39,030 nucleotides of DNA from Fundidesulfovibrio putealis DSM 16056 (GTDB lineage: Bacteria > Desulfobacterota > Desulfovibrionia > Desulfovibrionales > Desulfovibrionaceae), in assembly GCF_000429325.1 (NCBI RefSeq), contig NZ_AUBQ01000020.1, positions 1 through 39,030 on the forward strand, given 5' to 3'. This document shows positions 1-39,030 of this stretch, piece by piece. The translations under genes and the position numbers were made by a program. The notes beneath the pieces are model-generated. The model was given only the letters and a program-made list of their open reading frames with translations, was not told the origin of the DNA and searched no databases. The stretch's first letter is position 1, and every line of letters starts with the position of its first letter.

Positions 1-1
1 C

Positions 2-271
2 TTCGGCCTGAAACCCTTCAAGACCTCAGAGGATGAGGATTTCCATGATCTGATCGCGGAGCGGTACGAGCGGTGCCCGACGATCATCACCAGCAATCTG
101 GACTTCTCCGAATGGGGAGAAGCCTTCAACAACAAGCTCTTGGGGGCCGCGACCCTGGATCGCTTGCGGCACGGAGCATACAAGGTGGTCCTCGAAGGTC
201 GAAGTTTCCGAAGCTCCAGGGAAGAGGCCATGATCAAAAACTGCGTTGCCGGTGCAGGGGAAAACAACTAG
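2..271 (+). CDS. istB: IstB-like ATP-binding protein of an IS21-family element (C-terminal fragment, cut by window start)
   Basis: Reading in frame from base 2 gives 89 residues ending at a TAG stop at 269-271. The fragment runs from the FGLKP segment just after Walker B through ERYER, TIITSNLDFSEW and LLGAATLDRLRHGAY to the end. These blocks align along their length with the complete IstB at 9906-10682. IstB proteins are AAA+-type ATPases that assist the IS21 transposase in target capture and strand transfer. Walker A and B would lie upstream of base 1. The two IstB sequences differ at roughly a quarter of positions, so they come from distinct elements. Confidence 0.85.
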   Translation, partial: FGLKPFKTSEDEDFHDLIAERYERCPTIITSNLDFSEWGEAFNNKLLGAATLDRLRHGAYKVVLEGRSFRSSREEAMIKNCVAGAGENN

Positions 272-310
272 ATGTTTAACACGTCCGAAGCCCGGAAACG
301 CTGATCCAAG

Positions 311-352
311 TGGCTCCATTAGGGGCGGACATGGGTGGCTCCATTAGGGCGG
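311..352 (+). repeat. Two tandem copies of an 18-bp IS-end motif
   Basis: TGGCTCCATTAGGGGCGG at 311-328 is repeated at 336-352 as TGGCTCCATTAGGGCGG, a 25-bp period with one base missing from the second copy. Both lie inside the right end of the IS21-family element. Members of this family carry several short repeats at each end that serve as transposase binding sites, and that is the likely role here. Confidence 0.65.
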
Positions 353-360
353 TCAATGAC

Positions 361-521
361 AGCATTGACGCGGATGTTGTCGCAGGAACAGTTGGAGGGA
401 GTCGAAGGGGCTGTGAATACACCCTAACCCATCTGTCACCTGGGTCTTCTCGGTCCTCCTTCCTGGCCCTGCCCAGGACACCCATTGGATTTGCACGGGC
501 TGGTCCCTTTCTGGGGCTTTA
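361..521 (+). repeat. Dispersed intergenic repeat, copy A
   Basis: This stretch aligns with copy B (2503-2668) from AGCA-TGACGCGG at the left end, through CGCAGG--CAG--GGAG-GAGTC, to CGGGCTGG-CCC-TTCTGGG at the right end, and both are about 160 bp. The left and right ends are partly inverted repeats of each other. Copy A starts exactly where the IS21-family remnant ends. Together with the IS end it fills the 332-bp gap between istB and the chemoreceptor. I do not recognise it as a named family. Confidence 0.6.
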
Positions 522-603
522 CTTGAAAATGTTTGGGTTCTTAAATATGAAGACTGTGGGTGATTTGCTTGTTCTCACTTTTGGAAAGAAAAGGGGCAAC
601 AAC

Positions 604-2424
604 GTGAAAAATTTGAAATTGCGGACCAAGCTTTTTCTTATTTCAGCTGTTTCTACGTTAATGGCTGCATTGTTGTGTGTCGTTGGTTACATTGGTATCG
701 ACGAAACTGACTCGTCATTAATGGAAGTCGCCGAAGTTAGGCTTCCAAGTCTTGTCGGATTGTATATGATGCAGAACGCTCAAATTGCAATATTATGTTC
801 TGAACGATCGATGCTTGTTCCGGAGTTTGTCACTGAAAAAGAAGTAAATTTTCAAGAGCAACGTGTTTCAAATTTGATAAAGCTGGCTGAAAAAGGATTC
901 AGTATTTACGAGCCACTGCCACAAACAAAAGAAGAAGAGATTTTATGGAAACAGTTCTTGCCTGTTTGGAAAGATTGGAAGGCATCTCAAGGGGAAATTA
1001 TTTCGTTAGTTAAGCAAGGGAAAAGATCCGAGGCCATTGCATTGTCTACTGGACAATCACGATCCATTATACTGAAGTCAGAGAAATTGCTTGGTGATAT
1101 CATCAATTTGAACAAGTATATTGCAGAAGAATCTTCAAAGATTGCATTGCCAATGGCCGAAAAGAGAAAGGTGCAGTTGTTTATTGTCGCAATATTGTGC
1201 ATTATAATCTCAAATTCTATAGCTTTTTGGATTTCATTTCTAGTTACAAAGCCAGTTAAAAGAACAGTTGACTATTCAATTGCAGTTTCTGGCGGTGATT
1301 TAAACAAAAGTCTTGATATACAACAGAGTGATGAAATAGGAGTGTTGGCTGATAACCTCCGGATGATGGTTGAAAGCTTGAAGTTAAAGATCCAGGAGGC
1401 TGATCAAAAAAGCAATGAGGCCGCTATTGAAGCTGAGAAGGCTCAGCAAGCGACCCTTGAGGCCAACGACGCTAAAGCGAAAGCAGAACGTGCTAAAGCA
1501 GAGGGCATGCTTCAGGCTGCTCACCAATTAGATGGTGTCGTCGAAGTAGTCACATCTGCATCCGAAGAACTCTCGGCCCAGATCGAACAGTCGAGTCGTG
1601 GTTCTGAAGAACAATCGAATCGGGTAAGTGAAACTGCAACCGCCATGGAAGAAATGAACGCGACGGTTTTGGAAGTTGCGAGAAACGCTTCCCAGGCTGC
1701 TGAAACTGCCGACAAAGCCAAGCGCCAAGCCGAAGACGGTTCGCAGGTTGTTGCTCAAGTGGTCAAGGGGATTGGAGAGGTTCAATCATCTGCACTTGAA
1801 CTCAAAACCGATATGACCTCCCTTGGCAAACAGGCCGAAGGAATTGGTCAAATCCTCAACGTCATTTCAGACATCGCTGACCAGACCAACTTGCTGGCTC
1901 TTAATGCGGCCATCGAAGCTGCGCGTGCTGGTGATGCTGGACGCGGCTTTGCGGTTGTCGCCGATGAAGTACGAAAGCTTGCTGAAAAGACCATGACCGC
2001 CACCAAAGAAGTCGGCGATGCCATTCGTGGGATTCAAGAGGGGGCACGGAAAAACATCTCCAACGTCGAACACGCGGTTTCAAAGATCGATGCTGCGACT
2101 GGGTTGGCGGGTAAGTCTGGTGAAGCACTGAACGAGATTGTATCTCTCGTTGAGAAAACAACTGACCAAGTCCGGTCGATAGCCACCGCATCTGAACAGC
2201 AATCGGCAGCCAGTGAAGAGATCAATCGGAGCATCGAGGACGTCAACCGGATTTCATCTGAGACATCCGATGCGATGAGACAATCCGCTCAGGCTGTTGG
2301 TGAACTTGCTCATCAAGCCCAGGTGCTCAAAAACTTGATCGACCAGATGAAGGATGAGGGCGGTGCAGGGTCGGGCTCTACTAGTACGGTTTTGGGTAGT
2401 CGAAAGACCTTGGCATTGACGTAG
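604..2424 (+). CDS. Methyl-accepting chemotaxis protein (membrane chemoreceptor)
   Basis: This chemoreceptor should sit in the inner membrane and control CheA through CheW. With the GTG start at 604, preceded by AAGGGG, the product is 606 residues. It has a first membrane segment at about 11-32, a roughly 155-residue periplasmic sensor likely to be a four-helix bundle, a second membrane segment near 190-212, a HAMP domain, an alanine/glutamate-rich coiled coil, and the cytoplasmic signalling hairpin whose tip reads [20 protein letters not shown] near residue 436. The frame is open upstream to 310, but that part runs through IS and repeat DNA and has no membrane signal, so 604 is preferred. 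No C-terminal CheR-docking pentapeptide is seen. Codon use is AT-richer than in the hydrogenase and nickel regions. The ligand cannot be predicted. The gene is bracketed by repeat copies A and B. Confidence 0.9.
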
Positions 2425-2502
2425 GATACAAAGAGCGAGCGTCGATCCTGGCTCAGACCAGGGATACACGAAGGGGGCCGCGCACCCTTTTCTACAAGGA
2501 TG

Positions 2503-2668
2503 AGCACTGACGCGGGATTTGACGCAGGGGCAGCCGGAGAGAGTCACAGGGGATGTTATTTTTACCCTGGCCCGATAGTCTTCCAGGGCTTCCCGGCCCT
2601 CATTCCCGGTCAGGCCCAGACCTCTCCCAAATTCACGCGGGCTGGCCCCTTCCTGGGCCTTTCCCCTG
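2503..2668 (+). repeat. Dispersed intergenic repeat, copy B
   Basis: This is the best-preserved copy of the repeat also seen at 361-521 and 3472-3572. Its left part (AGGGGCAGCC) can pair with its right part (GGCTGGCCCC) with one bulged base, so the unit could fold into a long imperfect hairpin. It accounts for about a third of the 483-bp gap between the chemoreceptor and the next gene. The remainder of that gap shows only a possible promoter. Confidence 0.6.
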
Positions 2669-2777
2669 GAGCTGGGGGATTGGTCTCCCCGGTCCGCCCC
2701 TCTTGCAGGAGAAGCGAGGTATGTCCCAATCACCGTTTTGCCGTGACCTAGAGTAGATGTACGTTTGCCACGTTTGG

Positions 2778-2806
2778 TTGACAGCGTTCACATAGCTACT
2801 AAATAG
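2778..2806 (+). promoter_or_regulatory. Possible sigma-70-type promoter for the 2908 gene
   Basis: A perfect TTGACA (2778-2783) is followed after 17 bp by AAATAG (2801-2806), a weak -10. The 12-bp palindrome TACTAAATAGTA overlaps the -10. The next start codon is about 100 bp downstream. The -35 is convincing; the -10 is not. Confidence 0.35.
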
Positions 2807-2907
2807 TAAAAATGACGATACTGGATGAGTAGTGTGTGAACTAGGTAACAAGAGGTCAAGCGATTTCGGTTAAGTTTCCCGGGATACTGGAAAATAGGAC
2901 TGCTTGA

Positions 2908-3360
2908 ATGGACTATGACAGATTGGAGTATTCACTCTTACTGGAAGACTGGGACTCCGTAGCGGATGAGATGATGGCTGCGGAGCACATAATTTCTTTG
3001 ACTTGTTTTGAGCAGATGCTGCAAGAAAGGCGCATTTCTAGGTCCTCGTGGCTTACAATCATGTTGAACACTGAGATTTATAAGGTAAGTGCAAAATTTG
3101 ATATGATGTTAAGAGCAATCCTGAGGTATACATGGGTAGACTCTGACGATGACTTGAGGTGGCATTTGGTGTCTGCTATACTTTCTCTTAACGGCTTTGA
3201 CTTTTCTAATAAAACCGATGGTTTCGACTGTATATCTAGCATTGTTGAATTTGTTTCTAAATATATTGGGGTTACAGGTGCTGATGTTCTTAAGGTGGTT
3301 GAAAATCCCGACAGAGTTTCAATAAAATTGTTGATGGCAAGCCGCGCATGTCCTCAATAA
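2908..3360 (+). CDS. Hypothetical protein, 150 residues, family not recognised
   Basis: I do not recognise this protein. It is acidic at the N-terminus (LLLEDWDSVADEMMAAEH), appears mostly helical, and has no signal peptide, membrane segment or cysteine motif, so it is probably cytoplasmic. The ATG at 2908 follows AATAGGAC at reasonable distance. Codon use is AT-rich, like the neighbouring chemoreceptor and kinase and unlike the GC-rich genes from 11 kb onward. It stands alone between repeat copies B and C, with a possible promoter in front, and may be part of the same acquired block as the chemoreceptor. The length and low-GC codon pattern make it a credible gene, though no function can be assigned. 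Confidence 0.6.
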   Translation: MDYDRLEYSLLLEDWDSVADEMMAAEHIISLTCFEQMLQERRISRSSWLTIMLNTEIYKVSAKFDMMLRAILRYTWVDSDDDLRWHLVSAILSLNGFDFSNKTDGFDCISSIVEFVSKYIGVTGADVLKVVENPDRVSIKLLMASRACPQ

Positions 3361-3471
3361 ACGTTACACCTCAATAACCAGCTAGATTGGCAACGATGGT
3401 GAGATATATTCATTCCCGGTGCATCCAGAAAAATATGCCCCGTTTCCTGCTGACTGAAATCTCGGCTGACC

Positions 3472-3572
3472 CTGACGCTCGTGGTGGCGAAGGACCAGTC
3501 GGGGTGAGTCAGAGTGGATGGGATTTTTACCCTTCGCCCTTTGTCTGCTGGTCCTTTTTCAGTCTGGCTCCG
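3472..3572 (+). repeat. Dispersed intergenic repeat, copy C (internally shortened)
   Basis: TGACGC, the block CAGTCGGGGTGAGTCAGAG and TGGATGGGATTTTTACCC align with copy B, after which the middle is shortened and the right end CTGGTCCTTTTTC resumes. AAGGACCAG (3490-3498) is perfectly complementary to CTGGTCCTT (3549-3557). Different bases from those in copy B keep the same pairing. It lies in the 300-bp gap before the kinase gene, in which I see nothing else. Confidence 0.55.
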
Positions 3573-3660
3573 AGACTGGACATGACATTTTGAGGTGGAT
3601 GCAGAAAGTTATTGAGGCGGTGAAGTGTTTAGGCATTTTGTGCCATTGTGCGGAGTAGCT

Positions 3661-6600
3661 ATGCGCTTTATGCTTCCCAGCTCGGTGCGGGCCAACCTCC
3701 TCCTGGTCATTCTGGCTGGGATTCTGCCCATGGTTGTTGTCATCCTCTGGACGGGAGATGAACTCCGGAAAAAGGAGCAGCTAGAAGCTGAAGCGGGTTC
3801 ACAGCTCATCTGCGGTAGCCTCGCCAGCCAGCAGGAAGCGATCACACTGGGAGTGAAGCAGCTCCTTTCTACTTTGGCTCAATTGCCAGAGGTCCAGGGG
3901 TTGGACGTCAAAAAGTGCTCTCTGCTCTTTGAGAACTTGCTCGAGCTTAATCCTCATCACGGGAACATCGTTCTATTGAACACGAATGGGGACGCACTGG
4001 CCTCGGGAAGAGCTTTCCTGAAGTCCAATATAATGCACTTAAAGCACGTTGCAGATGCAAAAAATCGCTTGGAGTTCTCAGCAGGTCAATATCAAGTTGG
4101 GTCCATCAGCAAGGTCCCTGTATTCTCCTTTGCCTTCCCGGTAATGGATTTTTCAGGTCGCTTGGTCGGGATACTCGCCACCAGCCTAAAGCTTGACCGC
4201 TATTACGCCATGTTTGAACTCACCGCCATGCCCCCCGGTACTGTGTTTGAGGTGTTGGACGACACTGGGGTTCGCATGGTTCGATATCCTGAGGGTGAAA
4301 AATCCAGAATCGGGACGCCCGTTTCGCCAAACGATTGGCTACAATATTTTGCGAGCGTTACGCCAAAAGGCTTGAAGCCGTATTTTGAGGACCATGAGGG
4401 CCATTCTGATCACATGGACGAGGATGACGCTCGCCGCCATTACATCTCCCGCCAGTTGAGACTCAATCCTGGCGGACCGCCCTATATGATCTTTACCGTG
4501 GGGATTCCTGAAGCCCAGATTATTGCCAAAGCTGATGCCGTTACCATAAGGTATCTCATCTGGCTTTCCGTGGCTTCGCTATTATCCTTGGCCACTGCAT
4601 ACCTTATAGGAAAACGGGGCTTGGTAATTCCTTTGAAGAAAATGGCTAACACCGCCAAGCAGCTTGAGAGCGGTGACCTAGAAGCTAGGACTGGGCTGGA
4701 ATATCTGGTTCTATCGGCCTTGTCGCAAAGTCATTTGACCATTTAGCAAACGAGCTTAAGGCTCGAGAACTCGCACGCGGCAAGTCTGAAATTGCATTAC
4801 AGCAGAGTGAAGAACGTTACCGCCGAATAGTGGAAACGGCCAGTGAAGGCATCATTGGCATGGACGTTGAGGGGTATGTCACTTATGTGAATGGCTCTCT
4901 ATTACATATGCTTGGATACAATTTTGAGGAGATGCTCAGCAGGCATATAAAGGAGTTCATTTACCCAGAGGATTATGCGGACTACGATCGTCAAATTGCC
5001 TGCCGAAGTAATGGACTTCCTGGCTATTACGATCTGCGCTACAAAAAAAAAGATGGGGGGCCTCTCTGGTGCATGGTGTCCACAAGCCCTGTGATGGGAG
5101 TGGACGGCACCTACGAAGGCTCTTTCGCCATGCTCACCAACATAACGGAGCGTAAGTTGGCTGAAGAGGCCCTTGTCAAAAGCGAGAAGCTCTATGCCAA
5201 CGCGATCGCTGCGACATCAGACGGCATCTGGGAATGGGACCTGACCACCGACGTGACATACTACAGTCCCCGCTGGTATGAAATGTTGGGGTACGAGGTC
5301 AACGCCTTTCCCATGAACCTGGAAGCATGGAAGAGCCTCTGTCATCCGGATGATCTCGAGGCTAGTATTGCAGCTATCCAGGTCTGTTTAGCATCTGCGG
5401 AGAGCTTGAGCTTTATGATTGAGTTTCGCATGCGGGCAAAGAGCGGAGCGTGGCGTTGGATTCGTGGACGGGGAAATGTCGTTGATCGCGATGCGCAGGG
5501 CAAGCCCAGAAAGGTCGCTGGCACCAATGCCGACATCACCGAGCGTAAATTGGCCGAAAGGGCTTTGCAGGAAAGTGAAGAGCGTTACAAACGCCTCGCA
5601 GACAATGCACAGGACGCAATCTTCCTGGCAGACGATTCCGGGAACATTTTGGATGCAAACCGCCATGCCCGCGAAACGCTCGGCTATTCACGCGAAGAGT
5701 TCACCCATATGCGCGTATGGGATATCGACTTGTCGGCTACCCCGGAATCATACTCTAGGTTGATAGCCACATGTCTGGCCCAGGGGGTGGTGACGGTGTT
5801 CGGATCGCACAGACGTGCAGACGGCACGGAGTATCCGGTCGAAGTTCAAACGTGCGTGTTTCAGGAGCAGGGGAGCAATTTCATCCTCGGCGTGGCAAGG
5901 GACGTCACGGATCGGATGAAAATGCAGGAACTCATGATCCAGACTGAGAAAATGATGAGCGTGGGAGGCTTGGCGGCTGGCATGGCGCATGAAATCAACA
6001 ATCCCTTGAGTGGCATTTTGCAAAGCCTTCAGGTGATCAAGAGAAGGCTCAAAGAGCCGAGCGCATTGAGCGAAAGGGCGGCTTCAGAATCAGGGTGTAC
6101 CTTCGAATCCATTCAAATATTTCTCGCGGCCAGGAAAATCTTCAACTTTCTTGACGCCATTGAGGAGTCAGGGAGGAGGGCTTCTCAGATTGTAAGAAGC
6201 ATGCTGTCGTTTAGTCGCTGCGATTCGTCCGGGCATCAGCCAGTAGAAATTAAATCACTTCTCGATAAGTCACTGGAGTTATGCGCCACAGATTACGATC
6301 TGAAAAGCAATTATGATTTCCGCAACATCAAAATCATTAAGAACTACGACAGTCGGTCGCCAAGCGTGATGGGTTTGGCCACCCAGATTCAACAGGTGTT
6401 AATGAACATCTTGACTAACGCGGCTCACGCCATGGTTGGATCAAGGGAGCCTTGTTTAGTTTTGTCCACACGCCTTGAGGACGGCATGGTGCAAATTGAC
6501 ATCAAGGATAACGGGCCGGGAATGGCCGATGAATTGCGCAGAAAAGTATTTGAGCCGTTCTTCACTACCAAGGAAGTTGGTAGTGGGACGGGGCTTGGCT

Positions 6601-6746
6601 TTTCTGTGTCGTATTTCATCGTGGTCAATCATCATCGCGGGACCATTGAGGTCGAGTCCGAGTCCGGGAAAGGTGCGCATTTCATCATTCGCCTACCGTC
6701 CGCACTAGACAGGGAGGCTCCTCGCGCCCCATTGGCCCAGCGGTAA
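3661..6746 (+). pseudogene. Multi-PAS sensor histidine kinase interrupted by one frameshift
   Basis: The ATG at 3661 has GGAG 8 nt upstream and opens a membrane sensor: TM1 near residues 10-30, a periplasmic Cache-like domain to about 290, TM2 near 297-317, then HAMP. The frame breaks inside HAMP near 4703. The downstream frame continues the HAMP helix (GLVAKSFDHLANELKA) and three PAS domains, then HisKA with H box MAHEINNPLSG and a HATPase with N box ILTNAAHAM and G boxes DNGPGMAD and GTGLGF. One missing base restores a 1028-residue kinase. The break is not in a homopolymer. The parts up to 4746 and after about 4705 are both otherwise well preserved, so the mutation is recent or a sequence error. 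Without repair, the sensor and catalytic halves are uncoupled. No response regulator gene is adjacent. Confidence 0.85.
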
Positions 6747-7292
6747 GGGGAGCGGACTGCTGATCGTCGCTGGCGTCGTCGCACTTGCTCTGGTGGGCTT
6801 GGCGATCAAGCGTGTCATGGGAAAATCGGAATCTCGGCCAGAAGTACGAATCCATTTTGATCAGTACATGGAGCGCGTTGGGGTGGCGCACCTCGCAGAG
6901 CGATCTTTCTTTCACATCAGCGGTGGAGAGCGGCAGCTGGTGCTGATCGCCAGGGCCATCGCATCTGGGTGCGAAACGCTTCTGTGGACGAACCCTTTTC
7001 TTCCCTGGACCTGGACAAACAGGTCCGCACGCTCAGATTGCTGTATGATTTGGCAGAACAGTCAAACATCGGCATCATGTTCTCTACGCACCAGCCAGAC
7101 CATCTGCTGGCTGGACACTGCTCCGTTCTCGTTCTGGACAATGAGACCCCCCAGGCCCGGCATTTGGCCAGCGAAAGCGTAAATGGCGCTGTTCTATCAG
7201 AAGTATACGGGACCGAAGTTGACGTTATTCATGTTGACAGAGACCGTACGCATTCAAGACATGCCGTCGTAAATTTCAGCGACAGGCTGTAG
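6745..7292 (+). pseudogene. Remnant of a siderophore/cobalamin-type ABC transporter ATPase (5' half lost, frameshifted)
   Basis: Only the back half of a FecE/BtuD-like ATPase remains. VGVAHLAERSFFHISGGERQ and LVLIARAIAS contain the ABC signature. After a one-base loss near 6984 the next frame gives VDEPFSSLDLDKQ (Walker B and D-loop) and MFSTHQPDHLLAG (H-loop), then the usual C-terminus with YGTEVDVIHV. Walker A and the Q-loop are absent. Upstream, the frame runs into a hydrophobic stretch (GLLIVAGVVALALVGLAI) that does not belong to such an ATPase and touches the kinase stop codon, so a deletion or insertion junction lies near 6745-6810. The ATPase cannot be functional. It sits directly before the chelatase gene and probably was in an operon with it, for iron, heme or cobalamin import. 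Confidence 0.8.
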
Positions 7293-7346
7293 CTTCTCCA
7301 TTCCCTTTTACAATCATTACGAATACAAATTAGCGAGGCCACAGAC

Positions 7347-8208
7347 GTGATTGTTTCTTCCTCACAGAGTTCCGATTCTCAATCTGCTTCCTCCCATGAC
7401 CACGACCATGACTGCTCTTGCGGACACGGGCACAACACCATGACCATGGCGCTGAACATGACCACAGTTCTTCAGACCACCACGGGCATGACCATGACCA
7501 CGAGTGCTGCGAGGGCCATGACCACCACGACCATCACCACGGGGAGCACTCGGGAACGCCCAAGGCCCGCATAGGGAAAACCGCCATCCTTTTGGCGGCT
7601 TTCGGCTGCGCTCTTGACGATGTCCAGCTGCATTTCGAAGCGTTTGAAAGACAGGTGCGGCTTAAACACCCCGGTCTGGATGTCCGCTGGGCCTTCACGG
7701 CCAACAGGATACGCGCGAAACTTCGCCAGCGCGGCTATCCGTGCAGTTCCGTGGCGGAGGCATTGTCGCAGATGATCGACGAGGGCGTGAGGCATGTGGT
7801 GGTGCAGTCGCTGCACACGGTCCCGGGAGTGGAATACGACTGGACGGTACAACAGGCCATGGGAATGCTGCACCCCAGGAAGGGGCTCAGTGACGTAAGC
7901 GTCGGTTCGCCCCTGCTTCACGACCCGCAGGACATCATGCGGGCCGCGCAGGCTGCGGTGGACTATATTCCGACCGCGCGGGAGGAGTCGGATGCCGTGG
8001 TCCTTGTGGGACATGGCACATACCACGCAGGCCAGGCCTTCTACATGGCCTTCGAGAGCGCAATTTCCCGGCTCGTCCCGCAGGCCGTTGTGGGGACGCT
8101 TCTCGGCGAACCGGGGCTGTCCGCTGTCAAGGAGCGCCTTGCCCGGATGGGCGCCAGACGCGTTTTCCTGGTGCCGTTAATGTGTGTTCCCGGACACCAC
8201 GTCCGTGT
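7347..8208 (+). pseudogene. CbiK-type anaerobic metal chelatase with His-rich N-terminus, 5' part (split by IS21-family element)
   Basis: CbiK enzymes insert Co(II) into sirohydrochlorin in anaerobic B12 synthesis; homologues insert nickel or iron. The GTG at 7347 follows GAGG. The first 29 codons read into HDHDHDCSCGHGH. One missing base near 7433 then shifts the frame, and the next frame continues the metal-binding arm (HHGHDHDHECCEGHDHHDHH) into a good CbiK domain: GKTAILLAAFGC, VVVQSLHTVPG, VVLVGHGTYH and LMCVPGHHVRV. The IS21-family element follows immediately after the PGHH metal-ligand region. The 3' end is at 10807-10987. The summed lengths (862 plus one restored base plus 181) make 348 whole codons, so the ancestral protein was about 347 residues. 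No signal peptide is seen. Whether the metal was Co or Ni cannot be told; the nickel island nearby and the His-rich arm make nickel conceivable. Confidence 0.85.
8204..8208 (+). repeat. Left copy of the 5-bp target-site duplication (CGTGT)
   Basis: CGTGT directly abuts the left terminus of the IS21-family element and is repeated perfectly at 10802-10806. IS21-family elements duplicate a few bases of target on insertion, and this length fits. Confidence 0.85.
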
Positions 8209-8241
8209 TGTCGGCGGCCACCCATATAGAGCCAAACCAGG
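8209..8241 (+). repeat. Left terminal inverted repeat of the IS21-family element
   Basis: It starts with TGTC and contains GGCCACCC and GAGCCA, matching the reverse complement of 10769-10801 at about two-thirds of positions. Further partial copies follow inside the element near 8256-8282, as is usual for multi-repeat IS21-family ends. Confidence 0.75.
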
Positions 8242-8367
8242 GCCGGGGTGTCGTGCCATAGCGTGGCCAGGGTAATGGAGCCACCAGGACATGATCTGGA
8301 CGATGCACATCAGCTTCGCTTGAGCTTCCGAAACGGCTATCCCCCTTCATCACACTTGGAGGGAATG

Positions 8368-9894
8368 ATGGCAAACCGGAGGTTCGCGGTGCATGAAATT
8401 CGCAATATCATCAGCAGAATGCGCTTGGGAGAAACGAACCGTCAGGTTTCTCAGGTTGGGCTAATGGGCCGCAACAAAGCGGCGGCGTTACGCCGTACCG
8501 CGCTCGAGCAAGGATGGCTCGATCCAGGTTCCCCCATGCCGTCCAACGAAGCCATCGCTCAGATTGTTGGGCGCCGAGTAGTCCAGAAACAGGATTCATC
8601 GGTCGAGCCTTATGCTGAGCAGGTGCTGGCCTGGGCCAAGAGCGGTGTCACGGGCGTGGCCATCCATCAGACCCTGGTGCGCAACTTTGGTTTCAGCGGG
8701 GCGTACAACTCCGTGAAACGCTTCCTGCTACGGCATCGGGAGACGGAGCCAGCGACGATTATCCTGGACTTCAAGCCAGGGGAGGCCGCGCAAGTGGACT
8801 TTGGGACAGGACCGCCGGTTGTGGATTTCCGGACCGGTGAGGTGTTCAAAACTTGGTTCTTCGTCATGACCCTAGCCTTCAGTCGGCATCAGTACGTGGA
8901 GTTCGTCCTGGACCAGAGGGTGGAAACCTGGTTGGGCTGTCATCGGCGCGCCTTTGAGTCTTTCGGCGGAGTTCCCCGAAAAGTGATTCTCGACAATCCT
9001 AAATGTGCAATCACTAAGGCCTGTTACTACGACCCCGAGGTGCAGCGTGGCTATGCGGAAAGCGCGGAAGGCTATGGTTTTCTCATCTCTCCTTGTCCAG
9101 TTCGCGATCCGGCCAAAAAGGGCATCGTCGAGTCCGGTGTGAAGTATGTGAAGAAGAACTTCCTGCCGTTGCGTGAGTTCCGCGACCTGGCCGACCTCAA
9201 CCGCCAGGCCGGTGAATGGGTTCTGGGAACGGCCGGCAATCGTATCCACGGGACCACCAGGGAATGCCCTCTGACCCGCTTTGCTCAGGTGGAAAAGGAT
9301 TTCCTGAGAAGGCTGCCCGACGTGGCCCCGGAACCGGCTGCATGGGCACAGGTAAAGTTGCACGGCGACTGCCATGTCCAGTTTGAAAAACGCCGGTACT
9401 CCGCGCCATTCACGTTGGTCCATCAAACCCTTTGGTTGCGCGCCAGCGAGAAAAGCGTCCAGATTTACCACGGTCAGACTTTGGTGGCCATGCATCCCAG
9501 GTTGCGGAACCCTGGCCAGCGTTCAACGGTTCATGATCACCAGCCACCCGAGGCTCGAGCTTATCTTATGGCCGATCCTCAGTGGTGCCTGGAAAAGGCG
9601 GAAAAGATCGGTGCTTGCTGTCGGGAGTTGGTGGAGGCCTTATTCGAGCACAAGGTGCTCGACAAACTGCGCGCGGCGCAAGGCGTTATCCGTCTCGTCG
9701 GCAAGTTTGGAAACAATCGCCTGGAAGCGGCCTGTGCCCGCGCCCTTGCGCACGGCACGCCAACCTACGGCTCGTTGAAGAAGATATTGGAGAAGGGACT
9801 GGATCAGCAGCCGCTTTCGTCACCGCTCACCTTGAGTGCGGTTTACGGCGGCCAAGCCCGTTTCATCCGCCCGACCCAACTCAGGTTGCAGTGA
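8368..9894 (+). CDS. istA: IstA transposase of IS21-family element
   Basis: This is the DDE-type transposase that cuts and joins the element ends. The frame is open from 8248, but GGAGG at 8358-8362 points to ATG 8368 (or 8365), giving 508 residues, normal for IstA. The N-terminus (VHEIRNIISRMRLGETNRQV) is a helix-turn-helix for end binding. The catalytic core begins around GEAAQVDFGTG (first Asp), followed by RKVILDNPKCAI (second Asp) and DPAKKGIVESGVKYVKKNF (the Glu). The C-terminal part has the usual beta-rich region around VQFEKRRYSAP. No interruption is seen. istB starts 11 bp downstream, so the two are translated from one message. Confidence 0.92.
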   Translation: MANRRFAVHEIRNIISRMRLGETNRQVSQVGLMGRNKAAALRRTALEQGWLDPGSPMPSNEAIAQIVGRRVVQKQDSSVEPYAEQVLAWAKSGVTGVAIHQTLVRNFGFSGAYNSVKRFLLRHRETEPATIILDFKPGEAAQVDFGTGPPVVDFRTGEVFKTWFFVMTLAFSRHQYVEFVLDQRVETWLGCHRRAFESFGGVPRKVILDNPKCAITKACYYDPEVQRGYAESAEGYGFLISPCPVRDPAKKGIVESGVKYVKKNFLPLREFRDLADLNRQAGEWVLGTAGNRIHGTTRECPLTRFAQVEKDFLRRLPDVAPEPAAWAQVKLHGDCHVQFEKRRYSAPFTLVHQTLWLRASEKSVQIYHGQTLVAMHPRLRNPGQRSTVHDHQPPEARAYLMADPQWCLEKAEKIGACCRELVEALFEHKVLDKLRAAQGVIRLVGKFGNNRLEAACARALAHGTPTYGSLKKILEKGLDQQPLSSPLTLSAVYGGQARFIRPTQLRLQ

Positions 9895-9905
9895 GGACGT
9901 CTATC

Positions 9906-10682
9906 ATGCATCCCATGCCGCAACTTTTGCCTCTGCTCAAACAGTTACGCCTGTCCGGTATCCTCGATTCCTTGGAAGTGCGGAACCGCCAGGCTGTGGA
10001 ACAAAAACTATCCTACACGGATTTCCTGGCCATGCTCATCGAGGATGAACTCGCCAGGCGGGAACAACACAAATTTGCCCAACTTCAGCGCCGGGCTGGC
10101 TTCAATACACAAAAGACTCTGGAATCTTTTGATTTCACGTTCAATCCAGGCATCAACCAATCCCTGGTCATGGACTTGGCCACCTGCCGCTTCATGGACG
10201 AGAAGGCCCCGGTACTCATCGTGGGGCCGTGCGGGACGGGCAAGAGCCACTTGGCCCAGGCGCTTGGGCACATGGCCGTACGCCGTGGACATGACACGCT
10301 TTTCACCTCTCACGCAAAGCTCCTCGGCCAGATGTCGGCGGCTAGAGCCGTGGGAAACTATGAGCGAAAACTGGCCCATCTGGCCAAGATCGAGCTGCTC
10401 ATCATCGATGATTTCGGACTCAAGCCTATGCGGCCGGGGCAAGACGAGGACTTCCACGATGTCATCGCCGAGCGCTATGAGCGCAGATCGACTATAGTCA
10501 CCAGCAATTTGGACTTCAATGAATGGAGTGAGGCTTTCCACAACAAGCTGCTGGGAGCTGCGACCCTGGATCGCCTTCGGCATGGAGCCTATCGGGTAAC
10601 TTTGGATGGAAAAAGCTACCGCTCCCCAAGGGCCAGTGGAGAGAATGAAGGCCCAGCCAAAACTGAAGAGAAAGGCGGATAA
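9906..10682 (+). CDS. istB: IstB helper ATPase of IS21-family element
   Basis: IstB is an AAA+ ATPase related to DnaC/DnaA. It organises target DNA for IstA. The ATG at 9906 follows AGGACG and gives 258 residues, full length for the family. Walker A is GPCGTGKSH near residue 110 and Walker B is LLIIDDFGL near 165; the conserved block TSNLDFNEWSEAFHNKLLGA follows toward the C-terminus. All key motifs are intact. The C-terminal tail (KTEEKGG) is charged and variable. It is clearly related to the fragment at 2-271 but diverged from it. Confidence 0.92.
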   Translation: MHPMPQLLPLLKQLRLSGILDSLEVRNRQAVEQKLSYTDFLAMLIEDELARREQHKFAQLQRRAGFNTQKTLESFDFTFNPGINQSLVMDLATCRFMDEKAPVLIVGPCGTGKSHLAQALGHMAVRRGHDTLFTSHAKLLGQMSAARAVGNYERKLAHLAKIELLIIDDFGLKPMRPGQDEDFHDVIAERYERRSTIVTSNLDFNEWSEAFHNKLLGAATLDRLRHGAYRVTLDGKSYRSPRASGENEGPAKTEEKGG

Positions 10683-10768
10683 GGAATGGCTGGATCAGAT
10701 CCAGCCGTCAAAAACCAACGGAGCAAGAGCAAAGCAGAACGCATCGTTCGCTGGCTTCATTAACCCGG

Positions 10769-10801
10769 CCATGGCTGGATCGATTAGGGTGGCCATTGAC
10801 A
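10769..10801 (-). repeat. Right terminal inverted repeat of the IS21-family element
   Basis: Read on the minus strand it starts TGTCAATGGCCACCC and matches the left end. The same end motif marks the right end of the other IS21-family remnant at 361. Confidence 0.75.
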
Positions 10802-10806
10802 CGTGT
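10802..10806 (+). repeat. Right copy of the 5-bp target-site duplication (CGTGT)
   Basis: Perfect copy of 8204-8208, on the far side of the element. Confidence 0.85.
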
Positions 10807-10987
10807 CGACATATTCGGGGATTCAGCGCGCTCGTGGCTCCACTCCCTTTCATCCGTCGGACTGGAGGTGATGCCCGTCGAAAAGGGATCTCTTCTTCAC
10901 GACGGTTTCCAGACTATCTGGCTGGATCATCTTGATGAAGCGCTTTCAAGGCTCACTGTACAGATGCGCAAGGAAGGGAGGGCATGA
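10807..10987 (+). pseudogene. CbiK-type chelatase, 3' part (split by IS21-family element)
   Basis: Joined to codon fragment GT at 8207-8208, this gives VDIFGDSARSWLHSLSSVGL, then HDGFQTIWLDHL and the end MRKEGRA. It is the expected CbiK C-terminus, in which a GD...SW motif follows the metal-site histidine. The stop is TGA 10985-10987. Without the 5' part, the piece has no start of its own other than codons contributed by the IS end, so it is very unlikely to make a functional protein. The 236 bp from here to the hydrogenase operon hold one small hairpin near 11130-11150 and nothing else I can name. Confidence 0.9.
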
Positions 10988-11223
10988 CGTTAAGGCCTGA
11001 GGCAGATTTTTCTTCACGAAACAGCTGGCAAGAAGAGTCAGGCCGACAAACGTCCGTTTGCCAAGAGCCGGGCCACCACCACGATCTGGAACAGTCGGCT
11101 CAGTGAATTCAGCCGTGGGGGGTAAGTCCTGAACAGGGAGGCGAAGCATCCCGCGCCAGAGTCGGCAAGAACGCCCTTGGGTCAGGTTCCCCCTTCCCGC
11201 AGGCGATGACGCGTTACATCAGC

Positions 11224-11592
11224 CTAGAAGGGATACGGTCCTTCAAATTCCTTCTGGCGCGGGTTGGGGAACTTCCCAGCAGCCTTCAGGGCGGCGATGT
11301 TCTTCGAGCGATCCGTGAAGTGCATGTGCAGGAACTGCTCGGCCTTGTGGCTCATGGGCTTTTCCAGCCAGTTCTTGTACAGGGCCTTCACCTGGGGGTT
11401 GTCCTGGGAAGCCCTGATCTTGAACTTGACATCAGCGCCATAGACCCCGTTGATGCGGTCCATCATGAATTCCTTCAGTTGCTTGGCGGCAGCGACAGCC
11501 TGCTTGGTGGTACGCAGGCCGATGACCAGCCCTCCTGCCACCACGCAGGAAGCCTTCAGGAACTGGCGGCGGGTGAAGTCGGCAATGCTCAT
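11224..11592 (-). CDS. hydB: Periplasmic [FeFe] hydrogenase small subunit
   Basis: The small subunit wraps around the catalytic subunit and carries the twin-arginine signal that exports the folded heterodimer to the periplasm. The 122-residue product starts at ATG 11592, with AGGAGG 6 nt upstream. The GTG at 11598 overlaps that ribosome site and is rejected. [20 protein letters not shown] at about 7-26 is the Tat signal, cleaved after the following alanine-rich stretch. The mature part has the family's helical belt ([30 protein letters not shown]). It lies 9 bp after hydA and ends the operon. Length and order match Desulfovibrio HydB. Confidence 0.95.
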
Positions 11593-11601
11593 ATTCACCT
11601 C

Positions 11602-12870
11602 CTATGCCTTGTTGGTGTTGTACATTTCGAGGCGCTTGCGCAGACCGGCGTAGAGTTTGGTGGTCTTCCATTCCATGGAGGTCAGAACGCCCGGCATGAC
11701 GGGCTGGCCGCCGCCGCAGACGCAGCCGCCGGGGCAGGTCATGATTTCAATGAAGTGATAGGGCGACTTCCCGGCCCTGATCTCCTCAAGGATGGGCTTG
11801 GCGTTCTTGAGTCCGTTCACCACGCAGACCTTGAGGTCCACGTCGCCGACCTTCACGTCCGCCTTCTTCACGCCGTCAATGCCACCGCGCACGAGCTTGA
11901 AGTCCATGCTCTGGGGCGGCTTTCCGGTGACGGCCTGATAGGCGAAGCGCAACGCCGCCTCCATGACGCCGCCAGACACACCGAAGATGGTCGCGCCGCC
12001 CGTGGAAGCGCCCATGAGGGGGTCCACCTTGTCGGTCTTGACCTTGGCGAAGTCGATGCCCGCCTTCTTGATCATGTAGGCCAGTTCGCGGGTGTCGATG
12101 GTGGCGTCGATGTCCTGGTAGCCGCTGGACCACAGGTCCGCGCGCATGCCTTCGTACTTCTTGGCCGTGCAGGGCATGATGGACACGGTGTAGATCTTGG
12201 AGCGGTCCACCTTGATGTTGTCTGCCCCGTAGGTCTTGGAGAGCGCGCCGCACATGCCGATGGGCGACTTGCAGCTGGAGAGGTACGGGAGCAGGTCCGG
12301 GTAGAAGGACTCCACATACTTGTGCCAGCCCGGGCAGCAGGAGGTGAACTGGGGCAGAGGCTTGTCGATCTTCTTGGTCAGCCTGCCGACAAGTTCCGAG
12401 CCCTCTTCCCAGATGGTCACGTCGGCGGCGAACTCGTTGTCCCAAGTGTGGTCGAAACCGAGAGCCTTGAGGGCGGCCAGCATGTGATCGGTGCTCACGG
12501 ACCCGACGGGCATGCCGAAGCAGTCGCCCAGGGCGTAGCGTACGGCGGGCGCGGGCATGGCGATCTTCTTGATGCTCTTGTCCTTGAGCTTGGCCGTAAT
12601 GGGCGTCACCCAGGACTGGGCTTCGTAGATCGCGCCGACCGGGCAGTGGGTCAGGCACTGGCCGCAGTTGACGCACAGGGGCTCGTAGGGGATGGAGTGC
12701 GGCCCGCCGGATTCGCCGAAGATGGCTCCGGTGGGGCAATAGCCCATGCAGGTGTCGCAGCCGATGCACTTCTTCTCGTCGATCTGGATGAAAAAGAGCT
12801 TATCCGGATCGTCCTTGGGATTGGGAGCATGATCTTCGTAGAAGATTTTCTCCATTTCGATGCGCGCCAT
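11602..12870 (-). CDS. hydA: Periplasmic [FeFe] hydrogenase large (catalytic) subunit
   Basis: It catalyses 2H+ + 2e- to H2 reversibly, and in Desulfovibrio mainly takes up H2 for the periplasmic cytochrome c3 pool. The 422-residue protein matches the compact Desulfovibrio form. Two 4Fe-4S ferredoxin motifs lie near residues 35-45 ([12 protein letters not shown]) and 66-76 ([12 protein letters not shown]). H-cluster signatures follow: [16 protein letters not shown] and [14 protein letters not shown]. All ligand cysteines are present, including the proton-relay cysteine in TSCC. It has no signal peptide, as expected for a subunit carried out by HydB. The ATG at 12870 has GGAGGA 6 nt upstream. 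It follows hydF by 38 bp and is the second-last gene of the operon. Confidence 0.97.
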
Positions 12871-12908
12871 GGATAGTCCTCCAGGTGTTGGGGGTTGGAT
12901 CGAGAGCC

Positions 12909-14159
12909 TCAGCCGGGTTTTCGCACCTCCTTGGGTTGGGCTGATCGAAATGCCTCCAGCGCGGCGGGAAACGGCTCCAGCGCCCGTTCAAGCACGCCTT
13001 GTAGCCGCGAGATAGCCACGCCGTAGTTTGTGACGGGCACGCCTGCCGCCTTGGCGGCGTGCATGCGCGAGAGCATGTGGCGGCGCGTGATGACGCACCC
13101 TCCGCAGTGAATCACCACTTTGAACGATTCCAGGTCCTCGGGGTAATCCTTGCCCGAGGCCAGCACGGCTTCGACGCCCCCACCGGCATACTGGTTGATC
13201 CAGCGGGGAATCTTCACCCGGCCGATGTCGTCGGCCAGGGGGTGGTGGGTGCAGGCCTCGGCGATGAGCACCCTGTCGCCCGGTGCGAGTGTGTCGATGG
13301 CCGCAGCCCCGGCGGCCAGCGCGGGCAGATCGCCCTTAAAACGGGCCATGAGGATGGAGAACGTGGTCAGAGGGATTTCGCGCGGAGTGTCTGCTGACGC
13401 TTTGAGCACCACCTGGGAGTCACAGACCACGATGTCGGGTCTGCGGGGCAGGTTCTCCAGTGCGTCGGCCAATTCCCGCTCCTTGACCACCAGGCAGGAC
13501 GCGTCCGAATCCAGGATGTCCCGGATGGCCTGCACCTGCGGCAGGATAAGCCTGCCCTTGGGAGCCCCCAGGTCGATGGGCACGACCAGCACGGCCAGCC
13601 CGCCCGGCGGCACGAGATCGCCAAGGAGCCTGGGTTCCTCGAACCATTGCTCCGGGCTTTTCTCAATAAGCAGGCTCTTCAGTCCGCCGAGGCCGGAGCC
13701 GTCGCTTGCGCTCACGCCCTGGACCGCCAGACCCTTTTCCCGCAGGGACGCTTCGAAGGCCGGGGACAAGGGGGCGAGGTCGGTCTTGTTCACCACCACC
13801 ACGAAGGGGATGTTCTTCTCGGCCAGAAGGTCCGCCAAAGTCTGTTCAAACTGGCCGAACTGACCGTCCCCGGTAACCAGAAGTGCCAGGTCCGTTCTCG
13901 CGAGCACGTCCAGGGAACGGCCCGCCCGCAGCTCTCCCACCGGGCCTTCGTCGTCCAGACCGGCTGTGTCCACGAAAAGAACCGGCCCCAGGGGGGAAAG
14001 CTCCATGGCTTTTTCCACCGGGTCCGTGGTGGTTCCCGGCTGGCTGGAGACGATGGCCGCCTGTTGTCCGGTCAGCGCGTTCATGAGCGAGGATTTGCCC
14101 ACGTTGCGCCGTCCGAAAATGCCTATGTGCAGGCGCAGGCCCTTGGGGGTCTCTCGCAT
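12909..14159 (-). CDS. hydF: [FeFe] hydrogenase maturation GTPase/scaffold HydF
   Basis: HydF is the scaffold on which the 2Fe subcluster is assembled before transfer to HydA. The 416-residue product has an N-terminal GTPase domain with Walker [10 protein letters not shown], switch PGTTTDP, DTAG and NKTD. A dimerisation domain follows, then the C-terminal cluster site, whose ligands are seen as CTHH and HCGGC, the conserved CxH...HCxxC arrangement. The ATG at 14159 lies 37 bp inside the end of hydE, which suggests coupled translation. The frame is open much further upstream but overlaps hydE extensively there, so 14159 is chosen because the protein then begins right before the GTPase domain. 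Confidence 0.95.
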
Positions 14160-15136
14160 TGGGTACGTCCTCCGAGTCCTTCTCCGATGGTTCTCCCGGC
14201 CCCCAGGATGGTGCGGCGAGCTTCGTCCAGGCCCACGCGGGCCTTTCCGTCGTAAATGCGGTATTGCGCCCGACGTGTGGCCGGGGTGAAGTTGGGCATG
14301 AGTACGTCCGCCCCGGCGCGAAGGGCGGCGTCCTGGCCGGTTTCGCACAGGGTTGCCAGGGCGGTGGTGGCTGGCAGGTGAATGCGCGAAAGCATAAGCC
14401 TCAGTCCGGCGACCATGCGCAGGGTCGTTTCCACGCTGCCGCCCGGGTGGTTGGAAAGGGGGGTGTCCGCCTGGGGCACGAACGGCCCCACGCCGCACAT
14501 GTCCGCGCCCAGCGCGCGGACGAGTTCCACATCCGTCGCCAAGTCCTCTTCGGTCTGTCCGGGCAGGCCCACGATGAACCCCGTGCCCAGCTCATAGCCC
14601 AGGCGCTTCAGCGCGGTCAGGCACTCCAGGCGCTCCCCGAGCGTCTTGCCCGGATGCATGCGCGCATAAAGTTCCGGGTTGGCGGTCTCGTGCTTCATGA
14701 GGAAGCGGTCCGCGCCCGCCGCCCGCCATGCCTCGTAGTGTGAGACGGGTCGTTCTCCCACGGAGAGGGTCACGGCCATGTCCGCCCTGTTCTTGATGCT
14801 GCGCACTATCCAGGAGATGTCGCGCACGGAGTAGGCCAGGTCGTCCCCGGACTGGAGAACCACCGTACGGATGCCCTGCCGGAAAACCGCCACCGCCAGG
14901 TCCGCCACCTCCTGGGGCTCCATCCAGTAGCGCTCCAGGTTGGTGTTCACCGTCCGCAGGCCGCAATACAGGCAGCTGCGGCAGCAGCAGTTGGAGAATT
15001 CGATGATGCCGCGCAGGTGGACGTCGCCGCCCAGCGCGCGTCGACGGGCGAGGTCGGCGGCCCGCATCAGTTTCCCGAAGGGCGTGTCGAACAGGAACCG
15101 CCGGACGTCGGCGATGGTGGCAGAGGATGCCATCAT
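14123..15136 (-). CDS. hydE: [FeFe] hydrogenase maturase HydE, radical SAM enzyme
   Basis: HydE acts on the Fe(CO)2(CN)-cysteine synthon delivered by HydG and helps build the dithiomethylamine-bridged diiron precursor. The 337-residue product has the radical SAM 4Fe-4S motif in NCCCRSCLYCGLR (CxxxCxxC), followed by the SAM-binding LQSGDD and the HydE/BioB-type barrel segments TLSVGER and GTGFIVGLPGQTEEDL. The C-terminus ends ARRTILGAGRTIGEGLGGRT. The start ATG overlaps the aspA stop (ATGATG over TGA). The C-terminal end overlaps hydF. Confidence 0.95.
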   Translation of the reverse strand: MMASSATIADVRRFLFDTPFGKLMRAADLARRRALGGDVHLRGIIEFSNCCCRSCLYCGLRTVNTNLERYWMEPQEVADLAVAVFRQGIRTVVLQSGDDLAYSVRDISWIVRSIKNRADMAVTLSVGERPVSHYEAWRAAGADRFLMKHETANPELYARMHPGKTLGERLECLTALKRLGYELGTGFIVGLPGQTEEDLATDVELVRALGADMCGVGPFVPQADTPLSNHPGGSVETTLRMVAGLRLMLSRIHLPATTALATLCETGQDAALRAGADVLMPNFTPATRRAQYRIYDGKARVGLDEARRTILGAGRTIGEGLGGRTQCERPPRACACT

Positions 15137-16527
15137 GAGTACCCCAGCGCGGTCATGCTCTCCGGGGAGAGCAGGCGTTCAAGCTGCTCCGCCGACAGCA
15201 CGCCGGATTCAAGAGCGGCCTGACGCAGGCCGATGCCTTCGCCCCGCACCCTGGCCGCGATGGCCGTGGCCGCTTCGTAGCCTATGACCGGCACCAGGGC
15301 CGTCACCGCGCACCAGGAAGCCTCCACATGGGACGCGCAGCGGGCTTGGTCCGCCTCGATGGCGTCCACGCAGCGCACGCGGAACATCGTGCCGGTGTTT
15401 ATGAGCAGGCTGACGGCGTCCAGAAGGGCCTGGGCCATGAGCGGCGAAAAGGCGTTCAGTTCAAGCTGCCCCAGCTGCGCGGCCTGGGCCAGCGCGTGGT
15501 CCTCGGCCATCACCCGGATGGCCGCTTGGCCCACTGCCTCGCAGATCACGGGGTTGACCTTGCCGGGCATGATGCTGGAACCGGCCTGGACCTCGGGCAG
15601 ATGCAGCTCGCCAAATCCTGCGGCGGGGCCTGAGGCCAGAAGCCGCAGGTCCGAGGAGATCTTGAAGAGGTTCACCGCGTGCGCCCGCAGGATGCCGCTG
15701 ACTTCCACCAGGGCGTCATGGTTCTGGGTGGCGTCCACCAGATTCTCGGCCCGGGCCACGTTCATGCCGGTCACCTGCCGCAGCTTCTCCACGACGAGAA
15801 AGATATAGCGCCTCGGCGCGGCCAGCCCCGTGCCGATGGCCGTTCCGCCCAGGTTCACAACGCGCAGACGCTCCCGGCACTTGAAGATGCGCCAGCGGTC
15901 GCGGCCAATGGCCTCGCCATAGGCGGAAAAGGTCATTCCCAGAGTCATGGGAACGGCGTCCATGAGCTGGGTGCGCCCGAGCTTCAGCACCCCGGCAAAC
16001 CGGTGCTCCTGGCTTTGGAAAGATTCCTGGAGGGCCGCAACCACCGGTTCGAGCTGCCCCAGCAGATCAAGCGCCGCGATCCGCAGGGCCGTGGGAAAGA
16101 CGTCGTTGGTGGACTGGTGCAGGTTCGCATGACGCAGGGGGTGGACCCTTTGGTACTCCCCCCTGCGCCCGCCGAGAATCTCTTCCGCCCGGTTGGCCAG
16201 CACCTCGTTGACGTTCATGTTGGCCGAGGTGCCAGCGCCGCCCTGCAAGGCGTCCACAACCACGTGCCCGGCCAGCCTGCCGGAGATCATCTCTTCGCAG
16301 GCCTGGGCAAGCGCGCCCCCGATGGGCTCATCCAGAAAGCCGAGTTCCACGTTGGCCAGGGCGCAGGCCAGCTTGACCCTGGCCAGGGCGCGCACCAGGG
16401 CCGGGTGCGCTGGCCTCCCGGTGAGAGGGAAGTTATCCAGCGCCCTGGCCGTGTGGATGCCATACAAGGCGTCCCCGGGGACCTCCCTTGAGCCCAGGAG
16501 ATCGTGCTCGGTACGGATTCCCGGCAT
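15133..16527 (-). CDS. aspA: Aspartate ammonia-lyase family enzyme in the hydrogenase maturation operon
   Basis: Aspartase converts L-aspartate to fumarate and ammonia. The 464-residue product carries the superfamily signature GSSIMPGKVNP, the substrate-binding blocks GGAGTSANMNVNEV and LHQSTNDVFPTALR, and GRTQLMDAVPMTLG. It is normal in length. It is translationally coupled to hydE and starts 8 bp after hydG, so it is a built-in member of the operon. Known Desulfovibrio hydrogenase loci also carry such a gene. The nitrogen of the H-cluster bridge is derived from ammonium, so local ammonia supply is a plausible reason; that is inference. A fumarase-type or argininosuccinate-lyase substrate is less likely given the GSSIMPGKVNP and overall similarity. 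Confidence 0.9.
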   Translation of the reverse strand: MPGIRTEHDLLGSREVPGDALYGIHTARALDNFPLTGRPAHPALVRALARVKLACALANVELGFLDEPIGGALAQACEEMISGRLAGHVVVDALQGGAGTSANMNVNEVLANRAEEILGGRRGEYQRVHPLRHANLHQSTNDVFPTALRIAALDLLGQLEPVVAALQESFQSQEHRFAGVLKLGRTQLMDAVPMTLGMTFSAYGEAIGRDRWRIFKCRERLRVVNLGGTAIGTGLAAPRRYIFLVVEKLRQVTGMNVARAENLVDATQNHDALVEVSGILRAHAVNLFKISSDLRLLASGPAAGFGELHLPEVQAGSSIMPGKVNPVICEAVGQAAIRVMAEDHALAQAAQLGQLELNAFSPLMAQALLDAVSLLINTGTMFRVRCVDAIEADQARCASHVEASWCAVTALVPVIGYEAATAIAARVRGEGIGLRQAALESGVLSAEQLERLLSPESMTALGYS

Positions 16528-16535
16528 ATGCGTCC

Positions 16536-17933
16536 TCAGCAGAAGACGTCCCGGCGTCCCTGGTCCACCTTGTCGATGAGCCCCTTGGCCAGCTTGCCAA
16601 CGGCGGGGTCCATGTCTCCGAGTTCCTTGCTGATCACCCGCGCGCCTGAGGTCTTGGTGGCGTCCCCGGCGTAATCCAGCAGGTATTCCTCGAAAGAAGC
16701 CAGGGCGTTGGGGGCGCATTTACGCTTGATGAGTCCCGGCTTGGCCAGATCCATGAAGTCCTTGCCGGTGCGGCCAGTGCGGTAGCAGGCCGTGCAGAAG
16801 GACGGCACGAAGCCAAGCTCGGCCACGTCGCGCACCACCTCTTCCAAGCTGCGGTGGTCGCCCAACTGGAACTGCTGCGATTCGGCCACCTCGTTGTCGC
16901 TGTAGCCGCCGGGGTTGGTCCGGCTGCCCGCCGATATCTGGGAGACGCCCATGTCGAAGGTGGCACGGCGGATGTCCGCCGACTCGCGGGTGGACATGAT
17001 GATTCCCGTGTAGGGCACGGCCAGGCGCAGGATGGCCACCAGCTTCTTGAAGTCCGCGTCCGACACGGGATGCGGCGGCGCAGCGGCCACGTCGGAACCG
17101 AAGGCGGGCTCCATCCTGGGGACGCTTATGGTGTGGCAGCCGAAGCCGAAGGTCTTCTCCATGTGGGTTATGGTGTCCATCATGGCCAGCACCTCGAACT
17201 TCCAGTCAGCCAGACCGAAGAGCACGCCCATGCCCACGTCGTCGATGCCCGCCTCCATGGCTCTGTCGAACACGGTGGCGCGCCAGTCGAAGTCGCGCTT
17301 GCGTCCGGCCTTGTGCATCCTGGCGTAGGTTTCGCGGTGGTAGGTCTCCTGGAAGCACTGGTAGGTGCCGATTCCGGCGGCCTTGAGTTCCTTGAAGGTC
17401 TCCACGTCCAGCGGGGCCACGTTGGCGTTTATGCGCCGTATCTCGCCGTTGCCGGACTTGACGCTGTAAATGGTGTCGATGGATTTGAGGACGTAGCCGA
17501 AGCCCTCCTCCGGGTAGGATTCGCCCGCCACCAGCAGGATGCGCTTCTGTCCCTGCTGGATGAGGATTTCCGTCTCACGGGCGATTTCCTCCTGGGAGAG
17601 GGCGCGCCGCGCCAACTGCTTGTTGCTGACCCGGAATGCGCAATAGAGGCATTCGTTGGAGCACAGATTCGAGATGTAAAGCGGTGCGAAGAGCACCAGA
17701 CGGTTTCCGTAGATGTCCTCCTTGACGCGCCGGGCGGCCTCAAAGAGTTCGGCGGCCAGTTCCGGCGATTCCACGGAACACAGGGCCGCCACGTCACTGG
17801 CGTCCAGGCCGTTCATCTCAAGGCCTTTGGACAGTATCTCCCGTATCTGCCCGGCATCGACGGTGTCCGCCTTTGCAAGGGATGCGGCAATTTTGCCTTC
17901 GTCGAGCCAATGCGCAGAAGTATCCCCACCCAT
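16536..17933 (-). CDS. hydG: [FeFe] hydrogenase maturase HydG, radical SAM tyrosine lyase
   Basis: HydG splits tyrosine to p-cresol and dehydroglycine and turns the latter into CO and CN- on an auxiliary cluster, making the Fe(CO)2(CN) synthon. The product is 465 residues, typical for HydG. The N-terminal radical SAM motif is CSNECLYCAFR, and the C-terminal auxiliary-cluster region has FCTACYRTGRTG with a further cysteine in IKRKCAPNALASFEEYL. ATG 17933 has AGGAG 7 nt upstream and follows the regulator gene's stop by one base, so translation is coupled. The GTP-poor TIM barrel blocks (RRINANVAPLDVETFKEL, YQCFQETYHRETY) are all present. Confidence 0.96.
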   Translation of the reverse strand: MGGDTSAHWLDEGKIAASLAKADTVDAGQIREILSKGLEMNGLDASDVAALCSVESPELAAELFEAARRVKEDIYGNRLVLFAPLYISNLCSNECLYCAFRVSNKQLARRALSQEEIARETEILIQQGQKRILLVAGESYPEEGFGYVLKSIDTIYSVKSGNGEIRRINANVAPLDVETFKELKAAGIGTYQCFQETYHRETYARMHKAGRKRDFDWRATVFDRAMEAGIDDVGMGVLFGLADWKFEVLAMMDTITHMEKTFGFGCHTISVPRMEPAFGSDVAAAPPHPVSDADFKKLVAILRLAVPYTGIIMSTRESADIRRATFDMGVSQISAGSRTNPGGYSDNEVAESQQFQLGDHRSLEEVVRDVAELGFVPSFCTACYRTGRTGKDFMDLAKPGLIKRKCAPNALASFEEYLLDYAGDATKTSGARVISKELGDMDPAVGKLAKGLIDKVDQGRRDVFC

Positions 17934-17934
17934 G

Positions 17935-18210
17935 TCAGACTCCTTTGCCCCGGCAACGCCCGGGGCCGCCGAATAGCATTGTCCTGGCCTCCACCCCCGG
18001 GAGCATCCCGAGTTTACCCGTGAACGCCCCAAGCTCGTCCGTGTCTGCCTCCACGATCAGGGCGATGACGCTCGAACCGCACTCCCTGAAGGGCAGGCCG
18101 ATGCGCCCGTGAATCAATTCACCGTGTTCGCTGATGATTCTGTTGATGGATTCCGCCGAGTTTTCCCGGCTCTGGGCCATCACTGCCACGACTCCCACAC
18201 GCCGCTGCAT
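17935..18210 (-). CDS. TM1266-type iron-only hydrogenase system regulator (ACT-like)
   Basis: This small protein of 91 residues resembles the ACT/NikR-C-like family found beside [FeFe] hydrogenase maturation genes and named after Thermotoga TM1266. Its start RRVGVVAVMAQSRENSAESI and the segments HGRIGLPFRECG and VIALIVEADTDELGAFTGKL give the beta-alpha-beta-beta-alpha-beta layout of an ACT-like ligand-binding domain. No DNA-binding domain is present, so a direct repressor role is unproven. It ends one base before hydG and begins 22 bp after the gene upstream. The start ATG 18210 is preceded by a run of G that can serve as ribosome site. Assignment to the family is by recall of its pattern and context. 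Confidence 0.75.
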   Translation of the reverse strand: MQRRVGVVAVMAQSRENSAESINRIISEHGELIHGRIGLPFRECGSSVIALIVEADTDELGAFTGKLGMLPGVEARTMLFGGPGRCRGKGV

Positions 18211-18232
18211 GCCCCCCCCAAATGTAAGACGG

Positions 18233-18892
18233 TTAAAAGGCCCTCCCCAGAATGATTGAACGGTAGAGCCTGTCCGTGGGGCCGGTCCGCCTGGCCGCGA
18301 GGCCGACCCCGTTCAAACCGCGAAGGACTCTCCCCACTACTTTTCTGGCAGCCCTGAGCGCCTCCTGCGTCATTCCGAATCCGGTTTGCGTCCCGGTTTC
18401 CACCACATGGAACGTCACCTGCGCGGGGCCGGAGTCGATCAACGACAGCCGCGTCAGGGCCGCTCCCATCGCGTCCCTGAACAGGTCCAGGCCGCCGGAA
18501 AGCCCGCAGGCAAGGTTCAGGCCCGGCCAGTCGAACGACCAGACACTTCCGGGCCGACCGCCAAGCGAAGCCGCCAGGGCCACATGAACGTCGCAGGCCC
18601 TGTAGAGCCAGGCCTCGATGCCCCGGAAATCCCCGCCGCAGTACGCCAGCGTCACCTGCGGTCCCGGCTCGGACTGGAGCAGCGCGTCGATGACGCAGCA
18701 GCCCAGAGCCTTGTCCCCAAGCAGGATGTCGCCGAACCCCAGGACGCAGCCGGTCGGCTTGACGTTCGGGAGAGCACTCCCTTCGTCGACAGGTAGAGGA
18801 GTCAAGCCCGGATAAGCGCTCATGGAGCAGGTGTCGGCGTGAACTGTTTCGCGGTCGCAATGGCAGGTGCTTTCTGTCTTCCCAGGTCCCAT
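18233..18892 (-). CDS. HycI/HybD-fold protein lacking the metal ligands of hydrogenase maturation proteases
   Basis: The first gene of the hydrogenase operon encodes 219 residues. GFGDILLGDKALGCCVIDAL and the later GGDFRGIEAWLY align with the start of hydrogenase maturation endopeptidases (GxGNxLxxDEAxG...GG...G). Those enzymes bind the nickel of immature [NiFe] hydrogenases with a Glu, an Asp and a His. Here the Glu position is Lys (GDKALG), the Asp region reads ALAASLGG, and no equivalent His is obvious, so proteolysis seems lost. [FeFe] hydrogenases need no such cleavage. The role is unknown; it may be a structural or metal-sensing derivative. ATG 18892 has AGAGGG upstream; the ATG at 18823 has none. 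Some other use of the fold is possible. Confidence 0.6.
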   Translation of the reverse strand: MGPGKTESTCHCDRETVHADTCSMSAYPGLTPLPVDEGSALPNVKPTGCVLGFGDILLGDKALGCCVIDALLQSEPGPQVTLAYCGGDFRGIEAWLYRACDVHVALAASLGGRPGSVWSFDWPGLNLACGLSGGLDLFRDAMGAALTRLSLIDSGPAQVTFHVVETGTQTGFGMTQEALRAARKVVGRVLRGLNGVGLAARRTGPTDRLYRSIILGRAF

Positions 18893-18911
18893 GATTGCCC
18901 TCTTGACATAC

Positions 18912-18949
18912 GTATTACGAAAACATGCTACTTATGTCTTTGGTTACAC
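18912..18949. promoter_or_regulatory. Candidate metalloregulator operator 1 (inverted repeat, 24-bp spacer)
   Basis: GTATTAC (18912-18918) and GTTACAC (18943-18949, reverse complement GTGTAAC) form an inverted repeat of consensus GTGTWAC with a 24-bp spacer. It overlaps the -10 of the presumed hydrogenase promoter. The half-site resembles the GTGTTAC/GTAACAC half-sites I recall for NikR in deltaproteobacteria, but those are spaced 13-14 bp. The identity of the binding protein is inference. Confidence 0.4.
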
Positions 18950-18959
18950 CTCATGTCAA
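18930..18959 (-). promoter_or_regulatory. Putative promoter of the [FeFe] hydrogenase operon
   Basis: On the minus strand TTGACA (18954-18959) is followed after 18 bp by ATAAGT (18930-18935). The first gene of the operon starts 38 bp downstream at 18892. A perfect -35 and the right distance to the operon start support it; the -10 is imperfect. Confidence 0.5.
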
Positions 18960-19036
18960 CCTGGGTGCGCGCGGGAAGCCGAAAAAAGCTGTTTGTTGTC
19001 AGTGTATTGTACTCCATGATTAAATTATTGAAAATC

Positions 19037-19074
19037 GTGTAACCATTGACAGCAAATAATAAGATTAGTAACAC
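19037..19074. promoter_or_regulatory. Candidate metalloregulator operator 2 (inverted repeat, 24-bp spacer)
   Basis: GTGTAAC (19037-19043) and GTAACAC (19068-19074) form an inverted repeat with the same 24-bp spacer as operator 1, covering the presumed -35 and -10 of the TonB receptor gene. A further GTAACAC lies at 19083-19089. The matching geometry at two promoters argues against chance. Confidence 0.45.
19046..19074 (+). promoter_or_regulatory. Putative promoter of the TonB receptor operon
   Basis: TTGACA (19046-19051) and TAACAC (19069-19074) with a 17-bp spacer in a markedly AT-rich stretch, about 115 bp before the receptor ATG. The -10 coincides with one half-site of operator 2, which would suit repression. 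Confidence 0.45.
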
Positions 19075-19197
19075 GAGCCTTCGTAACACGAAAGATGAAA
19101 ACATACCTATACGGTTCCACCGGGACCGTCCGGGAGCTTCGATTGTGTCGTCCATCCACCAGAGGCTCAAACTCCAACACCTGACGAAGGAACCCAC

Positions 19198-21216
19198 ATG
19201 AACACCCGTCTCGCAGTCGTGCTGGCTCTCCTGGTCCTGACGGTCTGTCCCGGCCTTGCATCAGCCCAGGACACCCAAAAGGACAAAGGGTCCGAAGTGA
19301 CCATGGAAGAGGTCAAGGTTGTCGCCCCCCCCATCATCGAGGGCAACCAGGTAGACCGGTACGCAGGCCAGACGACCACCGTCACCAAGGAGCAGGTGTC
19401 GGACATGAACGCGCCGGACATGACCTCGGCGCTCAGGCGCACTCCCGGCGTGACCATGTCCCGCTACAACGTGATCGGTTCCTACGGCGGGGCTGAAGGC
19501 GGCGGCGTGTTCGTCCGGGGTATGGGAACCAGTCGCCCCGGCTCCGAGCTGATGACCCAGGTGGACGGAGCGCCTGCGTACATGGGCCTGTGGAACCACC
19601 CGCTCATCGACTTCTTGAGCGTGGACCCGGCCTACAGCATCCGTATTTACAAAGGTGCCCAGCCCTTAAGCAGCTTCAACAACGCGTTCGTTGCTTTGGA
19701 CGTGACACCCAAGCGGGTGGAGAAAGAAGGGTTCTTCACCAAGGGAACCGGCCAGTACGGCAGCTTCAACACCTGGATGCAGACTGCCGAGCACGGCGGC
19801 AAAGTCGGTGACTTCGACTACTACGTGGGCCAAAGCTTCCGCAGTTCCGACGGCCACCGCCCCAACTCAGACGGACGCCTGGCGGCGTATTACGGCCTCG
19901 CCGGGTACAAGCTGAATGACAATCTGGAAGTCACCGGCACCATCCTGCACACCGACAACTACGCCAACGACCCCGGTCCGGAAGGCCAGCCGCAGAACCG
20001 CAGTGGCCTGTACACCACACAGTTCACCCACGGCGTGGTCACCCTGGCGGACAATTTCGAGTGGGGCAAAGGCCACCTCAAGCTCTACGCCAACAGCGGC
20101 ACCGGCTACTGGTACAACCAGACGGGCACGGCCAACGACACCCTGTCCGATTCCGTCCTTTACGGCGGACGCCTCCGGCACACCTTCAACTTCTGGAAGG
20201 GAGGCGAAATCCTCGCGGGCGCGGACCTGGACTTCATGAGCGGGCACGCCACGTTCACCAACGACCTGACCGTGCGCCTGGCCCGCCTAGGCGCGCTGAC
20301 CTATCCCGTCATCGCCAACAACCCCCAGGCGGAATTCCCCTGGCGCACCTGGAGCATCTTCACCCCGTACATGGGCGTCTCCCAGAAGTTCGGCGAAGGC
20401 GACAAGGACAAGAACAGAGACGACTGGTACATCATCCCTTCGGGCGGCGTGCGCCTCTACACGCACAGCGAGTTTCCCACCGAATGGTCGCCCCAGGCAG
20501 GCCTGGTTCTCGGCTGGAAAGGGCTTGAGGTGCATGGCAGCTACTCTCGCGGCGTGAGCTATCCGGGCCTCAACGTGGCCATCTTCTCGGCCAACGTCAT
20601 CCCGGCCCTGGGACAGCGCTGGAGAGACCTCAAGGCGGAAGTCACCAACCACTTCGAGGCAGGCGCTTCCTATGCTTACGAGGACAAGGCCAAACTGGAC
20701 GTAACCTTCTACTCGGACCACGGCACGAACCGCTACGTCATGTACCCCGCCACCGGTGCGCCCCAAGGGTTCGCCAACATCGCAAACTTCACTCTCCAGG
20801 GCGTCGAGTCCACCATCACCGTAACCCCCATGAAGAACCTGTCGCTTTTCGCGGGCATGAACTTTCTGAACACCGACCCCGATTCCATGCCGTACTCGCC
20901 CAAGTGGACTTTGAGTTTCGGCGCGAACTATCTGTTCCTGGACCACTTCAAGATCTCCGCCGATGCCCAGTATGTCGACCAGCAGTATGTCCTGTCTCAG
21001 GCCCGCAGGCTCAACACCTACAACACCAGCAAGGTGGACGCCTTCTGGCTGGTGAACGCCAAGTTCTCCTACCTCTTCCAATTCGAGACCTGGAAAAAGA
21101 CCGACGCCGAAGTGTTCGTGGCCGTGAACAACATCACCAACAGCTTCTACAAGTATCGCCCCGGATACCCCATGCCGCCGACCTCGGTCATGGGCGGGCT
21201 TTCCGTAAGCTTCTAG
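19198..21216 (+). CDS. TonB-dependent outer-membrane receptor, probably for a metal or metal chelate
   Basis: The 672-residue protein has a signal peptide (residues 1-23, ending GLASA-QD), a TonB-box-like segment (MEEVKVVAPP), a plug domain with DMTSALRRTPGVTMSRYNV, GGGVFVRGMG and MTQVDGAPAY, then a beta-barrel ending in LSVSF with the C-terminal phenylalanine of outer-membrane proteins. It would import a substrate too large or rare for porins, using energy from TonB. A dedicated TonB is encoded at 25105-26043. The ATG at 19198 follows AAGGA. The location beside nik genes and nikR suggests nickel or a nickel chelate; cobalamin or siderophore cannot be excluded. Two shared operator-like sites lie upstream. 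Confidence 0.9.
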   Translation: MNTRLAVVLALLVLTVCPGLASAQDTQKDKGSEVTMEEVKVVAPPIIEGNQVDRYAGQTTTVTKEQVSDMNAPDMTSALRRTPGVTMSRYNVIGSYGGAEGGGVFVRGMGTSRPGSELMTQVDGAPAYMGLWNHPLIDFLSVDPAYSIRIYKGAQPLSSFNNAFVALDVTPKRVEKEGFFTKGTGQYGSFNTWMQTAEHGGKVGDFDYYVGQSFRSSDGHRPNSDGRLAAYYGLAGYKLNDNLEVTGTILHTDNYANDPGPEGQPQNRSGLYTTQFTHGVVTLADNFEWGKGHLKLYANSGTGYWYNQTGTANDTLSDSVLYGGRLRHTFNFWKGGEILAGADLDFMSGHATFTNDLTVRLARLGALTYPVIANNPQAEFPWRTWSIFTPYMGVSQKFGEGDKDKNRDDWYIIPSGGVRLYTHSEFPTEWSPQAGLVLGWKGLEVHGSYSRGVSYPGLNVAIFSANVIPALGQRWRDLKAEVTNHFEAGASYAYEDKAKLDVTFYSDHGTNRYVMYPATGAPQGFANIANFTLQGVESTITVTPMKNLSLFAGMNFLNTDPDSMPYSPKWTLSFGANYLFLDHFKISADAQYVDQQYVLSQARRLNTYNTSKVDAFWLVNAKFSYLFQFETWKKTDAEVFVAVNNITNSFYKYRPGYPMPPTSVMGGLSVSF

Positions 21217-21235
21217 CTCCGCTCCACCCAACCCC

Positions 21236-21265
21236 GAGAGGCCTGGGCGCACGTCCGGGCCTCTC
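21236..21265 (+). terminator. Strong hairpin after the receptor gene, possible attenuator
   Basis: GAGAGGCC (21236-21243) pairs perfectly with GGCCTCTC (21258-21265), with further GC pairs inside. No run of T follows, so it may slow or trim the message rather than end it. The methyltransferase gene starts 17 bp later, so partial read-through from the receptor gene is likely. Confidence 0.5.
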
Positions 21266-21282
21266 CAGATTTGGAGAATCAC

Positions 21283-21984
21283 ATGGCGCAGAATACGGAC
21301 GTACAGGCCGGGTTCGAGAAGTGGCGGGTGTTCGAGAAGGCACGCAAAGCCAACCGCATGCACCACGCCGAAGCCTATGACACGCTGCTGCATACGCTCG
21401 CGGAAACCTTCAACCAGCCGCCGCGCATTCTCGATTTGGGGTGCGGCGACGCCAGGGACGTGGCCAGGGTGCTGCGCTTTGTCCCTGTGAGATCCTACTC
21501 CGGCGTGGACAACGACGCGGACGTGCTGGAGCGGGCGCGCGGATCGCTTTCTGGCGTGGGTGTTCCCGTGGACCTCAAGCTCGGGGGGTATGAAGAAGCA
21601 CTCAGCCAGCAGCCCGGATCATATGACGTGATCTGGCTGGGACTCTTTCTGCACCACCTGCCGCGCGCGCGGAAGGAAGCGTTCTTCACCCGGGCGCGTA
21701 CGCTCCTGCGCCCTGGCGGAGCCGTGATCGCGCACGACCCCGTCCTGGAGGACGGAGAAAGCCGCCAGGAGTACATTGCACGCATATCCAAGTCCTGCCG
21801 TTCGGGATGGCCCGAACTTACCAACGACGAAAAGGACATGATGACCCGGCACTGGGGACAGCATGGTCATCAGGAAAGCGCCGCGACGCTTGGAGCTATT
21901 GCCCTCAACGCAGGCTTCTCCAGCTTCGAGGAACTGTGGGCCGATGCCGACCGCTTTTATGCCGTGCTGGTGTTTTGGAACTGA
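21283..21984 (+). CDS. Class I SAM-dependent methyltransferase (island methyltransferase 1)
   Basis: The 233-residue protein has the SAM-binding motif I ILDLGCGDARDV, an acidic motif II in YSGVDNDADVL, motif DVIWLGLFLHHL and LLRPGGAVIAHDPVL, the usual Rossmann-type methyltransferase sequence order. It is cytoplasmic. The start ATG 21283 has GGAG upstream. It follows the TonB receptor by 66 bp and precedes a second, different methyltransferase by 59 bp, in the same direction as the transporter genes, so it belongs to the metal-import operon. The substrate is unknown; a small-molecule metal chelator would fit the context, but nothing in the sequence proves it. Confidence 0.85.
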   Translation: MAQNTDVQAGFEKWRVFEKARKANRMHHAEAYDTLLHTLAETFNQPPRILDLGCGDARDVARVLRFVPVRSYSGVDNDADVLERARGSLSGVGVPVDLKLGGYEEALSQQPGSYDVIWLGLFLHHLPRARKEAFFTRARTLLRPGGAVIAHDPVLEDGESRQEYIARISKSCRSGWPELTNDEKDMMTRHWGQHGHQESAATLGAIALNAGFSSFEELWADADRFYAVLVFWN

Positions 21985-22043
21985 CCGGGTTGGTTTTATT
22001 TTTTAGTGTCTCGTGCTATCGTGACTGCTCAAAGGGGGAACGC

Positions 22044-22658
22044 ATGAGCGATCCAAGAGCGGCATTTTTCGACGAACGCGCCAAACAGTGGGAAACGAAC
22101 TGTTACCCGGACAACGTCCGGGAGCGCCTGTGGCCTATGGTCGAATCACTGGGGCTTCCCAGGGGCGGGGTTGTCCTGGACATGGGCTCCGGGCCGGGAA
22201 CGATTTTGCCATACGAACGCAGGGCAGTTGGGCCCGGCGGGGTCATCTTCTCCTTCGACGTCTCTTTCGAGATGATGCGTCAGGCCATTGCCAAGGAACC
22301 GGGCGGGAGCATGTGCCGCATGCAGGCCACGGCCATGTTTCTGCCCCTCAAGGATGCCTCCTTCGATGCCCTGGTCTGTTTCGCGGCCTTCCCTCATTTC
22401 TGCGACAAGCCTGCCGCCATGGCGGAAATGGCCCGTGTTGCCAGGCCTGGAGCGACGCTTTTCATCGCCCACCTGTTGAGCCGCGAAGAACTCATGCGCC
22501 ATCACGGCGGGCATCCTGCCGTGGCAAATGACTGCCTGCCTGACGAAGCCGCCATGCGGGAGCTGTTCCAGAGCGCAGGTTTCGACGAACCGGACATCAT
22601 CGACATGCCGGGCCGGTATTTGGCCAAGGCCCGCAAACGCACGGCAGGAACCGCATGA
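22044..22658 (+). CDS. Class I SAM-dependent methyltransferase (island methyltransferase 2)
   Basis: The 204-residue protein has VLDMGSGPGTIL as motif I, FSFDVSFEMM as motif II, ATAMFLPLKDASFDALVCF and VARPGATLFIAH in a UbiE/Methyltransferase-11-like layout. The ATG at 22044 follows AAAGGGGG. Its stop overlaps the start of the metal-binding protein gene (ATGA at 22655), so the two are translated together. The sequence is not close to methyltransferase 1, so this is not a simple tandem duplication. C22 near TNCYPDN and a His/Cys cluster (FPHFCDKP) are notable but not a known metal site. Substrate unknown. Confidence 0.85.
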   Translation: MSDPRAAFFDERAKQWETNCYPDNVRERLWPMVESLGLPRGGVVLDMGSGPGTILPYERRAVGPGGVIFSFDVSFEMMRQAIAKEPGGSMCRMQATAMFLPLKDASFDALVCFAAFPHFCDKPAAMAEMARVARPGATLFIAHLLSREELMRHHGGHPAVANDCLPDEAAMRELFQSAGFDEPDIIDMPGRYLAKARKRTAGTA

Positions 22659-23476
22659 CTCCGTTCATCAGGCTGCTGGCTGTTCTTCTGTCCCTGTCCG
22701 TGCCCGCCCTGGCGCAGGACCGGTTGGAGGTCATGGCCGGGACTTCCCTCATCGAAGACATCGTTACCGACCTGGGCGGCTCGCGCGTCGCGGTGAAGAC
22801 CATCATCCCCGCCGCAGCCTGCCCCGGACACTACGACATCCGCACCTCCGACGTGGCCTATCTGGCGCAGGCCAGGATCATTCTCCTGCACGACTGGCAG
22901 GAGCGCATGCCCGCGATGGTCTCCATTCTGGACGCAGTCTCGGGGGCCAGGGAGCGCGCCGTGGTGGTCCAGGTTAAGGGCAACTGGATGGTCCCGGATC
23001 GTCAGGTCGAAGCCGTCAGGGCCGTGGAGTCGATCCTGGAGCGTGTTGATCCAGGCCACGCCGCTGCGTATCGCGAAAAGTCGCTGGACCGGCTGCGGAT
23101 GGTGGAGGCTGCCGGAGAGAGGATGCGAGAACGGATGAAACAGGCGGGGCTTCTGAACACCCCCGTGATGTGCGACGTGATGCAACGTCCGTTCGTGGAG
23201 TTGTTGGGACTTGCGGTGGTGGCCGACTATGGCCGCTTCGAGGAGATGGGGCCGGAGGCCTTGGCCAAGGCCCTGAACGCCGCCAAGGCGGCGGGCGCGC
23301 GCCTTGTGCTTGACAATATGCAGTCCACCGGTGCGGCGGGCAAGGCGCTGGCCGACGACCTGGGCGCGGCCCATGCGACGCTGTCCAATTTTCCGGGCGG
23401 GTATCCCGGGGCGGACACCTGGGAGGCGGCGGTCTCCAAGAATGTGGACCTCATTCTGGCGGCGCTGGGTAAATGA
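22655..23476 (+). CDS. ZnuA/TroA-like periplasmic metal-binding protein
   Basis: The 273-residue protein is a cluster A-I metal-binding lipoprotein-type relative with a plain signal peptide (residues 1-21, ending ALAQ). The first metal-ligand region is recognisable: CPGHYDIRTSD with His59, then LHDWQERM. It lacks the His-rich loop seen in zinc-specific ZnuA. CDVMQRPFVELLG and LVLDNMQSTG occupy the positions of the later ligands without the usual histidines, so specificity is likely altered. Together with the next two genes it forms a complete ABC importer. ATGA overlaps on both sides (22655 and 23473) show tight translational coupling. A nickel chelate, cobalt or heme-like ligand is possible; zinc is less likely. 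Confidence 0.8.
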   Translation: MTPFIRLLAVLLSLSVPALAQDRLEVMAGTSLIEDIVTDLGGSRVAVKTIIPAAACPGHYDIRTSDVAYLAQARIILLHDWQERMPAMVSILDAVSGARERAVVVQVKGNWMVPDRQVEAVRAVESILERVDPGHAAAYREKSLDRLRMVEAAGERMRERMKQAGLLNTPVMCDVMQRPFVELLGLAVVADYGRFEEMGPEALAKALNAAKAAGARLVLDNMQSTGAAGKALADDLGAAHATLSNFPGGYPGADTWEAAVSKNVDLILAALGK

Positions 23477-24273
23477 ACGCCGTAGCCAGTGGCAGCCTGG
23501 GGCATCCCGTCGCGGCTTTGCATTCCGTGCGGATACTGCGGCGCGGCATCCTGGCATTGGACATCGAGCATCTTGAGATCGCCGAGGGGGAGTGCCTGGG
23601 AGTGATCGGCCCCAACGGGGCGGGCAAAAGCACCTTGCTGGCCGCGCTTGCCGGGCTGTTGCGGCCCGACTCGGGGCACATTGAGTTCTTCGGCAAAGCC
23701 TTGGACAGCGCAAGCGCCACGGCGCTTCGCAAACGTGTCGCCACAGTCGCGCAGTTGGCCGCTGTGGACCCGAGGCTTCCCATCACGGTGCTGGAATCGG
23801 TGATGACCGGCGGGTTCGGGCGGCTCGGCCTCTGGAAAAGGGCAGGCCGGGAGCTTGCGGCCAAGGCCACGCAGATGCTGGAGTTGACAGGCATCGCGCA
23901 TCTGTCCGACCGGCCCCTGGGCCTGGTGTCTGGAGGCGAACGCCAGAGGACAGCCGTGGCCAGGGCGCTCACCCAGGAGCCGGACATCCTGCTCCTGGAC
24001 GAACCCACTTCGGCGCTGGACTGGAAGTCGCAGCGCGAGGTGTTGGCCCTCATCCGCGACATCCATGCGCGACTCGGCCTGACGGTCGTCCTGGTCACGC
24101 ACGACCTGAACGCCCTTCCGGGAATGTGCGACCGCGTGGCCTACATACAGGGCGGAGCGATCAGCTGGCTGGGACCCTCCGCCGAAGCGCTCGATCCAGA
24201 GCGCCTTTCCGAACTCTACGGCACGACATTCACCGTGCTCGACCACGGCGGCCTGCCCGTGGTCCTGTTCTGA
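23473..24273 (+). CDS. ZnuC-like ABC transporter ATPase
   Basis: This cytoplasmic ATPase of 266 residues drives the importer with the binding protein before it and the permease after it. Walker A GPNGAGKSTLL, Q-loop VAQLAAVDPRLP, signature LVSGGERQRTAVARAL, Walker B ILLLDEPTSALD and the H-loop LVTHDLNA are all present. It overlaps the binding-protein gene by 4 bp. The C-terminal end (LYGTTFTVLDHGGLPVVLF) is typical of manganese/zinc/iron-chelate ATPases. Confidence 0.9.
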   Translation: MNAVASGSLGHPVAALHSVRILRRGILALDIEHLEIAEGECLGVIGPNGAGKSTLLAALAGLLRPDSGHIEFFGKALDSASATALRKRVATVAQLAAVDPRLPITVLESVMTGGFGRLGLWKRAGRELAAKATQMLELTGIAHLSDRPLGLVSGGERQRTAVARALTQEPDILLLDEPTSALDWKSQREVLALIRDIHARLGLTVVLVTHDLNALPGMCDRVAYIQGGAISWLGPSAEALDPERLSELYGTTFTVLDHGGLPVVLF

Positions 24274-24281
24274 GCATCCTC

Positions 24282-25118
24282 ATGGACATGAGCCCTTTCG
24301 ATCACGCCTTCATGCGCCACGCCCTCCTGGCCGGGGTATTTGCCGGAATTTCCTGCGGGCTGGTGGGCGTGTTCGCCGTGCTCATGCGCCTCACGTTCAT
24401 CGGGGTCTGCCTGGCGCACGCAGCCTTTGCGGGTGGGCTGGCCGCGTTGCTCTTCGGGTTGGATCCCCTGCTGGGCGCGCTGGTCTTAAGCGTCGGGGCC
24501 GCAGCCGTGATCGGTCCGCTCGCCGACAAGGGGGAGGTCTCCCCGGACACCGCCGTTGGCGTCGTGTTCACCGCCATGCTTGGCGTAGCCATCCTGTGCC
24601 TGGGCATCATGCCGGGGCCGAAATCCGCAGGGCTGAATCTTTTGTGGGGCTCAATCCTTACCGCCAGCAAACGCGACGTCTGGCTTCTGGGCGGGGTGAG
24701 TTTCGTGGTGGTCGGCGGAATTATCCTCTTTTACAAGGAAATCCTGGCCGTGACCTGCCACAGACATGTGGCCGCCCTGGCCGGAATACCCGCGACTGCC
24801 ATCTTCTACGCGATCCTCTTCGCCACGGGGATGACTGTCACGGCCTGCTTGCCGAGCGTCGGTGGACTTTTGGTGTACAGCCTCATCATCAACCCCGCCG
24901 CCGCAGCCTACCAGCTCACCTACAGGCTTTCCTGGATGTTCGTGTTTGCGGCAGCGCTCGGAGCCGTCAGCTGCACCATGGGGCTCTTCCTGGCATGGTA
25001 TGCCGATGTGCCCGCCGGGGCGGCCATCGTGGTGTCTTCCAGTCTCATATTCCTTGTCTGTTCCTTCTTCTCGCCCAAGAACCGCTCTCAAAGCGGGAAG
25101 GCACATGCGCCCCGCTGA
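24282..25118 (+). CDS. ZnuB-like ABC transporter permease
   Basis: The 278-residue membrane protein has about eight hydrophobic segments and the ABC-3 family blocks CGLVGVFAVLMRLTFIG, CLAHAAFAGGL and VSPDTAVGVVFTAML, then PSVGGLLVYSLIINPAAAAY near the end. The ATG at 24282 lies 8 bp after the ATPase gene. The ribosome site is weak, so coupled translation is likely; ATG 24288 is an alternative. Its end overlaps the TonB gene by 14 bp. It completes the ZnuABC-like importer. Confidence 0.88.
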   Translation: MDMSPFDHAFMRHALLAGVFAGISCGLVGVFAVLMRLTFIGVCLAHAAFAGGLAALLFGLDPLLGALVLSVGAAAVIGPLADKGEVSPDTAVGVVFTAMLGVAILCLGIMPGPKSAGLNLLWGSILTASKRDVWLLGGVSFVVVGGIILFYKEILAVTCHRHVAALAGIPATAIFYAILFATGMTVTACLPSVGGLLVYSLIINPAAAAYQLTYRLSWMFVFAAALGAVSCTMGLFLAWYADVPAGAAIVVSSSLIFLVCSFFSPKNRSQSGKAHAPR

Positions 25119-26043
25119 TTTGCCGACGGTTTTCGGCGAAACAACCGAACGCCGGATTTCCTCCAGACCGCATCTGGGGTTCGCGTTGTCTGTCGCGTTG
25201 CACGGCGTCATCCTCCTGCTGGGACTGATCGTCTGGAACCTGCCGGGCAAGGAGGGCGGCCCAGCCGGAGGAGGCGGGTCGGGTGGAGCGGGTTGCGTGA
25301 TGGTCGATCTGGCCTGCCTGCCAGGGGGGGCATCGCACGGAACACCAGAGGCAACGGAACATCACGCTCATGATGACGAAGGAAACACTGCGTCCCAGAC
25401 TCCGCCGGAGGAAAGGGACGCTGTGCAGATAGTGGCTGACAAGGCTGCCGTGGTCCCCACTCGCAGACCATCGGAAACGGCAGAGCCTGACAAACGAGCT
25501 GGGAAACGCGCGTCCGCAGGTTCGCAAAAGGCGGAGGACATCAAGAAATCCCGCGAGACGGGAAGGGCTTCATCCCAATCTGGTGAAGGGGCGTCCTCTC
25601 AGACCGCCCAGGCACCAGGACCGTCAGGGGAGGAGGGACATCCCGGCCCACCCGGACCTGCGCCGGGAACAGGCACAGGCGGAGCGCAAGTTGCTTCCGG
25701 GACTGGCGGCCACGGCTCCCACGGTATTGGAACAGGCGGAGGAGGAATACTGAGCCTCGGGGAGGTGGACGCCAAGCCGAAGCTTATACGTCATGTTGAG
25801 CCGGATTATCCAGAATCGGCACGCAAGCGGGCGCTTTCGGGGAAAGTCATGGCCCGCTTCGTGGTGGATGAATCCGGGCTCGTGCACGAGCCCACGGTTT
25901 CTTCGTCGGACCCGCCGGGAGTCTTCGATGACAGCGTGATCGAAGCGGTCCGTCGCTGGAAATTCGAACCGGCCAGACACAAGGGGAAGGCGGTCAAGGT
26001 TGTGGTTACGGTGCCGGTCAAGTTTGACATCTCCAACAGATAA
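25105..26043 (+). CDS. tonB: Dedicated TonB energy-transducing protein
   Basis: The 312-residue protein has a membrane anchor near residues 24-43 with the SxxxH motif of TonB (SVALHGVILLLG). A long low-complexity periplasmic linker rich in Gly, Pro, Glu and Lys follows, and a C-terminal TonB domain from about 225 (DYPESARKRALSGKVMARF, EAVRRWKFEPARHKGKAV). It would transmit the proton-motive force from ExbB/ExbD, not encoded here, to the receptor at 19198. A short His segment (EHHAHDDEG) lies in the linker. The start ATG 25105 lies inside the permease gene; upstream in-frame codons belong to the shadow of that gene. Confidence 0.88.
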   Translation: MRPADLPTVFGETTERRISSRPHLGFALSVALHGVILLLGLIVWNLPGKEGGPAGGGGSGGAGCVMVDLACLPGGASHGTPEATEHHAHDDEGNTASQTPPEERDAVQIVADKAAVVPTRRPSETAEPDKRAGKRASAGSQKAEDIKKSRETGRASSQSGEGASSQTAQAPGPSGEEGHPGPPGPAPGTGTGGAQVASGTGGHGSHGIGTGGGGILSLGEVDAKPKLIRHVEPDYPESARKRALSGKVMARFVVDESGLVHEPTVSSSDPPGVFDDSVIEAVRRWKFEPARHKGKAVKVVVTVPVKFDISNR

Positions 26044-26105
26044 ACCTGTCCGCCTGGGCCAGTCTTTTTTCGCGCATGCTGGACGCGACCACCTCAATTG
26101 CCTAC

Positions 26106-26116
26106 TGTAAGTTACA
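26106..26116. promoter_or_regulatory. Perfect 11-bp palindrome before the radical SAM operon
   Basis: TGTAA-G-TTACA lies in the 174-bp gap between tonB and the radical SAM gene. It has the form of a small operator. A T-run (26065-26070) between tonB and this site could end the previous message, but no stable stem precedes it. Confidence 0.3.
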
Positions 26117-26217
26117 AGTGACAGCCCAGGTGACCCCGACAAGAGTATCAAGAACGGTACAACAGTCTATGGGCTGGCGCAGATGAAATCACCGAACTGA
26201 ATACCACCAGGGGAATA

Positions 26218-27147
26218 ATGCGTCATATCGGATTGTCATACGACGAAGTTGTCCATCTGCTCGCCCAGCCAGTGGATTCTGTGGAGACAATGAAGCTGCG
26301 CAAAGCGGCACATGATGCCGCACTGCACTGGACAGACGGTCGTGCGCAGGTTTGGTACGCCATAGGATTGGATTGCGCGCCATGCCCGAACAATTGCAGT
26401 TTCTGCTCCTTCGGCCATGCCTGGGGGATCGTGAAACAACCCTGGAGGCTTGAGGACGACCATGTCCTTGCACTCATCCATGCCAACGACATCCCAGGGG
26501 TGGGGTTCATCGCGCTACGGACGACAGACCAGTATCCGGTGGAGGACCTTCTGCGCATCGCCAGACGGGTCAGGCCTCTCAAGCATGCCAGGCTCGTGGC
26601 GAACATCGGGGACTTCTCCCCGGAGACCGCCCATGCCCTCCATGAGGCGGGCTTTAGCATGGCGTACCATGCTTTGCGTCTCAGGGAAGGGCAGGACACG
26701 TTGATAGACCCAGACACGAGATTGCGCACTATGCAGGTTGTACGGTCTTCTCACTTGGAGCTTGCCGCCCTCGTCGATCCGGTCGGAGCCGAACACTCTC
26801 CCGAAGAAATCGCCGATTCGCTCTTCCTGCACAAAAAGGCTGGCGCTTCTGTATCGGGAGCCATGGCCCGGGTCGGTGTTGAGGGAACTCCGAAATTCGC
26901 CCTTCCGACCATATCTCAAGAACGGTTGGCGCAGATCACGGCGGTTGCGCGGCTTGTGGCAGGGCCGGAGGCAACCTCCATATGCGCACACCCACCCGAC
27001 CCGGGTGTCGCGACATCAGGAGCAAACACCCTCGTGGTGGACAGCGGAGCCATTCCCAGGGACGCCGTGCAAAGCCGCGAAGAATGGCGGTCATTTACCG
27101 TACGTGATGCCTTGAACATCCTGGTTCAGGCTGGTTATCATGTGTGA
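26218..27147 (+). CDS. Radical SAM enzyme of the BioB/HydE-like class, substrate unknown
   Basis: The 309-residue protein has the radical SAM cluster motif in CAPCPNNCSFCSFGHAWG (CxxxCxxC) near residues 55-65. A compact barrel then follows (ARLVANIGDFSPETAHALHE, LRLREGQDTLIDPDTRLRTM, AALVDPVGAEHSPEEIADSL), most like the BioB/HydE branch. An additional Cys (CAPC) lies just before the motif. No SPASM or auxiliary cluster motif is seen; one more Cys occurs in SICAHPPD near the end. ATG 26218 follows AGGGGA. It heads a run with a NitT/TauT-type ABC transporter, 51 bp before the binding-protein gene. This suggests that it makes or modifies something related to the imported compound. It is not biotin synthase: the BioB partner motifs are absent. 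I do not assign a reaction. Confidence 0.8.
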   Translation: MRHIGLSYDEVVHLLAQPVDSVETMKLRKAAHDAALHWTDGRAQVWYAIGLDCAPCPNNCSFCSFGHAWGIVKQPWRLEDDHVLALIHANDIPGVGFIALRTTDQYPVEDLLRIARRVRPLKHARLVANIGDFSPETAHALHEAGFSMAYHALRLREGQDTLIDPDTRLRTMQVVRSSHLELAALVDPVGAEHSPEEIADSLFLHKKAGASVSGAMARVGVEGTPKFALPTISQERLAQITAVARLVAGPEATSICAHPPDPGVATSGANTLVVDSGAIPRDAVQSREEWRSFTVRDALNILVQAGYHV

Positions 27148-27198
27148 TTGTCCCTGGCTTCGGCCTGAACATGACTCCAAACATTGACGGAGAATCCG

Positions 27199-28147
27199 AT
27201 GAGACTCACAGCCATTCTGCTTTCGCTTCTTGTCGCGCTTGCACTTTCAGCCTCGCCCCCTGCGGCAGCCCAAGAGGCCCCGGCCAAGGTTGGCACCTGG
27301 AAGACCGCCCAGACCATTCAGCCCTTCCTCTACGAGCAGTATTCCCCAGGCTTCAGGGTGGATGTCCATCCGTTCACGAACCCTGGGGACCAGAAAGCGG
27401 CCCTCTTGGCGGGCAGTCTGGACATGACCGGAACGACCCTTGGCCCTGGCGATCCAGGCCGCGTCTCGCGGTGAACCCGTTGTCCTCGTGGCGGCGCTGT
27501 GCAACAAATGCTCGGCGCTTGTCGTCCGCAAGGGGTCAGGGCTGGCCTCTATCCAAGATCTCAAAGGCAGGCGCATAGGCTACGTTCCAGGAACCATGCA
27601 TGAAATTCTCCTGCGAGAGACCCTTGCCCGGGTAGGGTTGGACCCAGTCAAGGATGTGTCCTTGGTGCGTGTGGACTTCTTCGACATGGGCACAGCTCTC
27701 GCAAAGGGGGACATTGACGCTTTTCTCTCTGGAGAGCCGTTGCCAACTCAGGCCGTGTTGCAAGGCTATGGCGACATCCTCGCCTACCCCTATTTCGACG
27801 ATTCTGTCGGCCCTATCAATGCCGGAATGATCGTGCGCAGGGATACCATCGAAAAATCTCCTCAAAAGGTCGAACGCCTGGTCGCCGCCCATGTCAGGGC
27901 GACAAGAACGCTCCAGTCGGACAAGACAGTCTGGCTCTCCGAGGCGTCAAAGCGCTTCGGCGTGGACCTCGCCGTGCTGGAAGCGGCGTCGAAAAACATG
28001 GAACTGGCCTGGGATATGGACGATACGTTTGTCAGGCAGTTGGCGGCGCTTGGCTCCCGCATGAAGGCTCTGGGCATGATCGAGAGGGAACCCGACTACA
28101 ACGCCCTGGTGGACAGGAGATTCGTGTCGAAAATGGGCGGGGAATAG
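27199..28147 (+). pseudogene. NMT1/NitT-TauT-type periplasmic binding protein with one frameshift
   Basis: The ATG at 27199 (GGAG upstream) begins a signal peptide ending PAAAQEA, then VGTWKTAQTIQPFLYEQYSP and DMTGTT. An extra C in the CCC run at 27437-27439 shifts the frame to an early stop at 27474. The other frame continues the protein from LALAIQAASRGEPVVLVAAL to the end at 28147. Removing one C gives 315 residues, normal for this family. CNKCSALVVRKGSG, with a CxxC, lies where NMT1/THI5-like proteins have a cysteine-rich motif. The indel is in a homopolymer, so a sequencing error is a real possibility; with it, the importer would work. Ligand unknown. Confidence 0.85.
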
Positions 28148-28153
28148 GGTCTG

Positions 28154-28939
28154 GTGAGGATCACGCCATGCCAATGGGGCTCGGCCTTGGCCCTGCCCTT
28201 TGCAGCTCTTCTGGTCTGGTGGCTGGCCGCGAGGCTGGCTTTCCTGCCTGAATATGTCCTTCCGTCCCCTGCAAGCGTGCTGTCCGCACTTGGCGCGTAC
28301 GTCTTTGGTTCAAACAGCCAGAACGCATACGGCGGCAGGTTTCTTGGCGACTTCGTATCAAGCATGACTCGTATCGGTTGCGGGTTCTTCCTTGCCGTAC
28401 TTGCCGGACTTCCGCTTGGCCTTGCCTCTGGCAGGATTTCGGCCTTGCGATGGCTGCTCACCCTGCCTGTCGGCGGACTACGTGCCGTCCCCGGGATATG
28501 CTGGCTGCCACTGGCCCTTGTCTGGCTGGGCATCGGTTTCAAGACCACTGTTTTTCTGATAGCGATCGCCGCATTTTTTCCCATCTACCTGAATTCGGCA
28601 TCCGGCGCGTCTTCCGTGCCTGCCGTGCTGGTGCGGGCGGGGTCCATGCTTGGTCTGTCCCGAATCGCGGTATCCTTCAGAATCATCCTTCCAGCATCCA
28701 TGCCCCATATTCGGACAGGCCTGCGACTGGGCCTCGGCCTGAGCTTCGCCTACCTCGTCCTAGGAGAACTGACGGGGGTTCCCGACGGCATCGGGGCCAT
28801 GATCATGGATGCACGGCTTCTTGGCAGGGTCGATATGATCATGGCCGGGATCATCCTCATGGCCGTTCTCGGCTGGGTGGCGGATCGGCTTCTTGTCCTG
28901 ACCTTGCGCACGGCGTTCAAAAGCGCGAGACGGTCATGA
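28154..28939 (+). CDS. NitT/TauT-family ABC transporter permease
   Basis: The 261-residue protein has about six membrane segments and the binding-protein-dependent transport signature near GLSRIAVSFRIILPASMPHI, followed by GLRLGLGLSFAYLVLGEL. The GTG at 28154 lies 6 bp after the binding-protein gene and overlaps the ATPase gene by 4 bp at its end. It is part of the importer with its neighbours. Related transporters take up nitrate, taurine or pyrimidine precursors of thiamine; here the partner radical SAM gene sets it apart. Confidence 0.85.
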   Translation: MRITPCQWGSALALPFAALLVWWLAARLAFLPEYVLPSPASVLSALGAYVFGSNSQNAYGGRFLGDFVSSMTRIGCGFFLAVLAGLPLGLASGRISALRWLLTLPVGGLRAVPGICWLPLALVWLGIGFKTTVFLIAIAAFFPIYLNSASGASSVPAVLVRAGSMLGLSRIAVSFRIILPASMPHIRTGLRLGLGLSFAYLVLGELTGVPDGIGAMIMDARLLGRVDMIMAGIILMAVLGWVADRLLVLTLRTAFKSARRS

Positions 28940-29676
28940 CGCCCTATTTTCAGGCTGAGCATGTCGTTAAGACTTTTACTGTAAACGGGGATCGCCGTGT
29001 CATCTTGCACGACATCGGCCTGACTCTCCGGCAGGGAGAGGTGTTGGCGCTGCTCGGTTCAAGCGGGTGCGGCAAAAGCACTCTCCTGAACATCCTGGCT
29101 GGTTTTCTGGAGCCAGACTCGGGCAGGATTCTGCTGGAAGGGCACGCCTGCGGAGCGCCCGGCCCGGACAGGGCTGTGGTATTTCAAGAGGACGCGCTCT
29201 TTCCGTGGCTGACTGCGTCAGAGAACGTCACGCTTGGCCTGAAGGCCAAGGGCGTCTCCGCCTCGCGGGCGGGGGAGCAGGCTTTGGGGATGCTTGGACG
29301 CGTTGGGCTTGACGGATTTCATGACCATCTGCCGGGAGCATTGTCCGGCGGCATGCGCCAACGCGTGGCCCTGGCCCGTGTCCTGGCGCTTGAGCCAAAG
29401 GTGCTCCTCATGGACGAACCCTTCGTGGCGCTCGACGCGATCACCAGAGAACAGATGCAGGATTTGCTGGCAGAACTGCATAAGGCTTTGAACATGACCA
29501 TTCTTTTCGTCACCCACGACATAGCCGAAGCTGTCCGCCTGGCGGATACAATCATCGTCATGGGCAGGGAGGGGCAGGGCTTTCGGGCACGTTTCCAGGT
29601 GGACTCCCCCCGCAACATGCACGGCATGGCGTTCCTTGAACTGTCCGACATGATCAGATCCTCGCTGCGTGCCTGA
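28936..29676 (+). CDS. NitT/TauT-family ABC transporter ATPase
   Basis: The 246-residue cytoplasmic ATPase has Walker A GSSGCGKSTLL, Q-loop VVFQEDALFPWLT, signature LSGGMRQRVALARVLA, Walker B VLLMDEPFVALD and H-loop FVTHDIAEAVRLAD. The ATG overlaps the permease stop (ATGA at 28936). Its gene is the last of the radical SAM operon and converges on nikE with only 28 bp between, where no clear terminator hairpin is seen. Confidence 0.92.
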   Translation: MTPYFQAEHVVKTFTVNGDRRVILHDIGLTLRQGEVLALLGSSGCGKSTLLNILAGFLEPDSGRILLEGHACGAPGPDRAVVFQEDALFPWLTASENVTLGLKAKGVSASRAGEQALGMLGRVGLDGFHDHLPGALSGGMRQRVALARVLALEPKVLLMDEPFVALDAITREQMQDLLAELHKALNMTILFVTHDIAEAVRLADTIIVMGREGQGFRARFQVDSPRNMHGMAFLELSDMIRSSLRA

Positions 29677-29704
29677 ACGTGGTTCAAGGAGCGAGACAAC
29701 TGCT

Positions 29705-30658
29705 TCACATCCGGGCGTGGCAGGCGATACTCACGCCGTTACTCTCCACCAGCTCCGGTTTGATGCGGTGGCACACGCTGCACGTTTCGGGACAATGCGG
29801 GGCATAGGGGCACCCAGGCGCGGTCTGTGAAAGGGATTGAACGGGAACTGTCTCGGAATACCTCTTGCCGCCAAGGCGCATCCGGGAGGGGTCCGAGGCG
29901 ATCAGGCGGCGCGTATACGGATGCAGAGGTGCCTCCAGGACGCGATTGAGTTTTCCTGCCTCCACTATCCTGCCTTTGTAGAAAATGGCAGCCGTATCGG
30001 CGATCAGGCGCACGGTCGCGATGTCGTGAGATATGTAGACGAATGACGTCCCAAGGGATTGTTGGGTCTCCCGCATGAGGCACAGGATGTGCGCCTGGAC
30101 GGAGCGGTCCAGCGAGGCCAATGGTTCGTCGGCGACGACCAGCTTTGGCGAAAGGGACAAGGCCCGAATTATTCCGATTCGTTGGCGTTGGCCCCCGGAT
30201 ATCTCCGATGGCCGTCTGGAGAGAAGGTCACTGGATAACCCGGCTCGCCCGAGGAGTTTCTCCGCCTCATCGTCCATGCCGTCCGGCAGCAGGCGATGCA
30301 CCAACTGGGGTTCGAGAAGGAGTTGCCTGACGGTCAGGCGAGGGTTGAGGGAACCGTCGGCATCCTGGAAGATCATCTGCACGTCGCGCCGGAACGCTGC
30401 GTTATCCCCATTGAGAGAGGCAACATCGCGCCCCTCAAAGAGTATCCGCCCCTGGGTAGGATGGGTAAGCTTGGCAATCAGCCTGCCCAGCGTGCTTTTG
30501 CCCGACCCCGATTCACCCAGGATTGCCAGTGACTCTCCTTGTTCCAGCTTCAGATCGACACCTTCGACGGCAACAGTCTGATGCCTGCCAATGAGTCCGT
30601 TCTTGAAACGTTTGGTCACTCGCTCCAGTTGAAGCAAGAGAGGTGGCCTTGAAGTCAT
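29705..30658 (-). CDS. nikE: Nickel/oligopeptide-type ABC transporter ATPase (NikE/OppF-like)
   Basis: The 317-residue protein is the second ATPase of the Nik-type importer. Walker A GESGSGKSTLG, signature ISGGQRQRIGIIRAL, Walker B LVVADEPLASLD and H-loop YISHDIATVRLIAD are present. The C-terminal oligopeptide/dipeptide extension includes CPYAPHCPETCSVCH, a cysteine cluster that in this family can bind an iron-sulfur cluster. ATGA overlap with nikD shows coupling. Nickel specificity is inferred from nikR nearby; sequence alone would also allow a peptide or opine-type metal chelate. Confidence 0.85.
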   Translation of the reverse strand: MTSRPPLLLQLERVTKRFKNGLIGRHQTVAVEGVDLKLEQGESLAILGESGSGKSTLGRLIAKLTHPTQGRILFEGRDVASLNGDNAAFRRDVQMIFQDADGSLNPRLTVRQLLLEPQLVHRLLPDGMDDEAEKLLGRAGLSSDLLSRRPSEISGGQRQRIGIIRALSLSPKLVVADEPLASLDRSVQAHILCLMRETQQSLGTSFVYISHDIATVRLIADTAAIFYKGRIVEAGKLNRVLEAPLHPYTRRLIASDPSRMRLGGKRYSETVPVQSLSQTAPGCPYAPHCPETCSVCHRIKPELVESNGVSIACHARM

Positions 30659-31593
30659 GCCATGTGGCATCGGACGCTCTCCACAAGGGTCGGAGGTTCC
30701 CTGCCGCACTCCGGACGGGCATTTGCGCAGCGGGGGTGGAAGCGGCATCCCTCGGGAAAGCAGGTCATGTCCGGGGTGGTGCCGGGGATGGGGCGGGGCT
30801 GTTCGCCCGACAAGGCGCTCAGCAATGCCTGGGTGTAGGGATGGCGGGGAGCACGAAACACCTCTGTCGCTGCGCCCGTCTCGATGAGCTGCCCTGCGTA
30901 CATGACCGCCGCGTTGGAGCACAGCACCTTGGCCACGTCGCAGTCATGGGTGATGAGCAAAAGCGCCGCACCTGTCAGTTCGAGGGTCTCGTGAAGCAAC
31001 TCCAGAATCTGGGCTTGGACGGTGAGGTCCAGCGCGGTGGTGGGCTCGTCCGCAATGAGCACCTTGGGCTGGCGTGCCAGGGCGATTGCGATCATCACCC
31101 TCTGCTGCATGCCTCCTGAAAGCTCGTGCGGATACTGGCGCGCGCGTTTGGCTGGTTCCGGCACCCTGACCGCGTCGAGCAGTTCCACGGCCCGCCTGCG
31201 GGCCTGGGGCAAGCCCATGGCGCAATGGGCGGACGCCGCCTCGGCTATCTGGTCCCCCACCGTATAGGATGGATCCAGGTAGCTGGCGGGTTGCTCGAAC
31301 ACCATGGCCAGGTCGCCGCCCCGGACCTTCTCCATTTCCCGTTCGGGTATTGCCAGGAGGTCGCGCCCCTCCAAAAGTACCTGCCCTCTGATTCTCGCAC
31401 CGGACGGCAAAAGCCTCATGAGGCTCATGGCCACCACGGACTTTCCGCAGCCAGACTCCCCCAACAGGCACCACCGTTCACCTGAGCGGATAGCCAGGTT
31501 CAGTCCGTCAACGGCTCGGACAGTTCCCGTTCGTGTGGGAAAATGCACGCTCAAGGCGCATGCTTCCAGGACTGGCGCAATCACTTGAGCCAT
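30655..31593 (-). CDS. nikD: Nickel/oligopeptide-type ABC transporter ATPase (NikD/OppD-like)
   Basis: The 312-residue ATPase has Walker A GESGCGKSVVAMSLM, signature LSGGMQQRVMIAIAL, Walker B VLIADEPTTALD and H-loop LITHDCDVAKVL. The C-terminal part has the family cysteine cluster (TCFPEGCRFHPRC). Start ATG 31593 follows GGAGGAG closely and lies 13 bp inside nikC. It should pair with NikE under the NikB/NikC permeases. Confidence 0.86.
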   Translation of the reverse strand: MAQVIAPVLEACALSVHFPTRTGTVRAVDGLNLAIRSGERWCLLGESGCGKSVVAMSLMRLLPSGARIRGQVLLEGRDLLAIPEREMEKVRGGDLAMVFEQPASYLDPSYTVGDQIAEAASAHCAMGLPQARRRAVELLDAVRVPEPAKRARQYPHELSGGMQQRVMIAIALARQPKVLIADEPTTALDLTVQAQILELLHETLELTGAALLLITHDCDVAKVLCSNAAVMYAGQLIETGAATEVFRAPRHPYTQALLSALSGEQPRPIPGTTPDMTCFPEGCRFHPRCANARPECGREPPTLVESVRCHMA

Positions 31594-32426
31594 AGCTCCT
31601 CCCCCTCGGCTTTGTTCATGGCCGTGAGGTTCCTCAAGCCGTCACCGGCCAGAGTGAACGCCAGGGTGGCCAGGACGATGGCTCCTCCAGAGGCCAGGGC
31701 GATGTGCGGCGCGATGGTCAGCACGGGGAGTCCTTTCTGGAGCATAGCGCCCCACTCTGGTGTCGGCGGTGGGACGCCCAGGCCCAGCATGCCAAGCCCG
31801 GCGATGCTGACGATCTTCTGTCCCATGCCGATGGTGGCGATGGCCCCTACCGGTTCGGCCAGTCCTGGCAGATAGCAACGGCGCACCAGATACCAGCGGT
31901 TGGCTCCGAGCGCGCGGGTAGCTTCCACAAAGGTCCTGTGGCTTATGCCGAGCGCCGTATTGCGAACCACGCGCGCGTATTTGGGCCAGCCGGGAAGAAT
32001 CAGCGCGATGGCTATGCTGTTGATGCCCGGCCCCATGACTCCCACAAGAACCAGGACGAGCACCATGGACGGAAAGGAGAAGAAACAGTCCGTGACCCGC
32101 ATGAGCGGTCCATCCAGAGGCTTTGCCAGGACGGCCGCGAGGCCCACAACAAGCCCCAGACATACTGTCCCGACCGTCACCACGCACGCCAGACCCAGCG
32201 TCGGCCTGATGCCATATATGATCCGGCTGGCTACGCAACGGCCAAGGCTGTCGGTCCCCAATGGGAATTCAACGGAAGGGCCGCGCAACCGTTTCGCCAG
32301 GTATTGCTCCTCCGGTGCATGGGGAGCGATCCACGGAGCGAAAGTGCCAGCGGCCAGGAGCGCGACGAGCAGGAGGCACCCCGTGATGAATCCGGCCCTG
32401 CCCGGTTTCGTGCTCCGTTCAGGCAT
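31581..32426 (-). CDS. nikC: Nickel/oligopeptide-type ABC transporter permease (NikC/DppC-like)
   Basis: The 281-residue inner-membrane protein has the DppC N-terminus (APWIAPHAPEEQYLAKRLRG, FPLGTDSLGRCVASRIIYG) and about six membrane segments, with the transport signature near EATRALGANRWYLVRRCYLP. The start ATG 32426 overlaps nikB by 8 bp. It forms the channel with NikB. Confidence 0.87.
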   Translation of the reverse strand: MPERSTKPGRAGFITGCLLLVALLAAGTFAPWIAPHAPEEQYLAKRLRGPSVEFPLGTDSLGRCVASRIIYGIRPTLGLACVVTVGTVCLGLVVGLAAVLAKPLDGPLMRVTDCFFSFPSMVLVLVLVGVMGPGINSIAIALILPGWPKYARVVRNTALGISHRTFVEATRALGANRWYLVRRCYLPGLAEPVGAIATIGMGQKIVSIAGLGMLGLGVPPPTPEWGAMLQKGLPVLTIAPHIALASGGAIVLATLAFTLAGDGLRNLTAMNKAEGEELWLK

Positions 32427-33354
32427 TGCGGGTCCTGGGGTCCAGAATCCATTGCAGAATGTCCACCCCGAGGTTGATGAGCACGTATACGGCGGCAATG
32501 GCCAGGACGCAGCCCTGCACCACGGCCACGTCGCGCGCGTTGATGGAGTCTACCAGCAGCCGCCCAAGCCCCGGCCAAGCGAAGATAGTCTCCACCACCA
32601 CCGCGCCGCCGAAAAAATAGCCGAACTGGGCTCCGACGTAGCTGGTCATGGGCACGAGGGCCTGCTTGAGCGCATGCTTCCAGACGACTGCACGGCGCGA
32701 AAGGCCCCTGGCGCTGGCGGCGACGAGGTGCTTTTCTTCCAGGGCCTGCAACATGCCCGCCCGCATGAGCCTGGACGAAATGGCCGCATTGGTCAGGCCA
32801 AGCGTGAGCGCCGGGAGGATGAGCCCGCTCGCCTTTGAAAAACCCGCCACCGGTGTGAGGCCGAGGGTAATGGAGAAGAGCAGTATCAGGATGAGGCCCA
32901 GGAAAAAGTCCGGGATGCACCCGAACAGCAGGGAACCTCCCAGGGTCAGATGATCCACGGGATGCCCCCTTCTCATGGCGGAAGCCACGCCGACGGGAAC
33001 AGCCAGCAGCAGGCCGATGGCCAGCGCCGAGCAGGCCAGTGCGGCGGTAGGGGGGAAGACGCGCGCCAATTCCTGGATGACCGTGCGCCCTGTCTGGTAC
33101 GATCGGCCAAGGTCTCCAGAGAGAACCGTCCCCATCCAACGGGCGTACTGGAGCGCCAGAGGATCATTCAGGCGCATTTCGCGGCGCAGATCCTCAACCG
33201 CCTGTTCAGGAGGCACATCAATGCCGGTCCTGGAGGCCAGGCTGATGGACGCCACATCGCCAGGGGTCATGCCCATGGCTGCGAAAGCCAGAAGGCTGAT
33301 CCCGAAGAGCACGGGGACCATGGCCAGCAGCCTTCGCAACACGTATCCCGTCAT
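32419..33354 (-). CDS. nikB: Nickel/oligopeptide-type ABC transporter permease (NikB/DppB-like)
   Basis: The 311-residue protein starts MTGYVLRRLLAMVPVLFGIS, the normal DppB/NikB first membrane segment, and has GDLGRSYQTGRTVIQELARV, then MRAGMLQALEEKHLVAASARG with the transport signature, and about six membrane helices. The start ATG 33354 overlaps the stop of the methyltransferase gene by 4 bp, so an enzyme gene is inserted between binding protein and permease without breaking translation. Confidence 0.88.
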   Translation of the reverse strand: MTGYVLRRLLAMVPVLFGISLLAFAAMGMTPGDVASISLASRTGIDVPPEQAVEDLRREMRLNDPLALQYARWMGTVLSGDLGRSYQTGRTVIQELARVFPPTAALACSALAIGLLLAVPVGVASAMRRGHPVDHLTLGGSLLFGCIPDFFLGLILILLFSITLGLTPVAGFSKASGLILPALTLGLTNAAISSRLMRAGMLQALEEKHLVAASARGLSRRAVVWKHALKQALVPMTSYVGAQFGYFFGGAVVVETIFAWPGLGRLLVDSINARDVAVVQGCVLAIAAVYVLINLGVDILQWILDPRTRNA

Positions 33355-34091
33355 GCGCGCTTCACGGCGGTCACGGCGTGGGAGGTCCACCCGTCGCCCC
33401 TGAGCCAGCGCCGGAACGGCCCGTCCGTGGCCCGGTCCACGTCCTTGTCCACGCGCAGTACCGTGAGTCCGCAGGATTGCAGGTGTTCGGCGATCTGCTC
33501 TGCGTTGATCCTGGGCAGTTGGGCGTCGAAGTTGGCGTAGCAGGCGTCCCGCCAGCCGGGCTTGCGGCCAGTGAGAAGATAGTCCGTCCACTGCCCCCGC
33601 CAGCGGGCCAGCTTGCTTTGCTTGAGGACTGTGCCGTCGATGAATGCGGCCACGCCTCCAGGCCTGAGCACCCGGACAGCCTCCGACAGGGCCGCTCGTG
33701 GATCGGGAAGAGTCCAGAGCACCCAGCGGCTCACCACGGCGTCCACGCTGGAGTCAGGCAGGTCCACGTTCTCAGCGTCCCCTTGCCACAGGCGGACCCT
33801 GGAGGCGAGACCCTGGCGCTCCAGAGTCGCTCTGGCCCGGGCCAGCATGTCCTCGGACAGGTCGAAACCAAGCACCTCGTGCCCGTGCTCCGCCAGGATG
33901 GCAGTGATGTATCCGGTTCCCGCGCCCATTTCCAGGACGGTGGCCCCCGAAGGCAGTCCGCTGAGCATCCCCTGGATGTAACTGCTCCAACCCTGGCTGC
34001 GGGAAAGCCACTTGTAGGCGTCGTAGGCCTTGGCGTTGGAAGCGTTCCAGCGCTGCCACCGCATGAACTGCTTCACTTCCTGGCTGGCCAT
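33351..34091 (-). CDS. Class I SAM-dependent methyltransferase inside the nik operon (island methyltransferase 3)
   Basis: The 246-residue protein has motif I VLEMGAGTGYIT, motif II VLGFDLSEDMLA, DLPDSSVDAVVSRWVLWTL and RVLRPGGVAAFIDGTVL, a UbiE/Methyltransferase-11-type core. The stretch before the core (FMRWQRWNASNAKAYDAYKW) is rich in Trp and Tyr and may hold the substrate. Its start overlaps the nikA stop (TGATG) and its stop overlaps nikB, so it is co-translated with the transporter. It does not resemble a nicotianamine-synthase-type enzyme. A role in making, altering or breaking down a nickel ligand is the simplest guess; the sequence does not prove it. Confidence 0.88.
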   Translation of the reverse strand: MASQEVKQFMRWQRWNASNAKAYDAYKWLSRSQGWSSYIQGMLSGLPSGATVLEMGAGTGYITAILAEHGHEVLGFDLSEDMLARARATLERQGLASRVRLWQGDAENVDLPDSSVDAVVSRWVLWTLPDPRAALSEAVRVLRPGGVAAFIDGTVLKQSKLARWRGQWTDYLLTGRKPGWRDACYANFDAQLPRINAEQIAEHLQSCGLTVLRVDKDVDRATDGPFRRWLRGDGWTSHAVTAVKRA

Positions 34092-35632
34092 CACTTCAAC
34101 TCCAAGGTCTCAAGGCTGAAGGTCTGCTCCGTGGGGTGCATCCGGTAACCAGATACCTTCTTGGAAACCAGATCGATGTTCACGTAGTAGTTGAGATAGG
34201 CCATGGGCATGTCGGCCTCCAGGAGGACCTGCACCTCGTCGTACATCTTCTTGCGTTCGCCCTGGTCGAATGTCGTCCTCGCTTTCTGGAGCAGTCCGTC
34301 AAGAGCGGCGTTCTTGTAGTGATACGCTCCCCAGCCCTTCTTGAAGGTGTTTTCGGAGAAGTAGTCCATCATGAGGTTGTCGTCCGGGTCGGGTACGAAC
34401 AACAGGCCGCGTCCCAGAAGATAGAGGTCGAAATCCCCCGCGTCCCTGGTCTGTTCGGCGGCGCTGACCTGCATGGACACAACGTCGCAGCCGATGCCGA
34501 CCTTCTTGAGCTGCTGCTGGATCACCTCGGCCATGGGCGGCAGCTCGGCCCGCTCCGGGTAGGTGAGCAGCTTCACGCGCAGGGGCTTGCCGTCCTTGTC
34601 CAGGATGCCGTCGCCGTTGGCGTCCTTCCAGCCTGCCTGGGCCAGGAGCGCCTTGGCCCCTTCGGGGTCGAAGGCGAACCCCTTGAGGCTGGCGTTGGCC
34701 CAGGACACCTGGGGCGGGAAGAGAGTCTTGGCGGGCTCACCGATTCCGTCCAGGTTCGCCTCGACTATCTCCTGGCGGTTCACGGCCAGGTTCACCGCCT
34801 TACGGACACGGATGTCGGAGAAGGGGTCGCGCGACAGGTTGAAAGCCATCATGCGGCAACGGCCGATAGGCATGGTGTGTATGGAAAACTCATTGGATTT
34901 CGCCAGGGATTTCGCGGCGTCGGCAGGCATGATCTGGGCCACGTCCAGTTCGCCGCCGCGCAGCATGGCCAGCCTGGTGAGCGCGTCCGGCACGGATTTG
35001 TAGACAACCTTGTCCAGCTTGGGCTTGACCGGCCCCCAGTGCGCCTTGTTGGCCGCCAGGGTGATCTCCTCCTTGAGCTTCCATGACTCCACGGAGAACA
35101 CACCCGTTCCCACCGGCTTCACCAGTTCTCCGGCCTGGTCGAAGGACGAGGGAGCAAGTGCTCCGGCCTCGCCCCGAGCGAGATACGCAGGCAGGGGGGA
35201 AAAGGGCGAGGTGGTCTTGAAGACCAGGGTCTTGTCGTCGGGAGCCTCCACCGAGGCCATGGGGACGTTTTTCAGCAGCGCCCCCTTCTTGATGGTTCGT
35301 TGCAATGCGTCCCGGAAGGCAGGGGCGGTTAGAGGAGTTCCGTCATGGAAGCGCACGCCGTCGCGCAGGGTGAATCTCCATGACAGTTTGTCATCGGAAA
35401 CCGTCCAGGCCGTTGCGAGACAAGGCTGGATGTTGAGCTTTTCGTCTAGGGTCGTCAGGCCCTCCACCACCCCAAGACGGGTGAACATGTACCCGTCGAC
35501 CTGGGGATCCATGGTTTTGGGCGACCAGGGAGCTCCCAGCCGCAGCGTGCTTTCCGCAGCCCAGGCCGGGCCGGAGTACAAGCAGACCAAGGCGAACAGG
35601 ACGAAAGCAGAGCGTATCAGAACATGATTCAT
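34091..35632 (-). CDS. nikA: Nickel/peptide-type periplasmic binding protein (NikA/DppA-like)
   Basis: The 513-residue extracytoplasmic protein has a signal peptide (residues 1-25, ending AWAAES), then family 5 features: LRLGAPWSPKTMDPQVDGYM, TLRDGVRFHDGTPLTA, RDPFSDIRVRKAVNLAVNRQ, and a C-terminal domain with a calcium-loop-like DANGDGILDKDGK. ATG 35632 follows GGGGAG. It is a normal length. NikA proteins bind nickel as a complex with small ligands such as histidine or opines; related proteins bind peptides. The methyltransferase that follows immediately and nikR nearby suggest a nickel chelate. Confidence 0.86.
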   Translation of the reverse strand: MNHVLIRSAFVLFALVCLYSGPAWAAESTLRLGAPWSPKTMDPQVDGYMFTRLGVVEGLTTLDEKLNIQPCLATAWTVSDDKLSWRFTLRDGVRFHDGTPLTAPAFRDALQRTIKKGALLKNVPMASVEAPDDKTLVFKTTSPFSPLPAYLARGEAGALAPSSFDQAGELVKPVGTGVFSVESWKLKEEITLAANKAHWGPVKPKLDKVVYKSVPDALTRLAMLRGGELDVAQIMPADAAKSLAKSNEFSIHTMPIGRCRMMAFNLSRDPFSDIRVRKAVNLAVNRQEIVEANLDGIGEPAKTLFPPQVSWANASLKGFAFDPEGAKALLAQAGWKDANGDGILDKDGKPLRVKLLTYPERAELPPMAEVIQQQLKKVGIGCDVVSMQVSAAEQTRDAGDFDLYLLGRGLLFVPDPDDNLMMDYFSENTFKKGWGAYHYKNAALDGLLQKARTTFDQGERKKMYDEVQVLLEADMPMAYLNYYVNIDLVSKKVSGYRMHPTEQTFSLETLELK

Positions 35633-35650
35633 GGCAGACTCCCCGTGATT

Positions 35651-35689
35651 GCGTGCTGACATTTCCGTTGCACGCTATCCCTTATCGTG
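35651..35689. promoter_or_regulatory. Two overlapping palindromes in the nikA/methyltransferase divergent region
   Basis: GCGTGC (35651-35656) and GCACGC (35670-35675) form a perfect inverted repeat with a 13-bp spacer. CACGCTATCCCTTATCGTG (35671-35689) is a second, imperfect palindrome. Both overlap the -10 of the likely nik promoter. They are not the GTGTWAC type seen at 18.9-19.1 kb. Confidence 0.4.
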
Positions 35690-35700
35690 GCACATTTCAA
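35672..35700 (-). promoter_or_regulatory. Putative promoter of the nik operon
   Basis: On the minus strand TTGAAA (35695-35700), 17-bp spacer, TAGCGT (35672-35677). The start codon of nikA lies 40 bp downstream. Both elements are near but not equal to consensus. Confidence 0.45.
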
Positions 35701-35760
35701 GCACCAATGGGCTTGTCGTGCTACAGCGCCCGCCCGCGAACTGAAAGGAGCAGCACATCC

Positions 35761-36576
35761 ATGGACATTGATTGGCAAAGCCTTTGGCGTGAGGCCGTCG
35801 CGAAGACCAGCGCCGTGAGCCATGTGGGATACTGGAACGAACGTGCGAACGACTACGATAACTTCATACGCTCCAGCCGCTTCGCCTACGGTGAAGCCAT
35901 GTCGGAGATCCTGGTCAGGGAGGGGATGTTGTCTCCTTCGGGGACAGTGCTGGAGATCGCGTCCGGGGTCGGAGCCGTGACATTGCCCCTGGCTCAGCGA
36001 TGCGCCTTGGTGACCGCGCTGGAACCGGCTGAGCGAATGGCGGACCGGTTGCGCCAAAATGCCCGTGATCGCGGCATTTCCAACATCGACGTCCGGGTCC
36101 AGACGCTTGAGCAGGCCCAGGGGACAGTCGTTCCCGGCTCCTTCGACCTCACGCTCATGTGCCATGCCTCCTGGCAGTTCCCGGAGTTCATGGCAGTCGT
36201 GGAGTTCATGGACAGAGCTTCAAGGCTCGGCGGTTGCATCGCTGATACGGCCGGATTCGACGACCAGACCCAGGGCGAGATGTACGATGCGCTGGGGATC
36301 AAAGCGGATTGCCCCGACCGTTTTCCCTACCTGTTCAACCTCCTCTATTCTGGAGGCTATTACCCGAACGTCAGGATGATACCCTACGCCATGCGCCGCT
36401 CAATTGATTCGGCCCTAAGCATGTGGCGGCTATTGATCGGGAAATACCGCACTCCCACAGAGCAGGACCTGGCTCTCATCGAAAGCCATGTCCATGCGAG
36501 GGCTGAAGACGGCATGTACGAGGTGCCCTCTGTCATGGCTGTGCTGTGGTGGAAGAAGAAACAGGCCACAAAATGA
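35761..36576 (+). CDS. SAM-dependent methyltransferase (island methyltransferase 4)
   Basis: The 271-residue protein has motif I VLEIASGVGAVTLPL, motif II VTALEPAERMAD, SFDLTLMCHASWQF, then a long C-terminal extension (FPYLFNLLYSGGYYPNVRM, ESHVHARAEDGMYEVPSVM). The N-terminus HVGYWNERANDYDNF is a substrate-cap region. ATG 35761 follows AAAGGAG at 10 nt. It begins a plus-strand run with the membrane protein and nikR, divergent from nikA. It is distinct from the three other methyltransferases. Substrate unknown. Confidence 0.85.
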   Translation: MDIDWQSLWREAVAKTSAVSHVGYWNERANDYDNFIRSSRFAYGEAMSEILVREGMLSPSGTVLEIASGVGAVTLPLAQRCALVTALEPAERMADRLRQNARDRGISNIDVRVQTLEQAQGTVVPGSFDLTLMCHASWQFPEFMAVVEFMDRASRLGGCIADTAGFDDQTQGEMYDALGIKADCPDRFPYLFNLLYSGGYYPNVRMIPYAMRRSIDSALSMWRLLIGKYRTPTEQDLALIESHVHARAEDGMYEVPSVMAVLWWKKKQATK

Positions 36577-37526
36577 TGGATGACCTGGTCAGCGGGGCGT
36601 GGCACGGCATGCGGCTTTGCCTCACCGTGCTGCCGCCAATGTTCGCCGGATGCCTGGCGGGCAGCCTTTTCGCAAACACGAAGTTCGGCATGCGATGTTG
36701 CGCTGTATTTTCTCCGTTGGCGCGCCTGACTGGTCTGCACGGGCCTTCGGCCCTGTATTTCCCGCTTTGCTTCTTCAATTTTCATTCGGCCAATGCCTAT
36801 CTGTCATCCCTGTTGCGCAGGGAGATCGTCGAGGAACAGGATATCCTGGGCATCTATCTCGTGGGATGGCTTCCGGCGAGTCTTAACTTTTATATTTTTT
36901 TCACCGCCCCAGCCTTGTTTCCCGGCATCGGCACGATTCCAGCCTGTATCGTGCTCGCATTGTACATTCTGGCAAGCATACTGATTTTCGGCGCTGGAAC
37001 CGTACTGGTACGCCGGAGGAACCGCCGGACCGACCGGGAAACCCTCCAGGCCACGCCAGTTTCCGTCTGCCCGCGATGGCCTGGGCTTCCTGCCGTGCTT
37101 AAGGATGGCACTAGGCAGTTCTGGAGCATTGCGTCAGTTTTCGTCCCGTGCCTTCTTGCCGTTGAAATGCTGCTGTCGCTCCAGGCTGTCCGTACGAGTA
37201 TGGACCAGGCAGGCGATCTCTTCGCCGGGGCAGGGGTGTCCCCCACGGCGGCGCTGGTGGTGGCCGCCGCCTTGCCGAGCGTCATGGGTGGCTTCGCCAC
37301 GGCCATCGCCTTTCTGGGGGATTCGCTCCTCACGGTGGGACAGGTTCCGAAAATACTGATGATTGCTGCGATCGGGCATGCCCTGTTTTCTGCCTTCTCC
37401 TATTTCCTCCCGGCAAATGTTGCGGTGTTTGGTCCCGGCCTGGGTACAAGGTTGACCTTCAAGAGTCTGGTCATCCGCCTCCCCTGCCTGCTGACCGCGC
37501 TCGCCGTAGCAGCTGCGATCGAATAA
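36573..37526 (+). CDS. Gate-domain (nucleoside-recognition-like) membrane protein, candidate metal transporter
   Basis: The 317-residue protein has about eight hydrophobic helices in two similar halves around a basic loop (VRRRNRRTDRETLQ). GPSALYFPLCFFNFHSANAY and LVVAAALPSVMGGFATAIAF occupy equivalent places in the halves, as in Gate-domain proteins. Such proteins include transporters for nucleosides and others of unknown cargo. The start overlaps the methyltransferase stop (ATGA at 36573), and nikR follows after 97 bp. The FNFHSAN segment puts a His in a helix and could contact a metal. Efflux or uptake of nickel or of a modified ligand is a guess from position. Confidence 0.65.
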   Translation: MMDDLVSGAWHGMRLCLTVLPPMFAGCLAGSLFANTKFGMRCCAVFSPLARLTGLHGPSALYFPLCFFNFHSANAYLSSLLRREIVEEQDILGIYLVGWLPASLNFYIFFTAPALFPGIGTIPACIVLALYILASILIFGAGTVLVRRRNRRTDRETLQATPVSVCPRWPGLPAVLKDGTRQFWSIASVFVPCLLAVEMLLSLQAVRTSMDQAGDLFAGAGVSPTAALVVAAALPSVMGGFATAIAFLGDSLLTVGQVPKILMIAAIGHALFSAFSYFLPANVAVFGPGLGTRLTFKSLVIRLPCLLTALAVAAAIE

Positions 37527-37623
37527 TGCACATGCAGTGACGATGCCGTGAGGGCCGCATGCTGATGGTGCGCTCCATAAAGTCATTCTACGAAACACAA
37601 CCGGCCATGCTTGGAGGATGATG

Positions 37624-38043
37624 ATGGGCAAGACAATCCGGTTCGGCGTGTCGCTCAATTCCGATCTGCTGGAACAGTTTGACGCGCTGTGCGAGGAAAA
37701 AAGTTATCCTAACAGGTCCGAGGCCATCCGAGACCTCATTCGCGCCGTCCTGGTGGAAAAGGAACAGCAGATAAACGAAGGAGCACTCGCTGCGGTGCTC
37801 ACGCTGGTGTACGACCACCACGTATCGGACCTCTCCCAGCGTCTGGTGGAAATCCAGCATGACGGGCACGAGGTGATCCTGACCACCGTCCATGTTCACC
37901 TGGACCACCATAACTGCCTGGAGGTGCTTATCCTGAAGGGGAACGGTGAGGCGATACGCCGCCTTTCGGACAAGCTGATCGCCACCAAGGGAGTGAAACA
38001 CGGGAAACTGACCCTTACCACCACCGGCCAGAATTTGATGTGA
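37624..38043 (+). CDS. nikR: Nickel-responsive regulator NikR
   Basis: NikR is a ribbon-helix-helix repressor with an ACT-like nickel domain. The 139-residue product from ATG 37624 has the DNA-binding strand [10 protein letters not shown] and helices ([13 protein letters not shown]), then the metal domain. His79, His90, His92 and Cys98 sit at the exact spacing of the square-planar nickel ligands of E. coli NikR (76, 87, 89, 95), within HVHLDHHNC. The GGAGG at 37613-37617 fits 37624 best; ATGs at 37618 and 37621 are alternatives. It is the last gene of the methyltransferase 4 run or stands on its own promoter in the 97-bp gap. It is the only recognisable metal-dependent DNA-binding regulator in the window. 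Confidence 0.95.
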
Positions 38044-38089
38044 GGCAGGCAGCCCGGAGGAAGTGAAAGCTCCGCCTAGTCTACTGATT

Positions 38090-38111
38090 CTCCCACTTTT
38101 CAGCGTGGGAG
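38090..38111 (+). terminator. Hairpin after nikR, probable terminator
   Basis: CTCCCAC (38090-38096) pairs with GTGGGAG (38105-38111) around an 8-base loop, 47 bp after the nikR stop. No clear T-run follows, so factor-independent termination is not certain. Confidence 0.45.
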
Positions 38112-38192
38112 GCTGCTGTTCGTTGGAATCCGTGGCAGATTGGATGATAGTATCAAGTGGACAAAGAAACATGCTTGCAGAGTCACTTGGTA

Positions 38193-38224
38193 GTGGCCCT
38201 GGAGGCGGGGGACTCCAGGGCCAC
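38193..38224. other. Very strong 12-bp perfect hairpin of unknown role
   Basis: GTGGCCCTGGAG (38193-38204) and CTCCAGGGCCAC (38213-38224) are perfect complements with an 8-base G-rich loop. It lies in the 361-bp gap between nikR and the His-rich gene, flanked by no T-run. It may be a processed RNA, a terminator aided by factors, or a remnant of a mobile element. Confidence 0.5.
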
Positions 38225-38350
38225 AGCCCAAGAAGGCGGTCGTGAGGTGAGTTCGACCGTATGCGTACGTATTATTTATTTGTGTTACGTGCTACTGTCA
38301 ATGCCTTTTTGCCGCTTCCCCCTCGATCAGGGGCAGTTGCCCTAACAAGT

Positions 38351-38377
38351 GATGCCGCGCCATGGGAGCGCGGCATC
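38351..38377 (-). terminator. Perfect 10-bp hairpin downstream of the His-rich gene
   Basis: GATGCCGCGC (38351-38360) and GCGCGGCATC (38368-38377) are perfect complements, 27 bp beyond the minus-strand stop of the His-rich gene. That position fits a terminator of that gene, although the T-run is lacking. Between it and the 38193 hairpin lies a short AT-rich stretch with a solitary GTGTTAC (38282-38288). Confidence 0.5.
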
Positions 38378-38404
38378 AAGAGACGCGGTCGTTAGGTTCG
38401 CCGT

Positions 38405-38668
38405 TCAGTGAGAATGCTCGTGTGGTTCGGAGGCATGGTCGGCATGCTCGTGGTCGTGTGGGCCATGCTCGCCCGCGTGGCCGTGGTCGTGTTTGCCCTC
38501 ATGGCCATTGTGCTCGTGAGGGTGCTTGTGCTCGTGGACATGTCCGTGGGCATGTGCGTGAGAATGAGGATGGCTGTGCTTTCCTATCCCTGGATGTTCG
38601 TGCTCATGCTCGTGTTCATGCGTATGTTCATGCTGGTGCTCATGTTTATGTTCGTGGTCGCCCTTCAT
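38405..38668 (-). CDS. Histidine-rich metal-binding protein (40% His)
   Basis: The 87-residue protein contains 35 histidines, mostly as alternating EH/DH/GH/AH dipeptides (EHQHEHTHEHEHEHEH, HSHPHSHAHAHGH). There is one short non-His patch (PGIGK), no cysteine, signal peptide or membrane segment. Such proteins (Hpn type, or His tails of HypB, SlyD and CooJ) store or buffer nickel in the cytosol. ATG 38668 follows AGGAGGGG, an excellent ribosome site. It is separated from nikR and read in the opposite direction. An IS end lies 32 bp upstream of the start. The plus strand of the same DNA is also open; it is a codon shadow. Confidence 0.85.
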   Translation of the reverse strand: MKGDHEHKHEHQHEHTHEHEHEHEHPGIGKHSHPHSHAHAHGHVHEHKHPHEHNGHEGKHDHGHAGEHGPHDHEHADHASEPHEHSH

Positions 38669-38700
38669 GATTCCCCTCCTTGTTTTGCTAACAGTAATAC

Positions 38701-39030
38701 GGGTCTTCGACGTTTACTGTGGAAATCCCCCGTTCAGAAGATCTGCGATGGGTGCCCCTATCAGGTAGATCATGGTGATGAAAGTGGTCACGTTCCGGTA
38801 GCCTCTGGCCCGCGAACGGGCGGCCTGGAAGAGGCCATTGAGTCCTTCCAGCCGTGCGTTTGAGAGCAGGGAGTCCCATCTCCGTAGGATTCTCGGCAAA
38901 TGCTCCTGAAACGTATTCAGCGCTTTGCGAACCGGTTCGAGCAGAGCCGACTCCCCGGCAAGCTCCCGGGCGAACTCGAAGAATCGCGATGCCCGCCAAC
39001 GAGCGCCCTGCCTGGTGTCAGCATTGCGCA
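38701..39030 (-). mobile_element. Terminal part of an ISL3-family insertion sequence, cut by window end
   Basis: The C-terminal part of an ISL3-type transposase runs into the window from its end. The terminus is placed at 38701 because GGGTCTTCGACG there resembles ISL3-family termini, which commonly begin GG-TCTTC. The transposase stop codon lies 13 bp inside this end. The far end and the target duplication are outside the window. Confidence 0.65.
38714..39028 (-). CDS. ISL3-family transposase, C-terminal fragment (cut by window end)
   Basis: From 39028 down to the TAA at 38714-38716 the frame is open for 104 residues. The segments LLSNARLEGLNGLFQAARSR and GYRNVTTFITMIYLIGAPI are the conserved C-terminal end of ISL3-type (IS204/IS1001/IS1096/IS1165) transposases; the Glu in ARLEGLN belongs to the DDE catalytic site. 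Before it, FFEFARELAG and KALNTFQEHLPRILRRWDS fit the preceding helical region. The N-terminal part is outside the window, so completeness is unknown. Confidence 0.88.
   Translation of the reverse strand, partial: RNADTRQGARWRASRFFEFARELAGESALLEPVRKALNTFQEHLPRILRRWDSLLSNARLEGLNGLFQAARSRARGYRNVTTFITMIYLIGAPIADLLNGGFPQ

What the first reader, a model, noticed from the sequence alone, without database searches (positions are those of the whole stretch)
19198..38043. A nickel-type acquisition island with four distinct methyltransferases and a radical SAM enzyme built into its transport operons
Seen: a TonB receptor, ZnuABC-like importer, TonB, NitT/TauT-type importer, Nik/Opp-type importer, Gate-type membrane protein and NikR in 19 kb. 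Four unrelated-looking class I methyltransferases (21283, 22044, 33351, 35761) and a BioB/HydE-like radical SAM enzyme (26218) are translationally coupled or closely spaced with them. Known: opine metallophore operons carry nicotianamine-synthase-like and opine dehydrogenase genes; none is seen here. Inference: the island may make, tailor, import and then break down or recycle a methylated nickel ligand by a route not yet described.
Basis: partly seen in the sequence, partly recalled or inferred. Interest (0 to 1): 0.85.

Follow-up and report, generated by a model that had tools for sequence, protein, structure and literature searches.

The report
Nickel importers with built-in methyltransferases
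A sulfate-reducer-like bacterium carries, side by side, two nickel-starvation import systems, each with its own methyltransferase genes that also travel with these importers in distant relatives, which suggests that adding a methyl group is an unrecognised step in taking up nickel.

Summary
The 'island' is a stack of three separable modules. Module A (TonB receptor, MT1, MT2, Znu-like ABC, TonB): a search seeded with its binding protein found 15 other loci in 395 phylum genomes; an MT2 homologue sits beside it in 12 of 15 and a nikR gene in 5 of 15. Module C (Nik/Opp-type ABC with MT3 and divergent MT4): a NikA-seeded search found 8 loci (two known before), all with MT3/MT4 homologues beside the transporter, four of them in Methanosarcina-type archaea. 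The NikA|MT4 spacer carries a published NikR-type operator in 6 of 6 bacterial loci against 12 of 719 control promoters. Module B (radical SAM plus Tau-type ABC) is a stand-alone cassette (17 of 20 loci) with background levels of NikR-like sites; nothing ties it to nickel. So nickel and methyltransferases are genuinely linked, but one five-enzyme ligand pathway is not supported. I propose that the methyltransferases act on the imported nickel ligand to release the metal; ligand synthesis is the main rival. Reaction and ligand remain unknown.

The parts
19198..21216 (+). Module A: TonB-dependent receptor (NikR-linked family)
   Evidence: Pfam Plug; homologue in 13 of 15 module-A loci; its only plasmid hit (25% identity) lies directly after nikR in Parabacteroides
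21283..21984 (+). Module A: MT1, class I methyltransferase, nearest solved relatives BelI/CysG
   Evidence: orthologues in 2 other genomes of 99 searched, L054 and L055
22044..22658 (+). Module A: MT2, class I methyltransferase with invariant C112, H118, H143, H154, D163
   Evidence: beside the ZnuA-like gene in 12 of 15 loci; residues in 15 of 15 rows
22655..23476 (+). Module A: Znu-like binding protein with CPGH signature
   Evidence: PF01297; C56-P-G-H59 in the 18 rows printed
23473..24273 (+). Module A: ABC ATPase
   Evidence: PF00005
24270..25118 (+). Module A: ABC-3 permease (ORF open from 24126; start chosen by me)
   Evidence: PF00950
25099..26043 (+). Module A: TonB (ORF open from 24862; start chosen by me)
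   Evidence: PF03544
26218..27147 (+). Module B: BioB/HydE-like radical SAM protein, CX3CX2C
   Evidence: beside the Tau-type cassette in 17 of 20 loci
27198..28147 (+). Module B: NMT1/SsuA-type binding protein, broken by a frame change near 27.44 kb
28154..28939 (+). Module B: permease
   Evidence: PF00528
28945..29676 (+). Module B: ATPase (ORF open from 28378; start chosen by me)
   Evidence: PF00005
29705..30670 (-). Module C: OppF/NikE-type ATPase (ORF open from 30922; start chosen by me)
   Evidence: PF00005, PF08352
30655..31593 (-). Module C: OppD/NikD-type ATPase
   Evidence: PF00005, PF08352
31581..32426 (-). Module C: OppC/NikC-type permease (ORF open from 32498; start chosen by me)
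   Evidence: PF00528
32419..33354 (-). Module C: OppB/NikB-type permease (start chosen by me)
   Evidence: 44-51% to OppB-type proteins of relatives; not run against Pfam in this frame
33351..34094 (-). Module C: MT3, class I methyltransferase
   Evidence: PF08241; beside NikA in L050/L057, L056, L059
34091..35635 (-). Module C: NikA/Opp-type binding protein
   Evidence: PF00496, NF045468 271 bits below its cut-off of 600; orthologues 47-58% in bacteria and archaea
35667..35693 (-). Reversed NikR-type operator (7-13-7, 2 mismatches) between NikA and MT4
35761..36576 (+). Module C: MT4, class I methyltransferase with conserved Cys pair 158-159
   Evidence: AlphaFold model pLDDT 92.6
36573..37526 (+). 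Membrane protein beside MT4, also in L052
   Evidence: 50% to an L052 protein; no Pfam match
37618..38043 (+). NikR, second copy of this genome
   Evidence: PF08753; the only genome of 42 with two matches
19068..19089 (+). Two exact NikR half-sites GTAACAC (19068, 19083) upstream of the receptor
   Evidence: one other exact half-site in the window (38282); spacing is not that of the published pair
12909..17996 (-). hydF, hydE, aspA-type lyase, hydG: [FeFe]-hydrogenase maturation genes divergent from module A
   Evidence: hydG/hydE also beside nikR and module A in L112, hydF/E/G beside module C in L063

Best explanation
The stretch is a nickel-starvation island built from two NikR-controlled import systems, each with dedicated class I methyltransferases, with an unrelated radical SAM/Tau-ABC cassette between them. 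Proposed working: when nickel is scarce NikR lets go; the TonB receptor and TonB carry a nickel complex into the periplasm; the CPGH-type Znu-like importer and the Nik/Opp-type importer move it to the cytoplasm; there MT2, MT3 and MT4 methylate the ligand, possibly while it still holds the metal, so that nickel is freed and not bound again. The neighbouring hyd genes would serve the nickel-free hydrogenase under the same condition. Shown: gene content, conserved methyltransferase-transporter linkage, association with nikR genes and NikR-type operators. Inferred: that nickel is the metal carried, that the methyltransferases act after import, and on the ligand.
For: Linkage from transporter-seeded searches: 8 of 8 NikA loci carry MT3/MT4 homologues (6 of 6 if the two contigs known before are left out); 12 of 15 ZnuA-like loci carry MT2, the three misses lying at contig ends at or next to the cluster. 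Nickel: nikR in 5 of 15 other module-A loci; a receptor homologue right after nikR in Parabacteroides; NikR-type operators in 6 of 6 NikA|MT4 spacers, 0 of 400 shuffles reaching six, 12 of 719 control promoters; 8 of 16 receptor promoters against 27 of 645 controls, Fisher 2.6e-7. The consensus is from PMC545781 (passages with Table 4 seen). Acting after import: no scaffold gene recognised in the modules, NAS in 0 of 8 bacterial genomes, no exporter kept with the modules; in three of four Methanosarcina-type loci the unit looks like ABC genes plus two methyltransferases. MT2 has C112, H118, H143, H154 and D163 in 15 of 15 rows.
Against: No ligand, methyl acceptor or metal has been measured. 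The window's own receptor promoter fails the paired-site test (best 4 mismatches), having only half-sites. The E. coli NikA histidine that I recall as a Ni ligand (His416) aligns with an acidic residue, and the Znu-like protein lacks the usual histidines. A haloarchaeal Nik-type operon 38% alike shows no methyltransferase in the 15 kb read. Distant MT4-like proteins are not enriched near ABC ATPases: 12 of 37 loci (one of the 37 could not be scored), 14 genes in 278 kb near against 9 in 237 kb beyond 4 kb. MT2's residues are partly shared by homologues away from such clusters: three Streptomyces ones keep H118 and H143, three alphaproteobacterial ones keep C112; none of the six has the full set. 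The control genome Methanosarcina acetivorans does have a NAS-family gene, so a made ligand is possible in archaea. An MFS-type transporter gene lies by the module in L064.
Confidence: 0.42

Rival explanations
1. The methyltransferases make the nickel ligand: each methylates a common metabolite (an amino acid, thiol or carboxylic acid) into a simple nickelophore that is released and re-imported by the same module.
For: Metallophore operons usually hold biosynthesis with uptake (recalled). MT1's nearest solved relatives are carboxylate O-methyltransferases of malate-type acids with a His-His-Asp metal site, and MT1 keeps the His-His pair. Module A has an outer-membrane receptor, which implies a complexed substrate. 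Methanosarcina acetivorans, a control genome, has a NAS-family gene, and an MFS-type gene lies by the module in L064.
Against: No exporter or scaffold gene is kept across the module loci read; NAS in 0 of 8 bacterial genomes. His-His at that place is common in class I methyltransferases (recalled).
Confidence: 0.3
2. The methyltransferases serve a housekeeping or regulatory job, such as methylating the transporter, a cofactor or RNA, and are merely co-regulated with nickel uptake.
For: Class I folds give no substrate; best NCBIfam hits are generic and below cut-off (CpaM, DVU_1556); MT4's fold neighbours are varied, including S-, N- and O-methyltransferases.
Against: Specific families are held beside transporters across families of Desulfobacterota and in archaea.
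Confidence: 0.15
3. The imported substrate is not nickel but another metal, such as zinc or cobalt, or an organic compound.
For: The binding proteins lack known nickel and zinc ligands; in Methanothermobacter a ZnuABC next to nikR was read as possibly zinc-linked (PMC3087415 passages); CbiK genes lie in the window and by MT4-like loci L068 and L074.
Against: nikR in module-A clusters and NikR-type operators.
Confidence: 0.13

Closest known systems
E. coli NikABCDE / Nik-Opp nickel importers
   Same: Five-gene ABC with SBP_bac_5 binding protein, NikR-type operator
   Different: NikA below NCBIfam cut-offs, E. coli His416 position not kept, methyltransferases inside or divergent from the operon
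Staphylopine/pseudopaline (Cnt) opine metallophore systems
   Same: NikA/CntA-like ABC, TonB receptor in Gram-negatives, SAM-dependent enzyme beside it (features of Cnt recalled)
   Different: No NAS-like enzyme (0 of 8 genomes), no opine dehydrogenase found (0 of 8, but without a positive control)
ZnuABC/MntABC-type importers
   Same: ZnuA-like, ATPase and ABC-3 permease in one operon
   Different: CPGH signature in place of the usual histidines, linked to a TonB receptor, MT2 and in 5 of 15 loci nikR
NikR-controlled NikMNQO/NikKMLQO of deltaproteobacteria (PMC545781)
   Same: Same operator consensus, including the reversed form
   Different: Different transporter class; the term methyltransferase does not occur in that paper's main text
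BelI/CysG carboxyl O-methyltransferases (PMC11408123)
   Same: MT1 matches BelI at 1.7e-12 and keeps the His-His pair
   Different: Substrate unknown; the Asp of the triad not located
BioB/HydE/PylB radical SAM enzymes
   Same: Profile of the family matches BioB and HydE structures
   Different: Far below BioB and PylB cut-offs (34 vs 225, 18 vs 348); sits with a Tau-type ABC

Membership tests
NikR regulon | nikR gene in the cluster | tested here: met
   window (next to module C), and 5 of 15 other module-A loci; none seen by the other module-C loci read
NikR regulon | NikR operator (7-N13/14-7) at the promoter | tested here: met
   Module C 6 of 6 vs 12 of 719 controls; module A 8 of 16 vs 27 of 645 but not the window receptor promoter itself; module B 2 of 21
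NikR regulon | Nickel-dependent repression by NikR | not testable with these tools
   Needs experiment
NikABCDE nickel importer (NCBIfam equivalogs) | NikA score over the curated cut-off | tested here: not met
   NF045468 270.8 vs 600; TIGR02294 231.9 vs 393
NikABCDE nickel importer (NCBIfam equivalogs) | Nickel-contacting histidine of E. coli NikA | tested here: not met
   Aligned to an acidic residue; the role of that residue is recalled
Opine metallophore (Cnt) system | Nicotianamine-synthase-like enzyme (PF03059) | tested here: not met
   0 of 8 genomes; control genome Methanosarcina acetivorans rang
Opine metallophore (Cnt) system | Opine dehydrogenase (PF10100) | tested here: inconclusive
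   0 of 8, but no control genome rang
ZnuABC zinc importer | ZnuA-type protein with ATPase and ABC-3 permease | tested here: met
ZnuABC zinc importer | Canonical metal-binding histidines of ZnuA | tested here: not met
   CPGH stands at the first motif and the second His motif is missing; which residues are canonical is recalled
Biotin synthase BioB | Score over NCBIfam cut-off | tested here: not met
   34.4 vs 225
Class I SAM methyltransferases | Methyltransferase domain over Pfam gathering score | tested here: met
   MT1-MT4; MT4 model matches class I methyltransferase structures
Class I SAM methyltransferases | Transfer of methyl rather than aminocarboxypropyl group | not testable with these tools
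   Needs assay

The most novel reading that the evidence does not exclude
Anaerobes, both sulfate reducers and methanogens, use a 'methylate-to-release' nickel uptake: a nickel chelate is imported and a dedicated methyltransferase caps the ligand's donor group, so that nickel is freed irreversibly. The importers and the MT2/MT4 families would define a new class of nickel acquisition, NikR-controlled in bacteria and shared with Archaea.
Probability: 0.28. Interest if true: 0.83.

Novelty: new variant of a known kind. Interest (0 to 1): 0.62.

Why it matters
Hydrogenases, CO dehydrogenase and methyl-coenzyme M reductase need nickel, and how sulfidic anaerobes win it is poorly known. A methyltransferase kept with NikR-linked importers in Desulfobacterota, and with related importers in Methanosarcina, points to a defined chemical step and perhaps an unknown nickel ligand, and gives named genes to test in strains that can be manipulated, such as Methanosarcina. 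It also gives a way to recognise nickel importers now labelled zinc or peptide transporters.

Tried and rejected
One pathway for all five enzymes: rejected, since the modules occur apart.

Radical SAM as part of nickel handling: not supported; it goes with the Tau-type ABC in 17 of 20 loci and NikR-like sites upstream are at background (2 of 21 vs 27 of 645). Nine of the 12 radical SAM loci first read had no such cassette.

MT4-like family as a general transporter partner: rejected for distant members, although 5 of the 37 (L066, L067, L069, L082, L088) have a NikA-type protein beside them. NikR presence as a co-occurrence test: useless, 41 of 42 genomes have it. Cobalamin or other riboswitch: 0 Rfam matches at gathering scores. 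NikR sites in four archaeal spacers by the bacterial pattern: none (best 5-6 mismatches). ZnuA-like protein in the five genomes behind L060-L064: 0 of 5, no positive control. A first small control for module A gave 6 of 34, a higher rate than the later 27 of 645. With other settings module A gave 9 of 16 against a shuffle mean of 0.94, highest 5 of 500 shuffles. A second library for the MT4 model was not available.
Full report
What is there. The window is one whole contig of a 4.7 Mb genome. Reading order: receptor, MT1, MT2, ZnuA-like, ATPase, permease, TonB on plus; radical SAM, NMT1-type binding protein, permease, ATPase on plus; OppF, OppD, OppC, OppB, MT3, NikA on minus; MT4, membrane protein, NikR on plus. 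The NMT1-type gene is split between frames near 27.44 kb. HydG, an aspA-type lyase, HydE and HydF lie on minus upstream of the receptor.

Three modules, not one pathway. I searched 99 genomes of the family (own included) for single proteins: radical SAM 20 of 99 at E<=0.001, MT3 3 of 99 at 1e-25, MT4 7 of 99 at 1e-10, MT1 3 of 99 at 1e-10. Neighbourhoods show module A whole and in order in a same-genus genome that has no radical SAM hit (L054) and without tonB in the stretch read of another genus (L055), module C in L050-L053 and, with MT3, in the 2.5 kb of L056, and module B in L025, L030 and L032 (9 of the 12 radical SAM loci read have no such cassette).

Module C seeded by its binding protein. 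All 8 have MT homologues beside the transporter: MT4 in 7 (two copies in five of these 7), two MT3-like genes in the eighth (L059), a 5.7 kb contig. Four are Methanosarcina or Methanosarcinaceae, one is an archaeon MAG (L059), two are Desulfovibrio MAGs, one is Salidesulfovibrio brasiliensis, where hydF, hydE and hydG lie next to it. The neighbours that I ran for Methanosarcina spelaei (L060, six genes) are a valine-tRNA ligase, an HMG-CoA reductase, an HAD-type hydrolase, two kinase (APH-type) relatives and an acetyltransferase relative; I take the ABC genes and two MT4 copies as the unit. In L064 an MFS-type gene follows. A haloarchaeal Nik-type operon, 38% alike in NikA, shows no methyltransferase.

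Module A seeded by its binding protein. With an alignment of three sequences (window, L054, L055) 16 of 395 phylum genomes match at 1e-20. I read all 15 other loci: MT2 in 12, receptor in 13, nikR in 5 (L107, L109, L110, L112, L116, four genera); the three without MT2 end at or next to the cluster (L105, L108, L113). In L112 nikR, MT2, the importer and the receptor share a strand, and hydG and hydE run away from the receptor, as hydG does in the window. A weak MT4-like gene also lies near in L111, L113 and L114. In the plasmid collection the receptor's only hit (25% identity) lies directly after nikR in Parabacteroides distasonis, without a methyltransferase.

Module B seeded by its binding protein. 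22 of 395 genomes match at 1e-60, the weakest at 1.1e-123. I read 20 of the 21 others (G368, at a contig edge, was left out): radical SAM beside it in 17, permease in 19; tblastn finds no radical SAM in the other three. The profile of the radical SAM family is closest to BioB and HydE structures, but the window protein is far below the BioB cut-off.

NikR operators. PMC545781 (passages with Table 4) gives the deltaproteobacterial NikR site as GTGTTAC-N13/14-GTAACAC and, for some genes, reversed sites, which I merged to GTRACAC-N13-GTGTWAC. I had noticed the repeat in four of the spacers before testing it, but the consensus is independent of them. With at most 3 mismatches it is in 6 of 6 bacterial NikA|MT4 spacers (window 35667-35693, L050/57, L051, L052, L053/58, L063; L051 and L052 share a genus); none of 400 shuffles reaches six and 12 of 719 control promoters have it. 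One of the two best controls, upstream of L088:4912-6924, is the promoter of the large gene beside a NikA/MT4-like cluster. Before receptors either form is found in 8 of 16 against 27 of 645 controls (Fisher 2.6e-7), before radical SAM genes in 2 of 21; a first, smaller control set gave 6 of 34. The window receptor promoter has no good pair but two exact half-sites at 19068 and 19083; the whole window has three exact half-sites. NikR itself is in 41 of 42 genomes searched and only the window genome has two.

The proteins. MT2 keeps C112, H118, H143, H154 and D163 in 15 of 15 sequences. Of six plasmid homologues taken as controls, the three Streptomyces ones keep H118 and H143 (two also H154 and D163) but not C112, the three alphaproteobacterial ones keep C112 but not H118 or H143; none has the full set. 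These places flank the methyl site in class I folds (recalled), so a metal or a metal complex could sit there. MT4 has a Cys pair, C159 invariant in 13 of 13 rows and C158 nearly so; its model is confident (pLDDT 92.6), and the 50 best listed of 1976 fold matches are class I methyltransferases at TM (query) 0.41-0.68, thiol and histamine enzymes among them, which does not fix a substrate. MT1 matches BelI/CysG (PMC11408123 passages). MT3 shows no comparable metal-type residues in seven rows aligned. The ZnuA-like protein has a CPGH signature instead of the usual histidine motifs.

Mechanism. Shown: linkage, NikR association, fold classes. Inferred: nickel is the cargo, as a complex since a TonB receptor takes part; the methyltransferase acts inside. 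I prefer action on the imported ligand over synthesis because no scaffold or exporter gene is kept in the loci read and nicotianamine synthase is in 0 of 8 bacterial genomes, and because the archaeal unit seems to hold only importer and methyltransferases. Against this, the control archaeon Methanosarcina acetivorans has a NAS-family gene; I did not test whether it sits with the MT4 module or whether that species has the module. The margin over synthesis is modest.

What is known. Passages of PMC545781, PMC2667541, PMC3087415 and PMC11247825 (the last also section 18) describe NikR, NikMNQO, Nik/Opp and receptor genes; none of the passages seen mentions SAM methyltransferases with nickel importers, and PMC3087415 notes nikR beside ZnuABC in Methanothermobacter, read there as possibly zinc-related. 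Searches of the held open library listed no paper on methyltransferases in nickel importers, judged by titles and abstract starts; three of these listings were cut (20 of 28, 6 of 7, 20 of 51 shown), and subscription papers are not held, so this is not proof of absence.

Noticed in passing
window 7418-8275; L068, L074: A CbiK-type chelatase gene lies in the window beside an IS21 element; homologues (36-37%) lie near TonB receptor and MT4-like genes in L068 and L074.
   Followed up: partly
window 8248-10682: IS21-type transposase pair (rve/Mu-type and IstB) between the CbiK gene and the hyd genes.
   Followed up: no
window 27198-28147: Binding-protein gene of the radical SAM cassette is split between two frames; homologues with open frames in the 20 other loci read.
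   Followed up: partly
window 12909-19198; L112; L063: [FeFe]-hydrogenase maturation genes lie beside nickel-import modules in three unlike loci; PMC545781 predicts NikR control of an [FeFe] hydrogenase.
   Followed up: partly
G000:C7:162620-162850 and window 37789-38019: The genome has two NikR genes; of the other 41 genomes searched 40 have one and one has none.
   Followed up: partly
L117-L134: A conserved radical SAM plus Tau-type ABC cassette across several Desulfobacterota families, function unknown.
   Followed up: partly
window 11206-12876: 556-codon frame without Pfam match, with a relative (48% over 202 aa) by the hyd genes of Salidesulfovibrio brasiliensis.
   Followed up: no
window 1-12000: G+C rises from 47% to about 58% over the left third; to the right of it blocks lie at 59-67%.
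   Followed up: no
L064 (Methanosarcina sp. MAG): Three Nik/Opp-type transporter clusters in 21 kb, with MT3-like genes by two and MT4 copies by the third.
   Followed up: no
L137 (Parabacteroides distasonis plasmid): nikR followed by a TonB receptor related to the window's (25%), without a methyltransferase.
   Followed up: partly
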